Source of the DNA: Arenicola marina
Lineage: Eukaryota; Annelida; Polychaeta; Arenicolidae
Reading direction: 5' to 3'
DNA length: 64,000 bases
Assembly (NCBI GenBank): GCA_964019135.1
Contig: OZ025252.1
Location: 46,226,959 to 46,290,958, forward strand
Part shown: positions 1 through 64,000 of the stretch, piece by piece
Numbering within the stretch: position 1 is the stretch's first letter
Layout of the letters: every line of letters begins with the position of its first letter
Program-made: the position numbers and the translations under genes
The notes under the pieces: model-generated
Seen by the model: only the letters and a program-made list of their open reading frames with translations
Told to the model about the DNA's origin: nothing
Databases searched by the model: none

Positions 1-99
1 GCTCCGTCTAGTTCATCATCATTCGATGTCAAGCACTGCCATTGTGAAGGGCATTAGAATACTTTATCGGCTGTCGATATCAAGTTAAGTAGCATAGAA
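1..99 (+). promoter_or_regulatory. Leader of unit 1 (initiator and 5' UTR)
   Basis: This is the 3' end of a core promoter cut by the window edge. The initiator-like TCATTC places a candidate transcription start at A21. The TATA box of this unit would lie 12-13 bp left of the window. The start context is GAAATGG (A at -3, G at +4), a good Kozak match. Confidence 0.6.
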
Positions 100-1197
100 A
101 TGGCTCTTGAAGGATGTATGAGATCCCACAATTCGCAGAAGAGCGGTCACCACGCACATGCTGAATATAGCTTGGAGTACTTGAATGCGCACCTGACGTT
201 ATCTTCGGAGTTTGCTGACATTGATATAGACTTCTACATTGACAATATTGTTCACAGCTGTTGGGATCTCATCAATTTAGAGGTGCCTGATTGTAAGCTT
301 TTTACCAGCTCAGAACTCAAGGCACTGGATCACGACCAGCCCAGCTCTACTGACCTGGAAGACGATAAACTATCATTCGCTTCACCACTACACCCGAGTC
401 CCCAATCGTCACCAGTGACGTCCCAACATACTCTGTACAACGTGGCGGAGCCTGATAATGCATCATATGTGGATACGAGTTTCTTGCTTATGGGAAACTG
501 TTACAACCTTCCACAAAGAATAGCCACGCCTTGTCCAGGTCCCCACAACAATTATTTCTTTGACAACATCAGCTACTCTTGTCGAGTAGAGGCTCTGCAG
601 ATTGCAGAACAAGATGATTACATGACCGTTTCTAATGGTGATGATGACCAAACCAAGACGGCAACGGTCAACACGTTGGCCATTCAGCAAAAGCCAACTG
701 ATTCATTCATTGCCATGATAGCTAAGGCCATTATGAGTACATCAGACGGTGAAATGCTTGTGGCTGATATCTATCAATGGATTCTGGACAATTATGCTTA
801 CTATCAGACGACCAAGTGCGCCTGGAGGATCAGCGTTCGTCACAACCTTTCCGTCAACGAGTGTTTCGTCAAGGGGCAACGCAGCAGAAGAAATCGGGGT
901 TTCTATTGGTCCATCCATCCACTATCTGTAGAAGATTTCACCAACGGTTGTTTCCAGAGGCGTCAAGCACGTCGGCGCATCCAGCAGCAGAATCGCTCCC
1001 AATGTGCGTCACAGTCTCAACAGCTGCATGCCATCACTACCAACAGTAGTTACCCAGCATCACAACACACGCCGGGATTCAACGAATGTAAAGATATCAT
1101 TCATGCCACAAAGGCCATGGAACCGATGTGGTCTGATTACTGCCAGGTTCCAGCGATCGCCATCCCGGATGAATACCTTCACCACTTTTCTGTCTAA
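100..1197 (+). CDS. Unit 1: FoxQ2-like forkhead transcription factor (reference copy)
   Basis: This single-exon gene encodes 365 residues, used here for numbering. The N-terminal part (1-197) is acidic and Ser/Thr/Pro-rich. Residues 45-51, FYIDNIV, fit the eh1 motif (FxIxxIL type) that recruits Groucho/TLE corepressors. The forkhead domain spans about 198-293: KPTDSFIAMIAKAIM (helix 1), DIYQWILDNYAYY (helix 2), WRISVRHNLSVNECFVK (242-258, recognition helix), FYWSIHP (strand/wing 1) and a basic RRQARRRI (wing 2). Family members bind DNA as monomers in the nucleus. The recognition-helix Asn that normally follows W-x (WxNSxRH) is Ile244 here. The C-terminal 70 residues are polar and unrecognised. 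FoxQ2 assignment rests on the DNYPYY, NECFVK and YWxIHP signatures and is less certain than membership of the forkhead family. The ATG has a strong context (GAAATGG) and is the first ATG after the leader's initiator region that opens the long frame. Confidence 0.95.
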   Translation: MALEGCMRSHNSQKSGHHAHAEYSLEYLNAHLTLSSEFADIDIDFYIDNIVHSCWDLINLEVPDCKLFTSSELKALDHDQPSSTDLEDDKLSFASPLHPSPQSSPVTSQHTLYNVAEPDNASYVDTSFLLMGNCYNLPQRIATPCPGPHNNYFFDNISYSCRVEALQIAEQDDYMTVSNGDDDQTKTATVNTLAIQQKPTDSFIAMIAKAIMSTSDGEMLVADIYQWILDNYAYYQTTKCAWRISVRHNLSVNECFVKGQRSRRNRGFYWSIHPLSVEDFTNGCFQRRQARRRIQQQNRSQCASQSQQLHAITTNSSYPASQHTPGFNECKDIIHATKAMEPMWSDYCQVPAIAIPDEYLHHFSV

Positions 1198-1308
1198 CTA
1201 ATACAAGAAACTGGTTGTCCTGTGTATAATTTAGCAGTGATTGCCAAGAGTTTGTGTAACATTGTATCGAATATTTCATAACATGCATTGTACATAAGAT
1301 CATCAATC

Positions 1309-1314
1309 AATAAA
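1309..1314 (+). terminator. Polyadenylation signal AATAAA, unit 1 (repeated in every unit)
   Basis: A canonical AATAAA lies 112 bp after the stop codon, in the context CAATCAATAAAA. The hexamer is kept at the same offset in all 29 units, including the pseudogene units, where it must be counted from the ancestral stop. In unit 22 a deletion brings it closer. It sets a short 3' UTR of roughly 130 nt. Confidence 0.8.
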
Positions 1315-2197
1315 AACATTATTTATGCACAATATACATGAATCCTTTCATTCTCTTTGTCCAAATCCATATCATCCAACTCGGCATATATCGAGGAAAA
1401 TGAAGTCAGTAAACTATAACTTAACGACTACGTCCAGCAAACGCCATTTCAATCAAAAAGGCTCCGTTCGATCTATGACGAAATGCCGTATACATTTAGT
1501 AAGAATTAGCATAGCGACTATATACAGCTCAACACGCAAGCACAGATTCTTATGCAGCGTTGTTGTACTCGAAAAACGCCACAGGGCTTCAAAAGGCGTT
1601 ATATATGATCCCCAAATATGTGGGACACCATTTATGCCACGCAAATAAATATGCCGTATGATATGCCGCTACAATGGTAGTATTACATTTGAGTCAATAC
1701 TTTCGCCGACTTCGAGGAATTCGCACACGATCAATGTCATAGCTGTGATCAACACCATTCTTATTTCACGGTATTTGCATATGATATGCCGCCAACGATT
1801 TCATGGTAATGTTCACCCTAATAAATTCAATATGAAACCAAATAGAGTTTCCAAAATATGCGCCTTTTAGTCATATTTAATTTAGTCAACGGTTCTGTGG
1901 CAGGATTCTGTCATCTGTTATATTGTTTTACATCTCCAGTTACGGTTCATCCGTTAGAGCGGAAACCCTTCGAATCCGTGCTGTAGGCAAATGTCATATG
2001 GCACTGTTATAACTAATCATGTCGTCCGTCAAATTTGTGGCACACGTGGTCTTGATACTATTGCAATTAATGTGAGACATTGAGCATCATTCGATTGCTT
2101 GCTGTCACCAACACCTCAAAATACTCAGACGTCAGATGTTAATTAATTGATGTCATCACCTGGCCATGCTCCACCTTTATCGGAATTTGTCAGAAGT

Positions 2198-2209
2198 TAA
2201 TTGCAATTA
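2198..2209. promoter_or_regulatory. Perfect palindrome TAATTGCAATTA, P4-type paired homeodomain site
   Basis: Two inverted TAAT half-sites are separated by 4 bp (TAAT-TGCA-ATTA), the known cooperative dimer arrangement for paired-class homeodomains. It ends 25 bp before the TATA box. The same site sits at ATG-149 to ATG-138 in the other units I checked, except unit 28, where it reads TAATTGCAACTA (60030-60041). Binding is inferred from motif only. Confidence 0.45.
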
Positions 2210-2234
2210 CATTAAATTGACACGAAAAGTGAAG

Positions 2235-2271
2235 TATAAAATGATCTGCTCCGTCTAGTTCATCATCATTC
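2235..2271 (+). promoter_or_regulatory. Core promoter of unit 2: TATAAAA plus initiator TCATTC
   Basis: TATAAAA (2235-2241) starts 33 bp before the A of an initiator-like TCATTC (2266-2271, A at 2268). That is close to the normal 30-31 bp spacing and predicts a 79-nt leader. The arrangement recurs at the same offsets in the units. In units 8, 9, 11-15 and 20 the box reads TCTAAAA. Confidence 0.7.
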
Positions 2272-2346
2272 GATGTCAAGTACTTCCATTGTGAAGGGCA
2301 TTAGAATACTTTTTCGGCTGTCGATATCAAGTTAAGTAGCATAGAA

Positions 2347-3423
2347 ATGGCTCTTGAAGGATGTATGAGATCCCACAATTCGCAGAAGAGCGGTCACCAC
2401 GCACATGCTGAATATAGCTTGGAGTACTTGGAGGCGCACCTGACGCTATCTTCGGAGTTTGCTGACATTGATATAGACTTCTACATTGACAATATTGTTC
2501 ACAGCTGTTGCGATCTCATCAATTTAGAGGTGCCTGATTGTCAGCTTTGTACCAGCTCAGAACTCAAGGCACTGGATCACCACCAGCCCAGCTCTACTGA
2601 CATGGAAGACGATAAACTATCATTCGCTTCACCACTACACCCGAGTCCCCAATCGTCACCAGTGACGTCCCAACATACTCTGTACAACGTGGCGGAGCCT
2701 GATAATGCATCATATGTGGGTACGAGTTTTTTGCTTATGGGAAACTGTTACAACCTTCCCCAAGAAGTAGCCACGCCTTGTCCAGGTCCCCACAACAATT
2801 ATTTCTTTGACAACATCAGCTACTCTTGTCGAGTAGAGGCTCTGCAGATTGCAGAACAAGATGATTACATGACCGTTTCTAATGGTGATGATGACCAAAC
2901 CAAGACGGCAACGGTCAACACGTTGGCCATTCAGCAAAAGCCAACTGATTCATTCATTGCCATGATAGCTAAGGCCATTATGAGTACATCAGACGGTGAA
3001 ATGCTTGTGGCTGATATCTATCAATGGATTCTGGACAATTATGCTTACTATCAGACGACCAAGTGCGCCTGGAGGATCAGCGTTCGTCACAACCTTTCCG
3101 TCAACGAGTGTTTCGTCAAGGGGCAACGCAGCAGAAGAAATCGGGGTTTCTATTGGTCCATTCATCCACTATCTGTAGAAGATTTCACCAACGGTTGTTT
3201 CCAGAGGCGTCAAGCACGTCGGCGCATCCAGCAGCAGAATCGCACCCAATGTGCGTCACAGTCTCAACAGCTGCATGCCATCACTACCGACAGTAGTTAC
3301 CCAGCATCACCACACACCCCGGGATTCAACGAATGTAAAGATATCATTCATGCCACAAAGGCCATGGAACCGATGTGGTCTGATTACTGCCAGGTTCCAG
3401 CGATCGCCATCCCGGATGAATAG
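2347..3423 (+). CDS. Unit 2: FoxQ2-like forkhead protein, C-terminus 7 residues short
   Basis: This copy encodes 358 residues. Codon 359 (TAC, Tyr) is TAG, so the last seven residues (YLHHFSV) are lost; the forkhead domain and FYIDNIV motif are intact. It founds a subgroup with E29, C55, Q66, C68, H79, M86, G125, E140 and V141. The short tail is unlikely to destroy function, because the tail is outside any recognised domain. Confidence 0.93.
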   Translation: MALEGCMRSHNSQKSGHHAHAEYSLEYLEAHLTLSSEFADIDIDFYIDNIVHSCCDLINLEVPDCQLCTSSELKALDHHQPSSTDMEDDKLSFASPLHPSPQSSPVTSQHTLYNVAEPDNASYVGTSFLLMGNCYNLPQEVATPCPGPHNNYFFDNISYSCRVEALQIAEQDDYMTVSNGDDDQTKTATVNTLAIQQKPTDSFIAMIAKAIMSTSDGEMLVADIYQWILDNYAYYQTTKCAWRISVRHNLSVNECFVKGQRSRRNRGFYWSIHPLSVEDFTNGCFQRRQARRRIQQQNRTQCASQSQQLHAITTDSSYPASPHTPGFNECKDIIHATKAMEPMWSDYCQVPAIAIPDE

Positions 3424-4595
3424 CTTCACCACTTTTCTGTCTAACTAATACAAGAAACTGGTTGTCGTGTGTATAATTTAGCAGTGATTGGCAACAGTTT
3501 GTGTAACATTGTATCGAATATTTCATAACATGCATTGTACATAAGATCATCAATCAATAAAAACATTATTTATGCACAATATACATGAATCCCTTCATTC
3601 TCTTCGTCCAAATCCATATCATCCAACTCGGCATATATCGAGGAAAATGAAGTCAGTAAACTATAACTTAACGACTACGTCCAGCAAACGCCATTTCAAT
3701 CAAAAAGGCTCCGTTCGATCTATGACGAAATGCCGTATACATTTAGTAAGAATTAGCATAGCGACTATATACAGCTCAACACGCAAGCACAGATTCTTAT
3801 GCAGCGTTGTTGTACTCGAAAAACGCCACAGGGCTTCAAAAGGCGTTATATATGATCCCCAAATATGTGGGACACCATTTATGCCACGCAAATAAATATG
3901 CCGTATCATATGCCGCTACAATGGTAGTCTAACATTTGAGTCAATACTTTCGCCGACTTCGAGGAATTCGCACACGATCAATGTCATAGCTTTGATCAAC
4001 ACCATTCTTATTTCACGGTATTTGCATATGATATGCCGCCAACGATTTCATGGCAATGTTCACCCTAATAAATTCAATATGAAACCAAATAGAGTTTCCA
4101 AAATATGCGCCTTTTAGTCATATTTAATTTAGTCAACGGTTCTGTGGCAGGATTCTATGTCATCTGTTATATTGTTTTACATCCCCAGTTACGGTTCATC
4201 CGTTAGAGCGGAAACCCTTCGAATCCGTGCTGTAGGCAAATGTCATATGCCACTGTTATAACTAATCATGTCGTCCATCAAATTTGTGCTACACGTGGTC
4301 TTTATACTATTGCAATTAATGTGAGGCATTGAGCATCATTCGATTGCTTGCTGTCACCAACACCTCAAAATACTCAGATGTCAGATGTTAATCAATTGAT
4401 GTCATCACCTGGCCATATTAAACGTTTATCGGAATGTTTCAGAAGTTAATTGCAATTACATTAAATTGACACGAAAAGTGAAGTATAAAATGATCTGCTC
4501 CGTCTAGTTCATCATCATTCGATGTCAAGCACTGCCATTGTGAAGGGCATTAGAATACTTTATCGGCTGTCGATATCAAGTTAAGTAGCATAGAA
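3424..4595 (+). other. Spacer 2: 3' UTR, spacer and promoter of unit 3
   Basis: AATAAA at 3556-3561; TATAAAA at 4484-4490. This is the long spacer form (TTCTATGTCAT). The region upstream of the promoter has a private stretch (CCATATTAAACG near 4412) shared with spacers 4 and 5. The octamer and CACGTG are kept. A 107-codon frame without recognised domain runs 3572-3895. Confidence 0.65.
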
Positions 4596-5693
4596 ATGGC
4601 TCTTGAAGGATGTATGAGATCCCACAATTCGCAGAAGAGCGGTCACCACGCACATGCTGAATATAGCTTGGAGTACTTGAATGCGCACCTGACGTTATCT
4701 TCGGAGTTTGCTGACATTGATATAGACTTCTACATTGACAATATTGTTCACAGCTGTTGGGATCTCATCAATTTAGAGGTGCCTGATTGTAAGCTTTTTA
4801 CCAGCTCAGAACTCAAGGCACTGGATCACGACCAGCCCAGCTCTACTGACCTGGAAGACGATAAACTATCATTCGCTTCACCACTACACCCGAGTCCCCA
4901 ATCGTCACCAGTGACGTCCCAACATACTCTGTACAACGTGGCGGAGCCTGATAATGCATCATATGTGGATACGAGTTTCTTGCTTATGGGAAACTGTTAC
5001 AACCTTCCACAAAGAATAGCCACGCCTTGTCCAGGTCCCCACAACAATTATTTCTTTGACAACATCAGCTACTCTTGTCGAGTAGAGGCTCTGCAGATTG
5101 CAGAACAAGATGATTACATGACCGTTTCTAATGGTGATGATGACCAAACCAAGACGGCAACGGTCAACACGTTGGCCATTCAGCAAAAGCCAACTGATTC
5201 ATTCATTGCCATGATAGCTAAGGCCATTATGAGTACATCAGACGGTGAAATGCTTGTGGCTGATATCTATCAATGGATTCTGGACAATTATGCTTACTAT
5301 CAGACGACCAAGTGCGCCTGGAGGATCAGCGTTCGTCACAACCTTTCCGTCAACGAGTGTTTCGTCAAGGGGCAACGCAGCAGAAGAAATCGGGGTTTCT
5401 ATTGGTCCATCCATCCACTATCTGTAGAAGATTTCACCAACGGTTGTTTCCAGAGGCGTCAAGCACGTCGGCGCATCCAGCAGCAGAATCGCTCCCAATG
5501 TGCGTCACAGTCTCAACAGCTGCATGCCATCACTACCAACAGTAGTTACCCAGCATCACAACACACGCCGGGATTCAACGAATGTAAAGATATCATTCAT
5601 GCCACAAAGGCCATGGAACCGATGTGGTCTGATTACTGCCAGGTTCCAGCGATCGCCATCCCGGATGAATACCTTCACCACTTTTCTGTCTAA
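4596..5693 (+). CDS. Unit 3: FoxQ2-like forkhead protein
   Basis: This copy encodes 365 residues identical to those of unit 1 and lies one 4496-bp super-repeat to its right. All domain features described for unit 1 apply, including Ile244. Confidence 0.95.
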   Translation: MALEGCMRSHNSQKSGHHAHAEYSLEYLNAHLTLSSEFADIDIDFYIDNIVHSCWDLINLEVPDCKLFTSSELKALDHDQPSSTDLEDDKLSFASPLHPSPQSSPVTSQHTLYNVAEPDNASYVDTSFLLMGNCYNLPQRIATPCPGPHNNYFFDNISYSCRVEALQIAEQDDYMTVSNGDDDQTKTATVNTLAIQQKPTDSFIAMIAKAIMSTSDGEMLVADIYQWILDNYAYYQTTKCAWRISVRHNLSVNECFVKGQRSRRNRGFYWSIHPLSVEDFTNGCFQRRQARRRIQQQNRSQCASQSQQLHAITTNSSYPASQHTPGFNECKDIIHATKAMEPMWSDYCQVPAIAIPDEYLHHFSV

Positions 5694-6842
5694 CTAATAC
5701 AAGAAACTGGTTGTCCTGTGTATAATTTAGCAGTGATTGCCAAGAGTTTGTGTAACATTGTATCGAATATTTCATAACATGCATTGTACATAAGATCATC
5801 AATCAATAAAAACATTATTTATGCACAATATACATGAATCCTTTCATTCTCTTTGTCCAAATCCATATCATCCAACTCGGCATATATCGAGGAAAATGAA
5901 GTCAGTAAACTATAACTTAACGACTACGTCCAGCAAACGCCATTTCAATCAAAAAGGCTCCGTTCGATCTATGACGAAATGCCGTATACATTTAGTAAGA
6001 ATTAGCATAGCGACTATATACAGCTCAACACGCAAGCACAGATTCTTATGCAGCGTTGTTGTACTCGAAAAACGCCACAGGGCTTCAAAAGGCGTTATAT
6101 ATGATCCCCAAATATGTGGGACACCATTTATGCCACGCAAATAAATATGCCGTATGATATGCCGCTACAATGGTAGTATTACATTTGAGTCAATACTTTC
6201 GCCGACTTCGAGGAATTCGCACACGATCAATGTCATAGCTGTGATCAACACCATTCTTATTTCACGGTATTTGCATATGATATGCCGCCAACGATTTCAT
6301 GGTAATGTTCACCCTAATAAATTCAATATGAAACCAAATAGAGTTTCCAAAATATGCGCCTTTTAGTCATATTTAATTTAGTCAACGGTTCTGTGGCAGG
6401 ATTCTGTCATCTGTTATATTGTTTTACATCTCCAGTTACGGTTCATCCGTTAGAGCGGAAACCCTTCGAATCCGTGCTGTAGGCAAATGTCATATGGCAC
6501 TGTTATAACTAATCATGTCGTCCGTCAAATTTGTGGCACACGTGGTCTTGATACTATTGCAATTAATGTGAGACATTGAGCATCATTCGATTGCTTGCTG
6601 TCACCAACACCTCAAAATACTCAGACGTCAGATGTTAATTAATTGATGTCATCACCTGGCCATGCTCCACCTTTATCGGAATTTGTCAGAAGTTAATTGC
6701 AATTACATTAAATTGACACGAAAAGTGAAGTATAAAATGATCTGCTCCGTCTAGTTCATCATCATTCGATGTCAAGTACTTCCATTGTGAAGGGCATTAG
6801 AATACTTTTTCGGCTGTCGATATCAAGTTAAGTAGCATAGAA
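5694..6842 (+). other. Spacer 3: 3' UTR, spacer and promoter of unit 4
   Basis: AATAAA at 5805-5810; TATAAAA at 6731-6737. It appears identical to spacer 1 (short form). Confidence 0.65.
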
Positions 6843-7919
6843 ATGGCTCTTGAAGGATGTATGAGATCCCACAATTCGCAGAAGAGCGGTCACCACGCAC
6901 ATGCTGAATATAGCTTGGAGTACTTGGAGGCGCACCTGACGCTATCTTCGGAGTTTGCTGACATTGATATAGACTTCTACATTGACAATATTGTTCACAG
7001 CTGTTGCGATCTCATCAATTTAGAGGTGCCTGATTGTCAGCTTTGTACCAGCTCAGAACTCAAGGCACTGGATCACCACCAGCCCAGCTCTACTGACATG
7101 GAAGACGATAAACTATCATTCGCTTCACCACTACACCCGAGTCCCCAATCGTCACCAGTGACGTCCCAACATACTCTGTACAACGTGGCGGAGCCTGATA
7201 ATGCATCATATGTGGGTACGAGTTTTTTGCTTATGGGAAACTGTTACAACCTTCCCCAAGAAGTAGCCACGCCTTGTCCAGGTCCCCACAACAATTATTT
7301 CTTTGACAACATCAGCTACTCTTGTCGAGTAGAGGCTCTGCAGATTGCAGAACAAGATGATTACATGACCGTTTCTAATGGTGATGATGACCAAACCAAG
7401 ACGGCAACGGTCAACACGTTGGCCATTCAGCAAAAGCCAACTGATTCATTCATTGCCATGATAGCTAAGGCCATTATGAGTACATCAGACGGTGAAATGC
7501 TTGTGGCTGATATCTATCAATGGATTCTGGACAATTATGCTTACTATCAGACGACCAAGTGCGCCTGGAGGATCAGCGTTCGTCACAACCTTTCCGTCAA
7601 CGAGTGTTTCGTCAAGGGGCAACGCAGCAGAAGAAATCGGGGTTTCTATTGGTCCATTCATCCACTATCTGTAGAAGATTTCACCAACGGTTGTTTCCAG
7701 AGGCGTCAAGCACGTCGGCGCATCCAGCAGCAGAATCGCACCCAATGTGCGTCACAGTCTCAACAGCTGCATGCCATCACTACCGACAGTAGTTACCCAG
7801 CATCACCACACACCCCGGGATTCAACGAATGTAAAGATATCATTCATGCCACAAAGGCCATGGAACCGATGTGGTCTGATTACTGCCAGGTTCCAGCGAT
7901 CGCCATCCCGGATGAATAG
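6843..7919 (+). CDS. Unit 4: FoxQ2-like forkhead protein, C-terminus 7 residues short
   Basis: This copy encodes 358 residues identical to those of unit 2, including the TAG at codon 359. Two copies of this allele flanking near-identical spacers show that the truncated form was duplicated together with its neighbour. Confidence 0.93.
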   Translation: MALEGCMRSHNSQKSGHHAHAEYSLEYLEAHLTLSSEFADIDIDFYIDNIVHSCCDLINLEVPDCQLCTSSELKALDHHQPSSTDMEDDKLSFASPLHPSPQSSPVTSQHTLYNVAEPDNASYVGTSFLLMGNCYNLPQEVATPCPGPHNNYFFDNISYSCRVEALQIAEQDDYMTVSNGDDDQTKTATVNTLAIQQKPTDSFIAMIAKAIMSTSDGEMLVADIYQWILDNYAYYQTTKCAWRISVRHNLSVNECFVKGQRSRRNRGFYWSIHPLSVEDFTNGCFQRRQARRRIQQQNRTQCASQSQQLHAITTDSSYPASPHTPGFNECKDIIHATKAMEPMWSDYCQVPAIAIPDE

Positions 7920-9091
7920 CTTCACCACTTTTCTGTCTAACTAATACAAGAAACTGGTTGTCGTGTGTATAATTTAGCAGTGATTGGCAACAGTTTGTGT
8001 AACATTGTATCGAATATTTCATAACATGCATTGTACATAAGATCATCAATCAATAAAAACATTATTTATGCACAATATACATGAATCCCTTCATTCTCTT
8101 CGTCCAAATCCATATCATCCAACTCGGCATATATCGAGGAAAATGAAGTCAGTAAACTATAACTTAACGACTACGTCCAGCAAACGCCATTTCAATCAAA
8201 AAGGCTCCGTTCGATCTATGACGAAATGCCGTATACATTTAGTAAGAATTAGCATAGCGACTATATACAGCTCAACACGCAAGCACAGATTCTTATGCAG
8301 CGTTGTTGTACTCGAAAAACGCCACAGGGCTTCAAAAGGCGTTATATATGATCCCCAAATATGTGGGACACCATTTATGCCACGCAAATAAATATGCCGT
8401 ATCATATGCCGCTACAATGGTAGTCTAACATTTGAGTCAATACTTTCGCCGACTTCGAGGAATTCGCACACGATCAATGTCATAGCTTTGATCAACACCA
8501 TTCTTATTTCACGGTATTTGCATATGATATGCCGCCAACGATTTCATGGCAATGTTCACCCTAATAAATTCAATATGAAACCAAATAGAGTTTCCAAAAT
8601 ATGCGCCTTTTAGTCATATTTAATTTAGTCAACGGTTCTGTGGCAGGATTCTATGTCATCTGTTATATTGTTTTACATCCCCAGTTACGGTTCATCCGTT
8701 AGAGCGGAAACCCTTCGAATCCGTGCTGTAGGCAAATGTCATATGCCACTGTTATAACTAATCATGTCGTCCATCAAATTTGTGCTACACGTGGTCTTTA
8801 TACTATTGCAATTAATGTGAGGCATTGAGCATCATTCGATTGCTTGCTGTCACCAACACCTCAAAATACTCAGATGTCAGATGTTAATCAATTGATGTCA
8901 TCACCTGGCCATATTAAACGTTTATCGGAATGTTTCAGAAGTTAATTGCAATTACATTAAATTGACACGAAAAGTGAAGTATAAAATGATCTGCTCCGTC
9001 TAGTTCATCATCATTCGATGTCAAGCACTGCCATTGTGAAGGGCATTAGAATACTTTATCGGCTGTCGATATCAAGTTAAGTAGCATAGAA
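7920..9091 (+). other. Spacer 4: 3' UTR, spacer and promoter of unit 5
   Basis: AATAAA at 8052-8057; TATAAAA at 8980-8986. It appears identical to spacer 2. Confidence 0.65.
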
Positions 9092-10189
9092 ATGGCTCTT
9101 GAAGGATGTATGAGATCCCACAATTCGCAGAAGAGCGGTCACCACGCACATGCTGAATATAGCTTGGAGTACTTGAATGCGCACCTGACGTTATCTTCGG
9201 AGTTTGCTGACATTGATATAGACTTCTACATTGACAATATTGTTCACAGCTGTTGGGATCTCATCAATTTAGAGGTGCCTGATTGTAAGCTTTTTACCAG
9301 CTCAGAACTCAAGGCACTGGATCACGACCAGCCCAGCTCTACTGACCTGGAAGACGATAAACTATCATTCGCTTCACCACTACACCCGAGTCCCCAATCG
9401 TCACCAGTGACGTCCCAACATACTCTGTACAACGTGGCGGAGCCTGATAATGCATCATATGTGGATACGAGTTTCTTGCTTATGGGAAACTGTTACAACC
9501 TTCCACAAAGAATAGCCACGCCTTGTCCAGGTCCCCACAACAATTATTTCTTTGACAACATCAGCTACTCTTGTCGAGTAGAGGCTCTGCAGATTGCAGA
9601 ACAAGATGATTACATGACCGTTTCTAATGGTGATGATGACCAAACCAAGACGGCAACGGTCAACACGTTGGCCATTCAGCAAAAGCCAACTGATTCATTC
9701 ATTGCCATGATAGCTAAGGCCATTATGAGTACATCAGACGGTGAAATGCTTGTGGCTGATATCTATCAATGGATTCTGGACAATTATGCTTACTATCAGA
9801 CGACCAAGTGCGCCTGGAGGATCAGCGTTCGTCACAACCTTTCCGTCAACGAGTGTTTCGTCAAGGGGCAACGCAGCAGAAGAAATCGGGGTTTCTATTG
9901 GTCCATCCATCCACTATCTGTAGAAGATTTCACCAACGGTTGTTTCCAGAGGCGTCAAGCACGTCGGCGCATCCAGCAGCAGAATCGCTCCCAATGTGCG
10001 TCACAGTCTCAACAGCTGCATGCCATCACTACCAACAGTAGTTACCCAGCATCACAACACACGCCGGGATTCAACGAATGTAAAGATATCATTCATGCCA
10101 CAAAGGCCATGAAACCGATGTGGTCTGATTACTGCCAGGTTCCAGCGATCGCCATCCCGGATGAATACCTTCACCACTTTTCTGTCTAA
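9092..10189 (+). CDS. Unit 5: FoxQ2-like forkhead protein
   Basis: This copy encodes 365 residues and differs from units 1 and 3 only by E341K in the C-terminal tail. It marks the right edge of the identical block: its coding region belongs to the unit 1/3 type while its downstream spacer carries many private changes. Confidence 0.95.
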   Translation: MALEGCMRSHNSQKSGHHAHAEYSLEYLNAHLTLSSEFADIDIDFYIDNIVHSCWDLINLEVPDCKLFTSSELKALDHDQPSSTDLEDDKLSFASPLHPSPQSSPVTSQHTLYNVAEPDNASYVDTSFLLMGNCYNLPQRIATPCPGPHNNYFFDNISYSCRVEALQIAEQDDYMTVSNGDDDQTKTATVNTLAIQQKPTDSFIAMIAKAIMSTSDGEMLVADIYQWILDNYAYYQTTKCAWRISVRHNLSVNECFVKGQRSRRNRGFYWSIHPLSVEDFTNGCFQRRQARRRIQQQNRSQCASQSQQLHAITTNSSYPASQHTPGFNECKDIIHATKAMKPMWSDYCQVPAIAIPDEYLHHFSV

Positions 10190-11340
10190 CTAATACAAGA
10201 AACTGGTTGTCCTGTGTATAATTTAGCAGTGATTGCCAAGAGTTTGTGTAACATTGTATCGAATATTTCATAACATGCATTGTACATAAGATCATCAATC
10301 AATAAAAACATTATTTATGCACAATATACATGAATCCTTTCATTCTCTTTGTCCAAATCCATATCATCCAACTCGGCATATATCGAGGAAAATGAAGTCA
10401 GTAAACTATAACTTAACGACTACGTCCAGCAAACGCCATTTCAATCAAAAAGGCTCCGTTCGATCTATGACGAAATGCCGTATACATTTAGTAAGAATTA
10501 GCATAGCGACTAATTACAGCTCAACACGCAAGCACAGATTCTTATGCAGCGTTGTTGTACTCGAAAAACGCCACCGGGCTTCAAAAAGCGTTATATATGA
10601 TCCCCAAATATGTGTGACACCATATATGCCACGCAAATAAATGTGCCTTATGATATGCCGCTACAATGGTAGTATTACATTTGAGTCAATACTTTCGCCG
10701 ACTTCGAGGAATTCTCACACGATCAATGTCATAGCTTGGATCAACACCATTCTTATTTCATGGTATTTGCATATGATATGCCGCCTACGATTTCATGGTA
10801 ATGTTCAACCTAATAAATTCAATATGAAACCAAACAGAGTTTCCAAAATATGCGCCTTTTAGTCATATTTAATTTAGTCAACGGTTCTGTGGCAGGATTC
10901 TATGTCATCTGTTATATTGTTTTACATCCCCAGTTACGGTTCATCCGTTAGAGCGGAAACCCTTCGAATCCGTGCTGTAGGCAAATGTCATATGCCACTG
11001 TTATAACTAATCATGTCGTCCATCAAATTTGTGCTACACGTGGTCTTTATACTATTGCAATTAATGTGAGGCATTGAGCATCATTCGATTGCTTGCTGTC
11101 ACCAACACCTCAAAATACTCAGATGTCAGATGTTAATCAATTGATGTCATCACCTGGCCATATTAAACGTTTATCGGAATGTTTCAGAAGTTAATTGCAA
11201 TTACATTAAATTGACACGAAAAGTGAAGTATAAAATGATCTGCTCCGTCTAGTTCATCATCATTCGATGTCAAGCACTGCCATTGTGAAGGGCATTAGAA
11301 TACTTTATCGGCTGTCGATATCAAGTTAAGTAGCATAGAA
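10190..11340 (+). other. Spacer 5: 3' UTR, spacer and promoter of unit 6
   Basis: AATAAA at 10301-10306; TATAAAA at 11229-11235. The downstream half matches spacers 2 and 4 (CCATATTAAACG); the upstream half has its own changes (GGCATGGTATTTGCAT-type context, AAAAAGCGTT that weakens the small inverted repeat). Confidence 0.6.
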
Positions 11341-12438
11341 ATGGCTCTTGAAGGATGTATGAGATCCCACAATTCGCAGAAGAGCGGTCACCACGCACAT
11401 GCTGAATATAGCTTGGAGTACTTGGAGGCGCACCTGACGTTATCTTCGGAGTTTGCTGACATTGATATAGACTTCTACATTGACAATATTGTTCACAGCT
11501 GTTGCGATCTCATCAATTTAGAGGTACCTGATTGTCAGCTTTGTACCAGCTCAGAACTCAAGGCACTGGATCACCACCAGCCCAGCTCTACTGACATGGA
11601 AGACGATAAACTATCATTCGCTTCACCACTACACCCGAGTCCCCAATCGTCACCAGTGACGTCCCAACATACTCTGTACAACGTGGCGGAGCCTGATAAT
11701 GCATCATATGTGGATACGAGTTTCTTGCTTATGGGAAACTGTTACAACCTTCCACAAGAAATAGCCACGCCTTGTCCAGGTCCCCACAAAAATTATTTCT
11801 TTGACAACATCAGCTACTCTTGTCGAGTAGAGGCTCTGCAGATTGCAGAACAAGATGATTACGTGACCGTTTCTAATGGTGATGATGACCAAATCAAGAC
11901 GGCAACGGTCAACACGTTGGCCATTCAGCAAAAGCCAACTGATTCATTCATTGCCATGATAGCTAAGGCCATTATGAGTACATCAGACGGTGAAATGCTT
12001 GTGGCTGATATCTATCAATGGATTCTGGACAATTATCCTTACTATCAGAAGACCAAGTGCGCCTGGAGGATCAGCGTTCGTCACAACCTTTCCGTCAACG
12101 AGTGTTTCGTCAAGGGGCAACGCAGCAGAAGAAATCGGGGTTTCTATTGGTCCATCCATCCACTATCTGTAGAAGATTTCACCAACGGTTGTTTCCAGAG
12201 GCGTCAAGCACGTCGGCGCATCCAGCAGCAGAATCGCACCCAATGTGCGTCACAGTCTCAACAGCTGCATGCCATCACTACCAACAGTAGTTACCCAGCA
12301 TCACAACACACCCCGGGATTCAACGAATGTAAAGATATCATTCATGCCACAAAGGCCATGGAACCGATGTGGTCTGATTACTGCCAGGTTCCAGCGATCG
12401 CCATCCCGGATGAATACCTTCACCACTTTTCTGTCTAA
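11341..12438 (+). CDS. Unit 6: FoxQ2-like forkhead protein
   Basis: This copy encodes 365 residues with an intact domain. It combines subgroup-2 N-terminal residues (E29, C55, Q66, C68, H79, M86) with D125, E140, I141, K150, V175 and I185. In the domain it has P233, the usual FoxQ2-type DNYPYY, and T237K just before the recognition helix. The mixture suggests gene conversion between subgroups. Confidence 0.94.
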   Translation: MALEGCMRSHNSQKSGHHAHAEYSLEYLEAHLTLSSEFADIDIDFYIDNIVHSCCDLINLEVPDCQLCTSSELKALDHHQPSSTDMEDDKLSFASPLHPSPQSSPVTSQHTLYNVAEPDNASYVDTSFLLMGNCYNLPQEIATPCPGPHKNYFFDNISYSCRVEALQIAEQDDYVTVSNGDDDQIKTATVNTLAIQQKPTDSFIAMIAKAIMSTSDGEMLVADIYQWILDNYPYYQKTKCAWRISVRHNLSVNECFVKGQRSRRNRGFYWSIHPLSVEDFTNGCFQRRQARRRIQQQNRTQCASQSQQLHAITTNSSYPASQHTPGFNECKDIIHATKAMEPMWSDYCQVPAIAIPDEYLHHFSV

Positions 12439-13587
12439 CTAATACAAGAAACTGGTTGTCCTGTGTATAATTTAGCAGTGATTGCCAAGAGTTTGTGTAA
12501 CATTGTATCGAATATTTCATAACATGCATTGTACATAAGATCATCAATCAATAAAAACATTATTTATGCACAATATACATGAATCCCTTCATTCTCTTCG
12601 TCCAAATCCATATCATCCAACTCGGCATATATCGAGGAAAATGAAGTCAGTAAACTATAACTTAACGACTACGTCCAGCAAACGCCATTTCAATCAAAAA
12701 GGCTCCGTTCGATCTATGACGAAATGCCGTATACATTTAGTAAGAATTAGCATAGCGACTAATTACAGCTCAACACGCAAGCACAGATTCTTATGCAGCG
12801 TTGTTGTACTCGAAAAACGCCACAGGGCTTCAAAAAGCGTTATATGTGATCCCCAAATATGTGTGACACCATATATGCCACGCCAATAAATATGCCGTAT
12901 GATATGCCGCTACAATGGTAGTATTACATTTGAGTCAATACTTTCGCCGACTTCGAGGAATTCGCACACGATCAATGTCATAGCTTTGATCAACACCATT
13001 CTTATTTCACGGTATTTGCATATGATATGCCGCCTACGATTTCATGGTAATGTTCACCCTAATAAATTCAATATGAAACCAAATAGAGTTTCCAAAATAT
13101 GCGCCTTTTAGTCATATTTAATTTAGTCAACGGTTCTGTGGAAGGATTCTGTCATCTGTTATATTGTTTTACATCTCCAGTTACGGTTCATCCGTTAGAG
13201 CGGAAACCCTTCGAATCCGTGCTGTAGGCAAATGTCATATGCCACTGTTATAACTAATCATGTCGTCCGTCAAATTTGTGGCACACGTGGTCTTTATACT
13301 ATTGCAATTAATGTGAGACATTGAGCAGCATTCGATTGCTTGCTGTCACCAACACCTCAAAATACTCAGACGTCAGATGTTAATTAATTGATGTCATCAC
13401 CTGGCCATGCTCAACCTTTATCGGAATTTGTCAGAAGTTAATTGCAATTACATTAAATTGACACGAAAAGTGAAGTATAAAATGATCTGCTCCGTCTAGT
13501 TCATCATCATTCGATGTCAAGTACTTCCATTGTGAAGGGCATTAGAATACTTTTTCGGCTGTCGATATCAAGTTAAGTAGCATAGAA
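12439..13587 (+). other. Spacer 6: 3' UTR, spacer and promoter of unit 7
   Basis: AATAAA at 12550-12555; TATAAAA at 13476-13482. It carries the private GTGGAAGGATTC (spacer 9 shares it) and CGCCAATAAATATG, which place it in the 6745-bp duplication with spacer 9. Confidence 0.6.
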
Positions 13588-14685
13588 ATGGCTCTTGAAG
13601 GATGTATGAGATCCCACAATTCGCAGAAGAGCGGTCACCACGCACATGCTGAATATAGCTTGGAGTACTTGGAGGCGCACCTGACGCTATCTTCGGAGTT
13701 TGCTGACATTGATATAGACTTCTACATTGACAATATTGTTCACAGCTGTTGCGATCTCATCAATTTAGAGGTGCCTGATTGTCAGCTTTGTACCAGCTCA
13801 GAACTCAAGGCACTGGATCACCACCAGCCCAGCTCTACTGACATGGAAGACGATAAACTATCATTCGCTTCACCACTACACCCGAGTCCCCAATCGTCAC
13901 CAGTGACGTCCCAACATGCTCTGTACAACGTGGCGGAGCCTGATAATGCATCATATGTGGGTACGAGTTTTTTGCTTATGGGAAACTGTTACAACCTTCC
14001 CCAAGAAGTAGCCACGCCTTGTCCAGGTCCCCACAACAATTATTTCTTTGACAACATCAGCTACTCTTGTGGAGTAGAGGCTCTGCAGATTGCAGAACAA
14101 GATGATTACATGACCGTTTCTAATGGTGATGATGACCAAACCAAGACGGCAACGGTCAACACGTTGGCCATTCAGCAAAAGCCAACTGATTCATTCATTG
14201 CCATGATAGCTAAGGCCATTATGAGTACATCAGACGGTGAAATGCTTGTGGCTGATATCTATCAATGGATTCTGGACAATTATGCTTACTATCAGAAGAC
14301 CAAGTGCGCCTGGAGGATCAGCGTTCGTCACAACCTTTCCGTCAACGAGTGTTTCGTCAAGGGGCAACGCAGCAGAAGAAATCGGGGTTTCTATTGGTCC
14401 ATCCATCCACTATCTGTAGAAGATTTCACCAACGGTTGTTTCCAGAGGCGTCAAGAACGTCGGCGCATCCAGCAGCAGAATCGCGCCCAATATGCGTCAC
14501 AGTCTCAACAGCTGCATGCCATCACTACCAACAGTAGTTACCCAGCATCACAACACACGCCGGGATTCAACGAATGTAAAGATATCATTCATGCCACAAA
14601 GGCCATGGAACCGATGTGGTCTGATTACTGCCAGGTTCCAGCGATCGCCATCCCGGATGAATACCTTCACCACTTTTCTGTCTAA
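13588..14685 (+). CDS. Unit 7: FoxQ2-like forkhead protein
   Basis: This copy encodes 365 residues. Distinctive residues are A111, G125, V141, R162G, T237K, E290 (RRQERRR in the basic tail of wing 2), A300 and Y302. Its nearest relative is unit 10, which shares G162, E290 and A300 but keeps T111 and C302. Confidence 0.94.
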   Translation: MALEGCMRSHNSQKSGHHAHAEYSLEYLEAHLTLSSEFADIDIDFYIDNIVHSCCDLINLEVPDCQLCTSSELKALDHHQPSSTDMEDDKLSFASPLHPSPQSSPVTSQHALYNVAEPDNASYVGTSFLLMGNCYNLPQEVATPCPGPHNNYFFDNISYSCGVEALQIAEQDDYMTVSNGDDDQTKTATVNTLAIQQKPTDSFIAMIAKAIMSTSDGEMLVADIYQWILDNYAYYQKTKCAWRISVRHNLSVNECFVKGQRSRRNRGFYWSIHPLSVEDFTNGCFQRRQERRRIQQQNRAQYASQSQQLHAITTNSSYPASQHTPGFNECKDIIHATKAMEPMWSDYCQVPAIAIPDEYLHHFSV

Positions 14686-15836
14686 CTAATACAAGAAACT
14701 GGTTGTCCTGTGTATAATTTAGCAGTGATTGCCAAGAGTTTGTGTAACATTGTATCGAATATTTCATAACATGCATTGTACATAAGATCATCAATCAATA
14801 AAAACATTATTTATGCACAATATACATGAATCCCTTCATTCTCTTCGTCAAAATCCATATCATCCAACTCGGCGTATATCGAGCAAAATGAAGTCAGTAA
14901 ACTTTAACCTAACGACTACGTCCAGCAAACGCCATTTCAATCAAAAAGGCTCCGTTCGATCTATGACGAAATGCCGTATACATTTAGTAAGAATTAGCAT
15001 AGCGACTATATACAGCTCAACACGCAAGCACAGATTCTTATGCAGCGTTGTTGTACTCGAAAAACGCCACAGGGCTTCAAAAGGCGTTATATATGATCCC
15101 CAAATATGTGGGACACCATTTATGCCACGCAAATAAATATGCCGTATGATATGCCGCTACAATGGTAGTATTACATTTGAGTCAATACTTTCGCCGACTT
15201 CGAGGAATTCGCACACGATCAATGTCATAGCTTTGATCAACACCATTCTTATTTCACGGTATTTGCATATGATATGCCGCCAACGATTTCATGGTAATGT
15301 TCACCCTAATAAATTCAATATGAAACCAAATAGAGTTTCCAAAATATGCGCCTTTTAGTCATATTTAATTTAGTCAACGGTTCTGTGGCAGGATTCTATG
15401 TCATCTGTTATATTGTTTTACATCCCCAGTTACGGTTCATCCGTTAGAGCGGAGACCCTTCGAATCTGTGCTGTAGGCAAATGTCATATGCCACTGTTAT
15501 AACTAATCATGTCGTCCGTCAAATTTGTGGCACACGTGGTCTTTATACCATTGCAATTAATGTGAGGCATTGAGCATCATTCGATTGCTTGCTGTCACCA
15601 ACACCTCAAAATACTCAGACGTCAGATGTTAATTAATTGATGTCATCACCTGGCCATGCTCAACGTTTATCGGAATTTGTCAGAAGTTAATTGCAATTAC
15701 ATTAAATTGACACGAAAAGTGAAGTCTAAAATTATCTGCTCCGTCTAGTTCATCATCATTCGATGTCAAGCACTGCCGTTGTGAAGGGCATGAGAATACT
15801 TTATCGGCTGTCGATATCAAGTTAAGTAGCATAGAA
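14686..15836 (+). other. Spacer 7: 3' UTR, spacer and altered-TATA promoter of unit 8
   Basis: AATAAA at 14797-14802. The TATA position (15725-15731) reads TCTAAAA, followed by TTATCT instead of TGATCT. Shared GGAGACCCTTCGAATCTGTG links it to spacer 10. Confidence 0.6.
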
Positions 15837-16934
15837 ATGGCTCTTGAAGGATGTATGAGATCCCACAATTCGCAGAAGAGCGGTCACCACGCACATGCTG
15901 AATATAGCTTGGAGTACCTGGAGGCGCACCTGACGCTATCTTCGGAGTTTGCTGACATTGATATAGACTTCTACATTGACGATATTGTTCACAGCTGTTG
16001 GGATCTCATCAATTTAGAGGTGCCTGATTGTCAGCTTTTGACCAGCTCAGAACTCGAGGCACTGGATCACCACCAGCCCAGCTCTACTGACATGGAAGAT
16101 GATAAATTATCATTCGCTTCACTACTACACCCGAGTCCCCAATCGTCACCAGTGACGTACCAACATACTCTGTACAACGTGGCGGAGCCTGATAATGCAT
16201 CATATGTGGATACGAGTTTCTTGCTTATGGGAAACTGTTGCAACCTTCCACAAAGAATAGCCACGCCTTGTCCAGGTCCCCACAACAATTATTTCTTTGA
16301 CAACATCAGCTACTCTTGTCGAGGAGAGGCTCCGCAGATTGCAGAAAAAGATGGTTACATGACCGTTTCTAACGGTGATGATGACGAAATCAAGACGGCA
16401 ACGGTCAACACGTTGGCCATTCAGCAAAAGCCAACTGATTCATTCATTGCCATGATAGCTAAGGCCATTATGAGTACATCAGACGGTGAAATGCTTGTGG
16501 CTGATATCTATCAATGGATTCTGGACAATTATCCTTACTATCAGAAGACCAAGTGCGCCTGGAGGATCAGCGTTCGTCACAACCTTTCCGTCAACGAGTG
16601 TTTCGTCAAGGGGCAACGCAGCAGAAGAAATCGGGGTTTCTATTGGTCCATCCATCCACTATCTGTAGAAGATTTCACCAACGGTTGTTTCCAGAGGCGT
16701 CAAGCACGTCGGCGCATCCAGCAGCAGAATCGCACCCAATGTGCGTCACAGTCTCAACAGCTGCATGCCATCACTACCAACAGTAGTTACCCAGCATCAC
16801 AACACACCCCGGGATTCAACGAATGTAAAGATATCATTCATGCCACAAAGGCCATGGAACCGATGTGGTCTGATTACTGCCAGGTTCCAGCGATCGCCAT
16901 CCCGGATGAATACCTTCACCACTTTTCTGTCTAA
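15837..16934 (+). CDS. Unit 8: FoxQ2-like forkhead protein, divergent linker subgroup
   Basis: This copy encodes 365 residues. It belongs to a third subgroup with FYIDDIV (N49D), E74, L96, Y108, C135, G163, P166, K171, G173 and E184, so the linker between the eh1-like motif and the domain is where it differs. Domain: P233 and T237K, Ile244 kept. The promoter has TCTAAAA in place of TATAAAA, as do its relatives 11, 13 and 15. Confidence 0.94.
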   Translation: MALEGCMRSHNSQKSGHHAHAEYSLEYLEAHLTLSSEFADIDIDFYIDDIVHSCWDLINLEVPDCQLLTSSELEALDHHQPSSTDMEDDKLSFASLLHPSPQSSPVTYQHTLYNVAEPDNASYVDTSFLLMGNCCNLPQRIATPCPGPHNNYFFDNISYSCRGEAPQIAEKDGYMTVSNGDDDEIKTATVNTLAIQQKPTDSFIAMIAKAIMSTSDGEMLVADIYQWILDNYPYYQKTKCAWRISVRHNLSVNECFVKGQRSRRNRGFYWSIHPLSVEDFTNGCFQRRQARRRIQQQNRTQCASQSQQLHAITTNSSYPASQHTPGFNECKDIIHATKAMEPMWSDYCQVPAIAIPDEYLHHFSV

Positions 16935-18085
16935 CTAATACAAGAAACTGGTTGTCCTGTGTATAATTTAGCAGTGATTGCCAAGAGTTTGTGTAACATT
17001 GTATCGAATATTTCATAACATGCATTGTACATAAGATCATCAATCAATAAAAACATTATTTATGCACAATATACATGAATCCCTTCATTCTCTTCGTCCA
17101 AATCCATATCATCCAACTCGGCATATATCGAGGAAAATGAAGTCAGTAAACTATAACTTAACGACTACGTCCAGCAAACGCCATTTCAATCAAAAAGGCT
17201 CCGTTCGATCTATGACGAAATGCCGTATACATTTAGTAAGAATTAGCATAGCGACTATATACAGCTCAACACGCAAGCACAGATTCTTATGCAGCGTTGT
17301 TGTACTCGAAAAACGCCACAGGGCTTCAAAAGGCGTTATATATGATCCCCAAATATGTGGGACACCATTTATGCCACGCAAATAAATATGCCGTATGATA
17401 TGCCGCTACAATGGTAGTATTACATTTGAGTCAATACTTTCGCCGACTTCGAGGAATTCGCACACGATCAATGTCATAGCTTTGATCAACACCATTCTTA
17501 TTTCACGGTATTTGCATATGATATGCCGCCAACGATTTCATGGTAATGTTCACCCTAATAAATTCAATATGAAACCAAATAGAGTTTCCAAAATATGCGC
17601 CTTTTAGTCATATTTAATTTAGTCAACGGTTCTGTGGCAGGATTTTATGTCATCTGTTATATTGTTTTACATCCCCAGTTACGGTTCATCCGTTAGAGCG
17701 GAGACCCTTCGAATCCGTGCTGTAGGCAAATGTCATATGCCACTGTTATAACTAATCATGTCGTCCGTCAAATTTGTGGCACACGTGGTCTTTATACCAT
17801 TGCAATTAATGTGAGGCATTGAGCATCATTCGATTGCTTGCTGTCACCAACACCTCAAAATACTCAGACGTCAGATGTTAATTAATTGATGTCATCACCT
17901 GGCCATGCTCAACGTTTATCGGAATTTGTCAGAAGTTAATTGCAATTACATTAAATTGACACGAAAAGTGAAGTCTAAAATTATCTGCTCCGTCTAGTTC
18001 ATCATCATTCGATGTCAAGCACTGCCGTTGTGAAGGGCATTAGAATACTTTATCGGCTGTCGATATCAAGTTAAGTAGCATAGAA
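16935..18085 (+). other. Spacer 8: 3' UTR, spacer and altered-TATA promoter of unit 9
   Basis: AATAAA at 17046-17051; TCTAAAA at 17974-17980. It is similar to spacer 7 in its promoter half (GGAGACC, TTTATACCATTGC). Confidence 0.6.
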
Positions 18086-19183
18086 ATGGCTCTTGAAGGA
18101 TGTATGAGATCCCACAATTCGCAGAAGAGCGGTCACCACGCACATGCTGAATATAGCTTGGAGTACCTGGAGGCGCACCTGACGCTATCTTCGGAGTTTG
18201 CTGACATTGATATAGACTTCTACATTGACGATATTGTTCACAGCTGTTGGGATCTCATCAATTTAGAGGTGCCTGATTGTAAGCTTTTTACCAGCTCAGA
18301 ACTCAAGGCACTGAATCACGACCAGCCCAGCTCTACTGACCTGGAAGACGATAAACTATCATTCGCTTCAACACTACACCCGAGTCCCCAATCGTCACCA
18401 GTGACGTCCCAACATACTCTGTACAACGTGGCGGAGCCTGATAATGCATCATATGTGGATACGAGTTTCTTGCTTATGGGAAACTGTTACAACCTTCCAC
18501 AAAGAATAGCCACGCCTTGTCCAGGAACCCACAACAATTATTTCTTTGACAACATCAGCTACTCTTGTCGAGTAGAGGCTCTGCAGATTGCAGAACAAGA
18601 TGATTACATGACCGTTTCTAATGGTGATGATGACCAAACCAAGACGGCAACGGTCAACACGTTGGCCATTCAGCAAAAGCCAACTGATTCATTCATTGCC
18701 ATGATAGCTAAGGCCATTATGAGTACATCAGACGGTGAAATGCTTGTGGCTGATATCTATCAATGGATTCTGGACAATTATGCTTACTATCAGACGACCA
18801 AGTGCGCCTGGAGGATCAGCGTTCGTCACAACCTTTCCGTCAACGAGTGTTTCGTCAAGGGGCAACGCAGCAGAAGAAATCGAGGTTTCTATTGGTCCAT
18901 CCATCCACTATCTGTAGAAGATTTCACCAACGGTTGTTTCCAGAGGCGTCAAGCACGTCGGCGCATCCAGCAGCAGAATCGCTCCCAATGTGCGTCACAG
19001 TCTCAACAGCTGCATGCCATCACTACCAACAGTAGTTACCCAGCATCACAACACACGCCGGGATTCAACGAATGTAAAGATATCATTCATGCCACAAAGG
19101 CCATGGAACCGATGTGGTCTGATTACTGCCAGGTTCCAGCGATCGCCATCCCGGATGAATACCTTCACCACTTTTCTGTCTAA
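18086..19183 (+). CDS. Unit 9: FoxQ2-like forkhead protein
   Basis: This copy encodes 365 residues. The first part matches the unit-8 subgroup (E29, D49), while from W55 onward it is unit-1-like (K66, F68, D79, L86, R140, A233, S300) with private D77N, P96T and P148T. It therefore looks like a mosaic of a unit-8-type promoter and N-terminus and a unit-1-type body. Confidence 0.94.
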   Translation: MALEGCMRSHNSQKSGHHAHAEYSLEYLEAHLTLSSEFADIDIDFYIDDIVHSCWDLINLEVPDCKLFTSSELKALNHDQPSSTDLEDDKLSFASTLHPSPQSSPVTSQHTLYNVAEPDNASYVDTSFLLMGNCYNLPQRIATPCPGTHNNYFFDNISYSCRVEALQIAEQDDYMTVSNGDDDQTKTATVNTLAIQQKPTDSFIAMIAKAIMSTSDGEMLVADIYQWILDNYAYYQTTKCAWRISVRHNLSVNECFVKGQRSRRNRGFYWSIHPLSVEDFTNGCFQRRQARRRIQQQNRSQCASQSQQLHAITTNSSYPASQHTPGFNECKDIIHATKAMEPMWSDYCQVPAIAIPDEYLHHFSV

Positions 19184-20332
19184 CTAATACAAGAAACTGG
19201 TTGTCCTGTGTATAATTTAGCAGTGATTGCCAAGAGTTTGTGTAACATTGTATCGAATATTTCATAACATGCATTGTACATAAGATCATCAATCAATAAA
19301 AACATTATTTATGCACAATATACATGAATCCTTTCATTCTCTTCGTCCAAATCCATATCATCCAACTCGGCATATATCGAGGAAAATGAAGTCAGTAAAC
19401 TATAACTTAACGACTACGTCCAGCAAACGCCATTTCAATCAAAAAGGCTCCGTTCGATCTATGACGAAATGCCGTATACATTTAGTAAGAATTAGCATAG
19501 CGACTAATTACAGCTCAACACGCAAGCACAGATTCTTATGCAGCGTTGTTGTACTCGAAAAACGCCACAGGGCTTCAAAAAGCGTTATATGTGATCCCCA
19601 AATATGTGTGACACCATATATGCCACGCCAATAAATATGCCGTATGATATGCCGCTACAATGGTAGTATTACATTTGAGTCAATACTTTCGCCGACTTCG
19701 AGGAATTCGCACACGATCAATGTCATAGCTTTGATCAACACCATTCTTATTTCACGGTATTTGCATATGATATGCCGCCTACGATTTCATGGTAATGTTC
19801 ACCCTAATAAATTCAATATGAAACCAAATAGAGTTTCCAAAATATGCGCCTTTTAGTCATATTTAATTTAGTCAACGGTTCTGTGGAAGGATTCTGTCAT
19901 CTGTTATATTGTTTTACATCTCCAGTTACGGTTCATCCGTTAGAGCGGAAACCCTTCGAATCCGTGCTGTAGGCAAATGTCATATGCCACTGTTATAACT
20001 AATCATGTCGTCCGTCAAATTTGTGGCACACGTGGTCTTTATACTATTGCAATTAATGTGAGACATTGAGCATCATTCGATTGCTTGCTGTCACCAACAC
20101 CTTAAAATACTCAGACGTCAGATGTTAATTAATTGATGTCATCACCTGGCCATGCTCAACCTTTATCGGAATTTGTCAGAAGTTAATTGCAATTACATTA
20201 AATTGACACGAAAAGTGAAGTATAAAATGATCTGCTCCGTCTAGTTCATCATCATTCGATGTCAAGTACTTCCATTGTGAAGGGCATTAGAATACTTTTT
20301 CGGCTGTCGATATCAAGTTAAGTAGCATAGAA
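19184..20332 (+). other. Spacer 9: 3' UTR, spacer and promoter of unit 10
   Basis: AATAAA at 19295-19300; TATAAAA at 20221-20227. It shares GTGGAAGGATTC and CGCCAATAAATATG with spacer 6. Confidence 0.6.
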
Positions 20333-21430
20333 ATGGCTCTTGAAGGATGTATGAGATCCCACAATTCGCAGAAGAGCGGTCACCACGCACATGCTGAATA
20401 TAGCTTGGAGTACTTGGAGGCGCACCTGACGCTATCTTCGGAGTTTGCTGACATTGATATAGACTTCTACATTGACAATATTGTTCACAGCTGTTGCGAT
20501 CTCATCAATTTAGAGGTGCCTGATTGTCAGCTTTGTACCAGCTCAGAACTCAAGGCACTGGATCACCACCAGCCCAGCTCTACTGACATGGAAGACGATA
20601 AACTATCATTCGCTTCACCACTACACCCGAGTCCCCAATCGTCACCAGTGACGTCCCAACATACTCTGTACAACGTGGCGGAGCCTGATAATGCATCATA
20701 TGTGGGTACGAGTTTTTTGCTTATGGGAAACTGTTACAACCTTCCCCAAGAAGTAGCCACGCCTTGTCCAGGTCCCCACAACAATTATTTCTTTGACAAC
20801 ATCAGCTACTCTTGTGGAGTAGAGGCTCTGCAGATTGCAGAACAAGATGATTACATGACCGTTTCTAATGGTGATGATGACCAAACCAAGACGGCAACGG
20901 TCAACACGTTGGCCATTCAGCAAAAGCCAACTGATTCATTCATTGCCATGATAGCTAAGGCCATTATGAGTACATCAGACGGTGAAATGCTTGTGGCTGA
21001 TATCTATCAATGGATTCTGGACAATTATGCTTACTATCAGAAGACCAAGTGCGCCTGGAGGATCAGCGTTCGTCACAACCTTTCCGTCAACGAGTGTTTC
21101 GTCAAGGGGCAACGCAGCAGAAGAAATCGGGGTTTCTATTGGTCCATCCATCCACTATCTGTAGAAGATTTCACCAACGGTTGTTTCCAGAGGCGTCAAG
21201 AACGTCGGCGCATCCAGCAGCAGAATCGCGCCCAATGTGCGTCACAGTCTCAACAGCTGCATGCCATCACTACCAACAGTAGTTACCCAGCATCACAACA
21301 CACGCCGGGATTCAACGAATGTAAAGATATCATTCATGCCACAAAGGCCATGGAACCGATGTGGTCTGATTACTGCCAGGTTCCAGCGATCGCCATCCCG
21401 GATGAATACCTTCACCACTTTTCTGTCTAA
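20333..21430 (+). CDS. Unit 10: FoxQ2-like forkhead protein
   Basis: This copy encodes 365 residues. It is the 6745-bp partner of unit 7 (G162, T237K, E290, A300) with the ancestral T111 and C302. The domain is intact. Confidence 0.94.
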   Translation: MALEGCMRSHNSQKSGHHAHAEYSLEYLEAHLTLSSEFADIDIDFYIDNIVHSCCDLINLEVPDCQLCTSSELKALDHHQPSSTDMEDDKLSFASPLHPSPQSSPVTSQHTLYNVAEPDNASYVGTSFLLMGNCYNLPQEVATPCPGPHNNYFFDNISYSCGVEALQIAEQDDYMTVSNGDDDQTKTATVNTLAIQQKPTDSFIAMIAKAIMSTSDGEMLVADIYQWILDNYAYYQKTKCAWRISVRHNLSVNECFVKGQRSRRNRGFYWSIHPLSVEDFTNGCFQRRQERRRIQQQNRAQCASQSQQLHAITTNSSYPASQHTPGFNECKDIIHATKAMEPMWSDYCQVPAIAIPDEYLHHFSV

Positions 21431-22581
21431 CTAATACAAGAAACTGGTTGTCCTGTGTATAATTTAGCAGTGATTGCCAAGAGTTTGTGTAACATTGTAT
21501 CGAATATTTCATAACATGCATTGTACATAAGATCATCAATCAATAAAAACATTATTTATGCACAATATACATGAATCCCTTCATTCTCTTCGTCAAAATC
21601 CATATCATCCAACTCGGCGTATATCGAGCAAAATGAAGTCAGTAAACTATAACTTAACGACTACGTCCAGCAAACGCCATTTCAATCAAAAAGGCTCCGT
21701 TCGATCTATGACGAAATGCCGTATACATTTAGTAAGAATTAGCATAGCGACTATATACAGCTCAACACGCAAGCACAGATTCTTATGCAGCGTTGTTGTA
21801 CTCGAAAAACGCCACAGGGCTTCAAAAGGCGTTATATATGATCCCCAAATATGTGGGACACCATTTATGCCACGCAAATAAATATGCCGTATGATATGCC
21901 GCTACAATGGTAGTATTACATTTGAGTCAATACTTTCGCCGACTTCGAGGAATTCGCACACGATCAATGTCATAGCTTTGATCAACACCATTCTTATTTC
22001 ACGGTATTTGCATATGATATGCCGCCAACGATTTCATGGTAATGTTCACCCTAATAAATTCAATATGAAACCAAATAGAGTTTCCAAAATATGCGCCTTT
22101 TAGTCATATTTAATTTAGTCAACGGTTCTGTGGCAGGATTCTATGTCATCTGTTATATTGTTTTACATCCCCAGTTACGGTTCATCCGTTAGAGCGGAGA
22201 CCCTTCGAATCTGTGCTGTAGGCAAATGTCATATGCCACTGTTATAACTAATCATGTCGTCCGTCAAATTTGTGGCACACGTGGTCTTTATACCATTGCA
22301 ATTAATGTGAGGCATTGAGCATCATTCGATTGCTTGCTGTCACCAACACCTCAAAATACTCAGACGTCAGATGTTAATTAATTGATGTCATCACCTGGCC
22401 ATGCTCAACGTTTATCGGAATTTGTCAGAAGTTAATTGCAATTACATTAAATTGACACGAAAAGTGAAGTCTAAAATTATCTGCTCCGTCTAGTTCATCA
22501 TCATTCGATGTCAAGCACTGCCGTTGTGAAGGGCATGAGAATACTTTATCGGCTGTCGATATCAAGTTAAGTAGCATAGAA
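21431..22581 (+). other. Spacer 10: 3' UTR, spacer and altered-TATA promoter of unit 11
   Basis: AATAAA at 21542-21547; TCTAAAA at 22470-22476. It matches spacer 7 closely (GGAGACCCTTCGAATCTGTG; GGGCATGAGAA in the leader). Confidence 0.6.
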
Positions 22582-23679
22582 ATGGCTCTTGAAGGATGTA
22601 TGAGATCCCACAATTCGCAGAAGAGCGGTCACCACGCACATGCTGAATATAGCTTGGAGTACCTGGAGGCGCACCTGACGCTATCTTCGGAGTTTGCTGA
22701 CATTGATATAGACTTCTACATTGACGATATTGTTCACAGCTGTTGGGATCTCATCAATTTAGAGGTGCCTGATTGTCAGCTTTTTACCAGCTCAGAACTC
22801 GAGGCACTGGATCACCACCAGCCCAGCTCTACTGACATGGAAGATGATAAATTATCATTCGCTTCACTACTACACCCGAGTCCCCAATCGTCACCAGTGA
22901 CGTACCAACATACTCTGTACAACGTGGCGGAGCCTGATAATGCATCATATGTGGATACGAGTTTCTTGCTTATGGGAAACTGTTGCAACCTTCCACAAAG
23001 AATAGCCACGCCTTGTCCAGGTCCCCACAACAATTATTTCTTTGACAACATCAGCTACTCTTGTCGAGGAGAGGTTCCGCAGATTGCAGAAAAAGATGGT
23101 TACATGACCGTTTCTAATGGTGATGATGACGAAACCAAGACGGCAACGGCCAACATGTTGGCCATTCAGCAAAAGCCAACTGATTCATTCATTGCCATGA
23201 TAGCTAAGGCCATTATGAGTACATCAGACGGTGAAATGCTTGTGGCTGATATCTATCAATGGTTTCTGGACAATTATCCTTATTATCAGACGACCAAGTG
23301 CGCCTGGAGGATCAGCGTTCGTCACAACCTCTCCGTCAACGAGTGTTTCGTCTAGGGGCAACGCAGCAAAGGAAATCGGGGTTTCTATTGGTCCATCCAT
23401 CCACTATCTGTAGAAGATTTCACCAACGGTTGTTTCCAGAGGCGTCAAGCCCGTCGGCGCATCCAGCAGCAGAATCGCACCCAATGTGCGTCACAGTCTC
23501 AACAGCTGCATGCCATCACTACCGACAGTAGTTACCCAGCATCACAACACACGCCGGGATTCAACGAATGTAAAGATATCATTCATGCCACAAAGGCCAT
23601 GGAACCGATGTGGTCTGATTACTGCCAGGTTCCAGCGATCGCCATCCCGGATGAATACCTTCACCACTTTTCTGTCTAA
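22582..23679 (+). pseudogene. Unit 11: forkhead gene with a stop inside the recognition region
   Basis: Codon 258 (AAG, Lys) is TAG at 23353-23355, so translation gives 257 residues and ends at ...NECFV. Wing 1, wing 2 and the whole C-terminus are lost, which should abolish normal DNA binding. The eh1-like motif (FYIDDIV) and helices 1-3 remain, so a truncated corepressor-binding peptide is conceivable but not supported by other evidence. The rest of the frame is still open to 23679. Private changes are A165V and I228F (QWFLDNY) in helix 2. The intact sister copies are units 13 and 15. Confidence 0.9.
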
Positions 23680-24828
23680 CTAATACAAGAAACTGGTTGT
23701 CCTGTGTATAATTTAGCAGTGATTGCCAAGAGTTTGTGTAACATTGTATCGAATATTTCATAACATGCATTGTACATAAGATCATCAATCAATAAAAACA
23801 TTATTTATGCACAATATACATGAATCCTTTCATTCTCTTCGTCCAAATCCATATCATCCAACTCGGCATATATCGAGGAAAATGAAGTCAGTAAACTATA
23901 ACTTAACGACTACGTCCAGCAAACGCCATTTCAATCAAAAAGGCTCCGTTCGATCTATGACGAAATGCCGTATACATTTAGTAAGAATTAGCATAGCGAC
24001 TAATGACAGCTCAACACGCAAGCACAGATTCTTATGCAGCGTTGTTGTACTCGAAAAACGCCACAGGGCTTCAAAAAGCGTTATATGTGATCCCCAAATA
24101 TGTGTGACACCATATATGCCACGCAAATAAATATGCCGTATGATATGCCGCTACAATGGTAGTATTACATTTGAGTCAATACTTTCGCCGACTTCGAGGA
24201 ATTCGCACACGATCAATGTCATAGCTTTGATCAACACCATTCTTAATTCACGGTATTTGCATATGATATGCTGCCTACGATTTCATGGTAATGTTCACCC
24301 TAATAAATTCAATATGAAACCAAATAGAGTTTCCAAAATATGCGCCTTTTAGTCATATTTAATTTAGTCAACGGTTCTGTGGCAGGATTCTGTCATCTGT
24401 TATATTGTTTTACATCTCCAGTTACGGTTCATCCGTTAGAGCGGAAACCCTTCGAATCCGTGCTGTAGGCAAATGTCATATGCCACTGTTATAACTAATC
24501 ATGTCGTCCGTCAAATTTGTGGCACACGTGGTCTTTATACTATTGCAATTAATGTGAGACATTGAGTATCATTCGATTGCTTGCTGTCACCAACACCTCA
24601 AAATACTCAGACGTCAGATGTTAATTAATTGATGTCATCACCTGGCCATGCTCAACCTTTATCGGAATTTGTCAGAAGTTAATTGCAATTACATTAAATT
24701 GACACGAAAAGTGAAGTCTAAAATTATCTGCTCCGTCTAGTTCATCATCATTCGATGTCAAGTACTTCCATTGTGAAGGGCATTAGAATACTTTTTCGGC
24801 TGTCGATATCAAGTTAAGTAGCATAGAA
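23680..24828 (+). other. Spacer 11: 3' UTR, spacer and altered-TATA promoter of unit 12
   Basis: AATAAA at 23791-23796; TCTAAAA at 24717-24723. Private TAATGACAGC and GAGTATCATT are shared with spacer 13. Confidence 0.6.
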
Positions 24829-25926
24829 ATGGCTCTTGAAGGATGTATGAGATCCCACAATTCGCAGAAGAGCGGTCACCACGCACATGCTGAATATAGC
24901 TTGGAGTACTTGGAGGCGCACCTGACGCTATCTTCGGAGTTTGCTGACATTGATATAGACTTCTACATTGACAATATTGTTCACAGCTGTTGCGATCTCA
25001 TCAATTTAGAGGTGCCTGATTGTCAGCTTTGTACCAGCTCAGAACTCAAGGCACTGGATCACCACCAGCCCAGCTCTACTGACATGGAAGACGATAAACT
25101 ATCATTCGCTTCACCACTACACCCGAGTCCCCAATCGTCACCAGTGACGTCCCAACATACTCTGTACAACGTGGCGGAGCCTGATAATGCATCATATGTG
25201 GGTACGAGTTTTTTGCTTATGGGAAACTGTTACAACCTTCCCCAAGAAGTAGCCACGCCTTGTCCAGGTCCCCACAACAATTATTTCTTTGACAACATCA
25301 GCTACTCTTGTCGAGTAGAGGCTCTGCAGATTGCAGAACAAGATGATTACATGACCGTTTCTAATGGTGATGATGACCAAACCAAGACGGCAACGGTCAA
25401 CACGTTGGCCATTCAGCAAAAGCCAACTGATTCATTCATTGCCATGATAGCTAAGGCCATTATGAGTACATCAGACGGTGAAATGCTTGTGGCTGATATC
25501 TATCAATGGATTCTGGACAATTATGCTTACTATCAGAAGACCAAGTGCGCCTGGAGGATCAGCGTTCGTCACAACCTTTCCGTCAACGAGTGTTTCGTCA
25601 AGGGGCAACGCAGCAGAAGAAATCGGGGTTTCTATTGGTCCATCCATCCACTATCTGTAGAAGATTTCACCAACGGTTGTTTCCAGAGGCGTCAAGAACG
25701 TCGGCGCATCCAGCAGCAGAATCGCACCCAATGTGCGTCACAGTCTCAACAGCTGCATGCCATCACTACCAACAGTAGTTACCCAGCATCACAACACACC
25801 CCGGGATTCAACGAATGTAAAGATATCATTCATGCCACAAAGGCCATGGAACCGATGTGGTCTGATTACTGCCAGGTTCCAGCGATCGCCATCCCGGATG
25901 AATACCTTCACCACTTTTCTGTCTAA
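24829..25926 (+). CDS. Unit 12: FoxQ2-like forkhead protein
   Basis: This copy encodes 365 residues of the unit 7/10 group (G125, V141, T237K, E290) but with R162 and T300. The promoter box is TCTAAAA although its closest coding relatives 7 and 10 have TATAAAA, so promoter and coding variants are not fully linked. Confidence 0.94.
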   Translation: MALEGCMRSHNSQKSGHHAHAEYSLEYLEAHLTLSSEFADIDIDFYIDNIVHSCCDLINLEVPDCQLCTSSELKALDHHQPSSTDMEDDKLSFASPLHPSPQSSPVTSQHTLYNVAEPDNASYVGTSFLLMGNCYNLPQEVATPCPGPHNNYFFDNISYSCRVEALQIAEQDDYMTVSNGDDDQTKTATVNTLAIQQKPTDSFIAMIAKAIMSTSDGEMLVADIYQWILDNYAYYQKTKCAWRISVRHNLSVNECFVKGQRSRRNRGFYWSIHPLSVEDFTNGCFQRRQERRRIQQQNRTQCASQSQQLHAITTNSSYPASQHTPGFNECKDIIHATKAMEPMWSDYCQVPAIAIPDEYLHHFSV

Positions 25927-27075
25927 CTAATACAAGAAACTGGTTGTCCTGTGTATAATTTAGCAGTGATTGCCAAGAGTTTGTGTAACATTGTATCGAA
26001 TATTTCATAACATGCATTGTACATAAGATCATCAATCAATAAAAACATTATTTATGCACAATATACATGAATCCCTTCATTCTCTTCGTCAAAATCCATA
26101 TCATCCAACTCGGCGTATATCGAGCAAAATGAAGTCAGTAAACTTTAACTTAACGACTACGTCCAGCAAACGCCATTTCAATCAAAAAGGCTCCGTTCGA
26201 TCTATGACGAAATGCCGTATACATTTAGTAAGAATTAGCATAGCGACTATATACAGCTCAACACGCAAGCACAGATTCTTATGCAGCGTTGTTGTACTCG
26301 AAAAACGCCACAGGGCTTCAAAAGGCGTTATATATGATCCCCAAATATGTGGGACACCATTTATGCCACGCAAATAAATATGCCGTATGATATGCCGCTA
26401 CAATGGTAGTATTACATTTGAGTCAATACTTTCGCCGACTTCGAGGAATTCGCACACGATCAATGTCATAGCTGTGATCAACACCATTCTTATTTCACGG
26501 TATTTGCATATGATATGCCGCCTACGATTTCATGGTAATGTTCACCCTAATAAATTCAATATGAAACCAAATAGAGTTTCCAAAATATGCGCCTTTTAGT
26601 CATATTTAATTTAGTCAACGGTTCTGTGGCAGGATTCTGTCATCTGTTATATTGTTTTACATCTCCAGTTACGGTTTATCCGTTAGAGCGGAAACCCTTC
26701 GAATCCGTGCTGTAGGCAAATGTCATATGCCACTGTTATAACTAATCATGTCGTCCGTCAAATTTGTGGCACACGTGGTCTTTATACTATTGCAATTAAT
26801 GTGAGACATTGAGCATCATTTGATTGCTTGCTGTCACCAACACCTCAAAATACTCAGACGTCAGATGTTAATTAATTGATGTCATCACCTGGCCATGCTC
26901 AACGTTTATCGGAATTTGTCAGAAGTTAATTGCAATTACATTAAATTGACACGAAAAGTGAAGTCTAAAATTATCTGCTCCGTCTAGTTCATCATCATTC
27001 GATGTCAAGCACTGCCGTTGTGAAGGGCATGAGAATACTTTATCGGCTGTCGATATCAAGTTAAGTAGCATAGAA
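25927..27075 (+). other. Spacer 12: 3' UTR, spacer and altered-TATA promoter of unit 13
   Basis: AATAAA at 26038-26043; TCTAAAA at 26964-26970. ACGGTTTATCC is shared with spacer 14. Confidence 0.6.
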
Positions 27076-28173
27076 ATGGCTCTTGAAGGATGTATGAGAT
27101 CCCACAATTCGCAGAAGAGCGGTCACCACGCACATGCTGAATATAGCTTGGAGTACCTGGAGGCGCACCTGACGCTATCTTCGGAGTTTGCTGACATTGA
27201 TATAGACTTCTACATTGACGATATTGTTCACAGCTGTTGGGATCTCATCAATTTAGAGGTGCCTGATTGTCAGCTTTTTACCAGCTCAGAACTCGAGGCA
27301 CTGGATCACCACCAGCCCAGCTCTACTGACATGGAAGATGATAAATTATCATTCGCTTCACTACTACACCCGAGTCCCCAATCGTCACCAGTGACGTACC
27401 AACATACTCTGTACAACGTGGCGGAGCCTGATAATGCATCATATGTGGATACGAGTTTCTTGCTTATGGGAAACTGTTGCAACCTTCCACAAAGAATAGC
27501 CACGCCTTGTCCAGGTCCCCACAACAATTATTTCTTTGACAACATCAGCTACTCTTGTCGAGGAGAGGCTCCGCAGATTGCAGAAAAAGATGGTTACATG
27601 ACCGTTTCTAATGGTGATGATGACGAAACCAAGACGGCAACGGCCAACATGTTGGCCATTCAGCAAAAGCCAACTGATTCATTCATTGCCATGATAGCTA
27701 AGGCCATTATGAGTACATCAGACGGTGAAATGCTTGTGGCTGATATCTATCAATGGATTCTGGACAATTATCCTTATTATCAGACGACCAAGTGCGCCTG
27801 GAGGATCAGCGTTCGTCACAACCTCTCCGTCAACGAGTGTTTCGTCAAGGGGCAACGCAGCAAAGGAAATCGGGGTTTCTATTGGTCCATCCATCCACTA
27901 TCTGTAGAAGATTTCACCAACGGTTGTTTCCAGAGGCGTCAAGCCCGTCGGCGCATCCAGCAGCAGAATCGCACCCAATGTGCGTCACAGTCTCAACAGC
28001 TGCATGCCATCACTACCGACAGTAGTTACCCAGCATCACAACACACGCCGGGATTCAACGAATGTAAAGATATCATTCATGCCACAAAGGCCATGGAACC
28101 GATGTGGTCTGATTACTGCCAGGTTCCAGCGATCGCCATCCCGGATGAATACCTTCACCACTTTTCTGTCTAA
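27076..28173 (+). CDS. Unit 13: FoxQ2-like forkhead protein
   Basis: This copy encodes 365 residues, the intact sister of unit 11 (Y108, C135, G163, K171, A190, M192). In the loop before wing 1 it has SKGNRG where most copies have SRRNRG (262-267), removing two arginines from a region that usually lies near DNA. Confidence 0.94.
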   Translation: MALEGCMRSHNSQKSGHHAHAEYSLEYLEAHLTLSSEFADIDIDFYIDDIVHSCWDLINLEVPDCQLFTSSELEALDHHQPSSTDMEDDKLSFASLLHPSPQSSPVTYQHTLYNVAEPDNASYVDTSFLLMGNCCNLPQRIATPCPGPHNNYFFDNISYSCRGEAPQIAEKDGYMTVSNGDDDETKTATANMLAIQQKPTDSFIAMIAKAIMSTSDGEMLVADIYQWILDNYPYYQTTKCAWRISVRHNLSVNECFVKGQRSKGNRGFYWSIHPLSVEDFTNGCFQRRQARRRIQQQNRTQCASQSQQLHAITTDSSYPASQHTPGFNECKDIIHATKAMEPMWSDYCQVPAIAIPDEYLHHFSV

Positions 28174-29322
28174 CTAATACAAGAAACTGGTTGTCCTGTG
28201 TATAATTTAGCAGTGATTGCCAAGAGTTTGTGTAACATTGTATCGAATATTTCATAACATGCATTGTACATAAGATCATCAATCAATAAAAACATTATTT
28301 ATGCACAATATACATGAATCCTTTCATTCTCTTCGTCCAAATCCATATCATCCAACTCGGCATATATCGAGGAAAATGAAGTCAGTAAACTATAACTTAA
28401 CGACTACGTCCAGCAAACGCCATTTCAATCAAAAAGGCTCCGTTCGATCTATGACGAAATGCCGTATACATTTAGTAAGAATTAGCATAGCGACTAATGA
28501 CAGCTCAACACGCAAGCACAGATTCTTATGCAGCGTTGTTGTACTCGAAAAACGCCACAGGGCTTCAAAAAGCGTTATATGTGATCCCCAAATATGTGTG
28601 ACACCATATATGCCACGCAAATAAATATGCCGTATGATATGCCGCTACAATGGTAGTATTACATTTGAGTCAATACTTTCGCCGACTTCGAGGAATTCGC
28701 ACACGATCAATGTCATAGCTTTGATCAACACCATTCTTAATTCACGGTATTTGCATATGATATGCTGCCTACGATTTCATGGTAATGTTCACCCTAATAA
28801 ATTCAATATGAAACCAAATAGAGTTTCCAAAATATGCGCCTTTTAGTCATATTTAATTTAGTCAACGGTTCTGTGGCAGGATTCTGTCATCTGTTATATT
28901 GTTTTACATCTCCAGTTACGGTTCATCCGTTAGAGCGGAAACCCTTCGAATCCGTGCTGTAGGCAAATGTCATATGCCACTGTTATAACTAATCATGTCG
29001 TCCGTCAAATTTGTGGCACACGTGGTCTTTATACTATTGCAATTAATGTGAGACATTGAGTATCATTCGATTGCTTGCTGTCACCAACACCTCAAAATAC
29101 TCAGACGTCAGATGTTAATTAATTGATGTCATCACCTGGCCATGCTCAACCTTTATCGGAATTTGTCAGAAGTTAATTGCAATTACATTAAATTGACACG
29201 AAAAGTGAAGTCTAAAATTATCTGCTCCGTCTAGTTCATCATCATTCGATGTCAAGTACTTCCATTGTGAAGGGCATTAGAATACTTTTTCGGCTGTCGA
29301 TATCAAGTTAAGTAGCATAGAA
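28174..29322 (+). other. Spacer 13: 3' UTR, spacer and altered-TATA promoter of unit 14
   Basis: AATAAA at 28285-28290; TCTAAAA at 29211-29217. It is nearly identical to spacer 11. Confidence 0.6.
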
Positions 29323-30420
29323 ATGGCTCTTGAAGGATGTATGAGATCCCACAATTCGCAGAAGAGCGGTCACCACGCACATGCTGAATATAGCTTGGAG
29401 TACTTGGAGGCGCACCTGACGCTATCTTCGGAGTTTGCTGACATTGATATAGACTTCTACATTGACAATATTGTTCACAGCTGTTGCGATCTCATCAATT
29501 TAGAGGTGCCTGATTGTCAGTTTTGTACCAGCTCAGAACTCAAGGCACTGGATCACCACCAGCCCAGCTCTACTGACATGGAAGACGATAAACTATCATT
29601 CGCTTCACCACTACACCCGAGTCCCCAATCGTCACCAGTGACGTCCCAACATACTCTGTACAACGTGGCGGAGCCTGATAATGCATCATATGTGGGTACG
29701 AGTTTTTTGCTTATGGGAAACTGTTACAACCTTCCCCAAGAAGTAGCCACGCCTTGTCCAGGTCCCCACAACAATTATTTCTTTGACAACATCAGCTACT
29801 CTTGTCGAGTAGAGGCTCTGCAGATTGCAGAACAAGATGATTACATGACCGTTTCTAATGGTGATGATGACCAAACCAAGACGGCAACGGTCAACACGTT
29901 GGCCATTCAGCAAAAGCCAACTGATTCATTCATTGCCATGATAGCTAAGGCCATTATGAGTACATCAGACGGTGAAATGCTTGTGGCTGATATCTATCAA
30001 TGGATTCTGGACAATTATGCTTACTATCAGAAGACCAAGTGCGCCTGGAGGATCAGCGTTCGTCACAACCTTTCCGTCAACGAGTGTTTCGTCAAGGGGC
30101 AACGCAGCAGAAGAAATCGGGGTTTCTATTGGTCCATCCATCCACTATCTGTAGAAGATTTCACCAACGGTTGTTTCCAGAGGCGTCAAGAACGTCGGCG
30201 CATCCAGCAGCAGAATCGCACCCAATGTGCGTCACAGTCTCAACAGCTGCATGCCATCACTACCAACAGTAGTTACCCAGCATCACAACACACCCCGGGA
30301 TTCAACGAATGTAAAGATATCATTCATGCCACAAAGGCCATGGAACCGATGTGGTCTGATTACTGCCAGGTTCCAGCGATCGCCATCCCGGATGAATACC
30401 TTCACCACTTTTCTGTCTAA
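29323..30420 (+). CDS. Unit 14: FoxQ2-like forkhead protein
   Basis: This copy encodes 365 residues and differs from unit 12 by L67F only. The domain is intact. Confidence 0.94.
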   Translation: MALEGCMRSHNSQKSGHHAHAEYSLEYLEAHLTLSSEFADIDIDFYIDNIVHSCCDLINLEVPDCQFCTSSELKALDHHQPSSTDMEDDKLSFASPLHPSPQSSPVTSQHTLYNVAEPDNASYVGTSFLLMGNCYNLPQEVATPCPGPHNNYFFDNISYSCRVEALQIAEQDDYMTVSNGDDDQTKTATVNTLAIQQKPTDSFIAMIAKAIMSTSDGEMLVADIYQWILDNYAYYQKTKCAWRISVRHNLSVNECFVKGQRSRRNRGFYWSIHPLSVEDFTNGCFQRRQERRRIQQQNRTQCASQSQQLHAITTNSSYPASQHTPGFNECKDIIHATKAMEPMWSDYCQVPAIAIPDEYLHHFSV

Positions 30421-31569
30421 CTAATACAAGAAACTGGTTGTCCTGTGTATAATTTAGCAGTGATTGCCAAGAGTTTGTGTAACATTGTATCGAATATTTC
30501 ATAACATGCATTGTACATAAGATCATCAATCAATAAAAACATTATTTATGCACAATATACATGAATCCCTTCATTCTCTTCGTCAAAATCCATATCATCC
30601 AACTCGGCGTATATCGAGCAAAATGAAGTCAGTAAACTTTAACTTAACGACTACGTCCAGCAAACGCCATTTCAATCAAAAAGGCTCCGTTCGATCTATG
30701 ACGAAATGCCGTATACATTTAGTAAGAATTAGCATAGCGACTATATACTGCTCAACACGCAAGCACAGATTCTTATGCAGCGTTGTTGTACTCGAAAAAC
30801 GCCACAGGGCTTCAAAAGGCGTTATATATGATCCCCAAATATGTGGGACACCATTTATGCCACGCAAATAAATATGCCGTATGATATGCCGCTACAATGG
30901 TAGTATTACATTTGAGTCAATACTTTCGCCGACTTCGAGGAATTCGCACACGATCAATGTCATAGCTGTGATCAACACCATTCTTATTTCACGGTATTTG
31001 CATATGATATGCCGCCTACGATTTCATGGTAATGTTCACCCTAATAAATTCAATATGAAACCAAATAGAGTTTCCAAAATATGCGCCTTTTAGTCATATT
31101 TAATTTAGTCAACGGTTCTGTGGCAGGATTCTGTCATCTGTTATATTGTTTTACATCTCCAGTTACGGTTTATCCGTTAGAGCGGAAACCCTTCGAATCC
31201 GTGCTGTAGGCAAATGTCATATGCCACTGTTATAACTAATCATGTCGTCCGTCAAATTTGTGGCACACGTGGTCTTTATACTATTGCAATTAATTTGAGA
31301 CATTGAGCATCATTCGATTGCTTGCTGTCACCAACACCTCAAAATACTCAGACGTCAGATGTTAATTAATTGATGTCATCACCTGGCCATGCTCAACGTT
31401 TATCGGAATTTGTCAGAAGTTAATTGCAATTACATTAAATTGACACGAAAAGTGAAGTCTAAAATTATCTGCTCCGTCTAGTTCATCATCATTCGATGTC
31501 AAGCACTGCCGTTGTGAAGGGCATTAGAATACTTTATCGGCTGTCGATATCAAGTTAAGTAGCATAGAA
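30421..31569 (+). other. Spacer 14: 3' UTR, spacer and altered-TATA promoter of unit 15
   Basis: AATAAA at 30532-30537; TCTAAAA at 31458-31464. It is nearly identical to spacer 12, with a private GCAATTAATTTGAG near 31287. Confidence 0.6.
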
Positions 31570-32667
31570 ATGGCTCTTGAAGGATGTATGAGATCCCACA
31601 ATTCGCAGAAGAGCGGTCACCACGCACATGCTGAATATAGCTTGGAGTACCTGGAGGCGCACCTGACGCTATCTTCGGAGTTTGCTGACATTGATATAGA
31701 CTTCTACATTGACGATATTGTTCACAGCTGTTGGGATCTCATCAATTTAGAGGTGCCTGATTGTCAGCTTTTTACCAGCTCAGAACTCGAGGCACTGGAT
31801 CACCACCAGCCCAGCTCTACTGACATGGAAGATGATAAATTATCATTCGCTTCACTACTACACCCGAGTCCCCAATCGTCACCAGTGACGTACCAACATA
31901 CTCTGTACAACGTGGCGGAGCCTGATAATGCATCATATGTGGATACGAGTTTCTTGCTTATGGGAAACTGTTGCAACCTTCCACAAAGAATAGCCACGCC
32001 TTGTCCAGGTCCCCACAACAATTATTTCTTTGACAACATCAGCTACTCTTGTCGAGGAGAGGCTCCGCAGATTGCAGAAAAAGATGGTTACATGACCGTT
32101 TCTAATGGTGATGATGACGAAACCAAGACGGCAACGGCCAACATGTTGGCCATTCAGCAAAAGCCAACTGATTCATTCATTGCCATGATAGCTAAGGCCA
32201 TTATGAGTACATCAGACGGTGAAATGCTTGTGGCTGATATCTATCAATGGATTCTGGACAATTATCCTTATTATCAGACGACCAAGTGCGCCTGGAGGAT
32301 CAGCGTTCGTCACAACCTCTCCGTCAACGAGTGTTTCGTCAAGGGGCAACGCAGCAAAGGAAATCGGGGTTTCTATTGGTCCATCCATCCACTATCTGTA
32401 GAAGATTTCACCAACGGTTGTTTCCAGAGGCGTCAAGCCCGTCGGCGCATCCAGCAGCAGAATCGCACCCAATGTGCGTCACAGTCGCAACAGCTGCATG
32501 CCATCACTACCGACAGTAGTTACCCAGCATCACAACACACCCCAGGATTCAACGAATGTAAAGATATCATTCCTGCCACAAAGGCCATGAAACCGATGTG
32601 GTCTGATTACTCCCAGGTTCCAGCGATCGCCATCCCGAATGAATACCTTCACCACTTTTCTGTCTAA
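31570..32667 (+). CDS. Unit 15: FoxQ2-like forkhead protein, last copy of the regular left half
   Basis: This copy encodes 365 residues of the unit 11/13 group with SKGNRG. The tail has H335P, E341K, C348S and D357N, variants that recur in part in units to its right. From about the end of the domain onward the unit therefore resembles the right-hand half, which makes it a transition copy. Confidence 0.94.
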   Translation: MALEGCMRSHNSQKSGHHAHAEYSLEYLEAHLTLSSEFADIDIDFYIDDIVHSCWDLINLEVPDCQLFTSSELEALDHHQPSSTDMEDDKLSFASLLHPSPQSSPVTYQHTLYNVAEPDNASYVDTSFLLMGNCCNLPQRIATPCPGPHNNYFFDNISYSCRGEAPQIAEKDGYMTVSNGDDDETKTATANMLAIQQKPTDSFIAMIAKAIMSTSDGEMLVADIYQWILDNYPYYQTTKCAWRISVRHNLSVNECFVKGQRSKGNRGFYWSIHPLSVEDFTNGCFQRRQARRRIQQQNRTQCASQSQQLHAITTDSSYPASQHTPGFNECKDIIPATKAMKPMWSDYSQVPAIAIPNEYLHHFSV

Positions 32668-33742
32668 CTAATACAAGAAACTGGTTGTCCTGTGTATAAT
32701 TTGGCTGTGATTGCCAAGAATTTGTGTAACATTGTATCGAATATTTCATAACATGCATTGTACATAAGATCATCAATCAATAAAAACATTATTTATGCAC
32801 AATATACATGAATCCCCTCATTCTCTTCATCCAAATCCATATCATCCAACTCAGCATATATCGAGGAAAATGAAGTCAGTAAACTATAACTTAACGACTA
32901 CGTCCAGCAAACGCCATTTGAATCAAAGAGGATCTGTTCGATGTATGACAAAATGCCGAATACATTTAGTAAGAATTACCATAGCGACTAATTACAGCTC
33001 AACACGCAAGCACAGATTCTTATGCAGCGTTATTGTACTCGAAAAACGCCACAGGGCTTCAAAAGGCGTTATATATGATCCCCAAATATGTGGGACACCG
33101 TTTATGCCCCGCAAATAAATATGCCGTATGATATGCCGCTACAATGGTAGTATTACATTTGGGTCAATACTTTCGCCGACTTCGCGGAATACTCACCCGA
33201 TCAATGTCATAGCTTTGATCAACACCATTTTTATTTCACGGTATTTGCGTATGATATGCCGCCTACCATTTCATGGTAATGTTCACCCTAATAAATTCAA
33301 TATGAAACCAAACAGAGTTTCCAAAATATGCGCCTTTTAGTCATATTTAATTTAGTCAACGGTTCTGTGGCAGGATTCTATGTCATCTGTTATATTGTTT
33401 TACATCCCCAAATACGGTTCATCCGTTAGAGCGGTTAGACGTGGTCTTTATACTATATGCAATTAATGTGAGGCATTGAGCATCATTCGATTGCTTGCTG
33501 TCACCAACACCTCAAAATACTCAGACGTCAGATGTTAATTAATTGATGTCATCACCTGGCCATGCTCAACGTTTATCGGAATGTGTCAGAAGTTAATTGC
33601 AATTACATTAAATTGACACGAAAAGTGAGGTATAAAATGATCTGCTCCGTCTAGTTCATCATCATTCGATGTCAAGTACTCCCATTGTAAAGGGCATTAG
33701 AGTATATTTTCGGCTGTCGATATCAAGTTAAGTAGCATAGAA
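32668..33742 (+). other. Spacer 15: shortened by about 74 bp, promoter of unit 16
   Basis: AATAAA at 32779-32784; TATAAAA at 33631-33637. About 74 bp are missing after GTTAGAGCGG near 33435, removing the segment with TCATATGCCACTG and part of the region before the E-box. The POU-type octamer is mutated to ATTTGCGT at about 33243-33250. Confidence 0.65.
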
Positions 33743-35185
33743 ATGGCTCTTGAAGGATGTATGAGATCCCACAATTCGCAGAAGAGCGGTCACCACGCAC
33801 ATGCTGAATATAGCTTGGAGTACTTGGAGGCGCACCTGACGCTATCTTCGGAGTTTCCTGACATTGATATAGACTTCTACATTGACAATATTGTTGGTTT
33901 GGTTTAAACATATTTTTATCAAGCAATTAGAAATCAGGCAAAGCCTATACAAATTCCTCTTGCTGAGGTACGTAGTCACACAACTGTTGAGAATATAGAA
34001 ATGTCAAAACTCGTGTAATATGAATTGTAGAACGATAAACTAGGTTATCTAAACCAGGGTATCAGTAGTTGTGAACAAAAGGTAAAGTAACTAAATGATT
34101 ACACACAGGGTCAGTCCGATATACAGCCATGTTATTAATTTTATATAATATGATTAGATATCAAAACGTTTACTCTTGGCTATAAACTCGTGGACCGCGA
34201 CACAAATGTCAGCGTTTACATCAAACGGAGACAATATTGTTCACAGCTGTTGGGATCTCATCAATTTAGAGGTGCCTGATTGTAAGCTTTTTACCAGTTC
34301 AGAACTCAAGGCACTGGATCACCACCAGCCCAGCTCTACTGACATGGAAGACGATAAACTATCATTCGCTTCACCACTACACCCGAGTCCCCAATCGTCA
34401 CCAGTGACGTCCCAACATACTCTGTACAACGTGGCGGAGCCTGATAATGCATCATATGTGGATACGAGTTTCTTGCTTATGGGAAACTGTTACAACCTTC
34501 CACAAGAAATAGCCACGCCTTGTCCAGGTCCCCACAACAATTATTTCTTTGACAACATCAGCTACTCTTGTCGAGTAGAGGCTCTGCAGATTGCAGAACA
34601 AGATGATTACATGACCGTTTCTAATGGTGATGATGACCAAACCAAGACGGCCACGGTCAACACGTTGGCCATTCAGCAAAAGCCAACTGATTCATTCATT
34701 GCCATGATAGCTAAGGCCATTATGAGTACATCAGACGGTGAAATGCTTGTGGCTGATATCTATCAATGGATTCTGGACAATTATCCTTACTATCAGACGA
34801 CCAAGTGCGCCTGGAGGATCAGCGTTCGTCACAACCTTTCCGTCAACGAGTGTTTCGTCAAGGGGCAACGCAGCAGAAGAAATCGGGGTTTCTATTGGTA
34901 AATCCATCCACTATCTGTAGAAGATTTCACCAACGGTTGTTCCAGAGACGTCAAGCACGTCGGCGCATCCAGCAGCAGAATCGCACACAATGTGCGTCAC
35001 AGTCTCAACAGCTGCATGCCATCACTACCAACAGTAGTTACCCAGCATCACAACACACCCCGGGATTCAACGAATGTAAAGATATCATTCATGCCACAAA
35101 GGCCATGGAACCGATGTGGTCTGATTACTGCCAGGTTCCAGCGATCGCCATCCTGGATGAATACCTTCACCACTTTTCTGTCTAA
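33743..35185 (+). pseudogene. Unit 16: forkhead gene with 334-bp insertion, stop and frameshift
   Basis: The frame starts at 33743 and without splicing ends at TAA 33905-33907 after 54 codons, inside the insertion. If the insertion is removed as a GT-AG intron (33897-34230) the frame continues in register, but codon 271 equivalent is TAA (34899-34901, Trp-stop at the start of wing 1) and a 1-nt deletion in the GGTTGTTTCC run near 34940 shifts the rest. The copy is therefore broken even if spliced. An ATG inside the insertion (34206) would open an N-terminally shortened frame into the domain, ending at the same stop. P39 (EFPDID) is shared with units 17 and 27. Confidence 0.88.
33896..34229. 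mobile_element. 334-bp introner-like / MITE-like insertion in unit 16
   Basis: The element is flanked by a 12-bp direct repeat GACAATATTGTT (33884-33895 and 34230-34241) that is single in uninterrupted units, so it has a target-site duplication. Its ends are imperfect inverted repeats: GGTTTGGTTTAAAC (33896-33909) against the reverse complement of GTTTACATCAAACG (34214-34227), 11 of 14 matching. It is AT-rich with no coding capacity. Donor GT at 33897 and acceptor AG at 34229-34230 define a 334-bp intron. No clear polypyrimidine tract is seen before the acceptor; a second AG at 34211-34212 is in the same frame. Confidence 0.75.
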
Positions 35186-36336
35186 CTAATACAAGAAACT
35201 GGTTGTCCTGTGTATAATTTAGCAGTGATTGCCAAGAGTTTGTGTAACATTGTATCGAATATTTCATAACATGCATTGTACATAAGATCATCAATCAATA
35301 AAAACATTATTTATGCACAATATACATGAATCCCTTCATTCTCTTCGTCCAAATCCATATCATCCAACTCGGCATATATCGAGGAAAATGAAGTCAGTAA
35401 ACTATAACTTAACGACTACGTCCAGCAAACGCCATTTGAATCAAAAAGGCTCCGTTCGATCTATGACGAAATGCCGTATACATTTAGTAAGAATTAGCAC
35501 AGCGACTAATTACAGCTCAACACGCAAGCACAGATTCTTATGCAGCGTTGTTGTACTCGAAAAACGCCAGAGGGCTTCAAAAGGCGTTACATATTATCCC
35601 CAAATATGTGTGACACCATATATGCACCGCCAATAAATATGCCGTATGATATGCCGCCACGATGGTAGTATTACATTTGGGTCAATACTTTCGCCGACTT
35701 CGCGAAATTCTCACCCGATCAATGTCATAGCTTTGATTAACACCATTCTTATTTCACGGTATTTGCATATGATATGCCGCCTGCGATTTCATGGTAATGT
35801 TCACCCTAATAAATTCAATATGAGACCAAATAGAGTTTCCAAAATATGCGCCTTTTAGTCATATTTAATTTAGTCAACGGTTCTGTGGCAGGATTCTATG
35901 TTATATGTTCTATTGTTTTACATCCCCAGTTACGGTTCATCCGTTAGAGCGGAGACCCTTCGAATCCGTGCTGTAGGCAAATGTCATATGCCACTGTTAT
36001 AACTAATCATGTCGTCCGTCTAATTTGTGGCACACGTGGTCTTTATACTATTGCAATTAATGTGAGGCATTGAGCATCATTCGATTGCTTGCTGTCACCA
36101 ACACCTCAAAATACTCAGACGTCAGATATTAATTAATTGATGTCATCACCTGGCCATGCTCAACGTTTATCGCAATTTGTCAGAAGTTAATTGCAATTAC
36201 ATTAAATTGACACGAAAAGTGAAGTATAAAATGATCTGCTCCGTCTAGCTCATCATCATTCGATGTCAAGTACTCCCATTGTAAAGGGCATTAGAATACT
36301 TTTTCGGCTGTCGATATCAAGTTAAGTAGCATAGAA
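35186..36336 (+). other. Spacer 16: 3' UTR, spacer and promoter of unit 17
   Basis: AATAAA at 35297-35302; TATAAAA at 36225-36231. Private changes are TTATATGTTC near 35900 and CGCCAATAAATATG, shared with spacer 21. Confidence 0.6.
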
Positions 36337-37780
36337 ATGGCTCTTGAAGGATGTATGAGATCCCACAATTCGCAGAAGAGCGGTCACCACGCACATGCTG
36401 AATATAGCTTGGAGTACTTGGAGGCGCACCTGACGCTATCTTCGGAGTTTCCTGACATTGATATAGACTTCTACATTGACAATATTGTTGGTTTGGTTTA
36501 AACATATTTTTATCAAGCAATTAGAAATCAGGCAAAGCCTATACAAATTCCTCTTGCTGAGGTACGTAGTCACACAACTGTTGAGAATATAGAAATGTCA
36601 AAACTCGTGTAATATAAATTGTAGAACGATAAACTAGGTTATCTAAACCAGGGTATCAGTAGTTGTGAACAAAAGGTAAAGTAACTAAATGATTACACAC
36701 AGGGTCAGTCCGATATACAGCCATGTTATTAATTTTATATAATATGATTAGATATCAAAACGTTTACTCTTGGCTATAAACTCGTGGACCGCGACACAAA
36801 TGTCAGCGTTTACATCAAACGGAGACAATATTGTTCACAGCTGTTGCGATCTCATCAATTTAGAGGTGCCTGATTGTAAGCTTTTTACCAGCTCAGAACT
36901 CAAGGCACTGGATCACCACCAGTCCAGCTCTACTGACATGGAAGACGATAAACTATCATTCGCTTCACCACTACACCCGAGTCCCCAATCGTCACCAGTG
37001 ACGTCCCAACATACTCTGTACAACGTGGCGGAGCCTGATAATGCATCATATGTGGATACGAGTTTCTTGCTTATGGGAAACTGTTACAACCTTCCACAAG
37101 AAATAGCCACGCCTTGTCCAGGTCCCCACAACAATTATTTCTTTGACAACATCAGCTACTCTTGTCGAGTAGAGGCTCTGCAGATTGCAGAACAAGATGA
37201 TTACATGACCGTTTCTAATGGTGATGATGACCAAACCAAGACGGCAACGGTCAACACGTTGGCCATTCAGCAAAAGCCAACTGATTCATTCATTGCCATG
37301 ATAGCTAAGGCCATTATGAGTACATCAGACGGTGAAATGCTTGTGGCTGATATCTATCAATGGATTCTGGACAATTATCCTTACTATCAGACGACCAAGT
37401 GCGCCTGGAGGATCAGCGTTCGTCACAACCTTTTCGTCAACGAGTGTTTCGTCAAGGGGCAACGCAGCAGAAGAAATCGGGGTTTCTATTGGTACATCCA
37501 TCCACTATCTGTAGAAGATTTCACCAACGGTTGTTTCCAGAGGCGTCAAGCCCGTCGGCGCATCCAGCAGCAGAATCGCACCCAATGTGCGTCACAGTCT
37601 CAACAGCTGCATGCCATCACTACCAACAGTAGTTACCCAGCATCACAACACACCCCGGGATTCAACGAATGTAAAGATATCATTCATGCCACAAAGGCCA
37701 TGGAACCGATGTGGTCTGATTACTCCCAGGTTCCAGCGATCGCCATCCCGGATGAATACCTTCACCACTTTTCTGTCTAA
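36337..37780 (+). CDS. Unit 17: forkhead gene interrupted by the 334-bp insertion, frame restored if spliced
   Basis: Exon 1 would be 36337-36490, the intron 36491-36824 (GT...AG, phase 1) and exon 2 36825-37780. This gives 369 residues: the normal protein with DNIV (48-51) doubled. Unspliced, the first frame stops at 36499-36501 and an internal ATG at 36800 could give a shortened protein without the first 47 residues. Unlike unit 16, no stop or frameshift follows. Domain changes: S251F next to the recognition helix (RHNLFVNE, a normally conserved Ser) and S271Y. These and the untested splicing leave function uncertain. Confidence 0.7.
36490..36823. mobile_element. 334-bp introner-like insertion in unit 17
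   Basis: It sits at the same position and with the same 12-bp direct repeats (36478-36489, 36824-36835) as in unit 16 and is nearly identical in sequence (for example ATATAAATTG where unit 16 has ATATGAATTG). The identical insertion site shows spread by unit duplication, not independent insertion. Confidence 0.75.
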
Positions 37781-38930
37781 CTAATACAAGAAACTGGTTG
37801 TCCTATGTATAATTTAGCAGTGGTTGCCAAGAGTTTGTGTAACATTGTATCGAATATTTCATAACATGCATTGTACATAAGATCATCAATCAATAAAACA
37901 TGATTTATGCACAATATACATGAATCCCCTCATTCTCTTCATCCAAATCCATATCATCCAACTCAGCATATATCGAGGAAAATGAAGTCAGTAAACTATA
38001 ACTTAACGACTACGTCCAGCAAACGCCATTTCAATCAAAGAGGATCCGTTCGATGTATGACAAAATGCCGTATACATTTAGTAAGAATTAGCATAGCGAC
38101 TAATTACAGCTCAACACGCAAGCACAGATTCTTATGCAGCGTTGTTGTACTCGAAAAACGCCACAGGGCTTCAAAAGGCGTTATATATGATCCCCAAATA
38201 TGTGTGACACCATATATGCCCCGCAAATAAATATGCCGTATGATATGCCGCTACGATGGTAGTATTACATTTGGGTCAATACTTCCGCCGACTTCGCGGA
38301 ATACTCACCCGTTCAATGTCATAGCTTTGATCAAAACCATTCTTATTTCACGGTATTTGCATATGATATGCCGCCTACGATTTCATGTTAATGTTCACCC
38401 TAATAAATTCAATATGAAAACAAATAGAGTTTCCAAAATATGCGCCTTTTAGTCATATTTAATTTAGTCAACGGTTCTGTGGCAGGATTCTATGTCATCT
38501 GTTATATTGTTTTACATCCCCAGTTACGGTTCATCCGTTAGAGCGGTCACCCTTCGAATCCGTCCTGTAGGCAAATGTCATATGCCACTGTTATAACTAA
38601 TCATGTCGTCCGTCAAATTTGTGGCACACGTGGTCTTTATACTATTGCAATTAATGTGAGGCATTGAGCATCATTCGATTGCTTGCTGTCACCAACACTT
38701 CAAAATATTCAGATGTCAGATGTTAATTAATTGATGTCATCACCTGGCCATGCTCAACGTTTATCGGAATGTGTCAGAAGTTAATTGCAATTACATTAAA
38801 TTGACACGAAAATTGAAGTATAAAATGATCTGCTCCGTCTAGTTCATCATCATTCGATGTCAAGCATTCCCATTGTGAAGGGCATTAGAATACTTTTTCG
38901 GCTGTCGATATCAAGTTAAGTAGCATAGAA
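37781..38930 (+). other. Spacer 17: 3' UTR, spacer and promoter of unit 18
   Basis: AATAAA at 37892-37897; TATAAAA at 38819-38825. Right-half type (GAGGATCCGTTCGATG, ACTTCCGCCGACTTCGCGG). Confidence 0.6.
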
Positions 38931-40025
38931 ATGGCTCTTGAAGGATGTATGAGATCCCACAATTCGCAGAAGAGCGGTCACCATGCACATGCTGAATATA
39001 GCTTGGAGTACTTGGAGGCGCACTTGACGCTATCTTCGGAGTTTGCTGACATTGATATAGACTTCTACATTGACGATATTGTTCACAGCTGTTGGGATCT
39101 CATCAATTTAGAGGTGCCAGATTGTAAGCTTTTTACCAGCTCAGAACTCAAGGCACTGGATCACCACCATCCCAGCTCTACTGACATGGAAGACGATAAA
39201 CTATCATTCGCTTCACCACTACACCCGAGTCCCCAATCGTCACCAGTGACGTCCCAACATACTCTGTACAACGTGGCGGAGCCTGATAATGCATCATATG
39301 TGGATACGAGTTTCTTGCTTATGGGAAACTGTTACAACCTTTCACAAGAAATAGCCACGCCTTGTCCAGGTCCCCACAACAATTATTTCTTTGACAACAT
39401 CAGCTACTCTTGTCGAGTAGAGGCTCTGCAGATTGCAGAACAAGATGATTACATGACCGTTTCTAATGGTGATGATGACCAAACCAAGACGGCAACGGTC
39501 AACACGTTGGCCATTCAGCAAAAGCCAACTGATTCATTCATTGCCATGATAGCTAAGGCCATTATGAGTACATCAGACGGTGAAATGCTTGTGGCTGATA
39601 TCTATCAATGGATTCTGGACAATTATCCTTACTATCAGACGACCAAGTGCGCCTGGAGGATCAGCGTTCGTCACAACCTTTCCGTCAACGAGTGTTTCGT
39701 CAAGGGGCAACGCAGCAAAGGAAATCGTTTCTATTGGTTCATCCATTCACTATCTGTAGAAGATTTCACCAACGGTTGTTTCCAGAGGCGTCAAGCCCGT
39801 CGGCGCATCCAGCAGCAGAATCGCACCCAATGTGCGTCATGGTCTCAACAGCTGCATGCCATCACTACCAACAGTAGTTACCCAGCATCACAACACACCC
39901 CGGGATTCAACGAATGTAAAGATATCATTCATGCCACAAAGGCCATGGAACCGATGCGGTCTGATTGCTCCCAGGTTCCAGCGATCGCCATCCCGGATGA
40001 ATACCTTCACCACTTTTCTGTCTAA
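38931..40025 (+). CDS. Unit 18: FoxQ2-like forkhead protein, one Gly deleted before wing 1
   Basis: This copy encodes 364 residues. A 3-nt deletion removes Gly267, so the loop reads SKGNRFYW. That Gly is normally part of the G-x-[FY]-W turn and its loss may strain wing 1. Other private changes are Q80H, P138S, P274S, Q305W, W344R, Y347C and C348S, more than in any left-half copy. The frame is otherwise intact. Confidence 0.88.
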   Translation: MALEGCMRSHNSQKSGHHAHAEYSLEYLEAHLTLSSEFADIDIDFYIDDIVHSCWDLINLEVPDCKLFTSSELKALDHHHPSSTDMEDDKLSFASPLHPSPQSSPVTSQHTLYNVAEPDNASYVDTSFLLMGNCYNLSQEIATPCPGPHNNYFFDNISYSCRVEALQIAEQDDYMTVSNGDDDQTKTATVNTLAIQQKPTDSFIAMIAKAIMSTSDGEMLVADIYQWILDNYPYYQTTKCAWRISVRHNLSVNECFVKGQRSKGNRFYWFIHSLSVEDFTNGCFQRRQARRRIQQQNRTQCASWSQQLHAITTNSSYPASQHTPGFNECKDIIHATKAMEPMRSDCSQVPAIAIPDEYLHHFSV

Positions 40026-41176
40026 CTAATACAGGAAACTGGTTGTCGTGTGTATAATTTAGCAGTGATTGCCAAGAGTTTGTGTAACATTGTATCGAAT
40101 ATTTCATAACATGCATTGTACATAAGATCATCAATCAATAAAAACATTATTTATGCACAATATACATGAATCCCTTCATTCTCTTCGTCCAAATCCATAT
40201 CATCCAACTCAGCATATATCGAGGAAAATGAAGTCAGTAAACTATAACTTAACGACAACGTCCAGCAAACGCCATTTCAATCAAAAAGGCTCCGTTCGAT
40301 CTATGACGAAATGCCGTATACATTTAGTAAGAATTAGCATAGCGATTAATTACAGCTCAACACGCAAGCACAGATTCTTATGCAGCGTTGTTGTACTCGA
40401 AAAACGCCACAGGGCTTCAAAAGGCGTTATATATGATCCCCAAATATGTGTGACACCATATATGCCACGCAAATAAATATGCCGTATGAAATGCCGCTAC
40501 AATGGTGGTATTACATTTGAGTCAATACTTTCGCCGACTTCGAGGAATTTGCACACGATCAATGTCATAGCTTTGATCTACACCATTCTTATTTCACGGT
40601 ATTTGCATATGATATGCCGCCTACGATTTCATGGTAATGCTCACCCTAATAAATTCCATATGAAACCAAATAGAGTTTCCAAAATATGCGCCTTTTAGTC
40701 ATATTTAATTTAGTCAACGGTTCTGTGGCAGGATTCTATGTCATCTGTTATATTGTTTTACATCCCCAGTTACGGTTCATCCGTTAGAGCGGAAACCCTT
40801 CGAATCCGTGCTGTAGGCAAATGTCATATGCCACTGTTATAACTAATCATGTCGTCCGTCAAATTTGTGGCACACGTGGTCTTTATACTATTGCAATTAA
40901 TGTGAGGCATTGAGCATCATTCGATTGCTTGCTGTCACCAACACCTCAAAATACTCAAATGTCAGATGTTAATTAATTGATGTCATCACCTGGCCATGCT
41001 CAACGTTTATCGGAATGTGACAGACGTTAATTGCAATTACATTAAATTGACACGAAAAGTGAAGTATAAAATGATCTGCTCCGTCTAGTTCATCATCATT
41101 CGATGTCAAGCACTCCCATTGTGAAGGGCATTAGAATACTTTTTCGGCTGTCGATATCAAGTTAAGTAGCATAGAA
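40026..41176 (+). other. Spacer 18: 3' UTR, spacer and promoter of unit 19
   Basis: AATAAA at 40137-40142; TATAAAA at 41065-41071. CCGTATGAAATGCC (instead of GATATGCC) is shared with spacers 20 and 22. Confidence 0.6.
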
Positions 41177-42274
41177 ATGGCTCTTGAAGGATGTATGAGA
41201 TCCCACAATTCGCAGAAGAGCGGTCACCACGCACATGCTAAATATAGCTTGGAGTACTTGGCGGCGCACCTGACGCTATCTTCGGAGTTTGCTGACATTG
41301 ATATAGACTTCTACATTGACGATATTGTTCACAGCTGTTGGGATCTCATCAATTTAGAGGTGCCTGATTGTAAGCTTTTTACCAGCTCAGAACTCAAGGT
41401 ACTGGATCACCACCAGCCCAGCTCTACTGACCTGGAAGACGATAAACTATCATTCGCTTCACCACTACACCCGAGTCCCCAATCGTCACCAGTGACGTCC
41501 CAACATACTCTGTGCAACGTGGCGGAGCCTGATAATGCATCATATGTGGATACGAGTTTCTTGCTTATGGGAAACTGTTGCAACCTTCCACAAGAAATAG
41601 CCACGCCTTGTCCAGGTCCCCACAACAATTATTTCTTTGACAACATCAGCTACTCTTGTCGAGTAGAGGCTCTGCAGATTGCAGAACAAGATGATTACAT
41701 GACCGTTTCTAATGGTGATGATGACCAAACCAAGACGGCAACGGTCAACACGTTGGCCATTCAGCAAAAGCCAACTGATTCATTCATTGCCATGATAGCT
41801 AAGGCCATTATGAGTACATCAGACGGTGAAATGCTTGTGGCTGATATCTATCAATGGATTCTGGACAATTATCCTTACTATCAGACGACCAAGTGCGCCT
41901 GGAGGATCAGCGTTCGTCACAACCTTTCCGTCAACGAGTGTTTCGTCAAGGGGCAACGCAGCAAAGAAAATCGGGGTTTCTATTGGTTCATCCATCCACT
42001 ATCTGTAGAAGATTTCACCAACGGTTGTTTCCAGAGGCGTCAAGCCCGCGGCGCATCCAACAGCAGAATCGCACCCAATGTGCGTCACAGTCTCAACAGC
42101 TGCATGCCATCACTACCGACAGTAGTTACCCAGCATCACAACACACCCCGGGATTCAACGAATGTAATAATAATCATTCATGCCACAAAGGCCATGAAAC
42201 CGATGTGGTCTGATTTCTCCCAGGTTGCAGCGATCGCCATCCCGGATAAATGCCTTCACAACTTTTCTGTCTAA
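41177..42274 (+). CDS. Unit 19: forkhead protein with two compensating frameshifts in the tail
   Basis: This copy encodes 365 residues. The domain is intact to RRQAR (287-291), with SKENRG in the loop and F271. A 1-nt deletion (CCCGTCGGCGC to CCCGCGGCGC, about 42048) shifts the frame, and a 1-nt gain (AATGTAAAGATATC to AATGTAATAATAATC, about 42166-42174) restores it. About 40 tail residues (GASNSRIAPNV... to ...STNVIIII) are replaced by an alternative-frame sequence, after which the normal ending resumes (HATKAMKPMW..., SDFSQVAAIAIPDK...). Also E22K, N29A, Y113C and C135. Confidence 0.88.
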   Translation: MALEGCMRSHNSQKSGHHAHAKYSLEYLAAHLTLSSEFADIDIDFYIDDIVHSCWDLINLEVPDCKLFTSSELKVLDHHQPSSTDLEDDKLSFASPLHPSPQSSPVTSQHTLCNVAEPDNASYVDTSFLLMGNCCNLPQEIATPCPGPHNNYFFDNISYSCRVEALQIAEQDDYMTVSNGDDDQTKTATVNTLAIQQKPTDSFIAMIAKAIMSTSDGEMLVADIYQWILDNYPYYQTTKCAWRISVRHNLSVNECFVKGQRSKENRGFYWFIHPLSVEDFTNGCFQRRQARGASNSRIAPNVRHSLNSCMPSLPTVVTQHHNTPRDSTNVIIIIHATKAMKPMWSDFSQVAAIAIPDKCLHNFSV

Positions 42275-43426
42275 ATAATGCAAGAAACTGGTTGTCCTGT
42301 GTATGATTTAGCAGTGATTGGCAAGAGTTTGTGTAACATTGTATCGAATATTTCATAACATGCATTGTACATAAGATCATCAATCAATAAAAACATTATT
42401 TATGCACAATATACATGAATCCCTTCATTCTCTTCATCCAAATCCATATCATCCAACTCAGCATATATCGAGGGAAATGAAGTCAGTAAACTATAACTTA
42501 ACGACTACGTCCAGCAAACGCCATTTCAATCAAAGAGGATCCGTTCGATGTATGACAAAATGCCGTATACATTTAGTAAGAATTAGCATAGCGACTAATT
42601 ACAGCTCAACACGCAAGCACAGATTCTTATGCAGCGTTGTTGTACTCGAAAAACGCCACAGGGCTTCAAAAGGCGTTATATATGATCCCCAAATATGTGG
42701 GACACCATTTATGCCACGCAAATAAATATGCCGAATGATATGCCGCTACAATGGTAGTATTACATTTGAGTCAATACTTTCGCCGACTTCGAGGAATTCG
42801 CACACGATCAATGTCATTGCTTTGATCAACACAATTCTTATTTCACGGTATTTGCATATGATATGCCGCCTACGATTTCATGGTAATGTTCACCCTAATA
42901 AATTCAATATGAAACCAAATAGAGTTTCCAAAATATGCGCCTTTTAGTCATATTTAATTTAGTCAACGGTTCTGTGGCAGGATTCTATGTCATCTGTTAT
43001 ATTGTTTTACATCCCCAGTTACGGTTCATCCCTTAGGAGCGGAGACCCTTCGAATCCGTGCTGTAGGCAAATGTCATATGCCACTGTTATAACTAATCAT
43101 GTCGTCCGTCAAATTTGTGGCACACGTGGTCTTTATACTATTGCAATTAATGTGAGGCATTGAGCATCATTCGATTGCTTGCTGTCACCAACACCTCAAA
43201 ATACTCAGACGTCAGGTGTTAATTAATTGATGTCATCAATTGGCCATGCTCAACGTTTATCGGAATTTGTCAGAAGTTAATTGCAATTACATTAAATTGA
43301 CACGAAAAGTGAAGTCTAAAATGATCTGCTCCGTCTAGTTCATCATCATTCGATGTCAAGTACTCTCATTGTAAAGGGCATTAGAATACTTTTTCGGCTG
43401 TCGATATCAAGTTAAGTAGCATAGAA
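42275..43426 (+). other. Spacer 19: 3' UTR, spacer and altered-TATA promoter of unit 20
   Basis: AATAAA at 42386-42391; TCTAAAA at 43315-43321, the only altered TATA in the right half. The CACCTG E-box found in other units reads CAATTG here (near 43236). Confidence 0.6.
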
Positions 43427-44464
43427 ATGGCTCTTGAAGGATGTATGAGATCCCACAATTCGCAGAAGAGCGCTCACCATGCACATGCTGAATATAGCTT
43501 GGAGTACCTGGAGGCGCACCTGACGCCATCTTCGGAGTTTGCTGACATTGATATAGACTTCTACATTGACGATATTGTTCACAGCTGTTGGGATCTCATC
43601 AATTTAGAGGTGCCTGATTGTAAGCTTTTTGCCAGCTCAGAACTCAAGGCACTGGATCACCACCAGCCCAGCTCTACTGACCTGGAAGACGATAAACTAT
43701 CATTCGCTTCACCACTACACCCGAGTCCCCAATCGTCACCAGTGACGTCCCAACATACTCTGTACAACGTGGCGGAGCCTGATAATGCATCATATGTGGA
43801 TACGAGTTTCTTGCTTATGGGAAACTGTTACAACCTTCCACAAGAAATAGCCACGCCTTGTCCAGGTCCCCACAAAAATTATTTCTTTGACAACATCAGC
43901 TACTCTTGTCGAGTAGAGACTCTGCAGATTGCAGAACAAGATGATTACATGACCGTTTCTAATGGTGATGATGACCAAACCAAGACGGCAACGGTCAACA
44001 CGTTGGCCATTCAGCAAAAGCCAACTGATTCATTCATTGCCATGATAGCTAAGGCCATTATGAGTACATCAGACGGTGAAATGCTTGTGGCTGATATCTA
44101 TCAATGGATTCTGGACAATTATCCTTACTATCAGACGACCAAGTGCGCCTGGAGGATCAGCGTTCGTCACAACCTTTCCGTCAACGAGTGTTTCGTCAAG
44201 GGGCAACGCAGCAGAAGAAATCGGGGTTTCTATTGGTTCATCCATCCACTATCTGTAGAAGATTTCACCAACGGTTGTTTCCAGAGGCGTCAAGCCCGTC
44301 GGCGCATCCAGCAGCAGAATCGCACCCAATGTGCGTCACAGTCTCAACAGCTGCATGCCATCACTACCGACAGTAGTTACCCAGCATCACAACACACCCC
44401 GGGATTCAACGAATGTAATAATAATCATTCATGCCACAAAGGCCATGAAACCGATGTGGTCTGA
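43427..44464 (+). CDS. Unit 20: forkhead protein with frameshifted C-terminus
   Basis: This copy encodes 345 residues. It has the 1-nt gain seen in unit 19 (AATGTAATAATAATC, about 44415) without the earlier deletion, so residues after about 330 become NNNHSCHKGHETDVV and stop early; the ancestral stop is at 44523-44525. The domain is intact (P233, SRRNRG, F271). Private changes are G16A, L34P, T69A and A165T. Confidence 0.88.
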   Translation: MALEGCMRSHNSQKSAHHAHAEYSLEYLEAHLTPSSEFADIDIDFYIDDIVHSCWDLINLEVPDCKLFASSELKALDHHQPSSTDLEDDKLSFASPLHPSPQSSPVTSQHTLYNVAEPDNASYVDTSFLLMGNCYNLPQEIATPCPGPHKNYFFDNISYSCRVETLQIAEQDDYMTVSNGDDDQTKTATVNTLAIQQKPTDSFIAMIAKAIMSTSDGEMLVADIYQWILDNYPYYQTTKCAWRISVRHNLSVNECFVKGQRSRRNRGFYWFIHPLSVEDFTNGCFQRRQARRRIQQQNRTQCASQSQQLHAITTDSSYPASQHTPGFNECNNNHSCHKGHETDVV

Positions 44465-45668
44465 TTTCTCCCAGGTTGCAGCGATCGCCATCCCGGATAA
44501 ATGCCTTCACAACTTTTCTGTCTAAATAATGCAAGAAACTGGTTGTCCTGTGTATGATTTAGCGGTGATTGGCAACAGTTTGTGTAACATTGTATCGAAT
44601 ATTTCATAACATGCATTGTACATAAGATCATCAATCAATAAAAACATTATTTATGCACAATATACATGAATCCCTTCATTCTCTTCGTCCAAATCCATAT
44701 CATCCAACTCAGCATATATCGAGGAAAATGAAGTCAGTAAACTATAACTTAACGACAACGTCCAGCAAACGCCATTTCAATCAAAAAGGCTCGGTTCGAT
44801 CTATGACGAAATGCCGTATACATTTAGTAAGAATTAGCATAGCGATTAATTACAGCTCAACACGCAAGCACAGATTCTTATGCAGCGTTGTTGTACTCGA
44901 AAAACGCCACAGGGCTTCAAAAGGCGTTATATATGATCCCCAAATATGTGTGACACCATATATGCCACGCAAATAAATATGCCGTATGAAATGCCGCTAC
45001 AATGGTAGTATTACATTTGAGTCAATACTTTCGCCGACTTCGAGGAATTCGCACACGATCAATGTCATAGCTTTGATCAACACCATTCTTATTTCACGGT
45101 ATTTGCATATGATATGCCGCCTACGATTACATGGTAATGCTCACCCTAATAAAGTCCATTTGAAACCAAATAGAGTTTCCAAATTATGCGCCTTTTAGTC
45201 ATATTTAATTTAGTCAACGGTTCTGTGGCAGGATTCTATGTCATCTGTTATATTGTTTTACATCCCCAGTTACGGTTCATCCGTTAGAGCGGAAACCCTT
45301 CGAATCCGTGCTGTAGGCAAATGTCATATGCCACTGTTATAACTAATCATGTCGTCCGTCAAATTTGTGGCACACGTGGTCTTTATACTATTGCAATTAA
45401 TGTGAGCATCATTCGATTGCTTGCTGTCACCAACACCTCAAAATACTCAGATGTCAGATGTTAATTAATTCATGTCATCAACTGGCCATGCTCGACGTTT
45501 ATCGGAATGTGTCAGAAGTTAATTGCAATTACATTACATTGACACGAAAAGTGAAGTATAAAATGATCTGCTCCGTCCAGTTCATCATCATTCGATGTCA
45601 AGCAATCCCATTGTGAAGGGCATTAGAATCCTTGTTCGGCTGTCGATATCAAGTTAAGTAGCATAGAA
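44465..45668 (+). other. Spacer 20: ancestral tail, 3' UTR, spacer and promoter of unit 21
   Basis: The first 61 bp are the out-of-frame end of the unit 20 coding region. AATAAA at 44637-44642; TATAAAA at 45557-45563. An 8-bp deletion near 45400 (ATGTGAGCATC) removes one half of the GAGGCATTGAGCAT segment, and the GATGTCATC palindrome is altered to CATGTCATC. Confidence 0.6.
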
Positions 45669-46766
45669 ATGGCTCTTGAAGGATGTATGAGATCCCACAA
45701 TTCGCAGAAGAGCGGTCACCACGCACATGCTGAATATAGCTTGGAGTACTTGGAGGCGCACCTGACGCTATCTTCGGAGTTTGCTGACATTGATATAGAC
45801 TTCTATATTGACGAGATTGTTCACAGCTGTTGGGATCTCATCAATTTAGAGGTGCCTGATTGTGAGCTTTTTACCAGCTCAGAACTCAAGACACTGGATC
45901 ACGACCAGCCCAGCTCTACTGACCTGGAAGACGATAAACTATCATTCCCTTCGCCACTACACCGGAGTCACCAATCGTCACCAGTGACGTCCCAACATAT
46001 TCTGTACAACGTGGCGGAGCCTGATAATGCATCATATGTGGATACGAGTTTCTTGCTTATGGGAAACTGTTACAACCTTCCACAAGAAATAGCCACGCCT
46101 TGTCCAGGTCCCCACAAAAATTATTTCTTTGACGACATCAGCTACTCTTGTCGAGTAGAGGCTCCGCAGATTGCAGAACAAGATGATTACATGACCGTTT
46201 CTAATGGTGATGATGACCAAACCAAGACGGCAACGGTCAACACGTTGGCCATTCAGCAAAAGCCAACTGATTCATTCATTGCCATGATAGCTAAGGCCAT
46301 TATGAGTACATCAGACGGTGAAATGCTTGTGGCTGATATCTATCAATGGATTCTGGACAATTATCCTTACTATCAGACGACCAAGTGCGCCTGGAGGATC
46401 AGCGTTCGTCACAACCTTTCCGTCAACGAGTGTTTCGTCAAGGGGCAACGCAGCAGAAGAAATCGGGGTTTCTATTGGTTCATCCATCCACTATCTGTAG
46501 AAGATTTCACCAACGGTTGTTTCCAGAGGCGTCAAGCCCGTCGGCGCATCCAGCAGCAGAATCGCACCCAATGTGCGTCATAGTCTCAACAGCTGCATGC
46601 CATCACTACCGACAGTAGTTACCCAGCATCACAACACACCCCGGGATTCAACGAATGTAAAGATATCATTCATGCCACAAAGGCCATGAAACCGATGTGG
46701 TCTGATTTCTCCCAGGTTGCAGCGATCGCCATCCCGGATAAATGCCTTCACAACTTTTCTGTCTAA
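45669..46766 (+). pseudogene. Unit 21: forkhead gene truncated just after the domain
   Basis: Codon 305 (CAG) is TAG at 46581-46583, giving 304 residues that contain the whole forkhead domain but lose the last 61 residues. The frame stays open to 46766. Because the eh1-like motif (here FYIDEIV) and the domain are complete, this may still make a working protein; I call it a pseudogene with reserve. Private changes are K66E, A75T, A94P, P99R, P101H and N156D. Confidence 0.75.
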
Positions 46767-47916
46767 CTAATGCAAGAACCTGGTTGTCCTGTGTATAATT
46801 TAGCCGTGATAGGCAACAGTTTGTGTAACATTGTATCGAATATTTCATAACATGCATTGTACATAAGATCATCAATCAATAAAACATTATTTATGCACAA
46901 TATACATGAATCCCCTCATTCTCTTCATCCAAATCCATATCATCCAACTCAGCATATATCGAAGAAAATGAAGTCAGTAAACTATAACTTAACGACTACG
47001 TCCAGCAAACGCCATTTCAATCAAAGAGGATCCGTTCGATGTATGACAAAATGCCGTATACATTAAGTAAGAATTAGCATAGCGACTAATTACAGCTCAA
47101 CACGCAAGCACAGATTCTTATGCAGCGTTGTTGTACTCGAAAAACGCCAGAGGGCTTCAAAAGGCGTTACATATGATCCCCAAATATGTGTGACACCATA
47201 TATGCCCCGCCAATAAATATGCCGTATGATATGCCGCCACGATGGTAGTATTACATTTGGGTCAATACTTTCGCCGACTTCGCGAAATTCTCACCCGATC
47301 AATGTCATAGCTTTGATTAACACCATTCTTATTTCACGGTATTTGCATATGATATGCCGCCTGCGATTTCATGGTAATGTTCACCCTAATAAATTCAATA
47401 TGAGACCAAATAGAGTTTCCAAAATATGCGCCTTTTAGTCATATTTAATTTAGTCAACGGTTCTGTGGCAGGATTCTATGTTATATGTTCTATTGTTTTA
47501 CATCCCCAGTTACGGTTCATCCGTTAGAGCGGTCACCCTTCGAATCCGTCATGTAGGCAAATGTCATATGCCACTGTTATAACTAATCATGTCGTCCGTC
47601 AAATTTGTGGCACACGCGGTCTTTATACTATTGCAATTAATGTGAGGCATTGAGCATCATTCGATTGCTTGCTGTCACCAACACCTCAAAACACTCAGAT
47701 GTCAGATGTTAATTAATTGATGTCATCACCTGGCCATGCTCAACGTTTATCGGAATGCGTCAGAAGTTAATTGCAATTACATTAAATTGACACGAAAAGT
47801 GAAGTATAAAATGATCTGCTCCGTCTAATTCATCATCATTCGATGTCAAGCACTGCCATTGTGAAGGGCATTAGAATACTTTATCGGCTGTCGATATCAA
47901 GTTAAGTAGCATAGAA
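46767..47916 (+). other. Spacer 21: 3' UTR, spacer and promoter of unit 22
   Basis: AATAAA at 46878-46883; TATAAAA at 47805-47811. The anonymous 107-codon spacer frame is broken here by ACATTAAGTAAG (TAA) near 47064. The CACGTG E-box is CACGCG (near 47615). Confidence 0.6.
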
Positions 47917-48936
47917 ATGGCTCTTGAAGGATGTATGAGATCCCACAATTCGCAGAAGAGCGGTCACCACGCACATGCTGAATATAGCTTGGAGTACTTG
48001 GAGGCGCACCTGACGCTATCTTCGGAGTTTGCTGACATTGATATAGACTTCTACATTGACGAGATTGTTCACAGCTGTTGGGATCTCATCAATTTAGAGG
48101 TGCCTGATTGTAAGCTTTTTACCAGCTCAGAACTCAAGGCACTGGATCACGACCAGCCCAGCTCTACTGACCTGGAAGACGATAAACTATCATTCCCTTC
48201 ACCACTAAACCCGAGTCCCCAATCGCCACCAGTGACGTCCCAACATATTCTGTACAACGTGGCGGTGCCTGATAATGCATCATATGTGGATACGAGTTTC
48301 TTGCTTATGGGAAACTGTTACAACCTTCCACAAGAAATAGCCACGCCTTGTCCAGGTCCCCACAACAATTATTTCTTTGACAACATCAGCTACTCTTGTC
48401 GAGTAGAGGCTCTGCAGATTGCAGAACAAGATGATTACATGACCGTTTCTAATGGTGATGATGACCAAACCAAGACGGCAACGGTCAACACGTTGGCCAT
48501 TCAGCAAAAGCCAACTGATTCATTCATTGCCATGATAGCTAAGGCCATTATGAGTACATCAGACGGTGAAATGCTTGTGGCTGATATCTATCAATGGATT
48601 CTGGACAATTATCCTTACTATCAGACGACCAAGTGCGCCTGGAGGATCAGCGTTCGTCACAACCTTTCCGTCAACGAGTGTTTCGTCAAGGGGCAACGCA
48701 GCGAAGAAAATCGGGGTTTCTATTGGTTCATCCATCCACTATCTGTAGAAGATTTCACCAACGGTTGTTTCCAGAGGCGTCAAGCCCGCGGCGCATCCAG
48801 CAGCAGAATCGCACCCAATGTGCGTCACAGTCTCAACAGCTGCATGCCATCACTACCGACAGTAGTTACCCAGCATCACAACACACCCCGGGATTCAACG
48901 AATGTAAAGATATCATTCATGCCACAAAGGCCATGA
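47917..48936 (+). CDS. Unit 22: forkhead protein with alternative-frame C-terminus
   Basis: This copy encodes 339 residues. The 1-nt deletion after CCCG (about 48788) puts the last 47 residues in another frame (GASSSRIAPNV... to ...KISFMPQRP). The domain is intact to residue 291, with SEENRG in the loop before wing 1, which replaces basic by acidic residues. Private changes are P98N-type PLNPSPQSPP and E117V. About 52 bp around the ancestral stop codon are also deleted (junction near 49003), which does not affect this shifted frame. Confidence 0.85.
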   Translation: MALEGCMRSHNSQKSGHHAHAEYSLEYLEAHLTLSSEFADIDIDFYIDEIVHSCWDLINLEVPDCKLFTSSELKALDHDQPSSTDLEDDKLSFPSPLNPSPQSPPVTSQHILYNVAVPDNASYVDTSFLLMGNCYNLPQEIATPCPGPHNNYFFDNISYSCRVEALQIAEQDDYMTVSNGDDDQTKTATVNTLAIQQKPTDSFIAMIAKAIMSTSDGEMLVADIYQWILDNYPYYQTTKCAWRISVRHNLSVNECFVKGQRSEENRGFYWFIHPLSVEDFTNGCFQRRQARGASSSRIAPNVRHSLNSCMPSLPTVVTQHHNTPRDSTNVKISFMPQRP

Positions 48937-50111
48937 AACCGATGTGGTCTGATTACTCCCAGGTTCCAGCGATCGCCATCCCGGATGAATACCTTTACCA
49001 CCTTCGCCAAGAGTTTGTGTAACATTGTATCGAATATTTCATAACATGCATTGTACATAAGATCATCAATCAATAAAAACATTATTTATGCACAATATTC
49101 ATGACTCCCTTCATTCTCTTCGTCCAAATCCATATCATCCAACTCAGCATATATCGAGGAAAATGAAGTCAGTAAACTATAACTTAACGACAACGTCCAG
49201 CAAACGCCATTTCAATCAAAAAGGCTCCGTTCGATCTATGACGAAATGCCGTATACATTTAGTAAGAATTAGCATAGCGACTAATTACAGCTCAACACGC
49301 AAGCACAGATTCTTATGCAGCGTTGTTGTACTCGAAAAACGCCACAGGGCTTCAAAAGGCGTTATATATGATCCTCAAATATGTGTGACACCATATATGC
49401 CACGCAAATAAATATGCCGTATGAAATGCCGCTACAATGGTAGTATTACATTTGAGACAATACTTTCGCCGACTTCGAGGAATTCGCACACGATCAATGT
49501 CATAGCTTTGATCAACACCATTCTTATTTCACGGTATTTGCATATGATATGCCGCCTACAATTTCATGGTAATGCTCACCCTAATAAATTCAATATGAAA
49601 CCAAATAGAATTTCCAAAATATGCGCCTTTTAGTCATATTTAATTTAGTCAACGGTTCTGTGGCAGGATTCTATGTCATCTGTTATATTGTTTTACATCC
49701 CCAGTTACGGTTCATCCGTTAGAGCGGAAACCCTTCGAATCCGTGCTGTAGGCAAATGTCATATGCCACTGTTATAACTAATCATGTCGTCCGTCAAATT
49801 TTTGGCACACGTGGTCTTTATACTATTGCAATTAATGTGAGGCATTGAGCATCATTCGATTGCTTGCTGTCACCAACACCTCAAAATACTCAGATGTCAG
49901 ATGTTAATTAATTGATGTCATCACCTGGCCATGCTCAACGTTTATCGGAATGTGTCAGAAGTTAATTGCAATTACATTAAATTGACACGAAAAGTGAATT
50001 ATAAAATAATCTGCTCCGTCTAGTTCATCATCATTCGATGTCAAGCAATCCCATTGTGAAGGGCATTAGAATACTTTTTCGGCTGTCGATATCAAGTTAA
50101 GTAGCATAGAA
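48937..50111 (+). other. Spacer 22: ancestral tail with deletion, 3' UTR, spacer and promoter of unit 23
   Basis: This begins with the out-of-frame end of unit 22. The ~52-bp deletion near 49003 joins CACC to TTCGCCAAGAG. AATAAA at 49072-49077; TATAAAA at 50000-50006 in a changed context (GAATTATAAAATAATC). Confidence 0.6.
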
Positions 50112-51131
50112 ATGGCTCTTGAAGGATGTATGAGATCCCACAATTCGCAGAAGAGCGGTCACCACGCACATGGTGAATATAGCTTGGAGTACTTGGAGGC
50201 GCACCTGACGCTATCTTCGGAGTTTGCTGACATTGATATAGACTTCTACATTGACGATATTGTTCACAGCTGTTGCGATCTCATCAATTTAGAGGTGCCT
50301 GATTGTCAGCTTTGTACCAGCTCAGAACTCAAGGCACTGGATCACCACCAGCCCAGCTCTACTGACCTGGAAGACGATAAACTATCATTCGCTTCACCAC
50401 TACACCCGAGTCCCCAATCGTCACCAGTGACGTCCCAACATACTCTGTACAACGTGGCGGAGCCTGATAATGCATCATATGTGGATACGAGTTTCTTGCT
50501 TATGGGAAACTGTTACAACCTTCCACAAGAAATAGCCACGCCTTGTCCAGGTCCCCACAACAATTATTTCTTTGACAACATCAGCTACTCTTGTCGAGTA
50601 GAGGCTCTGCAGATTGCAGAACAAGATGATTACATGACCGTTTCTAATGGTGATGATGACCAAACCAAGACGGCAACGGTCAACACGTTGGCCATTCAAC
50701 AAAAGCCAACTGATTCATTCATTGCCATGATAGCTAAGACCATTATGAGTACATCAGACGGTGAACAGCTTGTGGCTGATATCTATCAATGGATTCTGGA
50801 CAATTATCCTTACTATCAGACGACCAAGTGCGCCTGGAGGATCAGCGTTCGTCACAACCTTTCCGTCAACGAGTGTTTCGTCAAGGGGCAACGCGGCAAA
50901 GAAAATCGGGGTTTCTATTGGTTCATCCATCCACTATCTGTAGAAGATTTCACCAACGGTTGTTTCCAGAGGCGTCAAGCCCGCGGCGCATCCAGCAGCA
51001 GAATCGCACCCAATGTGCGTCACAGTCTCAACAGCTGCATGCCATCACTACCGACAGTAGTTACCCAGCATCACAACACACCCCGGGATTCAACGAATGT
51101 AAAGATATCATTCACGCCACAAAGGCCATGA
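50112..51131 (+). CDS. Unit 23: forkhead protein with alternative-frame C-terminus
   Basis: This copy encodes 339 residues with the same 1-nt deletion as units 19, 22 and 24. It has G21 (shared with units 25-27), the unit-2-type C55, Q66 and C68, and private domain changes A210T and M219Q in helix 1 to the following loop and GKENRG before wing 1. The ancestral stop would be at 51206-51208. Confidence 0.85.
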   Translation: MALEGCMRSHNSQKSGHHAHGEYSLEYLEAHLTLSSEFADIDIDFYIDDIVHSCCDLINLEVPDCQLCTSSELKALDHHQPSSTDLEDDKLSFASPLHPSPQSSPVTSQHTLYNVAEPDNASYVDTSFLLMGNCYNLPQEIATPCPGPHNNYFFDNISYSCRVEALQIAEQDDYMTVSNGDDDQTKTATVNTLAIQQKPTDSFIAMIAKTIMSTSDGEQLVADIYQWILDNYPYYQTTKCAWRISVRHNLSVNECFVKGQRGKENRGFYWFIHPLSVEDFTNGCFQRRQARGASSSRIAPNVRHSLNSCMPSLPTVVTQHHNTPRDSTNVKISFTPQRP

Positions 51132-52358
51132 AACCGATGTGGTCTGATTACTCCCAGGTTCCAGCGATCGCCATCCCGGATGAATACCTTCACCACTTTT
51201 CTGTCTAACTAATACAAGAAACTGGTTGTCCTGTGTATAATTTAGCAGTGATTGCCAAGAGTTTGTGTAACATTGTATCGAATATTTCATAACATGCATT
51301 GTACATAAGATCATCAATCAATAAAACATTATTTATGCACAATATACATGAATCCCCTCATTCTCTTCATCCAAATCCATATCATCCAACTCAGCATATA
51401 TCGAGGAAAATGAAGTCAGTAAACTATAACTTAGCGACTACGTCCAGCAAACGCCATTTCAATCAAAGAGGATCCGTTCGATGTATGACAAAATGCCGTA
51501 TACATTAAGTAAGAATTAGCATTGCGACTAATTACAGCTCAACACGCAAGCACAGATTCTTATGCAGCGTTGTTGTACTCGAAAAACACCACAGGGCTTC
51601 AAAAGGCGTTATATATGATCCCCAAATATGTGTGACACCATATATGCCCCGCAAATAAATATGCCGTATGATATGCCGCTACGATGGTAGTATTACATTT
51701 GGGTCAATACTTCCGCCGACTTCGCGGAATACTCACCCGATCAATGTCATAGCTTTGATCAAAACCATTCTTATTTCACGGTATTTGCATATGATATGCC
51801 GCCTACGATTTCATGGTAATGTTCACCCTAATAAATTCAATATGAGACTAAATAGAGTTTCAAAAATATGCGCCTTTTAGTCATATTTAATTTAGTCAAC
51901 GGTTCTGTGGCAGGATTCTATGTCATCTGTTATATTGTTTTACATCCCCAGTTACGGTTCATCCGTTTGAGCGGTCACCCTTCGAATCCGTCATGTAGGC
52001 AAATGTCATATGCCACTGTTATAACTAATCATGTCGTCCGTCAAATTTGTGGCACACGTGGTCTTTATACTATTGCAATTAATGTGAGGCATTGAGCATC
52101 ATTCGATTGCTTGCTGTCACCAACACCTCAAAACACTCAGATGTCAGATGTTAATTAATTGATGTCATCACCTGGCCATGCTCAACGTTTATCGGAATGT
52201 GTCAGAAGTTAATTGCAATTACATTAAATTGACACGAAAAGTGAAGTATAAAATGATCTGCTCCGTCTAATTCATCATCATTCGATGTCAAGCACTGCCA
52301 TTGTGAAGGGCATTAGAATACTTTATCGGCTGTCGATATCAAGTTAAGTAGCATAGAA
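51132..52358 (+). other. Spacer 23: ancestral tail, 3' UTR, spacer and promoter of unit 24
   Basis: AATAAA at 51320-51325; TATAAAA at 52247-52253. The 107-codon spacer frame is broken by the same TAAG change as in spacer 21. Confidence 0.6.
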
Positions 52359-53378
52359 ATGGCTCTTGAAGGATGTATGAGATCCCACAATTCGCAGAAG
52401 AGCGGTCACCACGCACATGCTGAATATAGCTTGGAGTACTTGGAGGCGCACCTGACGCTATCTTCGGAGTTTGCTGACATTGATATAGACTTCTACATTG
52501 ACGAGATTGTTCACAGCTGTTGGGATCTCATCAATTTAGAGGTGCCTGATTGTGAGCTTTTTACCAGCTCAGAACTCAAGACACTGGATCACGACCAGCC
52601 CAGCTCTACTGACCTGGAAGACGATAAACTATCATTCCCTTCGCCACTACACCGGAGTCCCCAATCGTCACCAGTGACGTCCCAACATATTCTGTACAAC
52701 GTGGCGGATCATGATAATGCATCATATGTGGATACGAGTTTCTTGCTTATGGGAAACTGTTACAACCTTCCACAAGAAATAGCCACGCCTTGTCCAGGTC
52801 CCCACAACAATTATTTCTTTGACAACATCAGCTACTCTTGTCGAGTAGAGGCTCTGCAGATTGCAGAACAAGATGATTACATGACCGTTTCTAATGGTGA
52901 TGATGACCAAACCAAGACGGCAACGGTCAACACGTTGGCCATTCAGCAAAAGCCAACTGATTCATTCATTGCCATGATAGCTAAGGCCATTATGAGTACA
53001 TCAGACGGTGAAATGCTTGTGGCTGATATCTATCAATGGATTCTGGACAATTATCCTTACTATCAGACGACCAAGTGCGCCTGGAGGATCAGCGTTCGTC
53101 ACAACCTTTCCGTCAACGAGTGTTTCGTCAAGGGGCAACGCAGCAAAGGAAATCGGGGTTTCTATTGGTTCATCCATCCACTATCTGTAGAAGATTTCAC
53201 CAACGGTTGTTTCCAGAGGCGTCAAGCCCGCGGCGCATCCAGCAGCAGAATCGCACCCAATGTGCGTCACAGTCTCAACAGCGGCATGCCATCACTACCG
53301 ACAGTAGTTACCCAGCATCACAACACACCCCGGGATTCAATGAATGTAAAGATATCATTCATGCCACAAAGGCCATGA
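52359..53378 (+). CDS. Unit 24: forkhead protein with alternative-frame C-terminus
   Basis: This copy encodes 339 residues, with the N-terminal half close to unit 21 (FYIDEIV, E66, T75, P94, R99, I111), private ADHD at 116-119, SKGNRG before wing 1, and the shared frame change after residue 291. The domain is intact. Confidence 0.85.
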   Translation: MALEGCMRSHNSQKSGHHAHAEYSLEYLEAHLTLSSEFADIDIDFYIDEIVHSCWDLINLEVPDCELFTSSELKTLDHDQPSSTDLEDDKLSFPSPLHRSPQSSPVTSQHILYNVADHDNASYVDTSFLLMGNCYNLPQEIATPCPGPHNNYFFDNISYSCRVEALQIAEQDDYMTVSNGDDDQTKTATVNTLAIQQKPTDSFIAMIAKAIMSTSDGEMLVADIYQWILDNYPYYQTTKCAWRISVRHNLSVNECFVKGQRSKGNRGFYWFIHPLSVEDFTNGCFQRRQARGASSSRIAPNVRHSLNSGMPSLPTVVTQHHNTPRDSMNVKISFMPQRP

Positions 53379-54607
53379 AACCGATGTGGTCTGATTACTC
53401 CCAGGTTCCAGCGATCGCCATCCCGGATGAATACCTTCACCACTTTTCTGTCTAACTAATACAAGAAACTGGTTGTCCTGTGTATAATTTAGCAGTGATT
53501 GCCAAGAGTTTGTGTAACATTGTATCGAATATTTTATAACATTCATTGTACATAAGATCATCAATCAATAAAAACATTATTCATGCACAATATACATGAA
53601 TCCCCTCATTCTCTTCATCCAAATCCATATCATCCAACTCAGCATATATCGAGGAAAATGAAGTCAGTAAACTATAACTTAACGACTACGTCCAGCAAAC
53701 GCCATTTCAATCAAAGAGGATCTGTTCGATGTATGACAAAATGCCGAATACATTTAGTAAGAATTACCATAGCGACTAATTACAGCTCAACACGCAAGCA
53801 CAGATTCTTATGCAGCGTTGTTGTACTCGAAAAACGCCACAGGGCTTCAAAAGGCGTTATATATGATCCCCAAATATGTGTGACACTATATATGCCCCGC
53901 AAATAAATATGCCGTATCATATGCCGCTACAATGGTAGTATTACATTTGGGTCAATACTTTCGCCGACTTCGCGGAATACTCACCCGAACAATGTCATAG
54001 CTTTGATCAACACCATTTTTATTTCAAGGTATTTGCATATGATATGCCGCCTACCATTTCATGGTAATGTTCACCCTAATAAATTCAATATGAAACCAAA
54101 CAGAGATTCCAAAATATGCGCCTTTTAGTCATATTTAATTTAGTCAACGGTTCTGTGGCAGGATTCTATGTCATCTGTTATATTGTTTTACATCTCGAAA
54201 TACGGTTCATCCGTTAGAGCGGAAACCCTTCGAATCCGTCCTGTAGGCAAATGTCATATGCCACTGTTGAAACAAATCATGTCGTTCGTCAAATTTGTGG
54301 CACACGTGGTCTTTATACTATATGCAATTAATCTGAGGCATTGAGCATCATTCGATTGCTTGCTGTCACCAACACCTCAAAATACTCAGATGTCAGATGT
54401 TAATTAATTGATGTCATCACCTGGCCATGCTCAACGTTTATCGGAATGTGTCAGAAGTTAATTGCAATTACATTAAATTGACACGAAAAGTGAAGTATAA
54501 AATGATCTGCTCCGTCTAGCTCATCATCATTCGATGTCAAGTACTCCCATTGTAAAGGGCATTAGAATAATTTTTCGGCTGTCGATATCAAGTTAAGTAG
54601 CATAGAA
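53379..54607 (+). other. Spacer 24: ancestral tail, 3' UTR, spacer and promoter of unit 25
   Basis: AATAAA at 53567-53572; TATAAAA at 54496-54502. CATCTCGAAATACGG and CTGTTGAAACAAATC are shared with spacer 25 only. Confidence 0.6.
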
Positions 54608-54944
54608 ATGGCTCTTGAAGGATGTATGAGATCCCACAATTCGCAGAAGAGCGGTCACCACGCACATGGTGAATATAGCTTGGAGTACCAACGGTTGTTT
54701 CCAGAGACGTCAAGCACGTCGGCGCATCCAGCAGCAGAATCGCACACAATGTGCGTCACAGTCTCAACAGCTGCATGCCATCACTACCAACAGTAGTTAC
54801 CCAGCATCACAACACACCCCGGGATTCAACGAATGTAAAGATATCATTCATGCCACAAAGGCCATGGAACCGATGTGGTCCGATTACTCCCAGGTTCCAG
54901 CGATCGCCATCCCGGATGAATACCTTCACCACTTTTCTGTCTAA
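54608..54944 (+). pseudogene. Unit 25: deletion pseudogene lacking the whole forkhead domain
   Basis: A 761-bp internal deletion joins codon 27 (GAGTAC) to the CAACGGTTG at the end of the domain (junction near 54688, AC shared by both sides). The eh1-like motif and the domain are both gone and the frame is shifted, giving a 62-codon frame to 54796. The original tail frame is still open to 54944. Promoter, leader and AATAAA remain. The GAGACG and CACACAATG variants in the 3' part match unit 16. Confidence 0.93.
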
Positions 54945-56096
54945 CTAATACAAGAAACTGGTTGTCCTGTGTATAATTTGGCTGTGATTGCCAAGAGTTT
55001 GTGTAACATTGTATCGAATATTTCATAACATGCATTGTACATAAGATCATCAATCAATAAAAACATTATTTATGCACAATATACATGAATCCCCTCATTC
55101 TCTTCATCCAAATCCATATCATCCAACTCAGCATATATCGAGGAAAATGAAGTCAGTAAACTATAACTTAACGACTACGTCCAGCAAACGCCATTTCAAT
55201 CAAAGAAAATCTGTTCGATGTATGACAAAATGCCGAATACATTTAGTAAGAATTACCATAGCGACTAATTACAGCTCAACACGCAAGCACAGATTCTTAT
55301 GCAGCGTTGTTGTACTCGAAAAACGCCACAGGGCTTCAAAAGGCGTTATATATGATCCCCAAATATGTGTGACACTATATATGCCCCGCAAATAAATATG
55401 CCGTATGATATGCCGCTACAATGGTAGTATTACATTTGGGTCAATACTTTCGCCGACTTCGCGGAATACTCACCCGATCAATGTCATAGCTTTGATCAAC
55501 ACCATTTTTATTTCAAGGTATTTGCATATGATATGCCGCCTACCATTTCATGGTAATGTTCACCCTAATAAATTCAATATGAAACCAAACAGAGATTCCA
55601 AAATATGCGCCTTTTAGTCATATTTAATTTAGTCAACGGTTCTGTGGCAGGATTCTATGTCATCTGTTATATTGTTTTACATCTCGAAATACGGTTCATC
55701 CGTTAGAGCGGAAACCCTTCGAATCCGTCCTGTAGGCAAATGTCATATGCCACTGTTGAAACAAATCATGTCGTTCGTCAAATTTGTGGCACACGTGGTC
55801 TTTATACTATATGCAATTAATGTGAGGCATTGAGCATCATTCGATTGCTTGCTGTCACCAACACCTCAAAATACTCAGATGTCAGATGTTAATTAATTGA
55901 TGTCATCACCTGGCCATGCTCAACGTTTATCGGAATGTGTCAGAAGTTAATTGCAATTACATTAAATTGACACGAAAAGTGAAGTATAAAATGATCTGCT
56001 CCGTCTAGCTCATCATCATTCGATGTCAAGTACTCCCATTGTAAAGGGCATTAGAATACTTTTTCGGCTGTCGATATCAAGTTAAGTAGCATAGAA
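54945..56096 (+). other. Spacer 25: 3' UTR, spacer and promoter of unit 26
   Basis: AATAAA at 55056-55061; TATAAAA at 55985-55991. It is nearly identical to spacer 24. Confidence 0.6.
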
Positions 56097-56433
56097 ATGG
56101 CTCTTGAAGGATGTATGAGATCCCACAATTCGCAGAAGAGCGGTCACCATGCACATGGTGAATATAGCTTGGAGTACCAACGGTTGTTTCCAGAGACGTC
56201 AAGCACGTCGGCGCATCCAGCAGCAGAATCGCACACAATGTGCGTCACAGTCTCAACAGCTGCATGCCATCACTACCAACAGTAGTTACCCAGCATCACA
56301 ACACACCCCGGGATTCAACGAATGTAAAGATATCATTCATGCCACAAAGGCCATGGAACCGATGTGGTCTGATTACTCCCAGGTTCCAGCGATCGCCATC
56401 CCGGATGAATACCTTCACCACTTTTCTGTCTAA
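56097..56433 (+). pseudogene. Unit 26: same deletion pseudogene as unit 25
   Basis: It has the same 761-bp deletion and junction (near 56177), so units 25 and 26 arose by duplication of one deleted unit (period 1488-1489 bp). The 62-codon first frame ends at 56285. Confidence 0.93.
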
Positions 56434-57584
56434 CTAATACAAGAAACTGGTTGTCCTGTGTATAATTTAGCAGTGATTGCCAAGAGTTTGTGTAACATTG
56501 TATCGAATATTTCATAACATGCATTGTACATAAGATCATCAATCAATAAAAACATTATTTATGCACAATATACATGAATCCCTTCATTCTCTTCGTCCAA
56601 ATCCATATCATCCAACTCGGCATATATCGAGGAAAATGAAGTCAGTAAACTATAACTTAACGACTACGTCCAGCAAACGCCATTTGAATCAAAAAGGCTC
56701 CGTTCGATCTACGACGAAATGCCGTATACATTTAGTAAGAATTAGAATAGCGACTAATTACAGCTCAACACGCAAGCACAGATTCTTATGCAGCGTTGTT
56801 GTACTCGAAAAACGCCACAGGGCTTCAAAAGGCGTTACATATTATCCCCAAATATGTGTGACACCATATATGCCCCGCAAATAAATATGCCGTATGATAC
56901 GCCGCTACGATGGTAGTATTACATTTGAGTCAATACTTTCGCCGACTTCGCGAAATTCTCACCCGATCAATGTCATAGCTTTGATTAACACCATTCTTAT
57001 TTCACGGTATTTGCATATGATATGCCGCCTACGATTTCATGGTAATGTTCACCCTTATAAATTCAATATGAGACCAAATAGAGTTTCCAAAATATGCGCC
57101 TTTTAGTCATATTTAATTTAGTCAACGGTTCTGTGGCAGGATTCTATGTCATCTGTTATAATGTTTTACATCCCCAGTTACGGTTCATCCGTTAGAGCGG
57201 AGACCCTTCGAATCCGTCCTGTAGGCAAATGTCATATGCCACTGTTATAACTAATCATGTCGTCCGTCAAATTTGTGGCACACGTGGTCTTTATACTATT
57301 GCAATTAATGTGAGGCATTGAGCATCATTCGATTGCTTGCTGTCACCAACACCTCAAAATACTCAGACGTCAGATGTTAATTAATTGATGTCATCACCTG
57401 GCCATGCTCAACGTTTATCGGAATTTGTCAGAAGTTAATTGCAATTACATTAAATTGACACGAAAAGTGAAGTATAAAATGATCTGCTCCGTCTAGCTCA
57501 TCATCATTCGATGTCAAGTACTCCCATTGTAAAGGGCATTAGAATACTTTTTCGGCTGTCGATATCCATTTAAGTAGCATAGAA
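56434..57584 (+). other. Spacer 26: 3' UTR, spacer and promoter of unit 27
   Basis: AATAAA at 56545-56550; TATAAAA at 57473-57479. The leader has ATATCCATTTAAG where others have ATATCAAGTTAAG, just before the ATG. Confidence 0.6.
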
Positions 57585-59028
57585 ATGGCTCTTGAAGGAT
57601 GTATGAGATCCCACAATTCGCAGAAGAGCGGTCACCACGCACATGGTGAATATAGCTTGGAGTACTTGGAGGCGCACCTGACGCTATCTTCGGAGTTTCC
57701 TGACATTGATATAGACTTCTACATTGACAATATTGTTGGTTTGGTTTAAACATATTTTTATTAAGCAATTAGAAATCAGGCAAAGCCTATACAAATTCCT
57801 CTTGCTGAGGTACGTAGTCACACAACTGTTGAGAATATAGAAATGTCAAAACTCGTGTAATATAAATTGTAGAACGATAAACTAGGTTATCTAAACCAGG
57901 GTATCAGTAGTTGTGAACAAAAGGTAAAGTAACTAAATGATTACACACAGGGTCAGTCCGATATACAGCCATGTTATTAATTTTATATAATATGATTAGA
58001 TATCAAAACGTTTACTCTTGGCTATAAACTCGTGGACCGCGACACAAATGTCAGCGTTTACATCAAACGGAGACAATATTGTTCACAGCTGTTGCGATCT
58101 CATCAATTTAGAGGTGCCTGATTGTAAGCTTTTTACCAGCTCAGAACTCGAGGCACTGGATCACGACCAGCCCAGCTCTACTGACCTGGAAGACGATAAA
58201 ATATCATTCGCTTCGCCACTACACCGGAGTCCCCAATCGTCACCAGTGACGTCCCAACATATTCTGTACAACGTGGCGGAGCCTGATAATGCATCATATG
58301 TGGATACGAGTTTCTTGCTTATGGGAAACTGTTACAACCTTCCACAAGAAATAGCCACGCCTTGTCCAGGTCCCCACAAAAATTATTTCTTTGACAACAT
58401 CAGCTACTCTTGTCGAGTAGAGGCTCTGCAGATTGCAGAACAAGATGATTACATGACCGTTTCTAATGGTGATGATGACCAAACCAAGACGGCAACGGTC
58501 AACACGTTGGCCATTCAGCAAAAGCCAACTGATTCATTCATTGCCATGATAGCTAAGGCCATTATGAGTACATCAGACGGTGAAATGCTTGTGGCTGATA
58601 TCTATCAATGGATTCTGGACAATTATCCTTACTATCACACGAACAAGTGCGCCTGGAGGATCAGCGTTCGTCACAACCTTTCCGTCAACGAGTGTTTCGT
58701 CAAGGGGCAACGCAGCAGAAGAAATCGGGGTTTCTATTGGTTCATCCATCCACTATCTGTAGAAGATTTCACCAACGGTTGTTTCCAGAGGCGTCAAGCC
58801 CGTCGGCGCATCCAGCAGCAGAATCGCACCCAATGTGCGTCACAGTCTCAACAGCTGCATGCCATCACTACCGACAGTAGTTACCCAGCATCACAACACA
58901 CCCCGGGATTCAACGAATGTAAAGATATCATTCATGCCACAAAGGCCATGAAACCGATGCGGTCTGATTTCTCCCAGGTTGCAGCGATCGCCATCCCGGA
59001 TAAATGCCTTCACAACTTTTCTGTCTAA
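57585..59028 (+). CDS. Unit 27: forkhead gene with 334-bp insertion, mosaic of two subgroups
   Basis: If spliced as exon 57585-57738, intron 57739-58072 and exon 58073-59028 it encodes 369 residues with DNIV doubled. Unspliced, the frame stops at 57747-57749 and an internal ATG at 58048 would give a shortened protein. Exon 1 (G21, P39) resembles units 16/17; from about codon 74 it matches unit 29 (E74, I91, R99, I111, K150, Q236H, T238N, R344), so a recombination point lies near 58095-58150. No stop or frameshift follows the insertion. Confidence 0.72.
57738..58071. mobile_element. 334-bp introner-like insertion in unit 27
   Basis: Third copy of the insertion, same site and 12-bp direct repeats (57726-57737, 58072-58083), with a few substitutions (TTATTAAGC where units 16 and 17 have TTATCAAGC). 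It is separated from the other two by nine units, so it arrived by recombination between units. Confidence 0.75.
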
Positions 59029-60178
59029 CTAATGCAAGAACCTGGTTGTCCTGTGTATAATTTAGCAGTGATAGGCAACAGTTTGTGTAACATTGTATCG
59101 AATATTTCATAACATGCATTGTACATAAGATCATCAATCAATAAAACATTATTTATGCACAATATACATGAATCCCCTCATTCTCTTCATCCAAATCCAT
59201 ATCATCCAACTCAGCATATATCGAGGAAAATGAAGTCAGTAAACTATAACTTAACGACTACGTCCAGCAAACGCCATTTCAATCAAAGAGGATCCGTTCG
59301 ATGTATGACAAAATGCCGTATACATTTAGTAAGAATTAGCATAGCGACTAATTACAGCTCAACACGCAAGCACAGATTCTTATGCAGCGTTATTGTACTC
59401 GAAAAACGCCACAGGGCTTCAAAAGGCGTTATATATGATCCCCAAATATGTGGGACACCGTTTATGCCCCGCAAATAAATATGCCGTATGATATGCCGCT
59501 ACAATGGTAGTATTACATTTGAGTCAATACTTTCGCCGACTTCGAGGAATTCGCACACGACCAATGTCATAGCTTTGATCAACACCATTCTTATTTCACG
59601 GTATTTGCATATGATATGCCGCCTACGATTTCATGGTAATGTTCACCCTAATAAATTCAATATGAAACCAAATAGAGTTTCCCAAATATGCGCCTTTTAG
59701 TCATATTTAATTTAGTCAACGGTTCTGTGGCAGGATTCTATGTCATCTGTTATATTGTTTTACATCCCCAGTTACGGTTCATCCGTTAGAGCGGAAACCC
59801 TTCGAATCCGTGCTGTAGGCAAATGTCATATGCCACTGTTATAACTAATCATGTCGTCCGTCAAATTTTTGGCACACGTGGTCTTTATACTATTGCAATT
59901 AATGTGAGGCATTGAGCATCATTCGATTGCTTGCTGTCACCAACACCTCAAAATACTCAGATGTCAGATGTTAATTAATTGATGTCATCATCTGGCCATG
60001 CTCAACGTTTATCGGAATGTGACAGAAGTTAATTGCAACTACATTAAATTGACACGAAAAGTGAAGTATAAAATGATCTGCTCCGTCTAGTTCATCATCA
60101 TTCGATGTCAAGCACTCCCATTGTGAAGGGCATTAGAATACTTTTTCGGCTGTCGATATCAAGTTAAGTAGCATAGAA
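59029..60178 (+). other. Spacer 27: 3' UTR, spacer and promoter of unit 28
   Basis: AATAAA at 59140-59145; TATAAAA at 60067-60073. The palindrome before the TATA box is broken (TAATTGCAACTA, 60030-60041). TTTCCCAAATATG and ACGACCAATGTC are shared with spacer 28. Confidence 0.6.
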
Positions 60179-61216
60179 ATGGCTCTTGAAGGATGTATGA
60201 GATCCCACAAGTCGCAGAAGAGCGGTCACCACGCACATGCTGAATATAGCTTGGAGTACTTGGAGGCGCACCTGACGCTATCTTCGGAGTTTTCTGACAT
60301 TGATATAGACTTCTACATTGACGAGATTGTTCACAGCTGTTGGGATCTCATCAATTTAGAGGTGCCTGATTGTAAGCTTTTTACCAGCTCAGAACTCAAG
60401 GTACTGGATCACGACCAGCCCAGCTCTACTGACCTGGAAGACGATAAACTATCATTCGCTTCACCACTACACCCGAGTCCCCAATCGTCACCAGTGACGT
60501 CCCAACATACTCTGTACAACGTGGCGGAGCCTGATAATGCATCATATGTGGATACGAGTTTCTTGCTTATGGGAAACTGTTGCAACCTTCCACAAGAAGT
60601 AGCCACGCCTTGTCCAGGTCCCCACAACAATTATTTCTTTGACAACATCAGCTACACTCGTCGAGTAGACCCTCTGCAGATTGCAGAACAATGTGATTAC
60701 ATGACCGTTTCTAATGGTGATGATGACCAAACCAAGACGGCAACGGTCAACCCGTTGGCCATTCAGCAAAAGCCAACTGATTCATTCATTGCCATGATAG
60801 CTAAGGCCATTATGAATACATCAGACGGTGAAATGCTTGTGGCTGATATCTATCAATGGATTCTGGACAATTATCCTTACTATCAGACGACCAAGTGCGC
60901 CTGGAGGATCAGCGTTCGTCACAACCTTTCCGTCAACGAGTGTTTCGTCAAGGGGCAACGCAGCAGAAGAAATCGGGGTTTCTATTGGTTCATCCATCCA
61001 CTATCTGTAGAAGATTTCACCAACGGTTGTTTCCAGAGGCGTCAAGCCCGTCGGCGCATCCAGCAGCAGAATCGCACCCAATGTGCGTCACTGTCTCAAC
61101 AGCTGCATGCCATCACTACCGACAGTAGTTACCCAGCATCACAACACACCCCGGGATTCAACGAATGTAATAATAATCATTCATGCCACAAAGGCCATGA
61201 AACCGATGTGGTCTGA
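60179..61216 (+). CDS. Unit 28: forkhead protein with frameshifted C-terminus
   Basis: This copy encodes 345 residues with the same AATGTAATAATAATC gain and short NNNHSCHKGHETDVV ending as unit 20; the ancestral stop is at 61275-61277. The eh1-like motif is FYIDEIV. The linker just before the domain has several private changes (S160T, C161R, E164D, A165P, D172C, T192P) and helix 1 ends with S213N, suggesting relaxed constraint. Confidence 0.86.
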   Translation: MALEGCMRSHKSQKSGHHAHAEYSLEYLEAHLTLSSEFSDIDIDFYIDEIVHSCWDLINLEVPDCKLFTSSELKVLDHDQPSSTDLEDDKLSFASPLHPSPQSSPVTSQHTLYNVAEPDNASYVDTSFLLMGNCCNLPQEVATPCPGPHNNYFFDNISYTRRVDPLQIAEQCDYMTVSNGDDDQTKTATVNPLAIQQKPTDSFIAMIAKAIMNTSDGEMLVADIYQWILDNYPYYQTTKCAWRISVRHNLSVNECFVKGQRSRRNRGFYWFIHPLSVEDFTNGCFQRRQARRRIQQQNRTQCASLSQQLHAITTDSSYPASQHTPGFNECNNNHSCHKGHETDVV

Positions 61217-62428
61217 TTACTCCCAGGTTGCAGCGATCGCCATCCCGGATGAATACCTTCACCACTTTTCTGTCTAACTAATACAAGAAACTGGTTGTCC
61301 TGTGTATAATTTAGCAGTGATTGCCAAGAGTTTGTGTAACATTGTATCGAATATTTCATAACATGCATTGTACATAAGATCATCAATCAATAAAACATTA
61401 TTTATGCACAATATACATGAATCCCCTCATTCTCTTCATCCAAATCCATATCATCCAACTCAGCATATATCGAGGAAAATGAAGTCAGTAAACTATAACT
61501 TAACGACTACGTCCAGCAAACACCATTTCAATCAAAGAGGATCCGTTCGATGTATGACAAAATGCCGTATACATTTAGTAAGAATTAGCATAGCGACTAA
61601 TTACAGCTCAACACGCAAGCACAGATTCTTATGCAGCGTTATTGTACTCGAAAAACGCCACAGGGCTTCAAAAGGCGTTATATATGATCCCCAAATATGT
61701 GGGACACCGTTTATGCCCCGCAAATAAATATGCCGTATGATATGCCGCTACAATGGTAGTATTACATTTGAGTCAATACTTTCGCCGACTTCGAGGAATT
61801 CGCACACGACCAATGTCATAGCTTTGATCAACACCATTCTTATTTCACGGTATTTGCATATGATATGCCGCCTACGATTTCATGGTAATGTTCACCCTAA
61901 TAAATTCAATATGAAACCAAATAGAGTTTCCCAAATATGCGCCTTTTAGTCATATTTAATTTAGTCAACGGTTCTGTGGCAGGATTCTATGTCATCTGTT
62001 ATATTGTTTTACATCCCCAGTTACGGTTCATCCGTTAGAGCGGAAACCCTTCGAATCCGTGCTGTAGGCAAATGTCATATGCCACTGTTATAACTAATCA
62101 TGTCGTCCGTAAAAATTTTTTGCACACGTGGTCTTTATACTATTGCAATTAATGTGAGGCATTGAGCATCATTCGATTGCTTGCTGTCACCAACACCTCA
62201 AAATACTCAGATGTCAGATGTTAATTAATTGATGTCATCACCTGGCCATGCTCAACGTTTATCGGAATGTGACAGAAGTTAATTGCAATTACATTAAATT
62301 GACACGAAAAGTGAAGTATAAAATGATCTGCTCCGTCTAGTTCATCATCATTCGATGTCAAGCAATCCCATTGTGAAGGGCATTAGAATACTTTATCGGC
62401 TGTCGATATCAAGTTAAGTAGCATAGAA
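61217..62428 (+). other. Spacer 28: ancestral tail, 3' UTR, spacer and promoter of unit 29
   Basis: AATAAA at 61389-61394; TATAAAA at 62317-62323. It is nearly identical to spacer 27, but has CCGTAAAAATTTTTTGC near 62107 where others have CCGTCAAATTTGTGGC. Confidence 0.6.
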
Positions 62429-63526
62429 ATGGCTCTTGAAGGATGTATGAGATCCCACAATTCGCAGAAGAGCGGTCACCACGCACATGCTGAATATAGC
62501 TTGGAGTACTTGGAGGCGCACCTGACGCTATCTTCGGAGTTTGCTGACATTGATATAGACTTCTACATTGACGATATTGTTCACAGCTGTTGGGATCTCA
62601 TCAATTTAGAGGTGCCTGATTGTAAGCTTTTTACCAGCTCAGAACTCGAGGCACTGGATCACGACCAGCCCAGCTCTACTGACCTGGAAGACGATAAAAT
62701 ATCATTCGCTTCGCCACTACACCGCAGTCCCCAATCGTCACCAGTGACGTCCCAACATATTCTGTACAACGTGGCGGAGCCTGATAATGCATCATATGTG
62801 GATACGAGTTTCTTGCTTATGGGAAACTGTTACAACCTTCCACAAGAAATAGCCACGCCTTGTCCAGGTCCCCACAAAAATTATTTCTTTGACAACATCA
62901 GCTACTCTTGTCGAGTAGAGGCTCTGCAGATTGCAGAACAAGATGATTACATGACCGTTTCTAATGGTGATGATGACCAAACCAAGACGGCAACGGTCAA
63001 CACGTTGGCCATTCAGCAAAAGCCAACTGATTCATTCATTGCCATGATAGCTAAGGCCATTATGAGTACATCAGACGGTGAAATGCTTGTGGCTGATATC
63101 TATCAATGGATTCTGGACAATTATCCTTACTATCACACGAACAAGTGCGCCTGGAGGATCAGCGTTCGTCACAACCTTTCCGTCAACGAGTGTTTCGTCA
63201 AGGGGCAACGCAGCAGAAGAAATCGGGGTTTCTATTGGTTCATCCATCCACTATCTGTAGAAGATTTCACCAACGGTTGTTTCCAGAGGCGTCAAGCCCG
63301 TCGGCGCATCCAGCAGCAGAATCGCACCCAATGTGCGTCACAGTCTCAACAGCTGCATGCCATCACTACCGACAGTAGTTACCCAGCATCACAACACACC
63401 CCGGGATTCAACGAATGTAAAGATATCATTCATGCCACAAAGGCCATGAAACCGATGCGGTCTGATTTCTCCCAGGTTGCAGCGATCGCCATCCCGGATA
63501 AATGCCTTCACAACTTTTCTGTCTAA
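62429..63526 (+). CDS. Unit 29: FoxQ2-like forkhead protein
   Basis: This copy encodes 365 residues and is the only uninterrupted, full-frame copy right of unit 19. It has FYIDDIV, E74, I91, R99, I111, K150, P233, Q236H and T238N before the recognition helix, F271, and the tail variants K341, R344, F347, A351, K358, C359 and N362 (ending ...DKCLHNFSV). Its body is the likely source type for exon 2 of unit 27. Confidence 0.93.
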   Translation: MALEGCMRSHNSQKSGHHAHAEYSLEYLEAHLTLSSEFADIDIDFYIDDIVHSCWDLINLEVPDCKLFTSSELEALDHDQPSSTDLEDDKISFASPLHRSPQSSPVTSQHILYNVAEPDNASYVDTSFLLMGNCYNLPQEIATPCPGPHKNYFFDNISYSCRVEALQIAEQDDYMTVSNGDDDQTKTATVNTLAIQQKPTDSFIAMIAKAIMSTSDGEMLVADIYQWILDNYPYYHTNKCAWRISVRHNLSVNECFVKGQRSRRNRGFYWFIHPLSVEDFTNGCFQRRQARRRIQQQNRTQCASQSQQLHAITTDSSYPASQHTPGFNECKDIIHATKAMKPMRSDFSQVAAIAIPDKCLHNFSV

Positions 63527-64000
63527 CTAATGCAAGAACCTGGTTGTCCTGTGTATAATTTAGCAGTGATAGGCAACAGTTTGTGTAACATTGTATCGAA
63601 TATTTCATAACATGCATTGTACATAAGATCATCAATCAATAAAACATTATTTATGCACAATATACATGAATCCCCTCATTCTCTTCATCCAAATCCATAT
63701 CATCCAACTCAGCATATATCGAGGAAAATGAAGTCAGTAAACTATAACTTAACGACTACGTCCAGCAAACGCCATTTCAATCAAAGAGGATCCGTTCGAT
63801 GTATGACAAAATGCCGTATACATTTAGTAAGAATTAGCATAGCGACTAATTACAGCTCAACACGCAAGCACAGATTCTTATGCAGCGTTATTGTACTCGA
63901 AAAACGCCACAGGGCTTCAAAAGGCGTTATATATGATCCCCAAATATGTGGGACACCGTTTATGCCCCGCAAATAAATATGCCGTATGATATGCCGCTAC
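63527..64000 (+). other. Spacer 29, cut by the window end
   Basis: AATAAA at 63638-63643, then the anonymous 119-codon version of the spacer frame (63617-63976), extended because one A is missing after AATAAAA. Nothing else is recognised before the window ends. Confidence 0.6.

Follow-up and report, generated by a model that had tools for sequence, protein, structure and literature searches.

Why would a stretch of the Arenicola marina genome consist of one transcription-factor gene repeated head to tail? In the window (the whole 64,000-nucleotide stretch analysed here), 29 units of ∼2,247 bp start one after another, all on the + strand, and the array exits the window at both ends (Table 1), as the first-pass annotation of this DNA had described. 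Aligned pieces of the units are 95.7–100% identical to unit 1, and the frames of all 29 open with the residues MALEGCMR. A chance origin of the array is excluded because 29 copies are present with a mean pairwise divergence of 2.2% (window units 1–15) or 3.1% (window units 16–29). Tandem Repeats Finder did not list the array, since its longest period is 500 bp. The window holds about one third of the whole array, which comprises 84 units over 195 kb on a single chromosome, C5, at 46.126–46.322 Mb; the multicopy array was therefore borne out at threefold the size first described.

The gene frame, read from the DNA alone, is one uninterrupted ORF with no intron in the forkhead domain. Its description as intronless stands but is not special, because clade I Fox genes are described as a rule as lacking introns in this domain (PMC9539403). 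The further claim that every unit has its own promoter, ORF and polyadenylation signal held in part. AATAAA lies 3′ of the frame in all 29 window units, whereas the 365-aa frame is complete in 14 of them (364 aa in one other, 358 aa in two) and the 28 TATA boxes read TATAAAA in 20 cases and TCTAAAA in eight. Across the C5 array the TATA box is altered in 18 of 84 units. Of the 29 window units, 23 encode both the complete forkhead domain and an EH1-like motif.

Table 1. Positions of the repeat units and selected features in the window
Feature	Position	Strand	Remarks
5′ UTR part, tail of unit starting upstream of window	1..99	+	97% match to unit positions 2149-2247
Unit 1	100..2346	+	365-aa frame intact
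EH1-like motif FYIDNIV, aa 45-51, unit 1	232..252	+	strict pattern search
Forkhead domain PF00250, aa 197-279, unit 1	688..936	+	Pfam E 1.1e-26
Codon 244 (Ile), place of base-reading Asn, unit 1	829..831	+	alignment to 1VTN, helix table, model
AATAAA after unit 1 frame	1309..1314	+	
TATAAAA, 112 bp before unit 2 ATG	2235..2241	+	
Unit 2	2347..4595	+	358-aa frame
Unit 3	4596..6842	+	intact; identical to unit 1
Unit 4	6843..9091	+	358 aa; identical to unit 2
Unit 5	9092..11340	+	intact
Unit 6	11341..13587	+	intact
Unit 7	13588..15836	+	intact
Unit 8	15837..18085	+	intact
Unit 9	18086..20332	+	intact
Unit 10	20333..22581	+	intact
Unit 11	22582..24828	+	stop after aa 257, within forkhead domain
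Unit 12	24829..27075	+	intact
Unit 13	27076..29322	+	intact
Unit 14	29323..31569	+	intact
Unit 15	31570..33742	+	frame intact; intergenic 77-bp deletion
Unit 16	33743..36336	+	broken by 334-bp insertion
334-bp insertion, 12-bp target duplication, directly 3′ of EH1-like codons, unit 16	33896..34229	.	
Unit 17	36337..38930	+	unit 16's insertion, at 36490-36823
Unit 18	38931..41176	+	364 aa, one codon lost
Unit 19	41177..43426	+	365 aa; two compensating tail frameshifts
Unit 20	43427..45668	+	345 aa; tail frameshift
Unit 21	45669..47916	+	304 aa
Unit 22	47917..50111	+	339 aa; tail frameshift
Unit 23	50112..52358	+	339 aa; tail frameshift
Unit 24	52359..54607	+	339 aa; tail frameshift
Unit 25	54608..56096	+	∼760-bp deletion takes out most of frame and domain
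Unit 26	56097..57584	+	unit 25's deletion
Unit 27	57585..60178	+	unit 16's insertion, at 57738-58071
Unit 28	60179..62428	+	345 aa; tail frameshift
Unit 29	62429..64000	+	365-aa frame intact; unit runs past window end

The units are homogenised by exchange. Among 26 window units, 3,510 of 11,781 site pairs fail the four-gamete test, giving at least 31 recombination events. Window positions 1–5,615 are exactly repeated at 4,497–10,111 (a 5,615-bp duplication), and seven pairs of units are identical. Exact repeats of this kind would also be expected if repeated or collapsed contigs had inflated the copy number, but such an assembly artefact is highly improbable: those pairs are 2, 15, 16, 17 or 18 units apart and do not form one copied block, the mean difference among core units is 2.2%, edge units of the C5 array carry 15 private changes each, and the array has edges of its own, its last unit (46,321,202) continuing into flanking retroelement DNA, with no N in the 210 kb read around it.

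The encoded protein matches the Pfam forkhead family (Table 1), and its AlphaFold2 model has pLDDT values of 86–97 over aa 201–300, with a helix at 241–252. An NCBIfam search of the protein, which uses a prokaryote library, returned no family. The phylogeny that had been proposed as a check placed the domain inside FOX: in a tree of 54 forkhead domains, which leaves out 33 of the 62 proteins along with 6 of the 22 genome domains (near-duplicates from groups C9 and C8), the window protein falls inside a 31-row FoxQ2 clade (support 100/99), separate from the FoxA, C, D, G, H, K, L2, M, P and Q1 rows. Two smaller trees, which omit 13 of the 62 proteins (P0033, a fungal protein and 11 FoxP copies), recover the FoxQ2 clade with support of 88/97 and 94/97. 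We take the clade to be FoxQ2 from the canonical-looking FoxQ2 row at C8:23.156 Mb and two fish rows, no row being database-labelled FoxQ2. On this naming, the phylogeny supports the earlier assignment of the array gene as FoxQ2-like.

For the repressor reading in the first-pass annotation, the conserved EH1-like motif is the sole support. A strict pattern for this motif matches 5 of the 62 proteins. It is kept in 72 of the 73 full-size C5 units (those of 2,150–2,260 bp, out of 84, used for conservation and allele counts), with variation at its free positions, and the key residues contain no variable site among the window units. This putative N-terminal motif probably recruits Groucho.

The recognition helix, to which that annotation had not drawn attention, is unusual. 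Its base-reading Asn is described as making a bidentate contact to an invariant adenine, among core contacts described as strictly conserved (PMC7062188). Ile takes its place in the window protein, P0035 and P0058, Ser in P0002 and Val in P0014; the other 56 of the 61 proteins with a readable helix (P0033 of the 62 is unreadable) keep Asn. The window protein thus lacks the contact residue of forkheads that read RYAAAYA. The five Asn-less proteins form one clade with support of 92/83 when the helix column is included, and of 96/98 in the larger tree. With the column masked, the Asn-bearing P0020 groups with them (support 87/94), and treating the five as one clade is not rejected (p 0.399). Ile at this position may have changed DNA specificity, a concrete prediction for proteins whose core contacts are otherwise described as strictly conserved.

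Also absent from the first-pass annotation were two further forkhead arrays in the same genome, one of another FoxQ2-like gene (at least 95 domain matches) and one of a different forkhead gene (26 full-length matches). Amplification of the family therefore recurs. As a control, 150 of 768 homeobox candidates were scored; these included no regular array of the size of that on C5, and a mixed-orientation cluster was found on C17.

Are these copies maintained by selection? A macrosatellite could carry the gene by chance, with unequal exchange raising the copy number although the extra copies bring little or nothing, and with a single unit or a handful doing the work, as in D4Z4/DUX4, where the distal-most unit is described as the one transcribed in disease (PMC8350899). 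We consider this explanation unlikely, yet several features fit it. Fifteen of the 29 window units lack the full 365-aa frame, so many copies need not matter. The broken units, likewise passed over in the first-pass annotation, were themselves copied (the 334-bp insertion is in three window units and the ∼760-bp deletion in two, beside one unit with an in-domain stop), and large blocks were duplicated. Allele counts were expressed as nonsynonymous to synonymous alleles relative to the noncoding spectrum (N/S), using 72 C5 units after the last unit, which runs into retroelement DNA, was dropped. Over the whole frame, N/S is near neutral (0.93 in 59 C5 core units, 1.15 in all 72, 0.99 in the C19 array); over the domain it is 0.96 (p 0.88) in all 72 C5 units and 1.40 in 13 edge units.

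Against chance carriage stands a deficit of amino-acid change limited to the forkhead part, where N/S is 0.30 (p 0.020) in 15 C19 units and 0.50 (p 0.078) in the 59 C5 core units, a core drawn after the broken units were known; the N-terminal halves give 0.98 and 0.99, respectively. In addition, 51 of the 84 C5 units have a full-length frame, and the damaged units cluster towards the right end of the array, which is also richest in private changes. In the C19 array, 14 of 15 sampled units are open over 472 or 479 aa, and the 15 contain no stop allele where 7.8 were expected. The C5 core and C19 statistics suggest constraint limited to the forkhead domain, and the two arrays would offer, within a single genome, a replicated case of concerted evolution under selection.

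We favour, at a probability of about 0.5, the reading that the array was amplified for dosage of a repressor with a short transcript, for use at the first zygotic transcription, and is kept homogeneous by exchange. A FoxQ2-derived intronless gene would have multiplied by unequal crossing-over into a 195-kb tandem array, and exchange among its units would keep them alike. An intact unit would be a complete short transcription unit, mostly with a TATA box and with a leader of ∼0.1 kb or less, a 1.1-kb frame and AATAAA, whose product would be a forkhead protein with a divergent recognition helix and a motif that probably recruits Groucho. With dozens of short templates that need no splicing, a single repressor could be produced quickly and in quantity over a brief period, most likely that of first zygotic transcription, as has been proposed for early regulators duplicated in C. 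elegans and observed for the expanded foxQ2 genes of an annelid. In C. elegans, genes with high early rates are reported to be short regulators with few introns, in many cases of recent duplicate origin (PMC10446496), and many expanded foxQ2 genes of Owenia are reported to increase in expression at the maternal-to-zygotic transition and to belong to its first zygotic genes (PMC12550047). By this analogy, an early zygotic burst through gene dosage is plausible.

Mouse Slx/Sly are ampliconic genes in germ-line conflict, and the forkhead arrays might likewise serve in the germ line, in such a conflict or in loading of the oocyte. Rapid divergence and the altered recognition helix would then be accounted for as well: against P0035, 89 of 94 residues are shared inside the domain and only 15 of 29 and 47 of 68 outside it, and the C-terminal tail of the C19 gene is enriched in amino-acid change (ratio 4.38, p 0.027). 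FoxQ2 of the Pacific oyster is reported as an oocyte gene whose message falls in the embryo (PMC3348941, PMC4232546), which argues for maternal, not zygotic, use. However, the annelid Owenia is reported to switch on its expanded foxQ2 genes zygotically (PMC12550047), and we judge germ-line use improbable. A bolder form of the zygotic reading, possible but doubtful, would make the set of forkhead arrays machinery for first zygotic transcription, with the C5 factor, through Asn to Ile, no longer reading the RYAAAYA core, acquiring a new DNA target and then multiplying to dozens of copies that would enforce this target.

A search of the sequence upstream of the gene for known motifs counts against the favoured reading. 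Canonical FKH sites were not enriched (3 versus 2.5 in shuffles), nor was the homeodomain site TAATTA (4 versus 1.3 in shuffles, p 0.13); the POU octamer occurred once (p 0.16), and GTAAACA, FHL and OTX sites were not found. The word ATATGCCG occurs four times upstream versus 0.05 expected, but was set aside as the commonest word chosen post hoc: 11 of 500 shuffles contained an 8-mer as frequent or more so, and it is absent between the C19 genes.

How does this locus compare with known systems? D4Z4/DUX4 also consists of tandem kilobase units, each with a transcription-factor frame and homogenised by exchange. The factor there is unrelated to the forkhead protein; here, in contrast, an AATAAA accompanies every window unit and CpG is not depleted between genes (o/e 1.32 and 1.08, versus 0.72 in the frame). 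D4Z4/DUX4 has been linked to zygotic genome activation (PMC12376486, PMC8350899). The sea-urchin hbox12/pmar1/micro1 family, for which qPCR is reported to give 6–22 copies in an individual (PMC5370098), is likewise multicopy, with similar copies, and is described as an early regulator. Its genes differ in having a homeobox and one intron and in often lying in divergent or two-gene head-to-tail clusters, whereas the C5 array consists of forkhead genes in regular order on one strand and is several times larger. Also close are the lineage-specific FoxQ2 expansions of spiralians, reported as 11 genes in Owenia and 13 in Paraescarpia (PMC9539403, PMC12828049), which share the same-clade forkhead domain, the intronless structure, an EH1-like motif in some members and known tandem duplications. 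Those expansions amount to about a dozen paralogs, whereas C5 holds tens of near-identical, homogenised copies in 195 kb, with Ile at the base-reading Asn. Our literature search, with preprints and most subscription papers outside its scope, found no forkhead array of this kind. A genome with such arrays makes it testable whether template number is a means by which embryos beat short cell cycles. Genes for regulatory transcription factors are usually present in one or a few copies; against the highest FoxQ2 count that we found in print, 13 (PMC12828049), this genome sets the 84 units on C5, the second array of FoxQ2-like domains and a third forkhead array.

The window's forkhead genes form an uninterrupted tandem array. 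Alignment of unit 1 (one ∼2.2-kb repeat) to the window gave 29 unit starts, all on the + strand and contiguous, with no sequence between neighbouring units and a period of 2,247–2,249 bp in most. The unit carries one frame, which codes for a forkhead protein of 365 aa (Pfam PF00250, E 1.1e-26). Frame lengths were 365 aa in 14 units, 364 aa in one and 358 aa in two, with 12 more damaged, and 23/29 units encode the entire forkhead domain plus an EH1-like, putative repressor motif. Mean pairwise divergence was 2.2% in units 1–15 and 3.1% in units 16–29. Damage in the window units was passed on by copying: units 16, 17 and 27 share a 334-bp insertion together with its 12-bp target duplication, units 25 and 26 a deletion of about 760 bp, and units 19, 22, 23 and 24 a frameshift. 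Judged by eye, the target duplication is nearly palindromic and the inverted ends of the insertion are imperfect. In units 17 and 27, a 326-aa frame starts at an ATG near the end of the insertion, and in unit 17 this frame retains the forkhead domain.

The window occupies C5:46,226,959-46,290,958 in the 867-Mb assembly, and we read 210 kb around it (0 N). In the array on C5, the window's chromosome-scale contig, the start codon could be aligned in 84 units; frames are full length in 51/84 and at least 358 aa in 57/84. The sequence TATAAAAT lies 112 bp upstream of the start codon in 65/84 units, the remainder having TCTAAAAT (17/84), TGTAAAAT (1/84) or a shifted TATAA (1/84). Reverse-transcriptase frames adjoin the array on the right. 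On the left lies repetitive sequence in which three frames are open and an amino-acid pattern recurs. A retroelement-like sequence is inserted into one array unit, and two of its frames searched with Pfam gave no domain. The word ATATGCCG, picked post hoc, occurs four times per consensus unit versus 0.05 in shuffles, and is absent between the C19 array genes. A genome search found no close copy of the window gene outside the C5 array among 112 of 352 candidates scored.

Coordinates of the arrays and associated features (C, chromosome-scale contigs of the same assembly)
Feature	Location	Strand	Detail	Source
C5 array	C5 46,126,536-46,321,846	+ throughout		210-kb read
Repetitive sequence left of C5 array	C5 46.1209-46.1220 Mb			
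Retroelement-like insert	C5 46,299,558-46,305,517		~6 kb	
334-bp insertion copies	window 33896-34229, 36490-36823, 57738-58071			sequence comparison
ATATGCCG	window intergenic parts, unit positions 1227-2137			
C19 array	C19 12,960,754-13,217,117	-	step ~2,488 bp	Pfam scan
C8 array	C8 23.52-23.67 Mb		26 full-length matches of 386-aa forkhead gene	
C8 alternating copies	C8 23.575-23.585 Mb		~5-kb units	
C9 FoxQ2-like group	C9 29.06-29.58 Mb	both	nine hits over 0.5 Mb	
C17 homeodomain group	C17 21.61-21.83 Mb	mixed	27 hits	
C14 homeodomain group	C14 3.09-3.13 Mb		five alike hits inside 37 kb	

Units have exchanged sequence, with at least 31 recombination events from 154 informative sites in the 26 full window units. 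Among the 59 core units (those before 46,260,701), the nearest relative was most often 2 places (13 units) or 15–17 places (22 units) away, and seven identical pairs lay 2 or 15–18 places apart. Therefore, dimers and ∼35–40-kb blocks have been exchanged. Units farther from the array ends diverge less from the consensus (Spearman −0.30, p 0.010; 72 units). Changes private to one unit number 2.3 per unit in the core versus 15.1 in the edge units beyond it. Both patterns match the prediction of unequal crossing-over.

In a maximum-likelihood tree of 54 forkhead domains, the window protein (the 365-aa product of unit 1) fell inside a 31-row clade (support 100/99) with the genome's canonical-looking FoxQ2, genes from C9, C11 and C19, a protein of the annelid Lamellibrachia and two fish proteins, which we take to be FoxQ2. 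FoxA, C, D, G, H, K, L2, M, P and Q1 rows lay outside. Since no row bore the database label FoxQ2, the assignment follows the protein's place in the tree and our own naming of the reference rows. P0035, a fragment of 196 aa, is the best relative (77% across 54% of the protein), with 89/94 residues in common in the domain, 15/29 before it and 47/68 after it. An AlphaFold2 model of the window protein was confident for the domain and little else.

The genome search and a Pfam forkhead scan (best 150 of 327 candidates scored) identified a second array, on C19, with at least 95 hits by hand count among the matches listed. None of these has a stop inside the match, in a best-first listing that favours good copies. 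The C19 gene is FoxQ2-like and 472 aa long; in 15 full units sampled, mean divergence was 2.4% and frames were 472 aa in 13, 479 aa in one and, through a frameshift, stopped at 153 in one. In a third array, on C8, 20/26 full-length matches are stop-free, 20 have identities of 89–100% and six of 65–69%, and the 386-aa forkhead gene alternates with one broken copy. This gene clusters with a single gene at C8:32.04 Mb, next to FoxA-type rows, and is therefore not FoxQ2. A looser FoxQ2-like group lies on C9 among the matches listed. As a control, a homeodomain scan gave no regular array of comparable size among 150 of 768 candidates scored; these included the C17 group (eight hits with internal stops), short runs elsewhere and the C14 hits.

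The pattern F-x-[ILVM]-[DEN]-x-[IL]-[ILVM] matched five of 62 proteins: the window protein (FYIDNIV), P0038, a FoxQ1-like protein and the two fish proteins, the motifs of the last four resembling ordinary EH1. Across 73 C5 units the forms were FYIDNIV (40), FYIDDIV (25), FYIDEIV (5), FFIDDIV (2) and FYIDDIA (1). Some members of FoxQ2 are described as having an N- or C-terminal EH-i-like motif (PMC12828049, PMC9539403).

The third place of W-x-N-S-x-R-H is Asn in eight of nine PDB domains compared and Asp in FoxH1. PMC7062188 gives the core contacts of the recognition helix as strictly conserved in forkheads, this Asn being bonded in bidentate fashion to the invariant adenine of RYAAAYA. It also gives yeast FHL1, with Ser there, as specific for another site. 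Asn was present in 56 of 61 proteins read, the exceptions being the window protein, P0035 and P0058 (Ile), P0002 (Ser) and P0014 (Val). Ile occupies all 70 readable rows of the 73 full-size C5 units (two have a gap; one runs into flanking DNA). The C19 array retains the normal Asn, with PWRNSVRHNLS in 13/15 sampled units. From its sequence, the window protein is predicted to have altered DNA specificity.

To assess selection, we took the expected mutation spectrum from noncoding DNA of the units themselves; p values are nominal (four sets, with four regions tested per set), and the core was delimited after seeing where broken units begin. In the forkhead part, the C5 core had 18 nonsynonymous alleles versus 35.9 expected and 11 synonymous versus 11.0 (ratio 0.50, p 0.078); C19 had 8 versus 24.0 and 9 versus 8.1 (ratio 0.30, p 0.020). 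For the C5 core and C19, respectively, ratios were 0.99 and 0.98 in the N-terminal half, 2.15 (p 0.33) and 4.38 (p 0.027) in the tail, where C19 is enriched in amino-acid replacements, and 0.93 and 0.99 for the whole frame. The domain ratio was 0.96 (p 0.88) in all 72 C5 units and 1.40 (p 0.54) in 13 edge units. Variable sites in the window numbered 26/282 in the domain versus 213/1,149 in noncoding DNA (p 0.0001), and 14/282 versus 123/1,149 (p 0.002) in the 14 intact units. Constraint is modest and confined to the domain and core units. In the 29 window units the ratio shows no sign of constraint (domain 0.88, frame 1.15).

Dosage for early zygotic repression ranks first among the explanations, with a probability of roughly 0.5. 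Short units without splicing, each with its own core promoter, would suit brief cell cycles. In Drosophila, introns are lacking from most of the genes transcribed early in the zygote (PMC3989599). C. elegans genes with high early rates are reported to be short regulators with few introns, often of recent duplication, and their paralogs may jointly supply the needed dose (PMC10446496). In Owenia, the first zygotic genes include many of the expanded foxQ2 genes (PMC12550047). Counting against early zygotic dosage, FoxQ2 of the Pacific oyster is given as an oocyte gene in PMC3348941 and PMC4232546. A largely idle macrosatellite, a rather unlikely reading, ranks second, and use of the array in the germ line is the less probable of these two biological rivals. 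An assembly artefact is very improbable; the window contains 0 N bases.

A multicopy regulator array is of a known kind, since D4Z4/DUX4 and hbox12/pmar1 are already known as multicopy regulators. For hbox12/pmar1, PMC5370098 gives 6 to 22 copies, and the record FoxQ2 count, from PMC12828049, is 13 genes, in one annelid. As far as our literature searches reach, what is new here is the forkhead family, the scale, the repeated origin in one genome and the altered helix.
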